Assembly (NCBI GenBank): GCA_012845835.1
Contig: JABAKD010000006.1
Coordinates: 6,998,318 to 7,062,317 of the forward strand
Direction of reading: 5' to 3'
DNA from: Undaria pinnatifida
Taxonomy: Eukaryota > Sar > Phaeophyceae > Laminariales > Alariaceae
DNA: 64,000 bases
Below the pieces are notes generated by a model. It saw only the letters and a list, made by a program, of their open reading frames with translations. It ran no database searches and was not told where the DNA came from. How positions within the stretch are numbered: the stretch's first letter is position 1; each line of letters begins with the position of its first letter. Shown here piece after piece: positions 1 through 64,000 of the stretch. The translations under genes were made by a program, and so were the position numbers.

Positions 1-23
1 TTTTCTCCATTCTTCCTTTCTTA

Positions 24-810
24 GGCCATTTCTTACACAGTCGGATTCCGCCAGTCGAAAACGGCCCTTTTCGACTGGATTTTTTTCGCCTGGATTCTTC
101 TCGTCCTTCTTATCGCCAGTCGAGTCGATTTTATAGATTTTGTGCTCTTCCTAGAGGCGGTTGGTGTGAGGGAGTACTGCTGTACGGCAGTCGAAATCGG
201 TTGGCAGCTCTGTGCTTCGCAATTTCTCCGCGAGCAACGGCTCGACGAACCCTCGTCCCAGCGAGTTGGTGGCTTTGGGCTTAGCCGAAAGCCGCCAAAG
301 CTACTTTCATGGAGTTGCACTCAGCCGAGAGCCGCCAAGGCTACAGCAGGCGCATCCGTTGTTGGCAGCATGGGATCGATACCGCGCGCTGCTGCCGTCG
401 TGTGATACACTCTGCTGGCGAGCGGAACTAGGAATGCGCCACGCTGACTTGCTGCGAGAAGCAACAAACAGCAGTGATAGCCAAGCCAGCGTCAGCGCTT
501 GGATGATACTGCTGTGTGGTACCTGGTATGGGTGTATGGCCGTGTGGCCGTGTGGGTGTGTGTTTGGTGGTGGGATGAGCGATGCGATCGGTTCAAAAAA
601 CACGCGTAAAACTTTGTCGACTGAGTTTTTCGACTGAGGATCCAGTCGAAAAAGTCGAGTTTTTCGACTGGATCCGCCAGTCGGAATTCTCAGTCAAAAA
701 AAAGTTGAGTCGAAAAAGCCCTTTGTCGACTGTGTAAGAAAGCCCGATTTTGGGCTCCAGTCGAAAAAGGCCGTTTTCGACTGCCAAATCCGACTGTATA
801 AGAAATGGGC
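24..810. mobile_element. Harbinger-like non-autonomous DNA element, 787 bp
   Basis: The two ends are inverted repeats of about 55 bp: the left begins GGCCATTTCTTACACAGTCG and the right, reversed, begins GCCCATTTCTTATACAGTCG. Both ends are flanked by TTA (21-23 and 811-813), a TWA-type target duplication. GG-start termini plus TTA duplication are hallmarks of PIF/Harbinger (family knowledge). The motif CAGTCGAAAA, or its complement, recurs near both ends (about 53-125, 187 and 615-790), as expected of subterminal transposase-binding repeats. The centre has no recognisable transposase, so it would need one in trans. It probably lies inside the intron or flank of the leftward Nudix gene. Confidence 0.7.
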
Positions 811-812
811 TT

Positions 813-1450
813 ATTATTGTCGTTTCTTTTTTTCATTTTCCTCCCCCTTTTGTTGCCAATAGTCTGGTGTGCTGTCTTGTATCTTGTTTTGCCGCGTGTT
901 CATGTGGCGGTTCACGGCATGGCCAAATCACCTTGCTGTATTTGCGTACTGCATTTGCTATAATGTGTGTTTGTCTCGTAGTCTCTGACGACAGAGCTAG
1001 TCTCGATTAATAGGAGGCGTCGGCATTGACACTGGTTGTGCTGGATGTAGATGGGTGGAAATATCAGTATAATGTCAAGAACACACACATCCTCTACCTC
1101 CTCTACCTCAGCAGCCAGGACCGGGCCTCCTTTGTATGGCACCCTGTGACCTGTGATGCAACCATGTGATCCGGTGACACGTATTCCTATCAAAAGTTAA
1201 AGTTCAACCAAAAAGTGAAATACCACTAAGGACTTAAATATAATGACTGTTTTAAATGCATATGAATGTACATATGAATATTACACCAGTCCTTAATTTT
1301 CCGTCCACTTTGTATACATCAGTTGCTCTAAAACATGTGCACTGCTGTGCAAAAACGGGCACATGCCTCGTATATGATACCGTACGAGACACACATGCTA
1401 CGCACGTACGCCGCACGCAAGCACACCCATAATGCAGTAGTAGGTCTCAC
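813..1450 (-). other. Presumed first intron of the Nudix gene
   Basis: The exon at 1451-1558 ends with a GTGAGA donor reading leftward. In 813-1450 I find no downstream exon and no Nudix box on the - strand, only repeat copy G1 and AT-rich DNA around 1200-1320. The intron therefore probably continues beyond the window, with the Harbinger-like element inside it. Confidence 0.4.
917..1090 (+). repeat. Dispersed repeat family G, copy 1
   Basis: This block is clearly similar to 47515-47672, sharing the order GGCCAAA-CACCTTG, a CGTAGT-TGTGAC stretch, GACAC-GTTGTGCTGGATG and GGGTGGAAA. Inverted relatives lie at 28016-28125 and 52046-52165. There is no coding signal and no clear termini. It lies in the presumed intron of the leftward Nudix gene. 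Confidence 0.5.
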
Positions 1451-1558
1451 CATCTCCGCGCGGCGAGCAGAGCTGACGACCTTATTGTTTGTCTCGTCCA
1501 CTATCGCGACCATCTCGTCAGCATCCAAGCCCTTCTCCGGGTTAGCCACAGCCGCCAT
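1451..1558 (-). CDS. YfcD-like Nudix hydrolase, first coding exon (partial gene)
   Basis: The exon encodes 36 residues starting MAAVANPEKG and containing VAIVDETNNKV followed by SSARRAEM. This matches the conserved N-terminus of the YfcD / isopentenyl-diphosphate-isomerase-like Nudix proteins (a V-DE-NNV strand, then R-EM), which normally leads into a HRA-Y segment and then the Nudix box. The exon ends in phase 0 at GAGATG followed by a GTGAGA donor (intron starts at 1450). The frame stays open upstream to 1687, giving an alternative start that would add 43 residues; I prefer 1558 because family similarity begins there. The catalytic Nudix box is not in the window, so the substrate cannot be inferred. 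The gene is divergent from the EGF-like gene. Confidence 0.5.
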
Positions 1559-2271
1559 GATTGATGCAGGTAGCAAGGCCGGAGGCTCCACTGACTGGTA
1601 GGTAGACTCCGTCAATCCCTTCCCCTCAAAAGTGATCCGCTTCCCTCGAGCCTTTCTTGTTCGATCCCTCCAGTGATGCGAGCACACGGCAGCACGCAGA
1701 AGCAGACACGCTCAAACTCAGTCTCAGAACAGCAGTAAGAGGTAGCAAGCTTGAGGCAAAGAAATCCGCAGTCGGCACAACCTATCGTCGCGGACAAATA
1801 CACTACGTGACCGTAGTTGACGTTTTGACTGACTGGATTTAAATATCAAATATAATATATCAAGTCCCAGATATATCTTGACGCGTCCTTGACCCCTTCG
1901 CAATGACCCATCTCCCAGCAACTTCGCTCTCGGGCTATCTTGGTGCGGGGGGACTTGACCAATCACGATAATCTGATTAGAAAAAAAACGGTTTCGTGGG
2001 GAAACCGCAATCTCTTGTTGCGATTGCAATTTGCCTTGCATTGCGGCGTGAAATCCTACGTGAGGTGTGAATCTCTGAGGCGTCAGAGCTTAGACCTGAG
2101 ACTTCTGGGTGGAGCGCACTCGTCACAGCACAGACCCTTTGCCTCGCTCCGAGTTCCTGCTATCCCCTGCTTCCGTGCCAAGCAGGGCTGTCCGATCAAA
2201 GGAGCTGGCAATTGAACAGTCGTGGATTTCGTGGATAGCTAAGCTCAAAGAATCGACCTGCAACAAGAACA
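1559..2271. promoter_or_regulatory. Shared divergent promoter interval
   Basis: About 710 bp separate the two start codons, which point away from each other, so both 5' UTRs and core promoters should lie here. An AT-rich TATAATATAT stretch is near 1849-1860 and a CCAAT pentamer near 1959. No repeat family seen elsewhere in the window intrudes, which suggests constraint. The regulatory assignment rests on gene arrangement only. Confidence 0.35.
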
Positions 2272-5200
2272 ATGATTATGTCGAAGTTCTCCTCCGTTCT
2301 CGTCCTTGCTCTCGTGAGCACGGCCTCGGCGTACTGCCCAAACTCCTGCAGCGGGCACGGGTCGTGCGGGACCAACGACCAGTGCACGTGCTACCTCCGC
2401 CCTAACGGGGACGCCGCATGGCAGGGAGCGGACTGCTCGCTCCGGACATGCCCAAAGTGAGTTGCAGCGTCGTCGTGGCATGACACCATGCCAACATGGT
2501 CGTAAATATAGGTGCCGTTATAATTTTATTATGATTATAAAATGTGTATTAAATTAAAGTCTAAGTTGATACAGCAGTGGACGGAACCCGCACCCGAACC
2601 CGAAAAGCACGTACCGACAAGCCTAGTGACGGCGTCGCAACGCAAGGGGTGGACTCATGGCTGGGCGTGTCTCTTCTCGAACGAATGACTCACCTCTGAT
2701 GTCGGCTGCAGCTCGCGGCTGGCTGTCGGCGATGCAAAATCTACCTGGGTCGTCAATAACTAATATAGCGGATGACAGATTGCCGAAATTGTGGAGACAT
2801 GAAAAACGACACAAAACCGGCCATTCATACGATGTCTGAAGTGTTCTCGTACCAGAATCCGGACGTACGTCTCATACTTCTCAAGTACCAAGTAGGGGGT
2901 TTTGGAGCAGGCAGGGTATCCGCAATGCAGCAGCACAGCGCAGATGCGGCGCAACTACTGCTGTGTGATACTTCTTGCTGTTCGCCCCGCTCGCTGTGGG
3001 CGTGTGTGCCTCTCACCTCCGCATAAATTGTATCCGTGCATCATCGTGGAACCTTACGTGCCTGCACGTGTGCATGATGAATCTTGAGCTGTCTTTCGTG
3101 ACGACAAGGAAGCCCGCTCCCATCCTCCACAGCGTTCCAGTGAATGATTTCCTGGAGCACTAGTCATTCCCTTGCCGACCAGCTACCTGGACCAACAACC
3201 TTCAGGGTTCCTTACTCGTGATCGGCCTCTCGTCGAGCGTACGGGTGGTAGATAGAAATATCCAAACACCCATGCCAAACCTCTCCTCCCCCCCCCTTCA
3301 CAATACGGTGGTGACATGTACCAAGCACTTCGCCCACGCCTGTACGATCAGCTATATTGCTTGCTTCCTCCTGCAGGCTTTCTATTATGACTTGTCTCAG
3401 CATGTGCATTCGTTCCTACCTCCGACGTTGTACTGCACGCAGAAGCTCAAACTTTTCTCGAGTGCTCCTGAAAAAATAACATAAACACCCTCTGTCAAAT
3501 CACACGCTGCCGCAACGTTGTTTCCCCTGCAATCGCCCATGTTGCTTCGCAAAGTTAAATGCACTAGAACGTACGCCACAGCACAGGACGCAGAAAAAAA
3601 TGAATTACTTATCAGACGAAAGCTACGGTAGAAAGAGGTGCATTAATTTTTTTTGGGCTCGTCACCTGAGGAGCTCTATTACCTCTCCTAAAAAGATCTC
3701 GCATACCTCCTCCAAAAACTGACTTGGAGAGAAAACAAAGGTGCCACGGCCCAATGAACGATCGATTCCATGGCCTACAGGTACGCAACGAAAATTATTC
3801 CAAGCGAACAAATTGCAAAAATGAGCGGCCGGTGCATCGCGTGCAGCTTGCGAAGACGAGTATCGAACCTAAAGCGATCTCGATCACAGCTAGCTGACGT
3901 ATTTAGATCTTTGTCGATTTTTTTAGGTAAAAAAAATAAATTCAGACGACTTGGGGGTTAAGGAACTCCCGTTCGTTCAGACAAAATATTTCAGCCAAAA
4001 AACGGTATACCTCTATTTCGTAGCATGCGCGATGTCAGCACAGAGTACAGCACTCGACACTGCTCGTAAAGTAGCCCCGCATTCACCACTACAAAAACAT
4101 CCCATGCATACGATACCAACTCCAAGTGCTGCGCCGTGGCTTTTTTTTTTTTAGATCCTCCTGGGGATCCGGGTCCGTGGCGTGTTCCGTTAATACGTGG
4201 GTGCAATTCTAAAGGAACGATATTATGGGTCAGGGACGCGAGCTAGAGGTATACAATTTTTTTGCTAATTTTTTTCTGAACGAGGCCGCTTCTTAACCCA
4301 AAATCGTCGGAAAAAATGTCATTCTTGTTTTTCAATATTATTTGTTGTATCTGGGCGATGGGTTTGCTCAGCGAGTCGCACTTCCGGCTTTCGTCAAAAT
4401 CAGTTACGGGTGAGGTATGTAGAGTAGTTTATCAAGCCACCACCCTTAGAAGGCAAAAAAGAGCCAGTGCACCTCTGCCGTGGCATGCGTCCACACTCAA
4501 GTTCCTAGCATGTGCGAGGCAGGGAGTGGTGTGTCCTACGTGTCGTGCAAAAGTCGAGCCAACTTTTTTCAGTTGGCCCCTAACTTCTAGCTGTGATGCG
4601 TACTTAATTGCTGCTGTGTATCGCCCTCGATTGTTTTTCGTGAATCTCCCCCTCCCCCCCATCCTCCTCATTTTCCTCCGTTGGAATACTCCGGTATACA
4701 GAAGACTCTGATGTCTGTGTGTTTCGGATTCCACCGTCCTTCTCTTCCTCCCCCTTTCTAACGCCCTCCTCCTCCTCCTCTTCCCCCTCCCCATCCTCTG
4801 CCTCTTTTTCATCTCTAACACTATCATCCTCCCTTTCACATACAGCATCATTCTGTCCTTCCTGTCCCTCCTCCATGCCCCATCCCCCCCCCCCTCCTCC
4901 GTCCTCCTCCTTCTCTCGATTTCCATATGTAGCATCCCCCTCTCCCTCACCAGCGTCCTCCTTCTCCTTCTGCCCGTTTCTAACATTATCCTCCCACTCC
5001 CTCCTCCTCCCCTCCCCTCCTCTTGCTCCTCATATTCATCTATCACACCCTCCTCCCCCTTCCCCCCCCCCCCTCCCTCCTCTTCCTCCTCCTCTTCACC
5101 TCTTACACCCTCCCCCCGCCCCCCCCGCCCGGCCCAACAGGGGCGCAGCCTGGGCAATGGAGGCAGTAGCGGCGAACAACGCCCACGCCGAGGTCGAGTG

Positions 5201-5594
5201 CTCCGCCAAAGGACTTTGCGACCGCACTACAGGCCTCTGCGCGTGCTTCGAAAACTACGAGGGCGTGGCCTGCGAGCGCACCATATGCCCAAACGATTGC
5301 TTTGGCAACGGGTTCTGCTACACCGAGAAACAGCTAGCCGCGGACGCCGGGAGCTCCTACCTCACCCCCTGGGACGCAGAGAAGCAGGTGGGGTGCAAGT
5401 GCGACCTGGGGTTCCGCGGGCCCGACTGCTCTCTGCAGGAGTGCCCTTCGGGGACGGACGTGATGGGAGGGGATGGCGCGACGAAAGGGCGTGACTGCTC
5501 CGGCCGCGGGATCTGCGACTACACTACCGGTTTGTGCGGGTGCTTCATCGGGTATTACGGGACCATGTGCGAGTACCAGACTATCCTCTCTTAA
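2272..5594 (+). CDS. Secreted EGF-like Cys-rich protein (exons 2272-2456 and 5141-5594)
   Basis: Joining 2272-2456 to 5141-5594 restores one 212-residue frame; the split codon becomes AAG (Lys62). The donor is AA/GTGAGT and the acceptor is AACAG/G after a long pyrimidine tract. Residues 1-20 form a signal peptide with a hydrophobic VLVLALV core and ASA cleavage site. The mature protein opens with [11 protein letters not shown], then a [13 protein letters not shown] motif, an [15 protein letters not shown] block, [26 protein letters not shown], and a final [16 protein letters not shown] block ending CEYQTILS and a stop. This alternation of C-xGxGxC and CxC-G-xG-xC units is EGF/tenascin-like and is common in secreted stramenopile proteins. 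There is no transmembrane or GPI segment, so it is probably extracellular or cell-wall associated. Codons in both exons favour G or C at position three. A second ATG two codons downstream is an alternative start. Confidence 0.75.
3621..4030 (-). mobile_element. Family A MITE, degraded copy A1
   Basis: It begins CTACGGTAGAAAGAGGTGCA and ends with GGTATACCTCTATTTCGTAG, the two ends of family A (described at 12178-12417). The family signatures CATGGCCTACAGGTACGCAACG and GGGGGTTAAGGAACTCCCG are inside. It is longer than a typical copy, so it has extra DNA or heavy drift. It lies in the EGF-gene intron. Confidence 0.5.
4235..4335 (+). mobile_element. Family A MITE, truncated copy A2
   Basis: Only the left third remains: GACGCGAGCTAGAGGTATAC, a T-rich run, then CTTAACCCAAAATCGTCGGA. 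It faces copy A1 in inverted orientation about 200 bp away. Confidence 0.45.
4720..5138 (+). repeat. Pyrimidine-rich (TCC/CCT) tract at the intron 3' end
   Basis: About 420 bp are almost purely C and T on the + strand, mostly CTCCTCC-type units with some ACA interruptions, ending directly at the AACAG acceptor. It acts as an exaggerated polypyrimidine tract for exon 2. The open frames through it on either strand are compositional artefacts. Confidence 0.65.
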
Positions 5595-6589
5595 GGCGAT
5601 CTGGGAAGAAGGGTTTACACGTCGGCGTCGGCGTCGTCGGGCGAGGGGGGCCTGGGCGAACGCCAGTACTACTCTTTCTTGAGGCGACTTTTTTCCTTAA
5701 GAGGCAACGCGAGGAAAACGGTGTCCATGTCAGGCGGGGGTCCGGTTGGGAATCGCTGTCTTTTTCTTTTATAATAGCGAAACGAAGGAGGGTGCCTGTT
5801 GTGTCGTCATTGCTAACGGGGGGGGGGGGGGGGGTCGGACCGGGTCGTGTGCGATGATATACCGAAACCACCCTCTCATAACACTGCGACGCCAGGGGAA
5901 CTGCGCCGGCGTCATCATCATCGGCACGAACGGGTCCACCTGCGCGCGGGCTACGTTAAGGTTGCCTATGACTCTATCGTACGGCGCACGCGAGCTAGGC
6001 TGTCTATGATCCCACCGACACACGGCACCTGCGGGCTAGGCCTCCATTACTCTTGACATTTGTACGACTCCCTCTTGCAAGCGTTGGGCTGGCAAGCCAG
6101 AGGCGAGCGACACCACTACCGTGTCAGCGTTGGTGGATGCGTGATTCTCCGCTTGGACCAACCTTGTTCCAGCATCATGAACTTACTTTTTGCTCTTTTT
6201 TGTTCGTGGTTGCGCCCCATAGCTATATCACCATTAAGCTGTGGCCATCTGCGTCCACAAAATATCCACGGCCTTTCAAGACTGCCATAGCTGCGGTCAT
6301 TTACTTCCGAGGTCTTCGTTTCCTCCCAACATGCGTTCTTGACAAGCACAGCGGTGAATAGCGAGCGTTTTTTTTTATGCATGTGCCTGGTACAGGGTTT
6401 CGAATGGGGGAGGGGGACGTTGGAGGTTGAGGGGGGGGGGTGAGGGGATGCTTCTTCGCTGGTGAACAATCAATATATCGTACGTACGACTAGAGCTTCC
6501 TGGATGTTTTTTTTTCCCAATGGGAACTCAATTTCACAATGACCACACGGCAGTGGTGAGAAAGCGTTTCGTTTCATTTCTTCCCCAAG
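5595..6589. other. 3' flank of the EGF-like gene
   Basis: This holds the presumed 3' UTR and intergenic DNA. A G16-18 homopolymer sits near 5819-5834 and a second G-rich stretch near 6405-6445. I see no AATAAA signal near the stop and no further coding sequence. Confidence 0.3.
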
Positions 6590-7235
6590 ATTTTATTTCT
6601 AGCGGAGATGCGATATCTGGCTGAGATTTGGTTTCTGCTGATATTTGAAATCTGGCTTGGGATTCGATTTGCTATGGCTGAGAATTTTGATTTCTGGCTG
6701 AGATTGGAGTTCTGGTTGAGGTTTGATTTCTCGCTGAGATTTGATAATCTGGCTGAGATATTAAAACATGTCCAACATTTTTAGTTCTGGCTGAGATTTG
6801 ATTTCTGGACGAGGTTTTGTGCTCTGATCGAGATTTAATTTCTAGCTGTGAGACTCGATTGCTGGCTGAGAATTGATTTTTGGCTGATACTTGAAACCTG
6901 GCTGGCATTTGATTTATTTTGGCAGGGGTTTGATTTCTGGCTGAGATTCGAACTCTGGCTGTGAGCTTCGATTGCTGACTCAGATTTTGATTTCAGGCTG
7001 ACATTTGATTTCTGGATGAGGTGTTTTGGGTTCTGGCCGAGCTTTGATTTCTAGCTGAGATTTAATTTCTGGCTGTGAGATTCGATTGCTGGCTCAGGTT
7101 TTGAGCTCTGGCTGAGATTTGTTTTCTAGCTGAGATTTGATACCTGGCTGTGAGATTCGATTGCTGACTCAGATGTTGATACCTGGCTGATTTGATTTCT
7201 GGCTGTGAGATTTGATTTCAGGCGAAAAGCGAGCG
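6590..7235. repeat. Degenerate 16-18-bp minisatellite
   Basis: About 35 imperfect units of GATTTCTGGCTGAGATTT follow one another, with variants such as TTCTAGCTGTGAGATTCGAT. Copies differ by substitutions and small indels, so the array is old. A weak three- or four-unit higher order (TGTGAGATTCGATTGCTGGC) recurs near 6850, 6960, 7075 and 7150. Confidence 0.7.
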
Positions 7236-7667
7236 CAGTTTGACGCCGAACGATAGGCAAGGGAGTTTGTTTACTCAAAGCAACCGACGTTTTCTTTTTC
7301 TTTTTTCCCGCAACATCAGGACATTTTTTTGTATATATCAGCGCCTGGTTCGTGCGGTTAAAGCTAATTTTTCTGCAGCCAGCTGCACTGGTACTGTCAG
7401 GCTGCACGTGGGGGAAGGGGGAGAGGGAGATGGAGGGCACTCACTCGCTGATATAATCCACGCCATAATTATCGGCATTTTTTTTAAACCGGCGCGAAAA
7501 AATAAAATCGGCCTTCTTGAAGGAGTCAAGTCAAGGGAAGACGCGAAAAGGGCGGCCCTCACTGGAAGGAATCAAGGATAGAAGTTACTGTGCGATATTC
7601 AAGAGGGATTTACGCGGGTCATGACACAACCCGCCGAATATGTCAGAAGGTTCTAAGAAATTTCGCG
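7236..7667. other. Unassigned intergenic DNA
   Basis: I see no gene and no repeat family shared with the rest of the window. It contains a short G/A-rich run near 7410-7435. Confidence 0.3.
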
Positions 7668-7922
7668 GAAACATGCTACGGTAGAGGTGCGCCATTTTTT
7701 TTCCTTCTGAGCGTGGTGGCTTAAGGAGCTCTTATGTCTCGCCCACAAAACTGATTTTTGAGGGAAAACTGAAATTCCAACCCGATGAGAACAATGCCAT
7801 AGCCTAGGTATATAAAAACATAGATATATGTTGAACAAAGGATGAGTTTTTCAACGACTTTGGGTTAAGGGAGACCGACGATCATTTAGAAAAAAAGTGC
7901 TACCTCCCTCGTAGCACGCATC
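7668..7922 (-). mobile_element. Family A MITE copy A3
   Basis: Near-complete, 255 bp. It starts with an altered terminus leading into TGCTACGGTAGAGGTGCG and ends CCTCGTAGCACGCATC. Flanking tetramers are CGCG (7664-7667) and CGTG (7923-7926), a 4-bp duplication with one mismatch. Inside are AGCCTAGGTATAT and ACGACTTTGGGTTAAGGGAG. Confidence 0.6.
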
Positions 7923-8215
7923 CGTGGGTTGGGTGGGGTCGGGTCAGGAGGTGTGTGAAATATCACGGGACTGGTCCAGTGGGATTAAGAAGCTTTCTAG
8001 TTGCCGCGGGTCGGGCCGGATTACCGTACCCTGACTCGATCTCACACGTGAAAAGCAGCCCAGCATCATTCCGTGCTCCGATCGCTTTTCGTTCGTGCGG
8101 TGAAAGGCGACACCACCGACTTTCATTATGCGCCGTGGACCATTGTTATGTATCTGACGGTCTTCCCTCTTGACAAGCTTTTGTACTTCGCGTGCACGAA
8201 AAAGGAACGCTCATT

Positions 8216-8392
8216 TCAGAGTAAACTGACAACGTGCAACCTGAATGGATAAACCCATCGCCTAGATATACAAAACAAAGCATGTTACAACACATACAAG
8301 AACAAAATCGGACGATTTTGGGTTAGGGAGCTCCCGTCGTTCATTCAGATTTTGTTTTTCCCCGCAAAGATCCTACCTCCATCCTAGCACGG
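8216..8392 (-). mobile_element. Family A MITE, truncated copy A4
   Basis: Only the inner part and one end are present: CATCGCCTAGATATACAAAA, GACGATTTTGGGTTAGGGAG, then CTACCTCCATCCTAGCACG. The other terminus is missing. Confidence 0.45.
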
Positions 8393-8448
8393 GTAACGCC
8401 TACATGGATGGCCGCAAGAATAATTTTTTCCAAAAAGATTCTACCATG

Positions 8449-8645
8449 CTATATTTTATTATTTCATTTGCCATCTGACAATGCAGCGTGAGTGTCAAAA
8501 ACCATGAACATGATGAAAGAACACAACAACATCCAGACGAAAGCGTGAAACGATATTTCCAACAACCAAAAACCACGAATACTAGATGTACCTCTCTTTT
8601 CTCCTGGCCCTGCCCCCTCCAGCCGCAAGGAAGGGCCAAGTCCTC
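8449..8645 (+). repeat. Dispersed repeat family I, copy 1
   Basis: About 200 bp closely match 12848-13052: ATTTCATTTGCCATCTGACA, then GATGAAAGAACACA, CATCCAGACGAAAG, TTTCCAACAACCAAAAAC and ATACTAGATGTA. The boundary near GGGCCAAGTCC is shared. There are no obvious terminal repeats; classification unknown. Confidence 0.6.
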
Positions 8646-9528
8646 CCCCCCATACACCTCCGAAGAAGAATCGAACGACAACCCGCTGTCCACATCCTAG
8701 CACGCGTACCGCATACTATTGGAGATGTTACCTGTCAGTAACCATCATGTCGTTTCTTCATAGCAATTATAAGTCATATAGTATACATTACGAGTTGTTC
8801 GTACAACCGACAGTTACAATAAGTCTGTCATATGTCGTTGTCGATGCGGTATTTAGCATGCAGAAGTCTCGGCAGTAATAACTTGGACACATGATGCACA
8901 GCAGCTTACTGGTTAGGCATATCCAAAAGCTGGCACATGCAGTGCGTACGAGCAATGCGGTGCAGTCAAATAATGCGGCGGAATAGCGTACCTGGTACGT
9001 ATAGCAACATTCATGGAATGTGATTGTAGGTTGACTGTCGGGACGTTGACGTAGCTAAGCTCCCAGAAGCAAACCTCAGGGAACGTTGCCATAGGTACGG
9101 TAGACCACGAGCAAGCCTCAGGAAACGTTGCTGTAAGTATATCAGGCAACTGGCACCCGTAGAGTTCATCTGTCCGTAGATTAAGGCATTGTGCTGTCTC
9201 GATCAGGTGATGATCAGGCCCACCTCGATCACTCATTTTCGCTCACCGTCAGCTCTCATCTGCGGAGCAAATCAATCACCAATCAACATATCGGCTTGGG
9301 GTCGCCGACCAACGAACTTCTCCTCTATTCTTCTTTGAAGCTCTTCTACAGGCACACTTAACCGTGAGTCTGCGTTAGCCTCTAAACATTATACATGCTG
9401 TGTCTTGATCGGGTCATCCGCAAGCAAGCCTACCCAAGCGTATACCAGCTACGGGCTGACACACACTACACACCGCCACCAAAAGCTCAACACATACATG
9501 GATGGCCACAAAATCGTCACCAACTCCC
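8646..9528. other. Unassigned intergenic DNA
   Basis: No gene or shared repeat is visible apart from two copies of the 9-mer TACCAGGTA/TACCTGGTA in the surrounding 1.3 kb (8989 and 9862). Confidence 0.25.
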
Positions 9529-9780
9529 GAGTCGTTCTACGGTAGCCCCCCCAACTTTTCTTTAACGAAATATCCGGCTTTGAAACCAGCTCCCGGCCGT
9601 ATCTTCTGAAATACGGTGCCCCTTGCCGCCCCGACGACATCGTTCCATAGACCTCTGCAAACATGAAAATGTTTGAGGAGGCTTTTTTCATAGCATCCTC
9701 CCTCGTGATTTTCTAGCAGCCACGGAACGTTCGTTACAGAAAATCGCCGGTTTTGGGGGGGGGCTATCGTTGAAGCAGTC
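9529..9780 (-). mobile_element. Family B MITE copy B1
   Basis: 252 bp in reverse orientation, starting GAGTCGTTCTACGGTAGCCC and ending GGGGCTATCGTTGAAGCAGTC. Flanking tetramers TCCC and CCCC differ at one base. The body holds the family B landmarks AACCAGCTCCCGGCCG and GCGATTTTCTGTAACGAACG (reversed). The family is described at 10118-10378. Confidence 0.7.
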
Positions 9781-9885
9781 CCCCCTTGGTTCGGACGGCA
9801 CCTGTGCTAACGGTATAGAGGGGCACCATTTTTGCCTTCTAAAGGTGGTGGCTTGAGGAGCTACCAGGTATATGCCTTCTGACGA

Positions 9886-10419
9886 GACGCGTGCTACGAT
9901 AGGGGTGCACCACTTTTTTTCTTAATACTACCCCTCAATTTGGGAGCTTAAGACCTATATCCCAAAACTGGTTTGGGGAAAAACGAAGCTGCTACCGGAT
10001 GAAAACTCCCATCGCCTTTCGGTACGCGGCGAGAATCATGCAAACAAAAAAATGACCTAGGACATGATTTCGAACGATTTTTGGGTCAAGGAGGCCCGTC
10101 ATTCAGAAACCATTGTTGACTGATTCTGCGATAGCACCCCCCCCCCAAAAAAAACAGCAATTTTCTTTAACGAACGTTTCATGCCTGCTCGACACAAGGA
10201 AGGATGCAATTGAAAACAAAGTATCCATGTATATATTTTTTCTTGTGTGCAAAGGCCTATCGATCGATGACGTCGGGGTGTCGAGAGACACCGTGCTTCA
10301 GGAAATACGACCGGGAGCTGGTTTTGAAACCGGCGATTTCGTTAAAGAAAGGCTTGGGGGGCTACCGTAGAACGACTATGTTTCAGACGAAAAGTGCTAC
10401 CTCTACGGTAGCACGCGTC
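9886..10419 (-). mobile_element. Family A MITE copy A5, split by B2
   Basis: It starts GACGCGTGCTACGATAGGGG and ends CTCTACGGTAGCACGCGTC. The sequence is continuous except that a complete family B element (10118-10378) sits between AAACCATTGTT and TGTTTCAGACG. Removing B2 and one TGTT restores the usual family A text around AAACCATTTCAGAC. Element A5 is therefore older than B2. An extra family A fragment lies just upstream (about 9810-9864). Confidence 0.75.
10118..10378 (+). mobile_element. Family B MITE copy B2, nested in A5
   Basis: Non-coding element of 261 bp. The left end is GACTGATTCTGCGATAGC; the right end reversed is TAGTCGTTCTACGGTAGCC. It is flanked by a perfect 4-bp duplication, TGTT (10114-10117 and 10379-10382). 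Family landmarks in order are TTAACGAACGTTTCATG, GCTCGACACAAGGA, TATCGATCGATGACGTCGGG, CGACCGGGAGCTGGTTTTGA and GCGATTTCGTTAAAGAAA. The terminal motif GAC-N5-CTACGRTAG is shared with family A. No transposase is encoded; transposition must be in trans. Confidence 0.85.
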
Positions 10420-10424
10420 GCTGG

Positions 10425-10725
10425 CAAGAACTGATTTTGAGTAATAAACTGAAAGTGCGACCCCATTATCAAGCCCATCTATGGCCTACAGGTATGTCGC
10501 ATAAGAAAACAGCATTGACCAAAAAACAAAAAAAAAATGACACTTTCCCCGACGATTTTGGGTTAACCTCCTTTAGAGCCCCTAAATCCGTCCCTATACC
10601 AACTTCAAGTAAATATGCTCCCAAAAAGGGTTTCCAGAGTTGTAAAGGCGTTAAGGAGCCCCATGTCACTCATAAATGATTTTATCTAAAATGTGTTATA
10701 TACCTCAATCGTAGCACGCTGCGTC
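10425..10725 (-). mobile_element. Family A MITE copy A6, split by a TTAA element
   Basis: The left end is missing, as it abuts A5. It keeps CTATGGCCTACAGGTATGTC, GACGATTTTGGGTTAA, and the end CCTCAATCGTAGCACGC. Family F element 10567-10650 interrupts the usual GGGTTAAGGAGCCCC exactly at its TTAA. Confidence 0.65.
10567..10650 (-). mobile_element. Family F: 84-bp TTAA-inserted miniature element, copy F1
   Basis: It lies between TTAA (10563-10566) and TTAA (10651-10654). The host A-element sequence GGGTTAAGGAGCCC is restored by removing it with one TTAA, so insertion and duplication are directly visible. Its ends are CCTCCTTTAG and GTAAAGGCG, with short inverted terminals related to CCCCTTTA. 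TTAA targeting with CCC-start ends suggests piggyBac (Kolobok also uses TTAA). The element is too short to encode anything. Confidence 0.8.
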
Positions 10726-10789
10726 GGACCCTGGACCAAGGGTCCGGCAGGAGGGGGGGTGCGGTACCCTTTTTCTTTACCACAGGACT

Positions 10790-10921
10790 TGAGTCACTCG
10801 CACGAGTGACACTTTTATTTTTTTTTAATTTTTTGGCGCAGCGTAGCTTTGCGCTCCATATATTGCGGGATTTTCTCACCGTCAAAATTAAACCAGAGCA
10901 CGAAAGCTTAATGCCGCAATC
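10790..10921 (+). mobile_element. Family M element with palindromic ends, left part (copy M1)
   Basis: The left end GAGTCACTCGCACGAGTGAC is a near-perfect palindrome by itself. It is followed by TTTGGCGCAGCGTAG, AATTAAACCAG and CACGAAAGCTTAATG, all shared with 11343-11535. The right end is lost where family A copy A7 begins. There is no coding content. Confidence 0.6.
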
Positions 10922-11354
10922 GACGGGTGCTATGCGATAGAGGTGCTGCACACCTTTTTTTTTTCTCAATACTACCCCACACATTAGGGGCGAAAGACAT
11001 GGCATTCTTAACCCAAAAACTGAATAAATGTTGGAGAAAAACAAAACTGCCAAGACCGGATGAAGAACCCCATGGACTAGGTACACAACGAGAATCGTGA
11101 AAACAAAAATGACCTATATTTCCGACGATTTAGGGGTCTCAACTCAAAAACTGATTTCGCAAAAACTGATTTTAGAGGGGAAAAAAAAAAACTGCCAAGA
11201 AGACCGGATGAAAAATCCCATGAACTAGGTACACAACGAGAATCGTGAAGAAAAAAATTGTCCTATAATTTCCGACGATTTGGGGTTAAGGAGCCCCGCC
11301 ATTCAGAAATCATTTCAGACGAAAAAAGTGCCATACCTCTACCGTAGCGCGCGC
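10922..11354 (-). mobile_element. Family A MITE copy A7 with internal duplication
   Basis: It starts GACGGGTGCTATGCGATAGA and ends CCTCTACCGTAGCGCGCGCC. An inner segment of about 130 bp (ACTGCCAAGA-CCGGATGAA through TTTCCGACGATTT) occurs twice, near 11050-11140 and 11190-11285, making the copy about 180 bp longer than normal. Confidence 0.65.
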
Positions 11355-11535
11355 CACGAGTGACACTGTACCTCACTGACAAAAATGCTTTATTTATGAT
11401 GGCGTTCTTTCTTCTTTGGCGCAGCGTAGGTCTTTCCAATTCCATCTCGGGTTTTCGCGTCGTAAAAATTAAACCAGCTAGCACGAAAGCTTGATGATGC
11501 CACGAAAACGAGGGATCACTCGCGCGAGTGACCCC
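11343..11535 (+). mobile_element. Family M element, copy M2
   Basis: The right end is the palindrome ATCACTCGCGCGAGTGACC. The left keeps only CCACGAGTGACACTGTACC because it overlaps the end of A7. The body shares TTTGGCGCAGCGTAG, TAAAAATTAAACCAG and CACGAAAGCTTGATG with M1 and the plan of 34925-35142. Confidence 0.6.
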
Positions 11536-11577
11536 GAGCCACCGCAAAAAATAGGCCCCTTTTAGGCGTCGTCGGCA

Positions 11578-11900
11578 GGACTAATACCCCACTAATACCT
11601 GAAAAATGGCGTCGTCGGCAGGACGATGGTTTTTTGGGGTCGTGGGTTTGAGTCCCACATCCGCCATGATAAACTTTTTCAGACTTTCCCCAATGATCGA
11701 ACCTTAAAAAACACTCTGCCCGGTATCCCCAGGAAATGAAACCGCTTGGATATCGACAGGTCCGCCCGTACATTCGGCCGACCTGCTGTCTATCCCGTCG
11801 TTTCAGGGAGAGAGAGTGTTGTAAGGCTTGGTTTGGGTAAGCTATTGGGTAACCTTTTGCAAGTGGTCAAACGGACTAATACCCCACTAATACCTTAACA
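11578..11900 (+). mobile_element. TRIM-like miniature LTR retrotransposon T1
   Basis: The 3' LTR is 84 bp (11817-11900), begins TGTTGTAAGG and ends CCTTAACA, the TG...CA form of LTRs. A purine run GGGAGAGAGAG (11806-11816) lies directly upstream, as expected of a polypurine tract. Only the last 20 or so bases of the 5' LTR remain (11579-11600). Six bases later comes TGGCGTCGTCGGCAGGA (11607-11623), which starts TGG like a tRNA primer-binding site. A perfect T-arm (GTGGGTTTGAGTCCCAC, 11642-11658) and a terminal CCGCCA follow, so the leader looks tRNA-like. There is no coding capacity; it would depend on an autonomous LTR element. The second copy is at 22640-23001. Confidence 0.75.
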
Positions 11901-11904
11901 CCAC

Positions 11905-12165
11905 GGTGACTGCCGAGTCATCCCGCGGTAGGGGTTGCACTTTCTGCGCCAGAAAGTCCCTGGGCGATTGAGTTCCTCATGTCACGAACTGCCGGTCTAC
12001 GAAGTATATTTCACGAGAAACAATATCTTTTTGGACTAAGGCATAGAAGCTAGGTCGGGTTGTGCGAACGAATGCCTTCGAAGTCATTTTGGTGAGATAT
12101 TGAGTTCCTCATGGGAGGAGAGCTCAGGGGCTAATGCTGCACCCCTACCGTGGGGTGGCTCTCCC
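11905..12165 (+). repeat. Dispersed repeat family K, copy 1
   Basis: Matches 37345-37660 in order: GAGTCATCCC-CGG-AGGGGTTGCA, GGACTAAGGCAT, GGGTTGTGCGAACGAATGCC, GAGATATTGAG and CTCATGCTGCACCCCTACC (here CTAATGCTGCACC). No termini or coding are evident. Confidence 0.55.
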
Positions 12166-12177
12166 CCTACCGTTAGC

Positions 12178-12417
12178 GACGGGTGCTACGATAGAGGTGC
12201 GCCACTTTTTTTCTTGACACTACCCCTCACTTTTGGAGGTTTAAGACCTCTCCCGAAACTGCCGTCGGACGAAAAGTCTCGTATGGCTATAGGTACACGA
12301 CGAGAATTTCATCGCAAAAAATGGCACTATTTCCGATAGTATTAGTGGGTTGAGGAGCCCTATTATTCAGAAACCATTTCAGCCAAAAAACGGTATACCT
12401 CTATCGTATCACGCGTC
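12178..12417 (-). mobile_element. Family A MITE copy A8 (complete, with target duplication)
   Basis: The cleanest family A copy: 240 bp, starting GACGGGTGCTACGATAGAGG and ending CCTCTATCGTATCACGCGTC, flanked by perfect TAGC (12174-12177 and 12418-12421). Family A consensus, read in the opposite direction, runs GACGCGTGCTACGATAGAGG, TATACC, T-run, GGCTCCTTAACCCAAAATCG, TACCTAGGCCATGGGATTTT, AAGCTCCCAAATTGAGG, AAAAAGTGGTGCACCTC. It is non-coding. The terminal motif GAC-N5-CTACGRTAG is the same as in family B. Confidence 0.85.
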
Positions 12418-12567
12418 TAGCCTTGGTCTCTGGTCTAGCGAGATCTAGCGGCCAAGTAGGACGCGTGCTATGACGGCAGTGCACCCTATCTTCTTGAGGC
12501 TCGTCATTCGTGACTTGACTAAGGCTGCAGTTGGGAGTTCGCTTTTTTGGGGGCATTTTTGTTTTTG

Positions 12568-12606
12568 CAACGGCTCCGGGGTCACGCGCGCGAGTGACCC
12601 ACACCA
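12568..12606. repeat. Solitary family M end
   Basis: GGGTCACGCGCGCGAGTGACCC matches the palindromic terminus of family M elements. No second end is found nearby. Confidence 0.4.
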
Positions 12607-12619
12607 CGTGTCTTGAGGC

Positions 12620-12800
12620 ATTTTGTATTTTTTTATCGTTCCCCCTCCCTAGACGCAACTCAAACCCACGGCCACTATGCAGATTCTTCTTACCCCCCTT
12701 CCCCACTACGTTACGTGCCTTCGTTTTTTCGCGAGAAGAATACACTTCAATCCTCTCTTTTTACCCGTCGACTCGCATCGAATTGCACCAGCTCTTACGA
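12620..12800 (+). repeat. Dispersed repeat family H, copy 1
   Basis: Aligns with 58868-59195 (TAGACG-GACTCA, CCCCACTAC, CGCGAGAAGA, GTCGACT-GCATCGAATTGC) and in its last part with 34350-34480. Reverse copies are near 61215-61345. It resembles family L at 53164 and 56330 over the GATAAAAATTGAAGGC segment, so H and L may be parts of one element. Confidence 0.45.
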
Positions 12801-12847
12801 AATGGGGTTATGCAGTTGCCGTGTGCAGAACAAGACTGAACGCGTCC

Positions 12848-13052
12848 TGTTATTATAATTATTTCATTTGCCATCTGACAATGTAGTAGCGTGAGTGTCA
12901 ATAAAACAGAAACATGATGAAAGAACACAGCAGCATCCAGACGAAAGAGTGAAACGATGTTTCCAACAACCAAAAACTACGAACGAATACTAGATGTATA
13001 CCTCCCTGTTCTCCTGGTACTGCCCCTTCCAGCAGCAAGGGCCAAGTCCTGT
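12848..13052 (+). repeat. Dispersed repeat family I, copy 2
   Basis: A close relative of 8449-8645 with small indels; both run from the ATTTCATTTGCCATCTGACA block to GGGCCAAGTCC. Confidence 0.6.
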
Positions 13053-13074
13053 TCATGTTGACCCTGGCATCGGC

Positions 13075-13178
13075 AATGGAGTCACCGACCTGTATCCCCT
13101 CGTGAGGGTAATTGTATACACGCCCCGTAACACGCGCGATCGAGGCATCACACGCAGCTTGCCAACTAAGACAATTAT
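13075..13178 (+). repeat. Dispersed repeat family J, degraded copy
   Basis: It shares CCGTAACACGCGCGATCG and CATCACACGCAGCTTGC with 18145-18325 and 58545-58655 but lacks the downstream ATG-containing part. Confidence 0.4.
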
Positions 13179-13403
13179 TGTTTTTGAATTAAATTTTCGA
13201 TCGCACACCTGAATGAATGACGTGTGTTTTGCATTACTTTTGTTCTAAATAATAAGCTGTGCGAGCTTGAGGGTGCGTGAGGTTGATGACACAGTAATGA
13301 AGATTCAAACCTTTCGAGCCTTGCTCGGTCTAGGTGTTTTCTTTTTGTTCGCGGGCTCGTATTGTAGTCTGTACCGCTAGACCGTCGGGGACGCCGACTC
13401 TAC

Positions 13404-13505
13404 ATGCCATGTTGTTGTTGTGGTTGTTGTTGTTGTTGCTGTTGTTGTTGTTGTTGTTGTAACCTGTTGTTGTCGTTGTTGTCGTTGTTGTTGTTCTTGT
13501 TGTTG
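13404..13505 (+). repeat. (TTG)n triplet repeat
   Basis: About 100 bp of TTG/TGT units with a few TTC, TGC and AACC interruptions. Frames through it (poly-Cys, poly-Asn) are artefacts. Confidence 0.8.
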
Positions 13506-13821
13506 TCACACGAACTCGTAGAACCAAATCCGTGGTCACAGGACAAGCTCCAGTCACTCTGGAGTGGAAGGATACCCCGCCGGGGGAAAAAAAAAAAAAA
13601 AAAGCAAGCCAAAAGTGGTAAACCTATCTATGCATATATCGTAGCTGAAATGGAGCGAGGTGCAACACTAGGTTTTTCCTTCAGGTAGACTTGTTTCTTC
13701 CTTCTCTGTCTAAGGATTTGACAAGCCTGTATTACTAGGGGGACTCCGATTCGAAAAAATCGACAACAGAGATAGTAAGGTATACCTCTTTTTGACTGAT
13801 TTCTTTTCTTCTTTTTTTTCA

Positions 13822-14074
13822 GACTGATTCTACGATAGCCCCCCCTCCCAAAACCAGCGGTTTTCTTTCACGGACGTTTCGTGGCTGCTCGATACGAGAA
13901 AGGATGCTATGAGAAGCATGTCTTTACCATATGTTCTTGTTCGCGAAGGACTATCGACCGATGACGTCGGGGTGGCAAGAGGGGCACCGTTTTTCAGGAG
14001 ATGCGGCCGGGAGCTGGTTTCAAAACCGGCGATTTCGTTAAAGAAAAGTTGGAGGGGCTACCGTAGAATGACCC
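13822..14074 (+). mobile_element. Family B MITE copy B3, inserted in the tail of C1
   Basis: 253 bp from GACTGATTCTACGATAGCCC to GGGGCTACCGTAGAATGACCC, flanked by perfect TTCA (13818-13821 and 14075-14078). The left flank is a T-rich run and the right flank continues TTCATCCTCCGGCGG, so B3 split the poly-T end of reversed family C copy C1. Confidence 0.85.
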
Positions 14075-14240
14075 TTCATCCTCCGGCGGATGGGGCAAAA
14101 TAAAGCTCAAGCTCGCACCACACTTACTTCCACGTATTTTCGTACGCGTCGTGTGTCGATTTTAACTCGATTGCCTTCGCAACCCAGCGCTAGCTGGCGT
14201 GTCCTTCGGATCCCACGATAGCGATAGCGCGAGCTGTCCC
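14075..14240 (-). mobile_element. Family C retroposon-like copy C1
   Basis: Reverse-orientation copy beginning CATCCTCCGGCGGATGGGGC and reaching GAGCTGTCCCTA. The A-rich tail, seen as poly-T, lies at 13797-13817 beyond B3. The family is described at 38834-39061. Confidence 0.7.
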
Positions 14241-14254
14241 TATGGGTGGTCCTC

Positions 14255-14740
14255 GGTAAAATGGTTTTCTGAGTAACGATGGCTCCTTAACCCGAAAACC
14301 GTCGGGGGAAAAAAAAAATAATAGCCATTTTTTTTGCATGATTGACGGATTCTACGATATCCCCACCTCAAAAGATCAGCGTTTTTCTTTAATGGACGTT
14401 TCATGGCTGCTCGACACGAGGAAAGACCATAACAGCAAAATGTTTCCATATATTTTATTGTGTGCAGAGGTCAATCGAATGATTAGGTTGGGGTTTCAAG
14501 GGACACGGTATTTCAGGAGATACGACCGGGAGCTGGTTTCAAAACCGGCGATTTCGTTAAAGAGACGTTCGGGGGGCTACCGTAGAATCAGTCGATTCTC
14601 GTTGTGTACCTGGGCCTTGGTATTTTTCATCCGGTAGCAATTCTATTTTTCTCCAAATATCAGTTTTTGGGGTTAAGACGGACATGTCTTAAGCTCCCAA
14701 ATTGAGGAACCTCAGAAAAAAAAGTGGTGTAGCACGCGTC
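14255..14740 (+). mobile_element. Family A MITE copy A9, split by B4
   Basis: The body runs from AAAATGGTTTTCTGAGTAACG, interrupted after TTTGCATGATT by B4, and resumes at GATTCTCGTTGTGTACCTGG to the end AGTGGTGTAGCACGCGTC. The left terminus is lost. Removing B4 plus one GATT restores the normal GCATGATTCTCGTTG. Confidence 0.75.
14344..14593 (+). mobile_element. Family B MITE copy B4, nested in A9
   Basis: 250 bp. The left end is GACGGATTCTACGATATCCC; the right end reversed is GACTGATTCTACGGTAGCCC. The 4-bp target duplication GATT (14340-14343 and 14594-14597) is exact, and the uninterrupted target is known from other family A copies. Confidence 0.88.
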
Positions 14741-14765
14741 CGACCTTGTTGCTTTTACCATGCAT

Positions 14766-14768
14766 GGC

Positions 14769-14803
<35 letters not shown>
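14766..14803 (+). repeat. (TAG)12 triplet repeat
   Basis: A perfect run of TAG/AGT triplets of about 38 bp. Confidence 0.85.
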
Positions 14804-14927
14804 GAATTTCGATCTCTACCACGAAATAGACGCTGGAGCAAACGCCCCGGCTTAATTTGGGGTGGCCCGCCAATAGCCCGTACAATTTTTTTCCTGCATG
14901 TTTGCACGCCTTCTTCTATTGATGAGC

Positions 14928-15405
14928 TGGAAGATTCCAGGGCATTCCCCGCGATTAATCCCGCTGGTCGTAGAATCGCGGCGAACCAACCAACCACAAC
15001 AGAGCTACGAAAAAGAAATGAACAACAATAGCAAAAACACCATAAGAAAGACTAAACCACGGCGAATCGAATGACGGCGTTTTTTTTGCTTTTTTTTTCA
15101 TTTTATCCAAGTTGGAACCGCGGTATGACCGCAGGATTTTTACCACGCACGGACCGCGGTATGACCGCGGGATTTGGCTTTCGAAATCCCGCGGTAAAAA
15201 TCCAGTGGTCATACCGCGGTTCCTACTTGTTGTTGGAAAAAAAAGAAAAAAAGAACATCGACATTCGATTCGCCGTGGTTTCGTCTTTCTTACGGTGCTT
15301 TTCGCCAAAGTTTATTCCCTGCATTCGTAACTCTGTGTGGTTGATTCACCGCGATTCTAAGATCAGCAGGATTAATCCCGGGGAAGGCCCTGGAAAATTC
15401 CCGCG
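14928..15405. repeat. Long imperfect palindrome (foldback element)
   Basis: Nested inverted segments give a hairpin with arms of about 200 bp. Pairs include CCAGGGCATTCCCCGCGATT (14936) with its near complement at 15375-15394; AACCACGGCGAATCGAATG (15056-15074), perfectly complementary to CATTCGATTCGCCGTGGTT (15262-15280); and GGAACCGCGGTATGACC (15115) with GGTCATACCGCGGTTCC (15208). The loop carries a further hairpin, ACCGCGGGATTT / AAATCCCGCGGT. No coding. This looks like a foldback-type transposon or a hairpin-generated inverted duplication. Confidence 0.75.
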
Positions 15406-15671
15406 GGGTGGGCCAATACTCCCGAAATCAACCTAGCTTGTGGACGTCGTCCTACGATGATGGAAGAAGGGATATATACTCGTGTGAATATTACTTTTCG
15501 GCGGACATTATATGTGTTTTTCGTGGATGACCGGGGGGGGGGCTCTCCTTATCCCAGTACCGTTGGACAAACTTTTACGAACCCCTACAAGGTAAGGGTT
15601 GGTATAAGCCTTCCACCCCTACCCAAAGTACGCTATTTCATGTACACGTTTTTGATTACGGGGCTCTGGAA

Positions 15672-15756
15672 CGCCTTTACAGCTGGAAACCCATTTTGGA
15701 GAAAAATTACTTGGAATTAGTATATGGAGCGATTTTGGGGGCCCCTAAAAGGGGGG
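15672..15756 (+). mobile_element. Family F miniature element, copy F2
   Basis: Runs CGCCTTTACAGCTGGAAACC ... GGGGGCCCCTAAAAGGGG, the same order as 46508-46589. The TTAA sites are degraded here. Confidence 0.6.
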
Positions 15757-15927
15757 TAAGTCGGTATATATCGGTCGCACGGGCTGAAAAAATGTCTATA
15801 CGCCCCAACGGGTGCATATAAGGCCGCGGCAGCGCCATCCACCGTCGGCGCCTCTAAGCGGCCGGGTGGACGGGGGCGGGAGGGGGAGGGGGGGAGGGTG
15901 AAGGGGGATGGCGTAAGAGTATTGAGC

Positions 15928-16168
15928 GGGGACACAGATTGTCCCCTGCAGGTCTGCAGATTGAGCAGGTCCTCACTTTCTTAGCCTTCGAGGAGACGTC
16001 GCTTTATTCGATTCCACCAGAGCCCCGGATGGCTTCTGAGACCGGAGGCACGTGCCTCCGATCTATTTCCTGACTATCCCGAATATGAAACGCCAACCTT
16101 ATCATACGAAACCCATCCAAATTATCTCAATTCGGATCATTACAGGCCTTTCGAGGCCGTATCTTAAC
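15928..16168 (-). repeat. Dispersed repeat family E, copy E1
   Basis: Reverse copy of the element at 18673-18938: GGGGACACAG, CTGCAGGTCTGCAGATTGAG, the GGAGGCACGTGCCTCCGAT palindrome, and AGGCCTTTCGAGGCCGTATC. Described at 18673-18938. Confidence 0.65.
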
Positions 16169-16518
16169 AAGGGGGGGAGGGGGAAGTGTGGGGGCGGAGG
16201 AAGGGGGGGCGTCCTGTCCAAAGACTGAAACCTGGGTTTGGCCATCATCGTCTTGAAGTTTGTGAGCCTTCCAATGGCCGTCACAAGCTAGCGTAAGGCC
16301 GCCCTGGCTTCTTCATCTTGTTGCGTTCTTCCCCCAGTAGTGCTATTGATGCACTTGATACCCTCTATGAGCCCAATGCCGTCTTTGGTCAGTTCATAGG
16401 GTCTGCTAGTATGGTGTTTTCTTTTTCCTTTTTCCTTTCCTTGCTTCCTCTTCTTGTACCAGGTTGTTTTTTCCTTTCTTTTATTTTCCTTTCCTTTTTC
16501 GCTCTCTGTTATTTTTTT

Positions 16519-16770
16519 TTCTTTTCTTTTCTTTTCTTATTTCTTTTCTTTTCTTTTCTTTTCTTTTCTTTTCTTTTCTTTTCTTTTCTTTTCTTTTCTT
16601 TTCTTTTCTTTTCTTTTCTTTTCTTTTCTTTTCTTTTCTTTTCTTTTCTTTTCTTTTCTTTTCTTTTCTTTTCTTTTCTTTTCTTTTCTTTTCTTTTCTT
16701 TTCTTTTCTTTTCTTTTCTTTTCTTTTCTTTTCTTTTCTTTTCTTTTCTTTTCTTTTCTTTTCTTTTCTC
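16519..16770 (+). repeat. (TTTTC)n pentanucleotide array
   Basis: About 50 almost perfect TTTTC units over 250 bp in a wider pyrimidine-rich stretch from 16405. The long open frames (Phe-Leu-Ser on +, Lys-Arg-Glu on -) arise because a 5-bp unit is open in every frame. Confidence 0.92.
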
Positions 16771-16776
16771 TTCTTT

Positions 16777-17295
16777 GTTTTCGTTTCTTTGTTTTTTCCC
16801 ATTGACTTGAGTCTGACGTGCGTGTACGTAGTGATAGGTACTACGTGTAATATATACGTGGTAGTCTTTTCTGGGTGGCAACCGTTGTAGTCGGTTTTTC
16901 AGGCACGAGTAGTGCGACGTATGTACCAGCATGGACCTGGCACATCGTAGGCTGACTCCCGATTTCACTTTTATATGTTTCTGGTGGAGGCATGCATTGC
17001 GTCAGCTGTGATATATGCGTGTACCACCTTTGGTTCGTTTGTGTTTTTTTGCCCTGGGGTTTTCCTCAGCTCCAGAGTGACTCTAGAGCCTGTCCTGTTA
17101 GCACGGGCGTGATTATGCGAGTTAATGTTAGAACAACAACAACAACCACACACTAAGCCATACACCTCAATCCCACCCCGTATGGTAATGGGGCTAGGTT
17201 AGGGCTTGCGCCGCTGTTCGGGTTGGGGCCTGGAACCAGGAACATAGGTATGACACTGCTAAATAGTACCTGGTAGAGTATTTAAAATAGGGGTA
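16777..17295. other. Unassigned intergenic DNA
   Basis: No gene is seen. The segment at 17170-17275 (CCCACCCCGTA, GGGTTGGGGCCTGG-ACCAGG) resembles 62165-62240, so it is part of a low-copy repeat. Confidence 0.3.
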
Positions 17296-17299
17296 CATG

Positions 17300-18110
17300 G
17301 CTTATATATACACTACCAGGCAGGTGCTACCACCTCGTTACCTATCCAACCACCCATGCCGTAGCTCCAGTTCATTTATTTCCGCCCCCGCCCCCCCTTC
17401 CCCCCCCCCCCGCCCCCTCCTTCCCCACCACCCGCACCATCGCCTTGACCTAGCACGTATAGCAAAGTTCCTCCCTGTTCATGCCACCTAAAGGGGTTTG
17501 ATTCCCCCCCCCCCCCCCCCCAATTCCCCCCCCCCCCCCCTCTTTTTGCTCTCTCCCGCCTTCCCCTCTAAATTCAAAATCTGCCAGAGAAATAAACACT
17601 ACCAGACAGTTGATATCACCTCATTACCTTTCTAGCCATCCATGGGGTAGCTTCAATTCATACCCCCCCCCCCCCCCCCCAATGCCCCCTCCTTCCCCAC
17701 CATCCGCACCATCGCCTGGCTCCACGCGCATAGCAAGCTCCTAACATATATACATTTATGCGACCTAAAGCTGTTGGAAATCTTGTTCTCCTCGCCCCCC
17801 CCCCCCCTTTCGAACACTCCGCCCTCTCTCCTCACTAGTTGTACGACTTACAGGATGTACATGATAAACTGATGCATTCCTTCCACAACCGTCACATTTA
17901 TCCCCTTAACTTAAAGGATTTATAGTTTCTGCGCACAGATGAAGTTGACCCCGCCTCCCCCCCCCCCCGCTCCCTCTTGTTCAAACCCCGGCCCCCACGC
18001 CCTTGAAATCTCCGCCCTCCCCTCACCGGTTACACGACTTACAGGATACACTTGATAAACTGATGCATTTCCTTCCACAGCTGTCAGATTTTGTCCCCCT
18101 CAAAAACGGG
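17300..18110. repeat. C-rich duplicated block
   Basis: Two related units lie in tandem. CTACCAGGCAGGTGCTACCA (17314) corresponds to CTACCAGACAGTTGATATCA (about 17600), and CCGCACCATCGCC recurs near 17430 and 17705. ACGACTTACAGGATGTACAT (about 17843) corresponds to ACGACTTACAGGATACACTT (about 18035). C homopolymers of 10-20 bases separate the conserved pieces and differ in length, so expansion is by slippage. Confidence 0.6.
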
Positions 18111-18144
18111 TTTTGTAGTTCCCGCGCACAGATTGGTTAACATC

Positions 18145-18325
18145 ACCCTGTTGACCCTGGTACAAGCTACACTGTAGTTGCAAGGGGACTCGCCGACCTA
18201 GATCCTTGATGAGGACACACACCCAATAATACGCGCGATCGGAGCATCACACACAGCTTGCAAAAGATGAGTTTCGATGAAATCTTCGATCTCAACAGCT
18301 GGAGTGTATGCTTATTTTTAGAATA
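18145..18325 (+). repeat. Dispersed repeat family J, copy 1, with a conserved short frame
   Basis: Matches 58545-58655: GAGGACACACA-CCC-TAATACGCGCGATCGG, CATCACACACAGCTTGCAAA, then an ATG opening MSFDEIFDL. The distant copy opens MSFDKIFDL. Downstream the frames diverge. The short frame could be a relic of a coding element or chance. Confidence 0.5.
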
Positions 18326-18597
18326 TATACCGCATCGTCCAGTTGACCCGGTCTTGGTCTCGGGGAGGGGTTTCGGCCAAGGGCCGAGACTCGCTCTTGT
18401 TCGTTACGTATGCGGCAAGGAGGTGCGTGTTCACAAAACCCTCCCTCGCTTGGTTCAAGGAGAGAGATCTACCAGTGAGAGTTGGGAGCTTGGGTCAGCG
18501 AAGCTTACCACTTATTATTCGATAAAATGGTTGACGAACACTGTGTGCGAGACGAAGGGAGTTTTCAGCCTACATTGGATGGTTGCGTTTCATTGGG

Positions 18598-18623
18598 TTA
18601 GGGCTAGGGCTAGGGTTAGGGTA
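18598..18623 (+). repeat. Interstitial telomere-like tract
   Basis: GTTAGGGCTAGGGCTAGGGT continuing TAGGGTAC: four TTAGGG/CTAGGG units. Confidence 0.6.
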
Positions 18624-18672
18624 CTATAAATTTATAAGAGCTTGTCAACCATTTTCTCGAGTAAGTGGTAAT

Positions 18673-18938
18673 GTTAAGATACGGCCTCGAAAGGCCTGCA
18701 ATGACCCGAAATTGAGATCATTTGGATTGGTTTCGTACGATAAGGTTGGCGTTTTATGTTCGGGAAAGTTAGGAAATAGATCGGAGGTAGATCGGAGGCA
18801 CGTGCCTCCGATCTCAGAAGCTATCCGGGGATCTGGTGGAATCGAACAAAGCTACGTCTCTACGAAGGAAAATAAAGTGAGTACTCTCCGAGGACCTGCT
18901 CAATTGGCAGACCTGCAGGGGGCACTCTGTGTCCCCCA
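18673..18938 (+). repeat. Dispersed repeat family E, copy E2
   Basis: 265 bp shared with 15928-16168 (reverse) and 61810-62064 (direct). Order: GTTAAGATACGGCCTCGAAA, GGTTTCGTACGATAAGGTTG, TCAGGAAAT-type stretch, GGAGGCACGTGCCTCCGATC (a perfect inverted repeat), GCTATCCGGGG, AAAGTGAGTACTC, GAGGACCTGCTCAATTGGCA, GCACTCTGTGTCCCC. No long frame is conserved between copies and no clear target duplication is seen; class unknown. Confidence 0.65.
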
Positions 18939-19063
18939 CCCTATAACCTTACAGTAAGGTACCCTCGTTTGGGTCGCTCTCGCAGAGGGAGGGCCTTTCA
19001 CTCCCCACCCACCCCTGGAGTGACTTACATTGATTGTTGTGTTTTGTAAAAACCATGGAACAA

Positions 19064-19091
19064 ACTCTAACCCTAGCTCTAACCCTAGCCC
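19064..19091 (-). repeat. Interstitial telomere-like tract
   Basis: CTCTAACCCTAGCTCTAACC continuing CTAGCC: degenerate CCCTAA-type units on the opposite strand to 18598-18623, about 450 bp away. Confidence 0.5.
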
Positions 19092-19188
19092 GTGCGAAAT
19101 GCCGGTCGAAGTGCCTCCTTAATGGCGTCATAATAATGACGTCGCCGGGGTGAAACGGTTGGAAAAAACAATAATAATGTGTATAAAA

Positions 19189-19940
19189 GAGGTATACCCT
19201 TTTTTGGCTTTGACCCGGGAGTGAAAATTGGGGGTACCCCGCTACCGTAGCATTGATCTAAAAATAGGTATACCCTTTTTTGGCTTTGACCCGGGAATGA
19301 AAATTGGGGGTACCCCCTACCGTAGCCTTGATCTAAAAAGAGGTATGCCCTTTTTTGGCTTTGACCCGGGAGTGAAAATCAGGGGTACCCCCCTACCATA
19401 GCCTTGATCTAAAAATAGGTATACCCTTTTTTGGCTTTGACCCGGGAGTGAAAATTAGGGGTACCCCCCTACCATAGCCTTGATCCAAAAAGAGGTATAC
19501 CCTTTTTTGGCTTTGACCCGGGAGTGAAAATTAGGGGTACCCCCCTACCGTAGCCTTGATCTAAAAAGAGGTATACCCTTTTTTGGCTTTGACCCGGGAG
19601 TGAAAATTAGGGGTACCCCCCTACCATAGCCTTGATCTAAAAAGAGGTATACCCTTTTTTGGCTTTGACCCGGGAGTGAAAATTAGGGGTACCCCCCTAC
19701 CATAGCCTTGATCTAAAGAGAGGTATACCCTTTTTTGGCTTTGACCCGAGAGTGAAAATTAGGGGTACCCCCCTACCATAGCCTTGATCTAAAAAGAGGT
19801 ATACCCTTTTTTGGCTTTGACCCGGGAGTGAAAATTAGGGGTACCCCCTACTATAGCCTTGATCCAAAAAGAGGTATACCCTTTTTTGGCTTTGACCCGG
19901 GAGTGAAAATTAGGGGTGCCCCCCTACCATAGCCTTGATC
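19189..19940. repeat. Ten-copy 76-bp tandem array with MITE-like unit ends
   Basis: Ten units begin near 19189, 19265, 19340, 19416, 19492, 19567, 19645, 19720, 19795 and 19871. Each reads GAGGTATACCCTTTTTTGGC, then TTTGACCCGGGAGTGAAAAT, TAGGGGTACCCCCCTACC, then GTAGCCTTGATCTAAAAA. The start resembles the family A subterminal GAGGTATACC-T-run-GGC. The end reversed, GATCAAGGCTACGGTAG, fits the GAC/GAT-N5-CTACGRTAG terminus of families A and B. Units are about 95% alike, so the array is recent or homogenised. Confidence 0.85.
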
Positions 19941-20683
19941 ATATATCTACTCCCTGGCTCGATCGGGTTTGATATCTCCAACCGTCAACCAGTGTTTTGG
20001 AGACCCATCACTGATGGTAGATCTCGTAGATCGGACGTTGGTTAACTTATCTTCGTGGTTGGCACGTGTGTGTGATCGGAGTTTTGACGGAATCTCCACG
20101 TACCCTGTCCTCCACGCTTGGTTGGGGTGGGATTTGATCAAAGTCCTTTTTGGTCGATGTCACCCAGCTTATCTACGTTCACCCAGTCCTCCACACTATT
20201 ATGTTAAATAGGACGAGGGGTGAGTTTTGAGACCAAAATCCTTTTTGATCCATCTCACAGCTAATGATGATGATGACGATGATGATGAACTGTATTTTTC
20301 CATTTATTTTCATATCATTAATGAATATATATACTCCGTATATGTAGATGTACCACGCCGCTTGCAAAGTTGAGTTTCAACCATTCAATCGGTCGTACCC
20401 ATAGCCTGACGTTTTTTTTCAGTTTTTATCAAACATGTATTTTGAATATCGTCGCAATAGCGTCGTTCATGTTTTTTGCAATATCATTTGTCGTACAATA
20501 CCAGTACGCCATGAGAGTGTTCCGTTCAGTAGCCTTTTTCACGAGACGTCTAGATTATTATCGAGGATAGAGAGTATGGAAATCGGGGAATATTTTGATA
20601 TATGGGTTTTTTTGATGTGATCGACCAAATTGCCAACAACAAAAGAAAATGTCGTCGGATTTTCCCGGACAAAGTTCTCTGGG
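19941..20683. other. Unassigned intergenic DNA
   Basis: No gene. A (GAT)n-like stretch lies at 20262-20287. The pair TCAAAGTCCTTTTTGGTCGATGTCAC / CCAAAATCCTTTTTGATCCATCTCAC (about 20137 and 20231) is a short internal duplication. Confidence 0.3.
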
Positions 20684-20744
20684 TAGGGTTGGCGTCGGGG
20701 TTAGGGGTAAGGTTAGGGTCAGAGTTAAGGGTTAGGGTCTAAAG
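20684..20744 (+). repeat. Interstitial telomere-like tract
   Basis: Degenerate GGGTTAGGG units: GGGGTTAGGGGTAAGGTTAG followed by GGTCAGAGTTAAGGGTTAGG. Confidence 0.5.
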
Positions 20745-21041
20745 TAGTGTTTTGGGCAGTTTTTGGTATTTTCTGTCTCATACTAAATAATGGAAGCACG
20801 CGGGGGTCAAACCAATTTCCCCGATTTCCATGCTTTTATTGGAGTACCTCGTACACGGGGTTACCTAGGTCGTCATCTGGTGGGGCATGTCAAGGTGGGA
20901 GCCGTCGATGAGCCCTCGGAAGCAGTCGTAAAACAGGTTTTCATTATCGTTCTCTTGGCCGAAGAAAGGAAGCAAGTGCCAAACCGGCTGCAAATTCCTC
21001 ATTCACCCGAAATGCCAAATACAAACATTGCAACTCCCTGA

Positions 21042-21302
21042 AACGCGTGCTACGATAGAGGTATACCTTTTTTTTTTGGCGGAAATTGTTTCTGAATGAC
21101 GGGGCTCCTTAACCTACTAATACTATCGTCGGAAATACGCCCCATTTATTTTGCATCTTTCTCGTCGTGTACCTAGGCCATGGGATTGTTCATCCGGTAA
21201 CTAGCAGTTTAATTTTTGTCCAAATCACAGATAGGTCTTGAGCTCTAAGAGTGAGGGGTAGTATTAAGAAAAAAGTGGTGCGCCTCCATCGTAGCGCGCA
21301 TC
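21042..21302 (+). mobile_element. Family A MITE copy A10, with an empty-site relative
   Basis: 261 bp, starting AACGCGTGCTACGATAGAGG and ending CCATCGTAGCGCGCATC, flanked by CTGA (21038-21041 and 21303-21306). The flanks belong to a repeat whose second copy at 27121-27212 reads CTCCCTGAATAAG without the element, so the 4-bp duplication is confirmed against an unoccupied site. Confidence 0.85.
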
Positions 21303-21385
21303 CTGAATACGAATGCCATAAAGCGATCTTCGTAGATATTTTGCAGTTACATATATCAGACTTTGATACGAGCAAATAGTCAAAA
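21303..21385 (+). repeat. Duplicated segment shared with 27136-27212
   Basis: CTGAATACGAATGCCATAAA followed by GATCTTCGTAGATA, GCAGTTACATATATCAGAC and TTTGATACGAGCAAATAG matches 27130-27212. Upstream homology continues on the far side of A10 (ACAAACATTGCAACTCCCTG). Confidence 0.65.
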
Positions 21386-21445
21386 TCCTATATCCCCCCC
21401 TGCTCGTGACAACTGCCATGATAGTGCTCATTCCATCCTAGATTA

Positions 21446-21702
21446 GACTGGTTCTACGATAGCTCCCCCCCAAACCAGCGATTTTGTTTAACGAACGTTT
21501 CATGGCTGCTCGATACAAGGAAGGATACTATTGAAAACACTACATCCATGCATTTTCTTGTGTGCAAAGGTCTATCGATCGATGACGTCGGGGGGGGTGT
21601 CGAGGGACACGGTATTTCAGGAGATACGATACGATCGGGAGCTGGTTTTGAAATCGTCGATTTCGTTAAAGAAAAGTTAGGGGGGCTGCCGTGGAACGAC
21701 TC
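21446..21702 (+). mobile_element. Family B MITE copy B5
   Basis: 257 bp from GACTGGTTCTACGATAGCTC to GGGGCTGCCGTGGAACGACTC with perfect ATTA duplications (21442-21445 and 21703-21706). All family B body landmarks are present. Confidence 0.85.
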
Positions 21703-22299
21703 ATTAATGCAAGCTCAAAAGTAGGATCCTCGAATTCGAACAAGGTATAAGGGCATCGCCTTCAACTATTATTTCATGATGAAAAAAAAAAATCAGCTCA
21801 GATATAACTCCTCCACTCCGGAGTCAAGCCACATTTTGTCCAACCAGCCCCGCTCTGGTTTCAGTCCATGCCTAGCTCTCAACACGCGTTGGAATTACAG
21901 GACACTTTTGATTAGGACATGGGCTTCTTCAACTATGGAAGCCAGCATTCATCATACCTACCTGCTCTACTTGTTCAACGCAAAGATATATTTTTCTCGA
22001 ATTGAATTTTTCGCATCAAGCATCCTACCAGCTTGCGAACAGGCCAGTCCCGCTCGGGTTCAGAATGTTGTCGAACCCGTCGAGTTTGAGACCTTTCTCG
22101 AGCGGGTATCTCCTGTCTGTAGTACTCTTTAGTAGGATGGGCGATGAAAATGCGTCGTTAGCCTCCTGCAGATTCAACCATCAAATACCCGCAGAAACAC
22201 CCCAAATGTCATACTTCCTGCTCATAATATACGCCATACCGTCCATCATCAGGGATTCAACACCGAAATAAAAATATGAAAAAATCTCAAATATCATTA
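21703..22299. other. 3' flank of the copia relic, possibly LTR remains
   Basis: Two segments rich in CCCGCTC-GGTTCAG (about 21845 and 22050) resemble each other loosely. I could not define an LTR or find a matching copy at the other end of the copia relic. Confidence 0.2.
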
Positions 22300-22399
22300 T
22301 CAAAAGCTCCCCAAAGACACCCTGTATCGTATCTCTAAGCAATACTCTCCAAGTCCGCGATCAAGCCAGTTAGATACAGAAATCATGACGAAAAATCGA

Positions 22400-23467
22400 C
22401 AAATTTCAGTGTCAAAAGTTCCCAAAAGCAACCAAAAATAATAATTCATCGCAAAGATATGGTGGAACTCCAGAGAGTCCCGGGCTATTGCTTTGGCCAG
22501 AAAATCGGCGTGCTGAAACTGGCACGGCACGTGGATGATCGATATATCTTTCCTCCCTACCAGCTTCCTGAGGAGATCGTGCCGTAAGTCGACGTGCTTG
22601 GAGTTGGAGTTAGTAATGGGGTTCTGCGCAAGTTGCACATGTTAAGGTATTAGTGGGGTATCAGTCCGTTTGACCACTCGCAAAAGGTTAACCAATAGCT
22701 TACCCGAACCAAGCCTTATAACACTCCCTTCCTGAAACGGTGGGATACCAGGTCGGCCGGATATACGGGCGGACCTGCCAATATCCAAGCGGTTTCGTTT
22801 CTTGGGGATACCGGGGAGAGTATTGTTCAAGTTCGAAAGTCTGAAAAAGTTTATTATTGTGGATGGTGGGATTTGAACCCACGACCCCAAAAATACATGT
22901 CCTGCCGATGACGCCATTTTCAAGGTATTAGTGGGGTATTAGTCCGTTTGACCACTTGCAAAAGTTTAACCAATAGCTTACCCAAACTAAGCCTTATAAC
23001 ACAGCACCCTCTTTGTCCTCGAATACCGGCATGCAAGGCGTGCCGACAGCAAGCAACATAAAACGCCGAACCTGCCACAGGAACAGGACTTCCTGCATGA
23101 CATCTATCTGCAAGCGCCACGTACTTTGCCTCCGTTGTAGAGAGCGTTTCGACGCACTCCTCCTGTGTCCTAGACAACCCAGACACATTCCTCCGCACAT
23201 CATCACCAGTCCCCCTGAAACTGACCTCCTATCAGCTGCCACGCTCGCGTAGTCCGCGTCAGCAAACACCTGCAAGCTCAAACCTCCTACTGTACCTCTC
23301 TGAAAAGCAATACCAAATCTGCTCGTCCGTCTCAAATACCCTAAGATACCCAGTGCTGCCCTCCAGTGCACATACTTGGGAGCCGAACAGTGCCTAGCTA
23401 CTTCTCTCACCGGATCGGGGATACCTGGCCGAGTCTGAGTTGCCAGCCGCATCAGTGAACCTACCAA
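22400..23467 (-). pseudogene. Copia RNase H domain, interrupted by a TRIM
   Basis: 23004-23467 encodes HWRAALGILGYLRRT, LQVFADADYASVAADRRSVS (the catalytic ADADYA strand) and, after a frame change, TLSTTEAKYVALADR and VFEDKEGAV. The coding resumes at 22636 with QLAQNPITNSNSKHVDLRHD, then ISIIHVPCQFQHADFLAKA. These are the standard consecutive motifs of copia RNase H (DADWA, STTEAEY, D-Q-A, H-D-RYH, ADI-TK). The 362-bp TRIM lies precisely between GAV and QLAQ. Confidence 0.85.
22640..23001 (-). mobile_element. TRIM-like miniature LTR retrotransposon T2, inserted in copia RNase H
   Basis: Complete copy, 362 bp. Two direct repeats of about 82-84 bp (22640-22723 and about 22920-23001) differ at only a few positions; on the - strand they start TGTTATAAGG and the 3' one ends CCTTAACA. 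The 5' LTR is followed by AAAATGGCGTCATCGGCAGG, a primer-binding-site-like TGG start, then the T-arm GTGGGTTCAAATCCCAC. A purine run AGGAAGGGAG precedes the 3' LTR. CACA occurs on both sides (22636-22639 and 23000-23003), compatible with a short duplication, though the bases overlap the LTR end. There is no coding. Confidence 0.8.
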
Positions 23468-23677
23468 CTAGCAAAATGACCAGTACCCTGGCGCTTCAAT
23501 CTTGTCAAACTTCGCAAGTTTCGTGCCAACCAGGGGCGGAACACTCTTACCGTACGCTACCCCGTATTTGCTCGCCAACTGCTCCAAAGCGAATGTCTGC
23601 TGGGAAATCGTCAACACCCCCTTCTCCCGATCCCTCTCGTAGAAGCACCCGGAGTACCAACGTAGCTCTCCAAGGCT

Positions 23678-24330
23678 CTAAACCGGAACCATCTGGTTCA
23701 AATTTCTCTCGAACTGATCACGCCTTGTCTTCTCTCCTACTGCCAATATGTCATCCACGTGCACCACTACGGTCATCACCACTCTCCCATCCTCCATCAA
23801 CCGGAGAACGCATGCATCTGCCAGACACTGCAAAAAACCCAAAGTCAACAAACATCTAGTAAGGTGCGCATGCCATTGTGCCTCGATGCCTGCTTCAAGC
23901 CATAGAGACGCTCGTTTAGCCTCACTATCTTCCCCGACAACTTCCCGTAACCCTGAGGCAAACACATGAACACGTTTTCCTCCTGATCAGATTGCACGAA
24001 AGCCTGCTCTATGTCAGAATGGCGCAGGTCGAGGTCCAGTTCACAGGCCGTGGCGGTCAACAACCGAACACCCGAGACAGCAACAGTGGGCGCAAACAAT
24101 TTCTCCGAAATCAACGTTAATACTCTCTGCTCATCCCCCCGTGCTGCTACCATTCTCTCGCCTTGTTTTTAGTTGGCCATCCGTACTCATCTGCATTCCA
24201 GTCAAACGCCCACATTGCGTTGATGTAATTGTCGACTCGTTGCTGTACTCCAGTAATCCGTATAATTCCCGACCTGAAGAATCCTTCCAAAGATGCACGC
24301 GTTTGGACCGCATGGCCTCTCCGTATGAGT
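23678..24330 (-). pseudogene. Copia reverse transcriptase fragment
   Basis: The N-terminal part reads GEAMRSKRVHLWKDSSGREL. The palm then gives FAPTVAVSGVRLLTATACEL, the first catalytic Asp in LRHSDIEQAF, VFMCLPQGYGKLSGK and RLNERLYGLKQASR. After a frameshift near 23890 it continues to VVVHVDDILAVGE, the YVDD-type active site with His replacing Tyr, a change tolerated in some copia elements. It cannot be translated in one frame. Confidence 0.85.
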
Positions 24331-24490
24331 CCTGGGGAGTTTAAGACCCCTCGCGTAACATTGCGGTAAGTCCGGAGGCTTGCAAGGCGGTCGCTGGTCG
24401 CTCGGCGTAGCTTCGATGTCCTCGCGAGTGGCAAGCGTCGCCGCCACAGCCCAAGGTATCCCCTCGGACTTCCAAGCGGATAGCTCCTCT

Positions 24491-24858
24491 CCGCGGTCCT
24501 CCACGGCGGGCGCAACTTGCTCGCGGCCCTCACCATGTAAACTCCCACCGCGGTCCTCCACGGCGGGCGTCAGCTGCCCGCGACCCTCGCTATGTCAACT
24601 CCCACCGCGGTCCTCCGCAGCGGGCATCAGCTGCTCGCGGCCCCCACCATATGAGCTCCCACCGCGGTCCTCCACGGCGGGCGACATCTGCTCGCGACCC
24701 CCACCATATGAACTCCCACCGCGGTCCTCCACGGCGGGCGACATCTGCCCGCGGCCCTCACCACATGATCTCCCACCGCGGTCCTCCACGGCAGGCGTTA
24801 GCTGCCCGCGGCCCTCACCACATGAGCTCCCACCGCGGTCCTCCACGGCGGGCGTCTC
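24491..24858 (-). repeat. 57-bp in-frame tandem repeat (19 residues) in the copia linker
   Basis: Units start at exactly 57-bp intervals (24491, 24548, 24605, 24662, 24719, 24776, 24833; the last is partial). On the - strand each encodes 19 residues of the form PAVEDRGGSSCGEGRGQLT. Frame is kept in all units, consistent with expansion while the polyprotein was still translated. It lies between integrase and RT, the usual low-complexity linker of copia. Confidence 0.85.
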
Positions 24859-25628
24859 CTTGTGACGTCCAGCATCCACCGCTCCACCCGTAGTACCAAC
24901 AGAAACTCCGTCCCGTCAATCATGGACAGGAGGCCAGCGTTGTGACTGAAAGCCTCGCCGTTTTTCACTGGCGACGAGGGCGGCGGCTCTTCCAGCGTTG
25001 CCGAGAAGTGCATCGTTGGCGTGTCTGAAAATTGGACCGTCTTCGAGCGGGTACAGCCAGACACCCGCTGCGGCTCCGAGCACGGCGTCGCTGACGGCTG
25101 TGACGCTGTCGGTTGTGGAGGTGAAGGCTGTGACGGTGGCAGCCGTAACGACTGTGACGGCGGCAGCAGTGACGGTTGTGACATTGCCGGCTGTGACGGT
25201 GGCGGTCGTGGCGACTGCGAAGTTGCCGGCTGTGACATTGCCGGCTGTGGCGGTGGCGGCCGTGGCGGCTGCGAAGTTGCCGACTGTGACATTGCCGGCT
25301 GTGACATTGCCGGCTGTGACATTGCCGGCTGTGACGATGGCGGCCGTGTCGGCTGTGACGGCGGCGTGCATGTTATGGTGAACGCCGGCGTCATTGTCGA
25401 CGCGGCGGCGTCCACTGAGCCCATTGAACCCTCCGCGCCCGCCGGTGGCGGCAACGGCAGGACGGGCGTACGGAGGATCACCCATACTACGTCGCTGGAA
25501 TAACACACGCCTCCGGTGGAGTTCTTGAGAACCTTCACGGTAGATGAGGAGTGGTTGTGACCGTTGTCGAGGTAAAAACGCTCAGCCGCTTGGGCATCGG
25601 ACTTGGTGCTCCGGTCCACCCGCATCAT
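24859..25628 (-). pseudogene. Copia integrase C-terminal / linker region
   Basis: The frame reads SSTVKVLKNSTGGVCYSSDV, equivalent to the copia K-x-W-D-ETR-V--SRDV-F motif after integrase. A Pro/Gln/Ser-rich stretch of QPAMSQPATSQ units (25080-25360, triplet- and pentamer-based expansions) follows, then VSGCTRSKTVQFSDT. Confidence 0.7.
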
Positions 25629-26133
25629 GCCTGGATAGAAAAAGGCACCAACTGCAGATCCGGCAGTCGCCCGAAGAAAACTTCGTGCGGTGACCGCCGC
25701 CCGGTGTTCGCCTTGGTCGCGGAGTGGTTGAAACGTTCAGAAACCCACAGGACAGCCTCGAGCCACAGACGGTTGCCACTTGCGTCAACAAACGGGATTT
25801 TGCCGAGGTCGACGCCCGGGAACAGTCTTCCAATCTCGAGATGCACCGCATGGCCGCCCTTCATAGCGCGCCAAATCGCACTCTCGACAACCGCGTTCGC
25901 TGCGGCTTCCCTGGGGCCGTGCACTCGCGGTGAATCCCGGCAGAGTCGCAGTAGTCCACATAGTCACGGCTGATGAACTCCCCGCCGTCATCAGTGAGAA
26001 AGCAGCTTGGCCTCCCCATGCCGTCCATGTCGGCCAGAAACTTCTGGACGTACGCGATAGTCTCAGACTTTCTCCTCATACCGTATGGCCGCGACCATCT
26101 CGAAGAGCTGTCCACAAACATGATCGGATACAC
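25625..26133 (-). pseudogene. Copia integrase core, frameshifted
   Basis: The DDE core is recognisable: first Asp in MFVDSSSRWSRPYGM, second Asp in CFLTDDGGEFISRDYVDYCD, followed by ECTAPGKPQ. After a frameshift near 25900 the Glu-bearing NAVVESAIWRAM, then SATKANTGRRSPHEVFFGR (the GR-P-E-F-G motif) follow. Confidence 0.85.
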
Positions 26134-26166
26134 CGACCCGCCCAGAGACGCCTCGTAGGGGCGGGA

Positions 26167-26424
26167 CTAATCGATATGGACGGTCTCCATGGGACTCACC
26201 GAGCGCGATGTGGCCCTCCGCAGTGTCCCAGCACGTCTTCCCTTAGCCTCCAAGCAGCCACCACACGACTGCAGCACACCCGTCAGGGTGATCCCATGTT
26301 GCTGAGCCGTCTCTCTCAGAAGGCGTTCGTCCTGGTGGCCGGAGAAGACGTGAAAGTGATTAACATCGGTCATCTTCTCGGGCTTTTCTACTGTGAATGG
26401 GCGCTTTCCCGGGGCAAGAAGAGA
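26167..26424 (-). pseudogene. Copia GAG-pre-integrase zinc-binding domain
   Basis: HVFSGHQDERLLRETAQQHG followed by SCGGCLEAKGRRAG gives the H-H-C-C zinc finger, then SPMETVHID leads to integrase. The frame extends upstream to about 26424 (LLAPGKRPFTVEKPEKM) before a stop. Confidence 0.8.
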
Positions 26425-26430
26425 TGCAGC

Positions 26431-26711
26431 GGTACCTACGCTCTACCAGTGAGAAGAGTATACTTATCAATCTCTAAGCTTGCGCTGCCCCGGGGTTGAG
26501 TGCGGGGGAGGGGGGGGAACCTTGCAATCAGTCTCATCGTGACCATCCATGAGCTTAACGTCCGTGAACACGCTCATGTTTGGCGCCTGCATGCCGGAGG
26601 TAGGAACAAGAGGCCTAACCCCTGCCGCGCTCCTTGCTGTATTCCTGGGTAGGGCTCTGCAAGCGGTTTGAGAGGTGGGAGCAGCACTGACGGTTCTGCA
26701 CGCACTTCAGC
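26431..26711. other. 5' flank of the copia relic
   Basis: The - strand frame near 26520-26600 (MSVFTDVKLMDGHDETDCK) may be a remnant of upstream polyprotein, but I cannot assign it to gag or protease. Confidence 0.2.
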
Positions 26712-26715
26712 TGAA

Positions 26716-26964
26716 GACTGATTATACGATACCCTTCCCCCCCAAAACCGGCGATTTCTTCAACGAACGTTTCATGGCTACTCGACACGAGCAACGATGC
26801 TACGGAAAACAAATCTCCATTTCTTTTCTTGTTTGCAAAGGACGATCGAACGATGACGCCGGGGTGGCAAGAGGCACCGTATTTCAGGAGTTACGGCCGG
26901 GAGGTGGTTTCAAAACCGGCGATTCCGTTAAAAAAAAGATGGGGGGGCTATCGTAGAACGACTC
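26716..26964 (+). mobile_element. Family B MITE copy B6
   Basis: 249 bp from GACTGATTATACGATACCCT to GGGGCTATCGTAGAACGACTC with perfect TGAA duplications (26712-26715 and 26965-26968). Confidence 0.85.
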
Positions 26965-27059
26965 TGAAGTGGGAGGGGGGAAGCACGAGTCCGTAGGCAC
27001 TACTACACCAGTAACGGTGGGCGGGAAACTTGAGTCGGTAGGTACTATGCCGCTCACGG

Positions 27060-27212
27060 CAGGCGGGGAGCCTAAATCCGCGGCCATGCCCCCTTCTACC
27101 CATCGGTGGGAAACACAAATATTGGAACTCCCTGAATAAGAATTTCATATAACGATCTTCGTGGATACTTGACAGTTACATATATCAGACTTTGATACGA
27201 GCAAATAGGCAA
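27060..27212 (+). repeat. Duplicated segment, empty-site relative of 20985-21385
   Basis: AACACAAATATTGGAACTCC, CTGAATAAGAATTTCATATA and GATCTTCGTGGATACTTGAC match the flanks of MITE A10 without the element. This supplies the unoccupied target for A10. Confidence 0.65.
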
Positions 27213-27758
27213 TCCTAGACAACTTTATCCCTTACAATAATCCAGAATTGCGGTAAGGCGGCTCGTTCCGTTTATATGGTTGCGCTGAAGCGTGCACTTT
27301 TTTTTTTTTTTTTGCCTTTTTTGTTTCCTGAATAACGAAGGGGCCCCTTAAAACCAAAAAAATCGTCGGCGTCTGCAAGGAACGCCTCCTCCAGATCACC
27401 TATCTCTGTGATCAGTCAGGTCGCGAATTATTCTACACCCACCCCATTTACTCCATCTAGAACAAACCGATCCCCCGGCCCTTTCGGGACGTTTAATGAT
27501 CTTCCCACGCTACGGGGACGGTTAAGAATCAGAAAACATGCACTCGAGATGAAACCTTTTCGATATTTCGCTAACGGACAACCTCGAGAAAGACCTTTCG
27601 CGCCGAGCGAATATAATATGCAGGTTAGCCATGAGGGACCGCCAGGCCGCGAAGGAAAGGCAGGAAGACGCCAGAAGAGGACTGCGGCCAGTGACCTGGG
27701 TGGGGATGGAATGCGTTGATGAGACTATCATATCGGTGGTAGTAGCTAACAAAAAAAA
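27213..27758. other. Unassigned DNA with a family A fragment
   Basis: 27292-27372 keeps a T-run, TTTCCTGAATAACGA, GGGGCCCCTTAAAACCAA and AAATCGTCGG, a decayed family A piece. The rest shows nothing recognisable. Confidence 0.3.
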
Positions 27759-27998
27759 GTATACAACGGCAGCTTGCGCTGATATGGAGTAGTAACGGAG
27801 ACCGCCGCGGTAGGGACAGCTCGTGCTGTCGCCACCACGGAAGCTGAATTGAGAAGGACACGCCAGCTAGCGCTGGATTGCGAACACAATTGGGTGAAAT
27901 TGACATACGACGTGTTGTATAAAAATACGTGGAAGTGTGGTGAGCTTATTAAGCTTTATTTTTCCTAATCCGGACCGGAGGATTTAAAAAAAATAAAA
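27759..27998 (+). mobile_element. Family C retroposon-like copy C2
   Basis: Full-length but diverged: GTATACAACGGCAGCTTGCG, GCCAGCTAGCGCTGGATTGC, ATACGTGGAAGTGTGGTGAG, AAGCTTTATTTTTCC and an A-rich end. See 38834-39061. Confidence 0.65.
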
Positions 27999-28015
27999 GG
28001 AGCTTAAGTGAAATT

Positions 28016-28125
28016 GCGTGTGTTGTCTTCACATTAAGCCGTTGTTTCTACCTACAACATCAGTACACCCAGAGTCCGTGCCGATTCTTCATCCTGGAGA
28101 GGGACAAGTTCTGTGGTCACAGGAA
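28016..28125 (-). repeat. Dispersed repeat family G, copy 3
   Basis: Reverse relative of 47515-47672: TGTTGTCTTCACATTAAGCC, GTTTCTACC, and TTCTGTGGTCACAGG. Confidence 0.45.
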
Positions 28126-28390
28126 CAGAGTAAAGCAAACAGTCGCAATAATCCATTAAGGGTAAAACAAATGAAATGCGAGCGTACCGCGTACGAGAAC
28201 ACATCAAATCAAGAAACACCTTAAAAAAAAGACAAGAAAGAAGAAAAGAGAAAACAGAGAAAAACAAAAAAGTGAGAAACAAGAAAAAAAGAAAACAAAA
28301 GAAAACAAAAGAAAGAAAACAAAGCAAAACAAACGAACGACAGGTGTTCTGAAGAACGTGATGCAAGAAGATCTTGTCGGGGGGGGGGGG

Positions 28391-28737
28391 TGTACTCAGT
28401 TTGTTCATGGCCGTAGTCGTACGACCATAGACCCTCGCATCCCTACCATGCCGGGACGGAGGACGTCGGGTTTTCACCAACCAGACAGACATTGCTTGCA
28501 CCAAGCGCGAAGCGCCGTGAGGCGTCCGGCGAGTCACATGAAGGGTGAACTGCATCCTTCTAAGAACCGCTCGCAAGACGGACTTCGGCACCTTCTTGTG
28601 CCTAGTTTCTTGCTTATGGAGATGACAGCGCCAATGAGTTACTTTGTTTTCTGATGCGGCCACTCTAGAGACAGCAATGAATTGGCATTACTATGTAACT
28701 GCCTCGTGGGCGCCTTACCATATTCACAAGACCGTGT
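28391..28737 (-). repeat. Dispersed repeat family D, copy D1
   Basis: Begins TGTACTCAGTTTGTTCATGG directly after a G12 run and extends to GTAACTGCCTCGTGGGCGCC. Nearly the full length matches 30952-31287 in reverse, including CACGGCGCTTCGCGCTTGGT and CTAGGCAC-type segments. The family end always abuts a C/G homopolymer. Confidence 0.65.
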
Positions 28738-28785
28738 AGGGAAAAGAAAAATGAAGAAATGGTCGGCAGAGGGTCATAAGAGAGA

Positions 28786-28787
<2 letters not shown>

Positions 28788-28816
<29 letters not shown>

Positions 28817-28877
28817 GCTACTACTACTACTACTACTACTGCTACTACTACTACTACTACTACTGCTGCTGCTGCTG
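28788..28877 (+). repeat. (TAC)n triplet array
   Basis: About 30 TAC/ACT triplets with TGC interruptions over 90 bp. Confidence 0.88.
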
Positions 28878-28879
28878 GA

Positions 28880-29670
28880 AGAGGGATATCCGATTCATGT
28901 TTTGGCGTGTCATCTGCATGTATGTGCTCTTTGCATGAGCAATAGACCAACCGTCCATCTCTGTTGAGATCCAAAAAGGTCTGGTTTATATGTTATTCAT
29001 ACACTGTCATGTGATTCAGAAACTGTCGTATGATTCGGAAACTGTAGTGTGATTCGACGATTCGGGGCTGGTGATTCGGAAACCGTCGTGCGATCCAGGA
29101 AACGGCACGTACATACCTGACGACAGTGAAATGAGCCACGAAATCTGTGTAGTACGTGTGTGTACAACGATGGTAGCACCCGATCTCGCGGCACGCGTTG
29201 ACCTGGTTCGCTGTGATCAGATAACGGCGCGATTGCATAATGAGTACGGTAGTTCTTAGAAGCGCACTACTGGGATTCGATGTGGTGATTGCCTGTTCAG
29301 TCTGTGTTTTGGGTTGGTCCTTGTTCTACCTCAAGCATAGGGACACGTCACACGCGAGGCTTTGCTGTAGTGTCTACGTACAGCAGGAAAGCAGCTTGCG
29401 CTGCGGAGGACGTGTGGTGTGACGCGTTAGATTCCTTGCCAGTACGAGAGCCGGGGCTTGTAGCTTGGCCGTAACCAAGCTACCACCACCCCCACCCCTC
29501 CCTGGTCACTCTCGTACCCTGACTCAATCAAGCAAGCCTCTCACGATAATAGTAAGAAAAATCTACCCGCCTGGGTTTCACTCAGCTGACTGCTGGTCAG
29601 CGAAAGACACACCCGTGCCCCGTCTGTGGACCATACCTTCAGGGATCTCCACGGCACATCGTTACAGCAG
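28880..29670. other. Unassigned intergenic DNA
   Basis: Near 28995-29095 a unit of about 17-25 bp, TGATTCGGAAACTGT(C/A)GTG, is repeated four or five times. Otherwise nothing is recognised. Confidence 0.35.
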
Positions 29671-30012
29671 TATGAGGAAGGAACGTACTGAACGCCCAAA
29701 TGTTGGAGGTGTCTCTATTAAAATTAGGAACGGTGCTCTGTCTCGAAAGAGATGCGTGGCTAATGGTCAAATGACTAAGGCAAGCAACAAAAGAGTACTC
29801 CCCCCCTTAACATGCCCCCCTTAAGATGCCCCCCCCCCCCCCCCCCCTTGGTGCATTACCCCCCCTAGTGCACCCCGTCCCCCCCGCTCGTGCATCATTT
29901 TCTAGTACATCACACACACTTCTCCTCCCCGTACTACATCGCCCTTTCCCCAAAGCCCCGTGGTGCATCACCCCCCCCCCCCCCCGATAGTTGGCATCAC
30001 CTCCCTACCCCC

Positions 30013-30260
30013 GACTGATTCTACGATAGCCCCCCCCGAAACCTGCGGTTTTGTTTAACGAACGTTTCATGGCTGCTCGACACAAGGGAGGATACGATTG
30101 GAAACAAAGTATCCATATGTTTTCTTGTGTGCAAAGGCCTATCGGTCGATGACATCGGGGTGTCGAGAGACACCGTATTTCAGGAAATACGACCGGGAGC
30201 TGGTTTTGAAACCGCCGATTTCGTTAATGAAAAGTTTCGGGGGCTACCGTAGAACGATTC
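30013..30260 (+). mobile_element. Family B MITE copy B7
   Basis: 248 bp from GACTGATTCTACGATAGCCC to GGGGCTACCGTAGAACGATTC. Flanks are CCCC on both sides (30009-30012 and 30261-30264), compatible with a 4-bp duplication, though the target is C-rich. Confidence 0.8.
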
Positions 30261-30951
30261 CCCCCCTGGTGCCTCACTCCCCCCCCCCCCCCCCCGATAC
30301 ATCGCCTCCCCCGGTGTGTTAGACGTGGAGATGAGGAAACTAGACGAGTGTGGCACGGAGAAGCTTGGTACGCTAGATAGTAGCGAGACAACGGTCGCTA
30401 CCCTAGGAGACACACGGTTGGCCACAGACGGCCAAACAGGAAGGAGATGAAACGGGCAGTTTACAAAAAGGTGACGCGCATGAAGAAGACGCGTAACGAG
30501 CGCTCAGATGCTGTAGGTGTCTCTATAAGGGGTAGGAGCGGTGATCCTTCTCGGATGGGGTGCGCCGTCATGGTCAAATTATTAAGGCAATCAACAAATG
30601 AGTACGCCCCCCCCGCCCCCCCCCGCTTCCCCTCGAGCATCACCTTCCCACCCCCGCCCCCATATATCATAAAAATTAAAATACACTCCAGCTCCATATA
30701 TTATAGCGGTTGGCCTCGGTTGGCACCGACGCTGTAAAACATCGTATGTATATTGGGGTTGGCGTTGGTTTGGCAACGACGCTGTGAAAGATGCCAATCA
30801 CTGCGTGAGATAGACAGCCAGGGGTACTGTTTTTTGTTTTGTTTTTTGTTTTGTTTTTTTCTGGCGGTCACCGTGATGGTTGTCGATTTGGATCATATTG
30901 TGCGGGGCGGGGAACCCTAAATCTGCACAAGAGTATTGATCGCATCACGTA

Positions 30952-31287
30952 GAGTGTGAACATGGCAAGGCACCCACAACGCAGTTACATAGTAAAACCC
31001 ATTGTTGTCTCTGGAGTAGCCACACCAAAAAATAAAATAACTCGTTGGCGCTGTCATCTACAAGCAAGAAACTAGGCACAAGAAGGTGCCGAAGTCTGTC
31101 CTACGAGCGGTTCTCGGAAGGATACAGTTGACCCTTCGTGCGACTCGCCGAACACCTCACGGCGCTTCGCGCTTGGTGCAAGCAATGTCTGCCCTGTTTC
31201 GTGAAACCCTACGTGCTCCGTCCCGGCATAGCAGGGATGCAAGGGTCCATGGTCCTACGACAACGGTCATTCACAAACTGAGTACAC
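30952..31287 (+). repeat. Dispersed repeat family D, copy D2
   Basis: The longest copy of the family: ACGCAGTTACATAGTAA, GCGCTGTCATCTACAAGCAA, GAAGGTGCCGAAGTCTGTCC, CACGGCGCTTCGCGCTTGGT, then CACAAACTGAGTACACCCC into a C-run. The short open frame through it is not conserved among copies. Confidence 0.65.
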
Positions 31288-32211
31288 CCCCCCCCCTAGT
31301 GCATCACCCCTACACACACAGTAAAATACCCCCCCCCTTAGTGCATCACGCCCCCCCCTATAACATCAACCGCCTCCCCTTCAGTGCATCACTTCTCCCC
31401 CCCCCCTCTAGTGCATCCTCTCCGCGACCCCGTTGTGCATCACCCCCCCCTCCTAGAGCATCGCCCCCCCCTCTCTTAGTGAATAACTCCCCCCCCCCTA
31501 GTACATCACCCCCCGCCCCTGGTGTATCACCCCCCCCCCCCGCTGGTTCTCCGTCTCGAAAGAGACGCGCGGCCGATGGTCAAATGATTACGGCAAGCAA
31601 CAAATGAGTACAGATCCCCCCTCCTAATGAATCACGCCCCCCCCCCCCGCCCCCAGTACATTCCTCCCCCTTCTGCTAGTGCATAACCCCCCCCCCCTCC
31701 CCCCTTAGTGCATCAACCCCGCCGCCTCCCTTGGTGCGCCCCCCTTCTTGCCCCCAAACATATACCCCCCCCCTGGTACATCAGTGGTAGTCTAGAGTCT
31801 AGAGTACCCGTAAAACACGCATGACAGCACACCCCGGGGACAATATTGGGACCTTTGGAAACATTCTCACCGGGTTCACCGTTGTGGAGGGGGGTGCTAT
31901 CTCTGGTGTACCCCGGGTGGTAAGCCTCATGCACGCCCCCCCCCCCCCGAAGCTAGGATGTGTGACAACGAGGGGTTGTCAGCGCGAGGGGGAGATGACA
32001 ACGGCATCCATGATTGCTGCGGAATGTGAGCAGACTCGGCTGGGTTGCAGGGGCGGGTGATAGTTGGGGGGGGGGGGCTAACATAGGGTGTGATAGCGAT
32101 AACAAGGGGGTGTGATACCGGCTACAATACGTGCGTAAGACAAGGGGTGTGATAACACGCGAGAGGCTTCGGTGTGAACCCAGTTTTATTTTCTATTCGC
32201 ACCGCAATGCC

Positions 32212-32471
32212 GACGCGTGCTACGATGGAGGTATACCTTTTTTTGGCGAAAATGATTTCTGTATGACGGGGCTCCTTAACCCAAAATCGTCGAAAATACG
32301 CCCCATTTATTTTGTATTATTCTCGTCGTCTACCTTGGCCATGGGATTATTCATCTGGTAGCTAGCAGCTTTATTTTTCTCCAAATCAGTTTTTGAGAGG
32401 ATCATGTCTTAAGCTCCCGAATCGAGGAAACCTCAGAAAAAAAGTGGCGAACCTCTATCGTAGTACGCGTC
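32212..32471 (+). mobile_element. Family A MITE copy A11
   Basis: Complete at 260 bp with long perfect-type termini: GACGCGTGCTACGATGGAGG and CCTCTATCGTAGTACGCGTC. Flanks TGCC and TTTA do not match, so the target duplication has been lost or one flank was rearranged. Confidence 0.82.
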
Positions 32472-33176
32472 TTTAATGTGATAGTAAGACCCACGCTTGA
32501 AGCCCAGGAGCTCTGCAGCACGACATACACCCGCCTTGCTGCGGTGCAGGAGAACGTTAGAAGGCACCCTCCCGGCGTTCGACGCTTTCAAACATACGGG
32601 TAGCATTTTTTTCGTCAAAGTAGTTCGGGGCGTAGGACACGGCAGGGACGCACCACTGACCAAGTGTGTTTCTGCAAGCCTCCTTTTCTCGCTTGCTGGG
32701 GAGAGCTCCATGCCTCGCCCCACGGTAGTATTCTCATGCAGTTTTGTTCTCGCTGAAGTTAGACCTATCGTATTAGATGGTGTACAGACACGTACTAGAT
32801 ACTACAGCACAAATTCACCCACTCACGCATACATACGTACATCTACTTGGAAGGAGACGATATGCGTAATGAATTATTTTCGATGTTAGAGGGAGACGAT
32901 ATCTAGCTGTCGAAGGGAGGAGGAGGAGGACGAGGAGGAGGACGAGGAGTGAGAGCCGAGCCGTTCCGCCAGGACCATGCCACGCTCCTTATCGCGCGGC
33001 ACGGTCCTCCTTGCATTGTAGTCCGGGCATCAACTGTTGTCATCCTCCAATCACCGCGCAGTAATCGGCGCTGGAATCGTCATTTTTCATTGACAGATAA
33101 GGTCAATTTTCTCCCCTGAGGTCCAGAGGGTGGCAATTAGCCCTTTGGGGCTTCAGGGCAAAAAAAAAGCCAGGGT
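32472..33176. other. Unassigned intergenic DNA
   Basis: Open frames on both strands at 32433-32889 show no domain I recognise. A GGA-rich run lies at 32917-32950. Confidence 0.25.
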
Positions 33177-33414
33177 GCAAGGCACATGCTACCATACGAG
33201 AGGTAATAAGGTATACCTTTTTTTGGCGAAAATGGTTTCTGAATGACGGGGCTCCTTAACCCAAAATCGTCGGAAAGTTTAGGACATTTTTTTCTTTGGT
33301 ATGATTCTCGTTTGTATACCTAGGCCATGGGATTTTTCATTCAGTAGCAGCAGTTTTTTTTTTCTCCCAAGTCAGGTGTTTGGGGGTTAAGAAAGACATA
33401 CATGTCTTACGCTC
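33177..33414 (+). mobile_element. Family A MITE copy A12a (head-to-head pair)
   Basis: Reads AAGGTATACC, T-run, GGCTCCTTAACCCAAAATCG, TATACCTAGGCCATGGGATT, then stops near ATGTCTTACGCTC where A12b begins in the opposite direction. Confidence 0.7.
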
Positions 33415-33702
33415 GACGCGTGCCACGATAGAAGGTGCATGCACCACTTTTTTTCTGATTGCTTCCTCAATTTGGGAGCTTAAGACATGTCGTAAAACCC
33501 CCAATAAATAAGTCGGAGAAAAAATGAAGAAAAAAAACTGCTACATACCACATGAAAAATCCCACGGCCTAAGTATACAACGAGAGAGAACCATGAAATA
33601 AAAAAATGGCCCTGTAATTTCCGACGATTTGGGGTTAAGGGAGCCCCGTCATTCAGAACCAAATTCAGACGAAAATCGCTACCTCTATCGTAGCATGCGT
33701 TG
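33415..33702 (-). mobile_element. Family A MITE copy A12b (head-to-head pair)
   Basis: Starts GACGCGTGCCACGATAGAAG, ends CCTCTATCGTAGCATGCGTT. Together with A12a it forms a roughly 520-bp interrupted palindrome. Confidence 0.75.
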
Positions 33703-33708
33703 ATTACT

Positions 33709-34030
<322 letters not shown>

Positions 34031-34115
34031 GCTACGGTACGTGCGTTCCTTTTTATCGCCACAAGACTTCAGCATTTTCTTCCCTTGTCAACCGTCGATT
34101 CATACACACGCATCC

Positions 34116-34349
34116 GTATACAACTATACAACTATAGCTTGCGCTGCCGGGGTTGTAACGAGGACCGCTGATAGGGTCAGCTCACGCTATCACTACAGTG
34201 GGATCCGAAGGGTGCGCCAGCTAGCGTTGGGTTGCGAAAGCAACTGAGTTAAATCGACACACGACGCGTATGAAAATACGTGGAAGTGAAGTGAGCTAAA
34301 GCTTTATTTTTCCCCATCCGCCGGCAGGACAAAAAAGAAAAGAAAAAAA
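34116..34349 (+). mobile_element. Family C retroposon-like copy C3
   Basis: Full-length: GTATACAACTATACAACTAT, GCTTGCGCTGCCGGGGTTGT, CGCCAGCTAGCGTTGGGTTG, ACACGACGCGTATGAAAATA, CATCCGCCGG and an A-rich tail. Confidence 0.75.
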
Positions 34350-34480
34350 TCGACTCGCGTCGAATTGTACCTACCCACGCTGCTAGGCGCTCTCAGCAGA
34401 TAGTTGTTGATCCCCCCTTTTTTTTGCATTTCGACAAATAAAGTCAGTTCTTACCACGGTGGGAATCGAACTCAAGGACC
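34350..34480 (+). repeat. Dispersed repeat family H, partial copy
   Basis: CGACTCGCGTCGAATTGTAC, ACCCACGCTGCTAGGCGCTC and TCAGCAG match 59020-59080, directly after the C3 tail. The distal GGTGGGAATCGAACTC resembles a reversed tRNA T-arm but no tRNA fold surrounds it. Confidence 0.4.
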
Positions 34481-34570
34481 AACTCTAGTAGTAGTAGTAG
34501 TAGTAGCAGTAGCACCAGTAGTAGTAGTAGAGGGGGGAGGAGGGCCCCCAATATAACCCCGGATCTGAGT

Positions 34571-34615
<45 letters not shown>

Positions 34616-34656
34616 CACTACTACTACTACTACTATTACTACTACTACTACTACTG

Positions 34657-34687
<31 letters not shown>

Positions 34688-34758
34688 CACTACTACTGCT
34701 ACTACTGCTACTACTACTACTACTACTACCACTACTACCACTACTAGTACTACTTCTA
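34481..34758 (+). repeat. (TAG)n and (CTA)n triplet arrays
   Basis: A short TAG run (34485-34531) and a long CTA run (34570-34750) in opposite sense flank the GGATCTGAG segment also seen at 61330 and 61452, so the two sides are partly self-complementary. Confidence 0.88.
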
Positions 34759-34924
34759 CTGGGAAGAAGGGCTCGAGAGTAGTGCGAGGATAATAAATGG
34801 GATGGACAAAAAGGTAAATAAAAAATCGTACCACGCGTTTCTCTGTCAGGTGGGGATCCTGAAACGGTACGGGGACCAAGTCTGCGAACGGTAAGGGCGG
34901 GTACCCCCTTTGTTGGCTACCCAG

Positions 34925-35142
34925 GGTTTGAGCCACCCGCTCGAGTGACTCTGTACCTCGCTGAAACAATCGTGTTACAGTAAGTAGTACAAGTAGTTTG
35001 GGTATTTTGTTTGGCGCAAGCGCAGTTAAAACCATACCCATGTGTGCGGCGGTTTTATATATAAAAAAAAAAAATGAACACCGCACGAAATCTTCCGGTC
35101 GCAAAAAAGAAGAGGAGGGTAACATGCGCGAGTGATCCCCAT
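34925..35142 (+). mobile_element. Family M element, copy M3
   Basis: Left end GAGCCACCCGCTCGAGTGAC, right end CATGCGCGAGTGATCCCC; body ACTCTGTACCTCGCTGAAAC and TTTGGCGCAAGCGCAG as in M2. The terminal palindromes have drifted. Confidence 0.6.
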
Positions 35143-35580
35143 CTGGCCACTATTTTGCAAACAGAAGCCCGAAAAAAATTCATCCCCTACCGCAGCCACG
35201 GTGATGGAACTCCCCGACCTCGTATATAACAGTACTTTTATCATATCGTCCCTTGAATATCTACGCAGGCCACATCGGAGTTTCATCGGGTTCCAATTTT
35301 CTCGTACCAGGTACGCTATCACTACTAGTTACCCGTGGGGGGTGATGGAATATTGGCGAGGGATGGGACAGATAAAACCGATATTGTTTGCGAGCTAGGA
35401 TGAAAAGGTGTGGGGAAGGGAAATGGTTGGCATAGGGTCATCCATGGAAGATACCCTCGTATATACTGGTTTACGGAAGGATACTCGATTTCATATCGGA
35501 ACGGCATCATCTGATCTACGCCGCTATGATCTATCGTCGGAGGGCATAAATAAGAAAAACATTAGTACAGACAGGGCTTT
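35143..35580. other. Unassigned intergenic DNA
   Basis: No gene or shared repeat is recognised, apart from one TACCAGGTA at 35305. Confidence 0.25.
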
Positions 35581-35621
35581 TCGCGGGTCGGATCACGTCT
35601 CGCGGGTCAGACCGGGTCAGG

Positions 35622-35984
35622 GTGAACCGACCCGACCTGAACCGACCCGACCTGACCCGACCCGACCCGACCCGACCCGACCCGACCCGACCCGACCCGA
35701 CCCGACCCGACCCGACCCGACCCGACCCGACCCGACCCGACCCGACCCGACCCGACCCGACCCGACCCGACCCGACCCGACCCGACCCGACCCGACCCGA
35801 CCCGACCCGACCCGACCCGACCCGACCCGACCCGACCCGACCCGACCCGACCCGACCCGACCCGACCCGACCCGACCCGACCCGACCCGACTTGACCCGA
35901 CCCGACCCGACCCGACCCGACCCGACCCGACCCGACCCGACCCGACCCGACCCGACCCGACCCGACCCGACCCGACCCGACCCG
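35622..35984 (+). repeat. (CCCGA)n pentanucleotide satellite block
   Basis: About 70 near-perfect CCCGA units. Degenerate GGGTC/GACCC units continue on both sides (35585-36072). Frames giving DPTRP or GSGRV repeats are artefacts. The right flank is related to the window's right edge at 63850-64000. Confidence 0.92.
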
Positions 35985-36263
35985 CGTGAGCGTTGAATAC
36001 CTCCTGGGACTCGACCCGTGCGATTTTAAAAACTTGAACCTCTCTCCTGACCCGCGCCTCGCCTCGACCCACTGAGTTTTTGAAAAAAAAAACACTGACG
36101 ACACATACCGCGGAATAGAGGTGCTGCAGTGCGTCACTTTTTCCCCCTCTGCAAATAAATGTTCTTGTGGCTTGAGGAGGAGCCCTATCATGTACGCCCC
36201 CCGCGCACCCTCAACCTGATTTTGAGTTGCTACTTAGCTGAAAGTGCAATCCGTCGCTCAGAG

Positions 36264-36562
36264 AAGAAACGCGCTATACGATAGAGGTCGATAGGGCACT
36301 TTTTTTTTTGTGCTAAAACGTTTTCTGAATGACAAATTTCTTGCTTCATTAACCCAAGAAAGTCGTCGGAATTTCATTCTTTTTTTTATTTGCAGTTTTT
36401 TTCTTGGGGGGGGGTACCTATTATAACATGGGATTTGTCCATCGGGTGTTGTTGCACTTTTCGTTTTCTCGAAATCATTTTTTGGGCAGGGAATGAAGAA
36501 CCTGAAACTGGGAACCTCAGAAAACAAAGAATGCACACACATACATACCGTTCGTGTAGCAT
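36264..36562 (+). mobile_element. Family A MITE copy A13 (diverged), with a fragment upstream
   Basis: ACGCGCTATACGATAGAGGT, GTTTTCTGAATGACA, CATTAACCCAAGAAAGTCGT, ACATGGGATTTGTCC and AACCTCAGAAAAC mark the family. A reverse family A fragment precedes it at about 36108-36195. Confidence 0.55.
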
Positions 36563-36667
36563 GATGAGTCGAAACGGTTCAGTCAGTCAAAAAGGGGTAT
36601 ATCCCCATATCGTGGCATTCTATCGTATGATAGCACGCGTTTTTTTTATTCACCCCGACTACTCTTT

Positions 36668-36853
36668 TCAACCTTTTTCTTGCCTCCTCTTGAGGCCCCG
36701 AAAAGACCGCCTGTCATTCGCTGCGTGCTGCATCTCCTTCACGGACGTAGACCAGTTCTCGTGATCCACGACCGATCCCACAGCGTTGGTTCCCACAGCG
36801 CGCTTCGATGGCCCTTTCAGAACTCTTTCAAATCGAATGCCACACACAAGCAA
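36668..36853 (-). pseudogene. Possible coding fragment, unidentified
   Basis: A 61-residue frame contains VVDHENWSTSVKEMQHAAND then RRSFRGLKRRQEKG and a stop. The A-DR-x-(W/F)RGL pattern resembles the C-terminal tail of some non-LTR retrotransposon ORF2 proteins, but that is a weak inference. No neighbouring RT sequence is found. Confidence 0.2.
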
Positions 36854-36959
36854 TTTACGACGTTATTAGTGGAGCTTACCTACCAAGTCGGCCGCCCGGA
36901 TTTTTGGGGCGGTGGGCTGTTCGCGTTTGCGAGCCAGAAAGCGCTAGCGCTGAGGTACA

Positions 36960-37012
36960 GGCGTAGACCCAACCCAACCCCGAACCCTCTAACCCTAACC
37001 CTGACCCTGACC
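36960..37012 (-). repeat. Interstitial telomere-like tract
   Basis: Degenerate CCCTAA/CCCAAC units: CCCTCTAACCCTAACCCTGA followed by CCCTGACC. Confidence 0.5.
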
Positions 37013-37094
37013 TCAATCCGGACCCAAAACGAGGGCGAGAAACGGGCGAGAAACAAACGCGGCTGCGCCGCTTTTGGAAATTTACACGGGTGGG

Positions 37095-37204
37095 TTCTGT
37101 AGGGTACTCACAGACCTATACCGGGGGTAATTACCCTCTGTAATTACCCTACAGAGAGGCACAGACCGTTTACCGTTCTGTAGTACCCCCCGTACCCTAC
37201 AGAA
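37095..37204. repeat. 110-bp element with 13-bp terminal inverted repeats
   Basis: Ends TTCTGTAGGGTAC and GTACCCTACAGAA are perfectly complementary. Inside, GGGTAATTACCCT and TAATTACCCTACAGAGAG add further palindromes. Possibly a tiny MITE; no second copy in the window. Confidence 0.5.
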
Positions 37205-37344
37205 TTATTCTGTGGAAATTTATTAATTATTCCAATCTGCGGACCACCACATAGCAGCCCTCGGCCAATGAGAGAGCGTAAAAACTACCCTCCAAGAACC
37301 GGGCGGCCACATTGTTAGGTCTACTGAGAAAGTTCTAAGAAGTT

Positions 37345-37660
37345 TACTCCCTCAAAAGAGTCATCCCACGGGAGGGGTTGCAGTTTTTGCGCCAAAAAAA
37401 GGTATACCCTCTAGCTATCCGATATGAGCTCCTTAAGTGAGGAACTACCGGTTCGTCCTAGATCAAAGTGACTTCACGAGCACATATATAGTCTATGGTT
37501 TTAGGACTAAGGCATATTACGCAGAAGCTTGTTGGTCGTCGGGTTGTGCGAACGAATGCCTTTGAAAAAGTTTTTCGGACGTGAGATATTGAGCTCCCTC
37601 ATGTGAGGGCCTCAGGGACTCATGCTGCACCCCTACCCTACCGTGCTACAGCGAGATGGC
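37345..37660 (+). repeat. Dispersed repeat family K, copy 2
   Basis: Related to 11905-12165 but with an extra GGTATACCCTCTAGC segment; shares GGGTTGTGCGAACGAATGCC and ATGCTGCACCCCTACC. Confidence 0.55.
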
Positions 37661-37859
37661 TCGAAACGTGGGTGGGGGTTCGGACGGGGTCTAAAAACCA
37701 ACAATTTTCCCTCCTGCCCTTTCCCACACTCTCGACTGGAAGCACGGGACCGGCGCGTGTCATAACGGGCGCGAGGCACGGTAAGTTCATACGAAGCAGT
37801 GGTAATAGTTGGATTATATTTGGGGGTCTCGCGAGCGGGGTGTGTGTGCTCATGTAGTA

Positions 37860-37985
37860 TCATGCACAACCAACCGTACGTAGTCGTATGACCATAGACC
37901 CTTGGATTCCTACAATGTCGCGACGGAGCACGTCGGGTTTTCACGGAGACCAGGCAGACATCGCGCGCACCAAGAGCTAACGATA
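37860..37985 (-). repeat. Dispersed repeat family D, partial copy D3
   Basis: CATGCACAAC, GTAGTCGTATGACCATAGAC, GACGGAGCACGTCGGGTTTT and CGCACCAAG match family D in reverse. Confidence 0.55.
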
Positions 37986-38833
37986 GAGTCAGGGTTGCAG
38001 GCCGTCCGCGCTACGTAGTGCGTACATCTCATATCCACCAGCTATCAGGTGCACACAAAAGAACAAGCAGCGAGTATATAACCACCATCGCACACACACA
38101 CGCATACACACAGCCTGTGGCCACCAACTTTGTTATGTGGGGTGCACGAGCTGAAGAGGGAGGTGTGGCTTGGTCAGGTGCAGTATTTTGGTTGAGAGAC
38201 GAAAATAAAACGCGCTGATGATGCAGGATGTCGCCGAGTAGAACGTATCAGCGGTAGGTTGGGGCTAGAAAAAAAAGGTAGTGAGCAAATAGCACGTCGA
38301 CATGATGGAGAAGATACAGTCAGGGTAGCAAGCCGTTTGCGCTACGTACATACTTCGAAGTATGTTGTATACTATGTACAAAGCAAAGCAAGCAGCGAGT
38401 AACCACTACTGTATGCGGCCGCCTGGCGTGCTGCTGTATGTATGCGCTGTAAGTGTCGAACACCATGCGAGACGCCACACAGCCCATCAATGAAAAAGTA
38501 CACCACATACATATACATGCACCTACGTCTGTCTGGTTTTTGGGTATTTCAGCCACTAACTAGCTCAGACCAAAAAAAAAAGGTGATCCCTTTGAGAAGA
38601 GTATACGCCACCATGGTGGAAGAGACGGTGGTGTCCGTGCCATGTTCCAGGTATACCAGGTAGTAGATAAAGCCACCACCTGCTGCTGCTGCTGTTTGTC
38701 GCTCCCTGGGGCACTGTTGTATGCGATGCGTGTGTTGAACAGAGACTCGAGGTTTGATTTGGTTATTGAGTTTGATTGAGTGAGTGTATGATCGAGATAT
38801 ATATACCACTGTCGCCCTAAAAAACGCCCTGTC
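37986..38833. other. Unassigned intergenic DNA
   Basis: Two related stretches (AGTCAGGGTTGCAGGCCGTCCGCGCTACGTA near 37988 and AGTCAGGGTAGCAAGCCGTTTGCGCTACGTA near 38318) suggest an old duplication of about 330 bp. No gene is recognised. Confidence 0.35.
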
Positions 38834-39061
38834 GTATACAACAGCAGCTTGCGCTGCCGGGGTTGTAACGAAGACCACTGATAGGGACAGCTTACGCTAT
38901 ACCTACAATGGGACCCGAAGGGTGCGCCAGCTAGCGTTGGGCTGCGAAAGCAACTGAGTTAAATCGACACACGACGCGTATGAAAATACGTGGAAGTGTG
39001 GTGAGCTAAATAAAGCTGTATTTTTCCCCATCCGCCGGAGGATGAAAAAAAAAAAAAAAAA
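38834..39061 (+). mobile_element. Family C retroposon-like element, reference copy C4
   Basis: The best copy of a family of about 215 bp plus poly(A). Order: GTATACAACAGCAGCTTGCG, TGCCGGGGTTGTAACGAAGA, GGACAGCTTACGCTATACC, GTGCGCCAGCTAGCGTTGGG, GCGAAAGCAACTGAGTTAAA, GACGCGTATGAAAATACGTG, GTGGTGAGCT, TTTCCCCATCCGCCGGAGGA, then A17. Variable 5' truncation among copies and an A-rich 3' end point to retroposition (SINE-like). I find no convincing pol III A and B boxes, so the source RNA is unknown. Confidence 0.75.
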
Positions 39062-42000
39062 GCCTTGTAATAATATACGATGTATGAGAGTGTACGAGGC
39101 TACTAGACTATTAATACCATCTCAGAAGTTCGGTTTGGGTAATTACGGCAGGAGTATCATAGGTTTGTTCGGCCGACATATGTAGGTGAGCGAGGAGGAG
39201 ATAGTCATCCCACCACACAGTGTGGTAGGTGTTCAGCGGAAGCTTCTTTCTGCAGTGAGCTCTTCTTCTAGCAGCATGATGAGGAGCTCAATATCTCAAA
39301 ACCCGAAACATATATATATGGCTTCTACACAATGCGCTTTAGTCCCGAACAAATACCAACCCTCCCATTAAGAAAAACTCACCCATATAGCGTATTACAA
39401 GTACCAACAACGCAGCTCTTCTTACTTGCAAAGATGATTATTGACCCGAAATTCGTCGAACTCACGGCTGACGTCCTTGAAACATTTTTATAAGATACCA
39501 TGGTATCATACTGAATCGTAAAAAATACCAGACTAACTGGTAGTACTTTCTATTCCTCACGTGAGCTCAACCGGCCAGAACACACGCACGTTTGGCCCAA
39601 GAAGAGCAATCCCTAAGGTGGGACGAGACTCAGGAGTACTTCGTCACATACCAGGTGCATGATGAACGGGATATATATGGGACGGGAGGGTATGGGGGCA
39701 GCATTGCTGTCCGCGATACGCTTACACATACACATAATAGTCTAATAATACAAAATGTATGTGTAATATACAAAAGGGATTTCTAAGTAAGTGGACCTTT
39801 CAGGGGTTCGCAGGAGCGATGTGGGCAACTGTGGACAGCAAGGAGGGCTTCGCGATCGTGAGCACGTTCAAGATGTAATGCGTGTAACACCACTAACGGG
39901 TGTGTGCAAGTACGTACTCGTGACTTGTCTGCGGCCGCATGGATGAGGTGCTGTCTGTTGTTGTATGCGCTGCATGCATAGAGTATGCGCTGAACTGAGA
40001 GCTTTGTTTTGTGGTTGGGCTTTGTTTGGCAAAGAGAAGAGAAAAACACCTTTCAGCGCATGCAGCACATACAATATAATAACCCCACAAACAGGCGGCC
40101 ATACATACAGATGGGGCGGCGGTGTGTACGATATGTGTGTGCGGTGGTTGTACTCGCTGCTTGCTTTCTTTTATGAATGTCTTGTCTGATACCTGGCATG
40201 CAGCATGGGTATATGCATACATACCTACGTAGCGCGGCCGATCTGATACCCTTGACTTCATCTCTCCCCCATCACGGCAATGTTGTGCTCTTCGTCCACC
40301 ACCTTTTTACGAGTCTCGAGAGTATTAGACTAGACTTTTAGTCTATCTAGTCCAACAATCTACCATTATTAATAGTATAGTCTGGGTGTGTACATCATGT
40401 CATCATGTACAACACGTGAAAAGTAAAATTTATGTATTATGGAGAGTCGGAGAGGTAGTCTGTAGGTCGGGATAGCAGCAGCGTAGTAGTAGTACTGTTG
40501 TTGTAGTATTCATAGTAGGTTGGACAACAAAAAGGGAGGTAATCGAGGAGTGAGTACGTACGGCGCGATGATGCTGTCATGATCACATACATACATGATG
40601 GTGGAGGAGGAGTAGTAGTAGTAGTCGCATCCCAGGCTGTCCGCGCCTAGAGGGACGCGTTGATATTATTATTGCTACTGAGAGAACACGTACATCATTT
40701 AGTCTAGACTATATGTTCAACGAACGAAGGAGTGTTGTAACGGTGTAGTACCAGTGGGGGGGGCTCCCAATAACAATAAATACGTGAAGTGCTGGTGTAT
40801 GCCAGCTCAATCAACATGCCAGCACTATTCTTCAGGGCACCGGTATACAATTAGCATAGGGAATATATTTAGTCTAGTCTATCTAGTAGTGTACCACCAT
40901 AGCAGATAGATGGATGGATGGATAGATGGGTACAGATAGATAGAGTTTCTATAATAGATCGTAGTTCAAGTCGTTCGTGCCATCGCTGGCACTACTAATA
41001 ATAATAGAAGAAGAGCAGCAGCAGCAGCACTTGAACGCACCCGGCATATATTATTAGACTATGCATACCAGGTAGCTTATAAGAAGAACGTTCAGCAGAA
41101 CACGTGTCGCTCTCTATATACTATGCTGTGCCATGTTGTGCCCGTGTACATATATACTTGTAATGCAACTCAGAATTGCGATTGAAGGCGGCTCGCGCGC
41201 GTGTCGTGCCTCTCTTCCTACTGCCAGCTATTAACAGTAGTAGTGCCTGGTATGTTACGCTGCACTTCGGATGATGATGCATCTCCTACCCCGGGCCGGT
41301 TCGTTCAGGCCCACCAGCAGGAGGTAGTATGTGCTGCAGTATAGTACAGCACCAGAGTATGCTGTGGAGTTCCTTTCGAACTTTTCGCGCCTTTCTGCTG
41401 CTGCTGCTACTGCAGAGTACACAGGGGATCCGTGCATTATCCGATCCTGTATCTTTCTGCCGTTACAATAATGTACGAGGTGTGAGATATTATATTGTGA
41501 AGAACAAGGATCTGTGCAATCTGTGCACATACATACCAGGTGCAAAAATAGGTGAATGCAGAATCCAACCCTAGAAACAGCTTTTGCTAGACGATGCAGA
41601 CCGTACGGCTCCCGGGTAACATGACAGCTACTGTAGATCATAGAGATCTTCCATGGAAGATCTAGATCATCAGGTAGGAGGTGGGAATCGATTATCTGTC
41701 CGGCACGCAGTATGCATGTATTTATACCTGGTATGTATATACTATGTGGAAGCTTTTCGCTGCTGTGTTTGCTGCACAATTTTTCCGAACTGCGAATTCC
41801 GCTCTTCAGAATGGAAATGTACAGGAATGATGTATTGGTAGTACCGAAAAATACGGAAAACACAAAATGACAAAATTGGCGAATATTCCGGTCGGAACAG
41901 TTTAATTTGCCACAAAACAATAGTAAAAATCAACAGAAACAGGGTAGGAAATAGTGTTCCAAAAAAAATTGCAAAAAACAATCAAGAATTTTTGAAAATT
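39062..42000. other. Gene-poor AT-rich region
   Basis: No gene is recognised. Short palindromes of the TAGTCTAGACTA type recur (about 40327, 40703, 40868), with a GATG/GATA run at 40908-40930 and several TACCAGGTA 9-mers (41066, 41725). Open frames near 39783-40261 and 41255-41920 have no recognisable domain. Confidence 0.3.
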
Positions 42001-42079
42001 AAATTTATCACGTTCCTCTTTCACTGAAGAATAGACTGGTCCACATAATAATCAAATGAAATGAGCAAGAGTCAGGAGG

Positions 42080-42600
42080 CGGGAAGGGTCGGTGCATCCC
42101 ACCGCTTTTTTATTCATCTGATCTGTCTGCTGCGTAAACATAGAGAGCTCGCATCGCGCACCCAAGGGACAAGCAGTGGACGGCGCGCACGGAGTAGCAG
42201 CTAGGAGAGGAAGCGAGAGGAACCGCGTGAGCAGGGAAGAGGAGAGAGCGCCGCCGGCCGAATATAGCTAGCTTTTCGGCTTCAGCAGCTTGCTGGCTTC
42301 AATCAAGTGCCAGAGCAGAGAGAGGAGATCGAGCAAAATTTGGTCTTGGGATTCATTCACAGCAGCAGCAGCAGCAGCAGCTTTAGGATCTGTGTGCGTT
42401 TGCGCTAGGACAGAGGAAGGAGAGCTTTAGGTTGTGGTAAGTTGTGGTTCGCGAGGGAGTGCACCGACTACCGCCCACCAGCAAGCCGCTTGCAAGGGTG
42501 GTCTCCCGGGGTAGCCACCTCGACGACGACGTGCCACTTCTACTCGACGCCGACATAAACACGGTGAGAGCCGCAGAGCCCGGAAAAACTCTTGACCAAA
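42080..42600 (+). other. Possible promoter / 5' UTR-like region
   Basis: Compositionally different GC-rich, purine-rich DNA without window repeats. It carries a (CAG)7 run (42361-42381) and a GGTAAGTTG sequence at about 42437 that would serve as a splice donor. No downstream coding exon is found, so this is speculative. Confidence 0.15.
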
Positions 42601-45600
42601 CATAATCGTGCAGAAGGATCGTCCTTGATTTTGTCGGAATCCCAGATTGCTGCATCCGTGGACCAGCTGCCAAGCTGCTACACTGCTGTTGTCACGGCGG
42701 GGCGGGGCGACGCTCGGTGGCTGCGATACCCGAGAGCACGCCGGGCTGGTAGTGCCGGTTAGCTGCGGCTGGGCGGTCGTAGTCGGTCAGTGTTGTTCTT
42801 GATCGCATTCATAGTTTTATCGTCCATTTTTAGCTTCGAGCTTCACTCGGTATGCTACGTGTTTCAAAACAATGATCCGAACGAATGACACGCTTTCTGA
42901 ATGTGCTCTTCCTCTCTTGGAGCGGAATCACCGAGCGAGCACCTACTGGGGCCGACCTTGCTGGCATTATGCCCCGGCGTTCGCGTGAGTGAATGTGGAT
43001 GATTCTAGAGGGGGGAGAGAGATGGCCAGAGATAAATACAAGAGCTCGGGCATTGCAAAAAAGGCGTCGTTACACATGACAGCAGTAGTTAAGTCGCAAT
43101 AGTGTGTTTTTAGCGACGACTCCTTGCTCCTTGGGTCCTCGCAAAGTTCATGCGCGATGGACTTATCATATAGCGAGATGAATCTAGCCTTGATGAATCT
43201 CCATGGCTTGCTGTCAAGTGCTCTCCATCCCAACACCAACACCAGCACTGCAAGGCACGCATACACACCTATGCAACGCCCGTGTGTGCACGTGCGCGCG
43301 CATTGCCATTGCTCAGCAGGTGCAGCAGTAGTGCCTCTAATGCTGCTGAAAACAAGGGCTATCCATCAAATCACCCCGTTATTTTGCGGTTATTTTGTTA
43401 TTTTACAAACCACTGCTTGATGGTGTTGCGGCAGTCACAATAAAATCATCGTTCTACTACCACATACTTCAAATACGTCAGCTGTGAGTTCAATCGGTTG
43501 AGTAGCGGATACTCAGCTTTTGTTATGTGCGTACTGTACTGCTGTATCGCTCGTGCTGGTACAGCATCGCTCGTGCTTTGGAGTCACTCTCAAACCACCA
43601 CACGGCTACCTACTTGTAGTGTCTGCAGCACAAGTAAATGTGCTGCTGCTGTGAAACCCTCCCTCACACATCACTTATTCGTGCTATTTGTTGTGCTGCA
43701 GACACTGCGCACTATGAAACCCTCGGCAGCTATCAACCAACTTCCAACCAGCTGCTACCAACCAACTTCACCACGCAGGCCGGAACCGGAGTTACCGTGC
43801 CGTAGGCTAGTACGATATCCAGCTCTGTAATCTTGCACTCTGCTCCTGCCATGTCGGCACTGTAGCGGAAATCGGTACTACTCAATCGGCACTAAAGAGG
43901 GACCCCCACTCTGTACGGTAGTATCTTGGGTACCAGGGTTTTGGAATGTCTTGAAAGTTTTTTGTACGGTTGTAAGTTAGCAGACGATTGGTTTTTCGCG
44001 AAATTATTGTAGTATCGGGGATTGTCGTTGTATTTCCATACTTGTTTTTAGTGTCGTAAAAAACGTTGGTACGAAAAAAAGCGTCACTACAACGTCCCCT
44101 CCGATCCGTCGTTGTTTTCGTTCCAAAATCCTTTCCCCCTTCCCCCCCCCCCCTCTATTCTTTCTCAACATGCATCAGTACCTGGTATAGTATGTTTTTC
44201 TTTTTGCTCTTTTAGGAGGAGCGATCGTAGTTTGGCGGACAAAAGGTTGGAGACCATGCCGTTATTGTATATTCACGTTACACAGCAGAATATATGTATA
44301 TCTCCGCAGCGTGTGGTCTGTGCGCGCCCCGGGTGCTTTCGGCATGACCCTCCCTCCGTCGCCGACTCCGCCTGCCGCTTGTTCGGCGATAAGGCTTCGT
44401 ATTCGTCATTAGTTGCCAGCAGCCGGCAGAGATGAGAGGTCGCAGACGGAGGGAGTTTGGCTCATAGACCATTGTACGATAGAAAAAGCCATGATTGGCC
44501 ATGTCAGGTACCAGTATCTATTTCATACCTTGGGGATTAGAGCAGGTTCAGCTCCCATTTACAACAGCTTGTTGGTAATATTACTGGTGGCTTACGTACG
44601 GGGGATACGTCCTGTACGCGGTGAAGGCATATCATACAGCAGGTGTATGCCTAGAGCTGCTGTTGATACGTGCGGTATTTATACGTGCAACTACCGTACA
44701 ACCAGGAGTGAGGTAATACGGTTAATACGCCGCTACCTGGTACAAGAGTTTTCCGGCGCACGACGCGTATTATTCTGCTGCTGTTTAGTGTTGCAGTCTA
44801 CAAATCTACTGCTGTTGTGTACGTACTAAATCATACCAGAGGGTACGCATTAGGAAAGGTACAAAAACGGTATACCCTGTCTTCTCCAAGCCAACGAAAG
44901 GTACACTCTCGGCACAAGTAAGAACCACACACCACGCGCACTTCGATTGGCCAAAAACAGGCCCCCCAAGTGCAGGACCGGCCGGTAAGAAACTTCCTGC
45001 CGTTCGTTGTGGGTCGATTTCAATCTTGACCGCTGTCCCTGATTCACCCGACCCCAAATCTAATCTTAACGCTATTAATAGCGTCAACCCCGACCCTTCG
45101 GGGGCCTCGAGGTCAGCAGGGACAGTTCGCGCGCGCGCGGCTCTGCGTTGTGTTTTGGTGGCGTTTTTCCCGCGGTGTCTGGGCGGCCGAACGGCGAGCC
45201 TCGACCATTCCGATCGTCGACTGGCCAGGAAGTTTTTGCCGAGCAGTCACTTACATTTCGGTCGAATCCCCAAATGACCATCGTACCTGTTTCTGTCCGA
45301 TAATCCACTGTGTATCTCCCACGTACATTGGCGTGCTAGCGAAATACCGACTTTGGGTTGGGTACCTCGCAGGAGTTTTTTGTAGGAAAACATATAATAT
45401 GAGTGCTGAAACCGTCGAATGCCACAATTCAAGGCCAACCCAACATCAGCGTAACGATTAGATTAGGAGTATGTTGTCCTATGATGCCATTTTTTTTTTC
45501 CTGACCTTTTTCTTTGTGGGTTGGTCGGCCTTGTATCATGACTTCCGTCGGTTTCCCGATGTTCGTCGGTTTCAATACTGTTTTTACAAACGCTAGGATG

Positions 45601-45855
45601 AAAGCTTCGTGGCACTGCCTGTCTCTTTGGCAGTCCTATAAACCAAGCGTCTGAATCAACGACAGACAACAGGCTCGCAATAGCATGCGACTAAAGGCGC
45701 TCCGCTCGAGTAGGGTGTGACCCGACTCGGATCCACCTACCGACGGGGCTCAACGAAACACCAACCATTGTTTTGCGACCCAACATATGTTGGGAATCGC
45801 CAATACCCTGTTGACCCGTCTACCCAGGTTCTGGCTTTCAATTGTTTTGGACTTA
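42601..45855. other. Unassigned intergenic DNA
   Basis: No gene is recognised on either strand. A C12 run lies near 44142. TACCTGGTA occurs at 44179 and 44734. The stretch 44830-45300 is more GC-rich but gives no domain. Confidence 0.25.
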
Positions 45856-46142
45856 GACACGTGCTACGGTAGAGGTATCACTTGTAGAGGTATGAAGGTA
45901 TACCTTTTTTTGGCTATTTCACTTTCTGAATGACGGTGGCTCCTTAACCCAAAATCGTCGGAAAAAAATAAATAATACGTCATTTTTTTTTTGCGTGATT
46001 CTCGTTGTATACCTAGGCCGTGGGATTTTTTCATCTGGTAGCAGTTATAGTTTTTCTCGAAATCAGCTACTGGGAGAGGTCTTAAGCTCCCATCTTGAGG
46101 AACCCCCGAAAAAACGTGGTGCACCTCTAGCTTAGCACGCTC
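45856..46142 (+). mobile_element. Family A MITE copy A14
   Basis: 287 bp, GACACGTGCTACGGTAGAGG to CCTCTAGCTTAGCACGCTC. All body landmarks are present, including GTATACCTAGGCCGTGGGAT. A short tandem duplication of AGAGGTAT is near its left end. Confidence 0.78.
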
Positions 46143-46155
46143 CTCTAGTTATATT

Positions 46156-46640
46156 AGGCACAGCCCCATGTGAAGCGAATTTTGGGGCCCGTGTTTAGCT
46201 ACCAATAAAGGGCGAGTTGACTGTTGACAAACGCTGCTATATAAGGAGGAAGAATGCGCGCTTTCAGCTGTTTTTGGACTTGCAGTCCAGTAATACTAGG
46301 CACAGCCCCATGTGAAGCGAATTTTGGGTCCATGTTTGGCTACCATTAAAGGACGAGTTGAATCTTGAAAAACGCTGCTATAAGCAAGAAGAATACGCGC
46401 TTTCGCTGTTTTTAGACTCACAGTCTTGCAATACTAGGCATAGCCCCATGTGAAGCGAATTTTGGGGTCCATGTTTGGCTACCAATAAAGGACGAGTTGA
46501 ACCTTAACCCCTTTACAACTGGAAACCCGTTTTTGGGGACAAAATTACTTGGATTTAGTATAGGGAGGGGTTCGGGGGTTCTAAAGGGGTTAACAAACCC
46601 TGCTATCAGTAGGAAGAATGCGCGGCAGTTCACGTATCAC
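46156..46640 (+). repeat. About 140-bp tandem repeat, third unit split by a family F element
   Basis: Units start at 46156, 46298 and 46436 with AGGCA(C/T)AGCCCCATGTGAAG, and share GGCTACCA-TAAAGG-CGAGTTGA and GAAGAATGCGCGC. The third unit breaks at GTTGAACCTTAA and resumes at TTAACAAACCCTGCTATCAG on the other side of F3. Confidence 0.75.
46508..46589 (+). mobile_element. Family F miniature element, reference copy F3 (82 bp)
   Basis: CCCCTTTACAACTGGAAACC at the left and GGTTCTAAAGGGG at the right, flanked by TTAA (46504-46507 and 46590-46593). Terminal inverted repeat CCCCTTTA. It sits in a tandem-repeat unit whose uninterrupted form is adjacent, so insertion is directly visible. Confidence 0.82.
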
Positions 46641-46689
46641 TGTGGTGTGGCGCGTGCCAATACAGCTCCTTGTCTGGCGGTTTGGACGC

Positions 46690-47160
46690 ACCCTGCCTCG
46701 GCAGCTAGGGCAGTTTCGGGTGGCCGATCCTGTAACCGTCAGTTTTAGCCTGCATTTCCCTTTAGCAATTGCCCGGCATAGTGGGTTTGCTGGAGAGTAC
46801 ATGGCGTGTGGTATGTGCTTGTATGTATTCGGTGGTTTCGGTTTAAGCCAAAAAAAGTCAAGGGACTCTACGTGTAGTGGGTCTGGGTAACGGGGTTCTT
46901 TGCATATCATCGCCTCTGGTTTGGTTTGGCGCATCTGCGCGTCTGGCACTGTTGGAGCGCGTAAATCGCTTTCTAGTGATTCGTGTGGCGTTTTGTAAGC
47001 GGGGAACTGTGTATTGGCCCATTTTTAGGGACCTGGGGTCCCTTATTGAATGTTGCCAGTTTCATGTGACCGATTATGTGGCCGTAAGTTGTAATCGACA
47101 TTTCTCTGTAGCATTTGCGCGGCATAGTGGGTTTGCTGATGTTCTATTTGCTCTCTTCGG
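46690..47160 (+). repeat. About 345-bp diverged duplication
   Basis: GGCCGATCCTGTAACCGTCA through CGGCATAGTGGGTTTGCTG (46720-46793) recurs as GACCGATTATGTGGCCGTAA through CGGCATAGTGGGTTTGCTG (47067-47140). Confidence 0.5.
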
Positions 47161-47189
47161 GTGACAGATAGAGATCAAGCAGGTATGGT

Positions 47190-47221
47190 ATTGCAGCAGC
47201 AGGTGTTGTTGCAGCATCAAG

Positions 47222-47271
<50 letters not shown>

Positions 47272-47300
47272 GGCGGAGCTCGCAGCAGCAGCAGGAAGAG
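47190..47300 (+). repeat. (GCT)n triplet array
   Basis: GCTGCT/TTGCTG units with a switch to GCAGCA near 47282, giving a short inverted arrangement. Confidence 0.8.
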
Positions 47301-47514
47301 GGGTTCGTCCACCAGTCAGCACAGAAGCGATTGGACCGGGCAGTTAGTGGAGCATCGTGCGGGTACGAATGGGTGTGTATGCCTCATGGTCGGGATGCAG
47401 CTGGCCCACGGAATCCAGAATGAGAAAAAAAAAGACGTCAGCATGTATGTTTTCGTGCGGTACAACACATAGACCCATTACACCAATAATTGATGGGCCA
47501 GGCCGGTTGGCGTC

Positions 47515-47672
47515 GCATGGCCAAAGCACCTTGTATTCGCAATGCGTGTGTCTCTGCTTCGTAGTTTGTGACCACAGAGCTCGTCTCTCCACGCAGCATC
47601 GGCACGGACACGTGTTGTGCTGGATGAAGACGGGTGGAAACTTCGGTTTAATGTGAAAAACGTTCACACACA
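47515..47672 (+). repeat. Dispersed repeat family G, copy 2
   Basis: The clearest copy of family G; see 917-1090. It ends in ACGTTCACACACACCTCCAC. Confidence 0.5.
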
Positions 47673-47959
47673 CCTCCACCCGTTCGTCGTGCGCGCGCGT
47701 TGTGCTCGGTGGTCGGGGCTGAAGTTAGTGGCGTTAGCGCCGAATTCGCACAAAAAAGAAAACGTTTTTCTTTTTCTTTTTCTCGCTCGCTGCTACAAGG
47801 TATGTAGTAGCTGCTGTGCGTTTTGCACTTGTATAGAGTCGGTGGGATGCTCGCTGTTTTAAGCCGTTTGGCAACTGCTGCTGATGCCGTTTTTCTGAGT
47901 TTATATCCCGCGAGGGGCTTTTTTCTTAAAAAAGTTGACGATGCTAAAGTGCGAGAGCG

Positions 47960-48115
47960 CCAGTTGGCTAAATTCGATGCAAATCGAAGACCGCTGGGAA
48001 CGGCGAGCCCTATGCGCGGTAAAATTGAAGGCACGCACGGGGGGGGGGGGAAATGGATGGCACCGGCTGTGACCAGGGTTGTCCAGAAGGCCGTCGAGGG
48101 TCAAAGCTCCCGCGA
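47960..48115 (+). repeat. Family H/L repeat copy
   Basis: AATTCGATGCAAATCGA, CCTATGCGCGGTAAAATTGA, AGGCACGCAC-G-run, GTGACCAGGGTTGTCCAGAA. The second half matches family L (53164, 56330), the first half family H, linking the two. Confidence 0.45.
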
Positions 48116-48555
48116 ATTGAGCTGTACAGTAAACGTTATGATATAAAAACAGACTGCTGTGCTTATGTTTGGCTGTCAAGGAGGCGGGTATACCTGTTTT
48201 TGGCCGCTAACCTCCCTCGTATATGTTACATCAGGTAGGCAGAGGACGAATTTTTTCGTGCGTGCGCGTACGTATCGGTTTTTATGCTCTTCACCCCCGT
48301 TACCATTAAGTAATTTTTGTTTAGCTACAAGGGACGAAACATTGGGTACGGTCTACCGCAAAATCGCGTCAATTTGGGAAATTAGCGCAATAATTTTCCT
48401 TCGCGGCTTCCCGCAACGCAATGAAATACGATACGATACGCGAATATATATACCACACCACCAGCCGGTCCGAAAAACCGAACGGAGAGAGCGAGTTGTG
48501 ATGTCTCAGCAAATAGCCGGCGTTGCTCCCATGACACTCTTCGTGCAGCGAACGG
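48116..48555. other. Unassigned intergenic DNA
   Basis: No gene or shared repeat is recognised. Confidence 0.25.
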
Positions 48556-48559
48556 CTTG

Positions 48560-48900
48560 TCGAGCCTTCTTATCTTCCTGTGTCCTCCTCCCTCCTCTTT
48601 TTTTTCCTGGTATTTTTCCTTCTCGTCCACTTCTGTCCTCCTCTTCCCCTTCCTCCGTCGTTCTCCCCCTATTTTTCTTCCCCCTCCTTTTCGTCCTCCT
48701 CCCCGTCCTCCTCTTCCTCCTCCTCTTCCCCCCTCTCCTCTTCCTCCTTCCTCCTTCCTCCTCCTCCTCCTCCTCCTCCTCCTCCTCCTCCTCCTCTTCC
48801 TCTTTCCTCCTCTTCCTCTTTCTCCTCCTCCTCTTTCTCCTCCTCCTCCTCCTCCTCCCCCTCCGCCTCCTCTTCCTTCTCCTCTTCCTCTTCTTGAGCG
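48560..48900 (+). repeat. (TCC)n / pyrimidine tract
   Basis: About 340 bp of CTCCTC units with CTTCC interruptions; similar in nature to the EGF-intron tract. Long frames here are artefacts. Confidence 0.85.
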
Positions 48901-49411
48901 TTTTTCCTCCTCAAGCCTAGCCGGCGGCTGCTGCTGCCAAAGGTGCTACACGTATTCATAGTATATCGTTGTAGAATCATCTCCTGGGGCCCGATAAAGG
49001 CTGACCTTAGCCATTATATACCAGTTTTAGTATGGGGAGCGGTCAGTCAAGGCGTCAAACCACTGCTGTCTCGCAGCACTTTTGGCTGCCCCGCTCACCT
49101 GCGCTACATCGTACCGCCCCGCAATGCTGCTCGGGGCTTCCGCGGACAGACCTCTCAAAAGTAGAATCAAATCCGGGCATTCTTTTTCCACGTGTTTTTG
49201 TGCTCTTTTTTCCTCCCCATTTGTTTCGCGAAATATTTTTACATCAGGTACGTATGATATGATATGTTTATATTGTTTTTGTACATCAGATTATATGAAT
49301 TTTCGGATAGGAAGGGGCAAGGGGCCCTGGCCTTCCCTTGGCCTTACGGAACCGTGTTTTTCATTTTGTATTAATCCCCGACGGAGATGGGGAAAAAAAA
49401 ATACATACGTG

Positions 49412-50670
49412 GCAGGAGGAGGGAGGAAGGGAGGGAGGGGGGGAGGGACGGACAGACGGACGGAGAGAGGGAAAGAGGGAGGGAGAGAGGGCGGGCGGGA
49501 GGAAGGGCGGAAGAGACAGAAAGAGGGGGAGGACGGGGGGGGGGGGGGGGGGGGGGGGGGGGGAGGGGGGGGAGGAGAGAGGGAGCGAGTGCTCAGCAAC
49601 TAACGGAGCAAAACAGCTTTAGCAATCAGCATAGACCTGTTGAAGTTGCGGTCTACCAGGTTCCTTGTTGAGAGCCTGGAGAATGTTCAGCAGCCAACAG
49701 GGCACAATAGCGAGATTTAGCAATCGGCATACACGTATTGAAGTTGCCATATGTAGGGGCGAAAGAAGCCAGGGAAACGGAGGGTCGGAGCCAGCGAGTC
49801 AGCGATGAGCGCTCGAGTCTCCCCCCCTAAAAAAATATGCTTAGTAGGATCCCGGTCGTATTGGGGACGTCAATACCTCGGACGTCCTTATGCGCGTTTG
49901 TAATTACACGGCGCTAAAAAACAGCGACCCCTTTGAGCCGCCTATGCAGGCCAAGTACAGAACCAACGGGGGGAAGGGAGGGGGGGAAGGTGGGAGGGCA
50001 GGAAGAGGAGGCGCTCAGCAGCTAACAGAGCAAAACAGCTTTAGCAATCGGCGTAGTCCTGTTGAAGTTGCTGTCGATGTGTTAGGACCCTGGAGATTGC
50101 TCAGCAGTCAGCCAACAGAGCACAACAGCGAGCTTTAGCAACCCACACAGACGTGTTGAAGTTGCCATGACGGTGTCAGAAGCCTGGGAATGAGGGGGTC
50201 GGAGCCAGTGAGTCAGCGATGAGCGCTCGAATCTTCCCCCCCCTTAGCGAATATGCTACGTAGGATACCGGTGTTTTTGGGACGTCAAGACCTCGGATGT
50301 CATTATGCGAGTTTGTAATTACACAGCTCTAAAAACAGCGACCCCTCTGAGCCGCCTGTGCAGACCATCTAAACAATCAACGGGGGGTGAGGAAGGGAAG
50401 GAGGGAGGGCGGAAGGAGGGGGTGCTCAGCTCTAACAGAAAAAATCAACGTTAGCAATCAGTTTATACTTGTTGAAGTTATTGCAGACGTGCTAGGAGCC
50501 TGGAGAGTGCTCGGCAGCCAGCCAACAGAGCACAATAGCGAGCTGTACGTAGCAATCCGCATAGACATGTTGAAGTTGCTATGGGGGTGTCAAAAGCCAG
50601 GGACTTGGAGGGTGGGCGTTAGCGAGCCGGCGATGTGCGCTCGATTCTACCCCCGTAACTAATATGCTAT
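49412..50670 (+). repeat. Higher-order tandem repeat, three units of about 415 bp
   Basis: Each unit consists of a G/A-rich minisatellite (GGGAGGGAGG; 49412-49585, 49968-50008, 50385-50423), then two related subunits of about 65 bp (CTCAGCA-CTAAC-GAGCAAAAC-AGCTTTAGCAATC-G-TAG-C-TGTTGAAGTTG; pairs at 49590/49687, 50011/50100, 50421/50509), then GTCGGAGCC-GCGATGAGCGCTCGA, then GGGACGTCAA-ACCTCGGA-GT. A partial fourth remnant (GAGTTTCCGCTTACACGGCG) lies near 51285. Confidence 0.8.
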
Positions 50671-51480
50671 GAAGGATACCGGTCTTTTGGGGGGCGTGGA
50701 GATCTCTTACGGTCCATTTCCTTCGAGTTTTGGTGGAGTTCGAGCATCTCTCTTACCACTAAAGCTGGGGGGTGATGGGGATACCATATCCCTGAAACCA
50801 ACGCGCCTACTCAATCAGTCGAAGTCCCAAGCAAAAGCCTTACGAACATCCTTAGAGCTGTTCTTTGGAAATGTCAGGATAACGGCTCGTCCTCATGTCG
50901 CCCTTCACTCTTCCACATCACACCGCTCGGTGGATTACCCGCTCGGCGGATCGGCCCCAGCGGGTTCCTGAAAGACTCTGGTGGCCTGTCCTTGGCTTGA
51001 GCTTCGAAGCAACAGCGTGCGGTTCTGGCGCATTGCCCTCACTTCTTTTCCGTTTCGGGTGCTACTGCTCTTTGCCCCTGTCTTCGAGCCTCTTGTCATC
51101 TCCTCGGTCTGTCACACGGAGTCCCGTCATGCTTGAACTGTTTTTTTTTGTTTTCACCGCTAGGGGTGTATACAAGCCATCTACCCTTACCCACAGTATT
51201 GTGTTTATATGCGCACCCTGATCCCACCCCCTGTGATTTTCGGAGTTAGAACACTACCGTGTCCCGCAGAGGAGAGGGGTGCGAGTTTCCGCTTACACGG
51301 CGCAAAACAAACAAGAAACTTTAAGCGAGCGGCCTATGCCAAAGGCCGAGCAAGGAAATAGATACCTGGCACGAGGATACGGCAGTGTGGAAACAATGAA
51401 TCCTTGTGTGCGTACGGTGTGTGGTTCCAGTATGACGAGATGGGAATTTCGGGGGAAAAACACCCCTAAAACCGAACACT
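50671..51480. other. Unassigned intergenic DNA
   Basis: An open frame at 50669-50971 shows no recognisable domain. Only the remnant of the 415-bp repeat near 51255-51345 is identified. Confidence 0.25.
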
Positions 51481-51612
51481 AAAACCGAACCTTAACCCTA
51501 ATCTTGAACCCTTTAGAGCCCCCGAACCCCTCCCTATACTAAATCCAAGTAATTTTGTCCCCAAAAACGGGTTTCCAGTTGTAAAGGGGTTAAACCCCAA
51601 CCCTAACCCCCG
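51478..51612 (-). repeat. Interstitial telomere-like tract split by family F
   Basis: AACCGAACCTTAACCCTAAT on the left and AAACCCCAACCCTAACCCCC on the right flank F4. The two sides together look like one degenerate CCCTAA tract. Confidence 0.55.
51508..51589 (-). mobile_element. Family F miniature element, copy F4
   Basis: CCCTTTAGAGCCCCCGAACC to CCAGTTGTAAAGGGG, followed by TTAA (51590-51593). The left target is TTGA (51504-51507), a one-base drift. Confidence 0.75.
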
Positions 51613-51734
51613 GGCCGACGTGTCCTACGGATTTTTCTGGGAAAAAGATATTTCGACCTGATTAGTGGTCCTGGGTCTGGGTTGCGGTCAGTTAGGGTGG
51701 AAGAACGAGAAAATACAAATAGATGTATTGAGCA

Positions 51735-52300
51735 CGTATGTACTGCTGGCTTCACATTAGACCGTTCTTTCTACCCAACGACACGATCAGTGATCACACT
51801 CAGACTGCTGTGAAACAGATGAGAAGCAAAAAAAGTGCGGAGATAAGTAGATGGGATGATCACGCGCGCGTGTTGTCTTCACGTTGTACCGTTGTTTCCG
51901 CCCCAACGACACCAGCAGTGATCACACGCAGGCGTGTGTCACACAGAAAACTAAAGTGATCGCGAGTTTCCCGGGGAAGGCAGACGAAACTGTCAGCGTA
52001 CCGGGTACGAATAGCAGAGGAAGAACAAGCCAACGAGCAAAACCTACGTGTGTGCGTGCTTCACACTTGAACTGATATTTTCGCCCATCGACGTCCAGCA
52101 CAACCAGTGTAAGTGCCGATGCCTCCTCGAGAGACGACGCCTATGGTCACAACTACACCATCTTACATTCGTGTATTTCTCTTGGCGTGGGGCGGGGGGG
52201 CAGTGTACTCTGTTTGTGCATGGCGGTAGTCGTATGACCATAAACGCTCGCGTGCCTACGATGCCCGGACGGAGCACGTTGGGTTTTCACCGACCATGCA
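51735..52300 (-). repeat. Cluster of family G copies and a partial family D copy (D4)
   Basis: G pieces at 51735-51800, 51870-51945 and 52046-52165 share CTTCAC-TT-ACCG-T-TTTC-CCC-ACGAC and GTGATCACAC. D4 (52203-52298) follows with GTACTCTGTTTGTGCATGG and GGACGGAGCACGTTGGGTTT. G followed by D also occurs at 28016-28737, so the two may be parts of one larger element. Confidence 0.5.
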
Positions 52301-53163
52301 GTGTAGCGGGGGGCGGTCAGTCAAAAGGGGTCAACCTGCCGTTTCCTATGCAGCATATTTGCGCTTGAGGCAACCCCCCAAGCAAATACCAGGTATGCTA
52401 CAGGCTGGTTTAAGTAGTAAAACCAAGTTCTCTCCCCCACGAATACCGCTCGTAATATCTAGTCAAAGAGTGAATATTTGGTATCATACTGACCCCCATG
52501 ACCAGTGGAAGAGGGTGACATGGCCAAAAAGAAATCACCGACCTCGGGCTGTTATCTCTAGGAGAGAAACTCGTATCGACCAAGGACAGGCCTTCCTTCA
52601 ATTTTTTTCAAAAATATTCACGCTTTTTCCCGGCGGGGCCGAAAAAAAAAAAAAGCGCCGCATTTTGCACGATCCGGTTGGACGTACTGCAAGGCATGCC
52701 TGTAGATTTTTTTTCGCACAAACGATCGAAGGTCTGACCTGCCTGTGTTGACATTAGGCAGAATCTAGCGAAAAAACAAGATGCTACACTAAAACCAAGT
52801 CATTCGAAGGAAATGACGTATCTTACTCATTTTTACGCACAAACTCCAAATGTCCACACCGTTGTTGAGAGATTAAGACCCTGAAATTTTGCATACGTGT
52901 TCTACATGCCCATCCCGAGGCCTGACCCGCGGGTTTTTTCTTCTTTTTTTCGCCGAAAAATATTGGGCTAAGGTGGTACACATTTTCCGAAAAATCTTGA
53001 CTGACGAAAAATCAGGCGACAAGAAAAAAAAAAAACATGAATTAAGGTCTTCGCAAGGGCACATGGAAGACGTGTGCAAAATTTCACGGTCTGAATCGAA
53101 AAAACGGCGTGGACATTCGCCGGGGAATACATTTGGGTTTTTTAACGTGAACCAGCCTGTGTA
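52301..53163. other. Unassigned intergenic DNA
   Basis: GGGCGGTCAGTCAAAAGGGG (about 52312) belongs to the TTGAC-rich family described at 53345-53840. Two segments (CATGCCCATCCCGAGGCCTGACCCGCGGG near 52905 and its approximate surroundings) show nothing else. Confidence 0.25.
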
Positions 53164-53310
53164 ACACTTTTTTTTTTTTTTTTTCACGCTTCTACTTTCC
53201 AGCTTCTGGACAAGCCGTGGTCGTAGAGGTGTCGTCCCTTCTCCCCCCCGGTTCTTGCCTTCAATTGTTATCGCGCATACGGTTCAGCAATCCCACTGCT
53301 CGTCGATGAA
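53164..53310 (-). mobile_element. Family L poly(A) retroposon-like copy
   Basis: A T18 run followed by TTCCAGCTTCTGGACAAGCC, GTGTCGTCCCTTCTCC, CTTGCCTTCAATTGTTATCG and CAATCCCACTGCTCGTCGAT. It matches 56330-56490, which carries T34 at the same end. A homopolymer tail at one fixed end suggests a retroposed sequence on the - strand. Confidence 0.6.
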
Positions 53311-53344
53311 CTGATCCCACGCGGACCTGATCCCACCCGTACCT

Positions 53345-53840
53345 GAGCTGTCAAGAGACGGCACTTTGACCCCTTGACCGACGGCAATTTTCTGATATTT
53401 TACCTTGACTGACGCCAAACTACTAGGTTTTAGTCTGGAGCGATCGGTTTGACACCCTTGACAGGGACGTTTTCCCTTGACTGACCCTCTCTTGACACAT
53501 ATGGTTCTACTCGAAGATGTCAGGAGACGGCTTGACCCCTTGACCGGCGGCAATTTTCTAATAATTTACCTTGAATGACGCCGAACTACTAGGTTTTAAT
53601 GTGGAACGATCGGTTTGACACCCTTGACCGTTGTACGTTTTCCCTTGACTGACCGCCTCTTGACACACCGGTATATGGTGCCAAACAAGATGTCAGGAGA
53701 CGGCACTTTGACCCCTTGACTGACGGCAATTTCCAATAATTTACCTTGATCGACGGCAAACTACTAGGTTTTAGTCTGGAGAGATCGGTTTGACACGCTT
53801 GACCGCTGGACGTTTTCCCTTGACTGACCGTCTCCTGGAT
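53345..53840 (+). repeat. TTGAC-rich tandem repeat, three units of about 170 bp
   Basis: Each unit has ATGTCAGGAGACGGC-CTTT, GACCCCTTGAC-GACGGCAA, TTTACCTTGA-TGACG, ACTACTAGGTTTTAGTCTGG, GATCGGTTTGACACCCTTGA, CGTTTTCCCTTGACTGACCG. A single unit also lies at 58378-58528. Confidence 0.75.
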
Positions 53841-53924
53841 TATTTGCTCCAAACTGAGCCCGGGTTTGTTGCTAGCCGCTGGCCGGACCCTCTGATCCCA
53901 CGCGGCACGCGGCTTAGTTACGTA

Positions 53925-54300
53925 TCATAATCGGGGTTTCCACCAGCTCGGCGCTAACTCAGAACTAAAACGGGCTTTTCATGAGAATGGCCGTAGCAGA
54001 AACGGGAATAACTCTAAAACTGCCAGGTAGTTTTTTAAGCCGTTAGCCGAAAAAGGGTTTCCATCATGATGGCGTTATTTTTAAACGAGAATAACACTGA
54101 AACTGGCATGTTAGTGCGTTAGCATAAACGGGTTTTCCACCAGAACGGCGTTAGCAAAAATGGGATTAGCGACTAAAATAGTATACTAGAAAATACTCGG
54201 AGTAGTATACTAGCGTTAGCAAAAACGGGGTTTCTAGCAAAACGGGGTTTCCACCAGAACGGCGTTATCGAACACGGGAATAACACTGCGGCTACGATAA
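53925..54300 (+). repeat. Degenerate 70-80-bp tandem repeat
   Basis: About five units with CGGGTTTCCACCAGAACGGC, GTTAGCAAAAACGGGAATAA and CACTGAAACTGGCATGTTAG. Units vary in length by deletions. Confidence 0.6.
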
Positions 54301-54639
54301 TAGTTTCTGACCTGTGTTTTTTTCACCATAGGTCTAGAAATTGTTGCACCCCTTGAGGCACCTAACCGAAAAAAATTGTTACGTATGTATACAAGAGACC
54401 GGTATTTTTGAACGCGTGAAGGCCTGCGTTGACATTATTGTACTAGTGTTAGAATAGAGCTCGGTCAGTCAAGCGGATATTTTTGCTCGAGGAACCCCCC
54501 CCCGAGCAATGATTCCTGCTATATGTCGTGTGTCATGTACGCTTGTGTGTAGCTAATCGGTCTTGTTGGACGCATCAAAGCCTCTTTTTGCATAATTTTG
54601 CTAGTTTTAGCTTAGGGGCGGGCAAGCTTTATTATGCAG

Positions 54640-54852
54640 AAAGTAGGCACAAGGTGCCGAATTCCGTCTTACGAGCGGTTCTTGGAAGGATGCAGTTCAC
54701 CCTTCATGCGACTCGCCGAACACCTCACGGCGCTTCGCGCTTGGTGCAAGCAATGTCTCGTCTGGTTGGTGAAAACCCGACGTGCTCCTGGCACAGGAGG
54801 GATGCGAGGGTCTATCGTCATACGACTACGGTCATGCACAAACTGAGTACAC
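54640..54852 (+). repeat. Dispersed repeat family D, copy D5
   Basis: GGCACAAGGTGCCGAATTCC through CACAAACTGAGTACACCCCA, closely matching D2 and D1. Confidence 0.65.
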
Positions 54853-54969
54853 CCCACCTCCCCGCCCCTCATTTTTTTTTTTTTTCGGGAGAGCTCAAGT
54901 AAAGAAAGGCCTCCGAATAAAAAGTGCACCTCTACCACCGCAGCACAATTATTTCGGTTGACGTTTAGT

Positions 54970-55228
54970 TATGACCCGTCAAGGCGTTTTTGGACTTATC
55001 ATACTAGTTTTAGTGTGTGGAGTTCCTTGACGGCTGTCCGTCCACGGTCTAGCCATAATCGTCAAGTCGTCTTTGGACTCATCATACTAGTTTTAGAGTG
55101 TGGAGGTCCTTGACGGCTGTCCGTCAACGTTCTAGTCGTGACCCGTCAAGGCGTCTGTGAACTTATCATGCTGGTTCTAGTGTGTGGAGGTCCTTGACGG
55201 CTGTCCGTCCGTCAACGAGCAGGAGTGC
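54970..55228 (+). repeat. 83-84-bp tandem repeat, three units
   Basis: Units start near 54978, 55061 and 55145 with GTCAAGGCGT-TTTGGACTTA, then TCATACTAGTTTTAGTGTGG, GGTCCTTGACGGCTGTCCGT. A diverged fourth copy is at 55935-56050. The ACTAGTTTTAGTGTGGAG core links it to the 53345 family. Confidence 0.75.
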
Positions 55229-55825
55229 CGTCATACCGACATCTTTGCCGTAGCATGCGCCAGTTAGTGGTACAAGTATCAGCTGATGCTCGTGTCGTAC
55301 AGGTCCTCGCGTTGAAATTTCGCCGCATCCCTTTGGTCAACAGTCCGGGCTGCTCGGTGTGGTCGATGCTGAAGTCGTCACTGTTGTTCCACTTTTTTTT
55401 ATTGTTTGAAATCCTAAAGGGGCGAATCATATTGAAACAACAGCGCTATTAATAGCTGCTGTTAATAGCCTGACAGATACGGTAGTGACTTGTGCTCGTG
55501 CGGTCTTCCGTCTCTGCTGCATCGACGTGCGCTCTTCCTTCTGCACAATTGCCTGCTCTTTCGGCAACTACCTATCGCACAAAGGGCTTAGAGCACACTT
55601 TTGGGACGTACAAGCTTGCGAGTTATCGCTACAAAGAAGTAAGACTATCTTGCAACGTAAAGTTATTCCAGGTATATTAAAATATTTTATACCAGGTATA
55701 TAACTTTTCGTTTGTCGTGATCGGGGATGGTCAATCAAGGCGTGTAACCGCGGTCTCCTAATGCAGTGGACTATCCGGTTTAGGAGCGTCCGTAGCAAGA
55801 GATAACGCCTCTAGAGCTACATATA
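55229..55825. other. Unassigned intergenic DNA
   Basis: No gene is recognised. It contains one TACCAGGTA (55690). Confidence 0.25.
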
Positions 55826-55829
55826 TTAA

Positions 55830-55909
55830 CCCCTTAAGAGCCCCAAAATCTCCTCCCTACTAAATTCAAGTAACTATGTCCCCAAAGAGGGTTTTCAGCG
55901 GTAAAGGCG
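55830..55909 (-). mobile_element. Family F miniature element, copy F5
   Basis: CCCCTTAAGAGCCCCAAAAT to TCAGCGGTAAAGGCG, with TTAA at 55826-55829; the right target has drifted to TTTA. Confidence 0.7.
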
Positions 55910-56329
55910 TTTACAGGCCCACGCAGATGTGGGTTGACGGTCTAGTTTTGTCCGGTCAAGGCCTCGTTTGACGTAATATACTGGTTTTAGCATAGAGCGG
56001 TCCTTGACGACTGTCCGTCAAACGTCAAGAGTGCCGTCAACCGACGTCTTTGTTTTTGGGGGACATGGAATTTGAAAATAGCGTATGTGTGTGTGCGTTT
56101 TTTTTTCAAGTTTTTAAAACGGGCGAGTCGGCTTGTGACGCGTTGTGACGCCTCTACTAAAACCTGTATGATACCCTATTTGAGGTAAGAGCGGTCAAAC
56201 CGGCTTGTGGCACCTTTTGCCGCGTATACTAAAACCCGTATGATGACGCCCAATCTGACGTGAGCGCCGGCGCGAAATTACTAGCGGTAATACTAGCCTG
56301 TTCTAACGGCCTCTTATATCGGATATTTC

Positions 56330-56331
56330 AC

Positions 56332-56363
<32 letters not shown>

Positions 56364-56490
56364 CGCTCACACTTTTACTTTCCAGCTTCTGGACAAGCCG
56401 TGGTCACAGGTATCGTCCCTTCTCCCCCCCGGATCTTGCCTTCAATTTTTATCGCGCATAGGGTTCAGCAATCCCACTGCTCGTCGATTT
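56330..56490 (-). mobile_element. Family L poly(A) retroposon-like copy
   Basis: A run of about 34 T, then CGCTCACACTTTTACTTTCC, CTTCTGGACAAGCCGTGGTC and CTTGCCTTCAATTTTTATCG. See 53164-53310. Confidence 0.62.
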
Positions 56491-56670
56491 TTCATCGAGT
56501 GTTGCTAACTCACGCTCTCGCGCTTTCCGCAAGTCAATTTGTGCACAAGAAAAAGTCCCAACGAATTTATACGAATATGCACTCGGCGGGGCTCGAACTC
56601 ACGAAACTGATATATACCAGGCTCGAGGATAACCTGATACGCCACCGGGGCGACCGGTCCACTATCTGTA

Positions 56671-56761
56671 CACACGACTCGTATGAAAATACGTGGAAGT
56701 GTGGTGAGCTAAAGCTTTATTTTTCCCCATCCGCCGGAGGATGAAAAAAAAACAAAAAAAA
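56671..56761 (+). mobile_element. Family C, 5'-truncated copy C5
   Basis: Only the 3' third is present: CACACGACTCGTATGAAAAT to CATCCGCCGGAGGATG plus A-rich tail, as expected of 5'-truncated retroposition. Confidence 0.7.
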
Positions 56762-57394
56762 CACCATCTGTAACATATTTCCCCCGGGTTCTGGATTGTT
56801 CTGTCTTTTCCTTCCTTTCCACGCTAAAAAACCGAATAAATGGCCGGGAATCTTCTCGGTTGCAAAAAAAATACCGGGTAACTATTTCCAAAATTCCATA
56901 ATTAGGATTAAAATAAAATACTGACGAGCATCTTCCATAGACGGAGAAATACAATAAAAATACGAGAAAAAAGTAGACCCGTTTTTGAAGCCGTTTTCGG
57001 ATTTTTTTCTTCTTGGCCTCGGGACCTCGGGAAGGAGCGGGCCCGGGGCCTGGCCTTTGCGGGATGATGGGTACGCAGGCGGGGGAAGGGGGGGGGAGGG
57101 GGGGGGGGGGGGGGGCGTTTTTGTTTTGTGTATTCCCGGTACGAGGTACTGGTATATGATATATTCATACACACGAGTGTGATAACTTATCATCTATTGT
57201 TCCAGGCATGTGGGACTTGGGTTGTTGGCAGTCATTACTTGTTGTGGCCAGTGTAATGGTCGCGGCGTGTGTGAGGGAGGGGCAGGGGAGATAGCAGCAG
57301 CACCATCAAAGATCGCCCGGGTGGGGGAGCCTTTAAGCCTGCCCCGGGGCGCGCACGCCGCACCACGTCTTGCCTCGCCACATCTCGCCACGTC
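56762..57394. other. Unassigned DNA with a G-run
   Basis: A G-rich run (GGGGGGAGG, 57085-57114) is the only notable feature; no gene. Confidence 0.25.
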
Positions 57395-57612
57395 CGGCCA
57401 AGCCAAGCTAAGGCACGACAAGCAAGCTACGACAAGCCGAGATAAGCTAGGCAAGCCGAGCAAAGCCAAGCAAAGCCAAGGCCAAAGCCAAGCCAAAGCC
57501 AAGTCAAGGCCAAATCCAAGCCAAGCGAAAGCCAAGCCAATCCAAAGCCAAGCCAAGCCAAACCAAGCTAAGCTAACCTAATACGAGCCAAGCCAAGCCA
57601 AGCCAAAGCAGG
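57395..57612 (+). repeat. Degenerate (AAGCC)n pentanucleotide repeat
   Basis: About 40 units of AAGCC/AAGCA/AAAGCC, with slightly larger 6-bp variants. Frames through it are artefacts. Confidence 0.8.
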
Positions 57613-58377
57613 CCGCAAGCTACACTACTCCACGCTTGGTGGCGTTGCTGTCTTTCATACTTGAACAAGCAAGCGAAGGGCGAAAGCAAAGCGCAAGCGA
57701 ACCGAGCACAAGGAGTGCGGAATTACTCTCCTGTTCGAAATATGCCGCCGCTCTGGTACCTGGTGTGCTTCCGGGCCAGGAATACCTGTCCAGCCATCTT
57801 TGCGTGAGTTACGATAAAAAAAAGCGGAGAATTCCGAGCCCTTTTATAATGTAGGTCTATTTATAGTAGTTAAATATGTTTAAAATGTTGCACCCGTTCG
57901 TACTCAGATTGCTGCATCTGTGGTACCAGTGTGCTCTCGGGTGTCTATTTCGGGTGTCTATTTCGGATGAAGAACCTAGCCGGACATCATACACAGGAGG
58001 GGTCCCTCTGTAAGGCGGTGGTGTGCCAGAGCAAGATGGCCGCCTTGTCGGGGAACGCCGCGCTCTTCATTCAAGGTTATAAGTGCTAATATTAATATGT
58101 ACCCGGTCGCGACAAGCGATTTTGATCGCCTTGTATCGGGATGCCGCCGTGCTTGGAGCGCCTTAGTGGGGGACCCCTGCTGTGTACGAGTATTAGTATG
58201 GGTTGAGCAGCTGGTGTCGACAAGTAGCTACGATGTTTTTTTTTTTTTGCTTTGTGTTGGGGTACGGCCTTTTACTTGGATCGCCTTGTAGGGAGGGGGC
58301 CTGCTGTACGCGAGCAGTATGGGATGAGCACCTTTTTTCCGACAAGTACCTATTTGTAGGTGTGCAGTTGGTATCAA
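57613..58377. other. Unassigned intergenic DNA
   Basis: Two stretches near 58135-58205 and 58255-58330 share GGATCGCCTTGTA / GGAGCGCCTTAGT, GCTGTACG and GAGCA-TGGG, an old duplication of about 120 bp. No gene. Confidence 0.3.
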
Positions 58378-58528
58378 AGATGTCAGGGGACTGCGCACTT
58401 TGACCCCTTGACCGACGGCAATTTTCCAAGAATTTTCCTTGACTGATGCCGAAGTACTAGGTTTTAGTGTGGAACGATCGGTTTGACACCCTTGACCGCT
58501 GGACGTTTTTCCCTCGACTGACCCGTCT
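58378..58528 (+). repeat. Single unit of the TTGAC-rich repeat
   Basis: TTTGACCCCTTGACCGACGG, GTACTAGGTTTTAGTGTGGA and GATCGGTTTGACACCCTTGA match 53345-53840 about 4.5 kb away. Confidence 0.72.
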
Positions 58529-58544
58529 CCTGGCATCTTTTGAC

Positions 58545-58655
58545 TTTGTGAGGACACACAACCCGTAATACGCGCGATCGGAGTATCACACACAGCTTGC
58601 AAAGATGAGTTTCGACAAAATCTTCGATCTCACAGCTGGAGTGTATTTTTATTTT
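58545..58655 (+). repeat. Dispersed repeat family J, copy 3
   Basis: Matches 18145-18325; its short frame reads MSFDKIFDLTAGVYFYF. Confidence 0.5.
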
Positions 58656-58867
58656 TGTAATAATGTCGTTGGGTATGATGTGTAGAAAGAGCGGTTTAAT
58701 GTGTAGGTATTGTTCTAACGGGAATAGTACGAATAATATGTTGTTAATAGTATACCAGGTATACCATGAATGGGTACCAGGTATCTAGTACCTGACCTGG
58801 TACATGGTATCATATCATGCCAGGTATTTGCTCGTAGTTTTTTTCTTGTTGCTTATCCCACCTATTA

Positions 58868-59195
58868 TCTTGGCATTTTTTTTTTTCCTTCTCCCTCCGT
58901 AGACGTGACTCAGCTCAGGTGCTCACTAAGCAGGCGGGCTCTTCTCCCCCGTCCCCACTACTGCGGTACGCGCCTTGATATTTGTCGCGAGAAGACTTGA
59001 GCCCTTGCTTCCCTCGTCGACTTGCATCGGATTGCGCTTATCATACCCACGCTGCTACGCGCTCTCAGCAGTTGTCTCCTTCTATTTTATTTTTTGCAAA
59101 TAATCTCAAAAGTCCGACCCACATGAGATTCGATGTCCAGATCAAAAGTCAGGTCCACGTGAGATTCGGACTCCAGAACCAACTCTAGTAGCATT
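58868..59195 (+). repeat. Dispersed repeat family H, longest copy
   Basis: TAGACGTGACTCAGCTCAGG, CTTCTCCCCCGTCCCCACTA, TTTGTCGCGAGAAGAC and GTCGACTTGCATCGGATTGC. The distal part holds an internal duplication, CACATGAGATTCGATGTCCAGA / CACGTGAGATTCGGACTCCAGA. Confidence 0.5.
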
Positions 59196-59357
59196 CGAGG
59201 GTAACCGTGAGATCACTGGCGCGACCGGCCAACGCTAGGTACTATAAATGGGTTACTACTGTTTTAACACCATGAAAAGGTGCAATATCATATGATCATG
59301 CATATCATATATACCTGTTATGTGTTGCCTTGTTGGTTGTCCACGGCAGAGCCTTAA

Positions 59358-59438
59358 CCCCTTCAGAACCCCAAAATCCCTCCCTATACTAACTTCAAGT
59401 GAAGTTGTCCCCGAGAAGGGTTTCCAATAGTGAAGGCG
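59358..59438 (-). mobile_element. Family F miniature element, copy F6
   Basis: CCCCTTCAGAACCCCAAAAT to CCAATAGTGAAGGCG with TTAA on both sides (59354-59357 and 59439-59442). Its right half is caught in the tandem duplication 59405-59604. Confidence 0.8.
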
Positions 59439-59604
59439 TTAAGTTTGCTGTATTAGACTATACATTTTGTACCATTACCAGTATTATACAGAAGTTTAAC
59501 CGCCTTGTCCCCGAGAAGGGTTTCCAATAGTGAAGGCGTTAAGTTTGCTGTATTAGACTATACATTTTGTACCATTACCAGTATTATACAGAAGTTTAAC
59601 CGCC
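59405..59604 (+). repeat. Perfect 100-bp tandem duplication
   Basis: 59405-59504 and 59505-59604 appear identical (TTGTCCCCGAGAAGGGTTTC ... CAGAAGTTTAACCGCC). It copies half of F6, so it postdates that insertion. Confidence 0.85.
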
Positions 59605-59810
59605 GTGTATATTGAAAATGATGTAGATTGATTCTGATGGTAGTTGCTACAGCACAGGAGTGTGGTAATTGCTACACCAGCAGTGTGGTTATAGTTGTTG
59701 CTGTTGTTGTTGATGATGTTGCTGTCGCTGTTGCGTTTGTTTTTTTTGAGAAGATGCGTGCGTTGTTCGAGAGGCGACGGCGGCGGAGCAAGAGGAGGAT
59801 CTCTCGCTAC

Positions 59811-60026
59811 GTAGCTTACACCCCGGGTTGTAACGAGGACGACTGATAGGGGCAGCTCACGCTATCCCTACAGTGGGATCCGAAGGGTGCGCCAGCTAGC
59901 GTTGGGTTGCGAAAGCAACTGAGTTAAATCGACATACGACGCTTATGAAAATATGTGGAAGTGTGGTGAGCTCAAGCTTTATTTTTCCCCATCCGCCGGA
60001 GGATAACAAGAAAAAATAAAAAAATT
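59811..60026 (+). mobile_element. Family C retroposon-like copy C6
   Basis: CCCCGGGTTGTAACGAGGAC through ATCCGCCGGAGGATAACAAG and an A-rich tail; very close to C3 and C4. Confidence 0.75.
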
Positions 60027-60981
60027 ACACCCGTCGCTTGGAGCCTTGTTGTACCCTTTGTGTCCATGGACCGGGATGACACAGCAAAGCTACTGCGGTG
60101 TGATTGCAGCAGCAGCAGAAGTAGTAGTTGTTGTTGTTCTTATTGTCGATGTTGTTATTATACTTGGAGGTATACGTACAAGTTTGTTCTCTTGGAAGGC
60201 GATGGATGTTTTTTTGATCGGGAGACGCGACGGCAAAGGAGGAGGCGGAGGAGGAGGAACCGTACTTTGTGTATACCGTACCGTTAGCTTTCAGCAGAGT
60301 TACCGCCATGCGGATTGCTTGTGATGGATTGGGGAGCGACTGTTTGCAGTCCGTGGACTGCAGCTCTTAATCGTAGTCCACACGCTGTTCCACCATCCCT
60401 AACCATAACCCTATCTCTAACCCTTGCACAAAAAAACTACACTTCTCCACTTGCTGGGAGGGAGCATGGGGCTAAATGGGATCCGGTCCGGGCGGGATGA
60501 GGGTAGAGGTGTTGACCAATAAAAATGGAGGTGTGGTCTATTGAGCGCCCCGCTTCAACCATTTCAACCCGAGCATACACACAATAATGGAGTGTGGACT
60601 GCACTTTAGTTCCGCAGTCCATAGGTTGTATATAGGCGCCGTCGTCGATTGATTGCGCTTGCTACAGCGGGTATGATACGACCGACCGCAGTTATCGTTC
60701 TCGTTGTTGATGCCCTGTTCTGATTTGGGTGGGTGAGTTTTTTTTCTCGGGAGCACCTGCTCGCCGAATTGGGCAGTGAGAGCAGAGGCGTGAGGTTCAT
60801 TTTTGTTGTCCTCTCTGTCCGCTGCCCCCTCATAGCCGCCGCTGCCGCCTTGCTGCTCGTGCTGGTGCTACTGCTACTGCTTAGCTGGTGGTGGTGGTGG
60901 TGGTCTGTTTTGGTTGGGCAAATAACTGCGCCGCGTTTTTTCATTTGGATATAGGTACGGTGATTACGTATCATGGCTATG
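60027..60981. other. Unassigned DNA with a telomere-like tract
   Basis: 60394-60424 contains CCCTAACCATAACCCTATCT followed by CTAACCC. The inverted pair CAGTCCGTGGACTGCAGCT / GTGTGGACTGCACTTTAGTTC near 60345 and 60592 is imperfect. No gene. Confidence 0.3.
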
Positions 60982-61070
60982 AGTCTACCGGTATGTCTTT
61001 TGGATCATACCAGGTATGATGGGCAAGTCTACCGGTATATCTTTTGGATCATACCAGGTATGATGGGCTG
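60982..61070 (+). repeat. 45-bp tandem duplication carrying TACCAGGTA
   Basis: GTCTACCGGTAT, CTTTTGGATCATACCAGGTA and TGATGGGC occur twice 45 bp apart (60984 and 61028). Confidence 0.8.
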
Positions 61071-61214
61071 CGTTATAGGCACCGGTATGATATGTTACAA
61101 CTGATCTATTATGACAGATGGATGTGATGCAGAAGTTGACACGGCGGTAGACTGCCATACCTGAGCCATACCTGGTACATCCACGAGAGCAATATAATGA
61201 AATAACTGCTGTGT

Positions 61215-61470
61215 ATTGCGCAATTCGATGCGAATCGACGAGGGAAGAAGGGACTGAGATATTTGTCGCGGTAAAAATGAAGGCACTCGCCGTAGTGGGG
61301 AGGGGGGAGAAGAGCCTGCTTAGCGACCCCGGATCTGAGGTACGGCTAGGAAGGGAGAAGAGTGAGACAGAAAAAGTGCGAAGATAATCGAGGGGATGAT
61401 CTAAAAACTAAAACATCGTAGTGGGGAGGTGGCAAAAGAGCCTGCTCAGTGACCCCGGATCTGAGCTATG
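61215..61470 (-). repeat. Family H reverse copies (two)
   Basis: 61215-61345: CAATTCGATGCGAATCGACG, AGATATTTGTCGCGGTAAAA, CCCGGATCTGAG. 61414-61470 repeats the last part (CGTAGTGGGGAGG, AAGAGCCTGCTCAGTGACCC). Confidence 0.5.
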
Positions 61471-61809
61471 TCTACGGAGGGAGAGATAAATAGAAAAACT
61501 GCGAGGATAGCAGATGGGATGAGCAAAAAAAAAAAAAGGCGGTAGTAGAAGGATGGTGACATCGACCGAAAAATCTATCCTCTATTGCGTTCTGTCTCGC
61601 AGTAGGTCGGTCTTGGATGGTCTGTCGCACGTCATTTTATTTTTATTTTTATTTTCAGTTTTAGGGTTTTACTGCTGCTGGTGCCATAATTGTTCTGACA
61701 ATCGAGAGCGTTCTTTCTGCCTCGCTAGCCGCGATCGGGTTGGTTGGAGGGATGGATGGATGGATGTATTGAAAAAATCTACGAGTATACGAAGTACGCC
61801 TGGGTGTAT

Positions 61810-62064
61810 GTTAAAGCACGGCCTTGAAACGCCTGCAATGATCTGATTTGATAAGTAGTTGGCCGTTTTCGTATGATATGTTGGCGTTATCTATTTGGAG
61901 TAGTCAGGAAATGAAACCGAAGCATGCGCCTCGGCTCTCAGTTGCTATCCGGGGCCCTGTGCAAGTACTAGATGTAAATCTGCTCCTCTACTAGGGCTAA
62001 GAAAGTGAGTACTCACCGAGGACTTGCTCAATAGGCCGACCTGCAGAAGACACTCTGTGTCCCT
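61810..62064 (+). repeat. Dispersed repeat family E, copy E3
   Basis: GTTAAAGCACGGCCTTGAAA through AGACACTCTGTGTCCC; order identical to E2. A TRIM leader fragment (AATGGCGTCGTCGGCAGGAC, 62083-62102) follows 20 bp later. Confidence 0.6.
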
Positions 62065-62308
62065 AACCCAATAACTTAAGGAATGGCGTCGTCGGCAGGA
62101 CTAACGATAAAAAAACCACCCCTATGACTTGAGATGTACATAGGACATATTTTGTGTACACACCCCGATCCCACCTCGTACGTTTTTCGGGCTAGGTTGG
62201 GGCTCCGGCGTCGGGTCGGGTTGGGACCTGGTACCAGGTACATCGGTACTGCTAGTAGCATATTAAAGTAGAGGTGTATGACTTGTACGATTATAATTCT
62301 AAGGGTGC

Positions 62309-62377
62309 TTTTATTTTTATATTTTATTTTTTCATCCTCCGGCGGGTGGAGAAAAGTAAAGCTCGTCACACTTCCAA
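62309..62377 (-). mobile_element. Family C, 5'-truncated reverse copy C7
   Basis: T-rich run, then TTCATCCTCCGGCGGGTGGA and AGCTCGTCACACTTCCA. Confidence 0.6.
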
Positions 62378-62394
62378 GGTTGCATATATTTTGG

Positions 62395-62605
62395 TTGTGG
62401 ATGGATGGGCCGATGGATCTATGGATAGGCGGGTGGGTGGGTGGATGGGTCGGTCGGTGGTTGGATGGATGGATGGATGGATGGATGGATGGATAGTAGC
62501 ATGGTTAACCGCATGCTTGCATGGATGCATTTGGATGGATAGACGCACGTATGATATGTATGCATATGGATGGACGGATGGATAGGTACATGAGGTGGGC
62601 GGTTG
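62395..62605 (+). repeat. (GGAT)n tetranucleotide repeat
   Basis: ATGGATGG/GGTGGGTGGATG units over about 200 bp with interruptions; another GGAT run is at 61750-61768. Confidence 0.8.
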
Positions 62606-63489
62606 GATAGAGGAATGACTTGAGGGGTGGATTAAATATCTCTTGATGTTTGATGTTGAGATTTTGTCAACCATCCACCATCACCTACTGCTGCCTTACT
62701 GCTGCTGCTACTGCTTGTCCGCTTTGCTCGCGTGTTGCTTCTGCCCGCGAATGCAGCTGTGGCTGTGGGCGGAAACTGAAACCTGATACCGCAGCAGACG
62801 TGCAACAACCAGGGTATGATTTATATATGGCGAAACGGGCGGATCGTTTTGTTTTCTTATCGACATCACTGATCGCAAAAGCAAAACAGAACCGAATCGA
62901 ATTGAGTAGAACATAGAATCAAGCCGAAGGCGTGTTGCTGTTGCTGGTGGTGACGGTGATGGTGTTGTTGCTGGTGTCGTTGCTATGCGTAGTCCCCTTG
63001 CGCATCAGTCCAGCAGCAAGCAATACACCAGGAGTCCAGGTACTCTAATTGTATACCTTGGTACAATTTGAACGATGGCCTACAACTTGAACGTATTTGT
63101 TTGTGCGCATGCAGTCTATTGAGAGAAGAACTGTTTCATGCGACCACAGCATGCAGTAGACAGCAGACAGCAACCAGCACGTCAAACGTCAATATTGCTT
63201 GGTACTCTGCTGGAGCCCTATCGTAGCGCGGGTGCTGTATGCCCGCCAATGCCGTTATCAACGCGGTATCCCCTTCCTATAGTGGCACGGCCCGCAGGGT
63301 AAATCTGCTCGTATTCGAATATTTCCCGGTATCGACCCGATACTCTCTGTGCCTGGTATGATGGTATGATGCATTCTCTGCTGCCCCCTCCTCTCCCGAG
63401 TGATACACATCATTGATTATTGTGTTTTCTTTTTAATTTCACCCCGGTCACGTCATTGGGGGGGGGGCTTCGACTCTGTCCTTTCGTAT
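62606..63489. other. Unassigned intergenic DNA
   Basis: A GTTGCTG/GGTGATGGTG run lies at 62932-62975. No gene or shared repeat otherwise. Confidence 0.25.
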
Positions 63490-63516
63490 GAGTTAGGGCT
63501 AGGGTTAGGGTCAGGG
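63490..63516 (+). repeat. Interstitial telomere-like tract
   Basis: GTTAGGGCTAGGGTTAGGGT followed by CAGGG: about four TTAGGG-type units. Confidence 0.55.
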
Positions 63517-63849
63517 CTACTTCCATGGTTGTGAAAGACACAATAATGTAGGACACCCTCTCTCTCCTGATATTGAGATTTCGGATGGGGGTGACGGGTC
63601 GAAATTATATGATGAGTTCGGCTTTTGACCGCGCGAAGCAGCCCCGGATGCTGGGGGTATATGTGTGTGTGTCTAAAGTGCGGCGCAGGGAGGGTGTGCA
63701 ACGCGCGACGCAACACGATGAGAATCCTTGTTTTTATAAAACGGTTTCGCATGTATAGGTCAGCTGTGAGCTCGACCATATGAGTGGTCGATACTAATTG
63801 TTAATGTCTCACGCTTTTTCTAGACCGGGGAAAGGCCGCACTTGTTAGT

Positions 63850-64000
63850 TTGAGGAATTTCGCGGGCCATGACCCGGCCCGCGGATCGGTTCAGGAGCTT
63901 TTCAAAAACTCTCGGGTCGAGTCGGGTCGAGTTAGGAGATGTTCAAAACCTCATGGGTCGCGTCTGGTCGGATCGGTTCGGGCCGGTTCGGGTCAGGTCG
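63850..64000 (-). repeat. Start of a second GGGTC/CCCGA satellite region, cut by the window
   Basis: CGGTTCAGGAGCTTTTCAAA, CTCGGGTCGAGTCGGGTCGA and GGTTCGGGTCAGGTCG resemble the reversed right flank of the 35.6-kb array (36072 back to 35985). Confidence 0.6.

Follow-up and report, generated by a model that had tools for sequence, protein, structure and literature searches.

Results

Three families of short elements in the window

The window, by which we mean the whole 64-kb stretch of Undaria pinnatifida DNA analyzed here, carries copies of two MITE families, A and B, of which several are nested in one another or incomplete, together with an old copy of a third family, C, and a tandem array of a C end (Table 1). 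The elements of all three families, mostly 250-270 bp in size, are short, have inverted ends and a fixed 4-bp duplication and show no coding capacity; they are non-autonomous cut-and-paste elements, MITEs, and as such they are ordinary. What is interesting is that a bipartite end is common to several families. The duplications listed in the earlier, sequence-only reading leave out B1, whose flanks match at three of four bases, and the A copies without an exact duplication. A33 adjoins a second piece of A (33182-33413) and a TAC microsatellite.

Table 1. Copies of families A, B and C and related features (window positions).
Feature	Position	Strand	Flanks or remarks
A3, diverged family A copy	3615..4031	+	
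A4, diverged family A copy	4235..4491	-	
A7, diverged family A copy	7668..7922	+	flanks cgcg/cgtg, 3/4
B1, family B MITE	9529..9780	-	flanks tccc/cccc, 3/4
A1, family A, split by B2	9886..10419	+	own flanks acga/gctg, no match
B2, family B MITE nested in A1	10118..10378	+	duplication TGTT
A11, family A with internal repeat	10922..11355	+	flanks aatc/acga, no own duplication
A12, family A MITE	12178..12417	+	duplication TAGC
B3, family B MITE	13822..14074	+	duplication TTCA
A14, incomplete family A, split by B4	14258..14740	-	natural empty site
B4, family B MITE nested in A14	14344..14593	+	duplication GATT
Tandem array, 76-bp unit x 10	19185..19940	.	family C right end, GATC-AAGG-CTAYGGTAG
A21, family A MITE	21042..21302	-	duplication CTGA
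B5, family B MITE	21446..21702	+	duplication ATTA
B6, family B MITE	26716..26964	+	duplication TGAA
B7, family B MITE	30013..30260	+	duplication CCCC, in C run
A32, family A MITE	32212..32471	-	flanks tgcc/ttta
A33, family A MITE	33415..33701	+	flanks gctc/gatt
Family C MITE, old	34875..35201	-	flanks do not match
A36, diverged family A copy	36268..36566	-	
A45, family A copy	45856..46143	-	

Unrelated bodies share a bipartite end

The ends of A, B and C all read 5'-GAC-N5-CTACGRTAG or nearly so, with a 5-base spacer that varies among the families and also within B, where the left end is GAC-TGATT and the right GAG-TCGTT. Among 29 copies with exact duplications, which provide 58 ends, the information content is 1.1-1.9 bits at positions 1-3 and 9-17 and 0.3-1.1 bits at positions 4-8, the conservation of the ends being partly built in because these copies were picked by the motif. 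Each of the four duplicated bases of the same copies carries at most 0.09 bits, that is, there is no target consensus.

Allowing one mismatch, the window contains 27 matches to the end motif against 0.28 expected, a number that none of 100 shuffled windows reached, and CTACGRTAG alone occurs 23 times against 0.62 expected. Nine of the 27 matches are exact, where the genome-wide mean corresponds to about 2.3 per 64 kb. Over the 511-Mb genome the motif has 18,307 exact matches, compared with 130 for a reversed-pattern control, and the exact family-specific ends number 1156 + 1108 for A, 449 + 444 for B and 672 + 662 for C, with none for the reversed controls. When the ends with at most one mismatch in the genome sample and the window were assigned (173, at least one of them counted twice as loci overlap), 155 belonged to A (94), B (37) or C (24) and 18 to no family. 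The excess over far lower controls, in window and genome, bears out the earlier statement that A and B have an end motif in common, and the same holds for the statement that their bodies are unrelated: the best Smith-Waterman score between them, 18, does not exceed the median for shuffled sequences, 19.

In Repbase, elements belong to one superfamily when the duplication length is equal and positions 1-11 are alike with at most one mismatch (PMC4455052, as far as its account of the rule goes). Here the duplication length is equal, and the consensus ends of A and B, like those of A and C, have 4 mismatches within positions 1-11, every one of them lying in the spacer.

Four-base target duplications and an empty site

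Over the window copies, four is the standout flank length for both A and B; at this length 27 of 28 bases match in B and 22 of 44 in A (23 of 44 if the right end of A7 is placed 2 bp inward). All eight duplications given by the sequence-only reading, those of B2 to B7 and of two A copies, A12 and A21, are present, the length in B7 being ambiguous because its CCCC sits in a run of C. The two A copies are the only ones with an exact duplication among the 11 that are ended at both sides, some of these ends having been set by eye; many single copies, mostly of A, now have no visible duplication. The window copies of A differ from their consensus by 12-33% and those of B by 9-15%, and the small number of exact A duplications fits the greater age of the A copies.

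For the rest of the genome, 28 pairs of ends (no more than one mismatch in total, 230-320 bp, with the first mate taken for each left end) were drawn from 135 sampled pairs, which include chance pairings and from which the window and the viral match L001 described below were left out. Twelve of the 28 show an exact flank duplication at four bases, none at three and one at five, while random pairs 250 bp apart match at four bases in 0.87% of cases by chance. The exact 4-bp duplications comprise 4 of 6 C pairs and 6 of 13 A pairs; the four clean B pairs have none, and 11 of their 16 bases agree. The third family, C, thus resembles A and B in its ends and in duplicating 4 bp, and no other length, sought in this sample as a possible contradiction of the 4-bp rule, appeared as a rival peak. 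The shared end signature and the 4-bp duplications are confirmed.

A natural empty site is provided by B4, which lies inside the A copy A14: removing B4 and one GATT restores the A consensus. For B2 in A1, A is restored only with three extra bases, and a B copy inside a C copy at locus L009 has no exact duplication.

Search for an autonomous partner

About 268 kb of sampled stretches (overlaps included) yielded neither an autonomous element nor a transposase lying between two such ends. In the sampled loci, no two ends with no more than three mismatches in total and identical 4-bp flanks lie 0.7-9.9 kb from each other. Three pairs of this kind, each spanning more than 0.7 kb, occur in the window (9529-12161, 9886-11355 and 14344-33701); no transposase is visible inside any of them, and we take them as chance or rearrangement. 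The second, with ACGA on both sides, was considered as a composite element and not adopted, because it has C and A pieces inside and the ACGA match may be chance. Among the matches listed genome-wide, eight same-family pairs 1.6-18.7 kb apart were read at their flanks, leaving out one pair within 20 kb at C1 4.25-4.26 Mb; the flanks are not identical in any of the eight, and the pair in which they match at 3 of 4 bases (L061) consists of two complete B copies.

A six-frame Pfam scan of window positions 1-30 kb detected no transposase domain; the only hits were to Ty1/copia RVT_2 and a teneurin-type EGF and, below threshold, to an integrase core and a glue protein. Ten single window ORFs were searched without a match, and the window has no tRNA and no Rfam match. 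In profile searches of the genome, PF01555 had no match while 11 of 14 control genomes matched; PF02992 (Transposase_21) and PF18758 had none either, with no control genome matching. PF01609 matched at five places, of which four loci were read; the two best are 95% alike, and no end with at most one mismatch lies within about 1.5 kb on either side of them. The piggyBac-like PF13843 matched at eight places, and at the three of these loci that were read, none of the transposase matches lies between two such ends. At locus L052, A-like ends lie between two inverted piggyBac-like frames. Long ORFs beside ends outside A, B and C showed nothing transposase-like by eye; one of them (L026), also judged by eye, is a LINE-like frame.

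Pattern searches for relatives gave a single match in viral contigs (L001), judged to be chance because of its length and the size of the collection, and none in genome contigs; one stretch searched against phages gave none. No brown-algal MITE with these ends appeared among the literature matches listed, Repbase lying outside this search, and the matches listed for the bare 9-mer CTACGATAG look unrelated.

Discussion

Taking into consideration the ends, we propose that A, B and C were cross-mobilized by one transposase that recognizes the bipartite end and cuts with a 4-bp stagger, a reading to which we give a probability of about three in four. One transposase lineage would bind the near-palindrome CTACGRTAG at element positions 9-17, reach across the spacer of fixed length and cut at the terminal GAC, and the ends would then be joined to the two target strands at points four bases apart. 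Such an enzyme would act in trans whatever the body, and therefore any DNA bracketed by two such ends could move. A common transposase had been put forward before as the simplest explanation; the shared bipartite end, the equal duplication length and a third family that obeys the same rule speak for it indirectly, and the autonomous element that should encode it was not found in the limited searches. All sampled copies of up to 330 bp are at least 9% from their own consensus, so A, B and C are old MITEs, and for the same reason the source elements, too, have probably aged and decayed.

The common transposase might be that of a known superfamily whose members duplicate 4 bp, with Sola1 as the likeliest; this would contest only the word "undescribed" in the earlier suggestion; we consider this nearly an even chance, and Sola1, as the most likely known home, is our guess. 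Sola1 makes 4-bp duplications; those seen here have this length and no target consensus. Against it stands the empty PF01555 search, in so far as the methyltransferase-kind domain reported for the giant Sola1 element of Ectocarpus is PF01555, as we assume. A Sola-1 family is present in the brown alga Ectocarpus, with 1989 copies of which 2 are intact, and 51 DNA families are listed there as unassigned (PMC12477816, in its account of these families).

It is unlikely, in our estimate, that the transposase represents an unnamed eukaryotic superfamily, defined by GAC, a free 5-bp spacer and CTACGRTAG, with 4-bp duplications and no target choice. Ends and targets misfit Ginger1/2, Sola2 and piggyBac, as detailed below, but this sets the elements apart from the descriptions of a few superfamilies. 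If true, such a superfamily would have mobilized at least three unrelated MITE families and left some 18,000 exact ends in a kelp-like genome.

Somewhat less probable still are EnSpm/CACTA or Chapaev-type elements. Both can make 4-bp duplications; however, EnSpm/CACTA ends begin with CAC and those described here with GAC, and PF02992 is unmatched in the genome, an argument made weak by the control genomes, none of which matched.

That two or more unrelated transposases arrived at convergent ends would agree with the unrelated bodies of A and B and with their different spacers, but we regard it as improbable, since the three families have twelve fixed positions in register and an equal duplication length. 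Satellite or recombination products with flanks matching by chance are very improbable: C and A ends do form tandem arrays (that of Table 1 and C1:13778465-13779046), but dispersed copies have exact 4-bp flanks far above the chance level, and the B4 empty site contradicts this explanation.

If one transposase did serve three families, nature would offer here a clear example of cross-mobilization that depends on the geometry of the ends and not on overall similarity. Families that the first-11-bases rule of Repbase keeps apart would also be grouped by a bipartite end with a free spacer, and the tandem arrays of A and C ends would join the known transposon-born satellites. Brown algal genomes consist in large part of unassigned repeats; 36.1% of the Undaria assembly falls under "Unknown" repeats in its description (PMC7058681).

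Among known systems, Ginger1 and Ginger2 share the 4-bp duplications, and are described with TGTNR ends and with CCGG/CCGT or RTATAY targets (PMC2836005, in its description of the two groups). Here the ends begin with GAC, TGTNR is absent, there is no target consensus and neither CCGG nor CCGT occurs in the 29 exact duplications. Sola2 also makes 4-bp duplications, which are described as AT-rich (AWWT, ATAT, AAAT, ATTT; PMC3627910, for the examples given there), whereas the exact duplications of our elements also include CCCC, ACCT, CTCC, GCGA and others. The piggyBac elements, of which this genome has piggyBac-like domains, agree in duplication length, but their target is TTAA, which is found in 0 of the 29. 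With MITEs in general, A, B and C share the short length, the lack of visible coding sequence, the inverted ends, the target duplications, the high copy number and the mutual nesting; they differ in that the inverted identity is mostly confined to the bipartite end, and in B and C the two ends have unlike body-proximal sequences.

Results

The terminal motif GAC-N5-CTACGRTAG, which the sequence-only reading had noted for the MITE families A and B, is found 27 times in the window when one mismatch is allowed, where dinucleotide shuffles predict 0.28; for its inner 9-mer CTACGRTAG the count is 23 against 0.62. The observation extends to the genome and to a third family, C. The assembly, in which the window is C55:6998318-7062317, has 511,146,479 bases in 68 contigs and contains 9101 + 9206 exact copies of the motif, against 65 + 65 for the reversed control; the exact ends of A (21-mer, 1156 + 1108), B (25-mer, 449 + 444) and C (21-mer, 672 + 662) all have a control count of 0; since these counts take exact ends, without mutated ones, the true number of ends lies above them.

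Family C was found in our sample of genome stretches. It measures ~268 bp and its ends have a spacer (N5, positions 4-8) that is mostly CAAGG or CCAGG, followed by CTACGGTAG and GGG. The sequence CTACGGTAG is a perfect odd palindrome and would suit a two-fold binding site. Of the 173 ends that sample and window hold together, 94 were assigned to A, 37 to B, 24 to C and 18 to none of these, at least one of the 18 being counted twice because loci overlap; in the assignment order used, the C profile and the A and B profiles made no claims on the same ends. Tandem arrays built of A or C ends were also observed (see the table), and satellites may arise repeatedly from the ends of these elements.

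From the pairing of ends, the window holds seven B elements (248-261 bp) and eleven A copies delimited on both sides (some ends placed by eye), with A fragments besides. The bodies of A and B are unrelated, as had been claimed. Window copies diverge from their consensus by 12-33% for A and 9-15% for B, and B is nested within A two times, which indicates that A is the older family. The cleanest case is B4, where removal of the element and one GATT leaves a junction that reads as the A consensus. The case of B2 in A1 is less clear-cut, as three bases beyond that consensus remain. In the sample, a C element within A (locus L041) has the duplication TTAT and extra T-rich bases, and for a B element within C (L009) an exact duplication was not found at the junction.

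All eight target duplications listed by the sequence-only reading are present, and length 4 stands out in the tabulated copies of window and sample, in agreement with its claim. When lengths 2 to 12 were compared on the window flanks, 27 of 28 bases matched at length 4 for family B (25-52% at other lengths) and 22 of 44 for family A (13-34%); for random pairs at a distance of 250 bp, 26% of bases agree, and all four do so in 0.87% of pairs. The duplication is exact in 6/7 B and 2/11 A copies, where the divergence d, as the sum of (1-d)^8 over copies, predicts ~2.7 and ~2 intact duplications. The copy A33 has lost its duplication, which its surroundings (a truncated A copy and a microsatellite) may explain.

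The sample (~268 kb of partly overlapping stretches, all from contig C1) is non-random, because stretches were picked for holding the motif. Identical 4-bp flanks were found for 22 of its 135 end pairs (60-700 bp apart, at most three mismatches); the same pairs gave 1, 1, 0, 1 and 0 at lengths 3, 5, 6, 7 and 8, and 9, about chance level, at length 2. In a clean subset of 28 pairs, length 4 had 12 exact cases (82/112 bases), length 3 none and length 5 one. With family labels assigned by a simple rule on ends, the exact cases were 6/13 for A, 4/6 for C, 2/5 for mixed labels and 0/4 for B, where 11/16 bases match.

The end profile was built from 29 copies whose duplications are exact (21 sample, 8 window; 58 ends). 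It is strongly conserved at positions 1-3 and 9-17 and less so at 4-8, with at most 0.09 bits at the duplicated bases and 0.20 bits at neighbouring ones; because copies were motif-selected, it is better evidence for a variable spacer and no target choice than for conservation.

A Pfam scan of window positions 1-30 kb and genome searches for five Pfam families gave no match bracketed by A, B or C-type ends. Three window pairs of ends more than 0.7 kb apart, with 4-bp matches and at most three mismatches, are taken as chance or rearrangement. Every sampled copy (56 A, 25 B and 17 C, window included) lies at least 9% from its consensus, so the source elements may have degenerated or been lost. 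Two 3.5-kb stretches on contigs C32 and C56, 95% identical, contain open frames of 311-312 aa that match DDE_Tnp_1 and represent a repeated transposase gene; their own element ends were not found, nor were A, B or C ends (at most one mismatch) within ~1.5 kb either side.

Table. Features in the window, and one array on contig C1
Feature	Position	Strand	Remarks
Teneurin-type EGF match	~5193-5276	plus	Above Pfam cut-off; adjoins pyrimidine-rich repeats; possibly an exon
Long end pair	9886-11355		One of the three pairs over 0.7 kb; 4-bp match ACGA
76-bp tandem array	19185-19940		Ten units, each with one match to the last 53-54 positions (right end) of C
Decayed Ty1/copia pol	23881-26190	minus	RVT_2 match ~23.9-24.1 kb; integrase-core match, below cut-off, ~25.9-26.2 kb; GC-rich tandem repeats between, 24.4-25.4 kb
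Inverted 240-bp repeat	28381-28620, 31057-31296		Arms 87% complementary at a distance of 2.4 kb; further related copies lie close to 52.2 kb and 54.7 kb; not A, B or C type
A33 surroundings	33182-34035		Truncated A copy in opposite orientation; TAC microsatellite
Dispersed repeat	34147-34350, 38857-39060, 59822-60025		Partial copy at 56670-56761 and an inverted fragment at 14161-14261; A-rich tail at end, looks SINE- or LINE-end-like
Family C, old copy	34875-35201		C fragments besides
62-bp tandem array	C1:13778465-13779046		Built of A end

Discussion

The common ends and 4-bp duplications make the proposed shared transposase of A and B likely, although the transposase itself was not found in the searches above. 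In our best reading, a single lineage, probably of DDE type, would bind CTACGRTAG and cut at GAC, spanning a spacer of fixed length; insertion would be staggered by 4 bp, and A, B and C would be mobilised in trans.

Sola1 elements duplicate 4 bp of target. This length, together with the presence of Sola1 in Ectocarpus (PMC12477816), makes Sola1 our best guess for the transposase, which may also be an undescribed one, as the sequence-only reading proposed. Ginger is set apart by published rules on ends or targets from which these ends or duplications depart, and Sola2 by a published target rule at odds with the observed duplications. The piggyBac target rule disagrees with them too. Repbase groups non-autonomous elements by equal duplication length and an alignment of positions 1-11 with at most one mismatch (PMC4455052). 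Between the consensus ends of A and B, 4 of these 11 positions differ, as many as between those of A and C, and always in the spacer; the rule as worded thus separates families with all 12 fixed positions in common, because their spacer differences exceed its limit.
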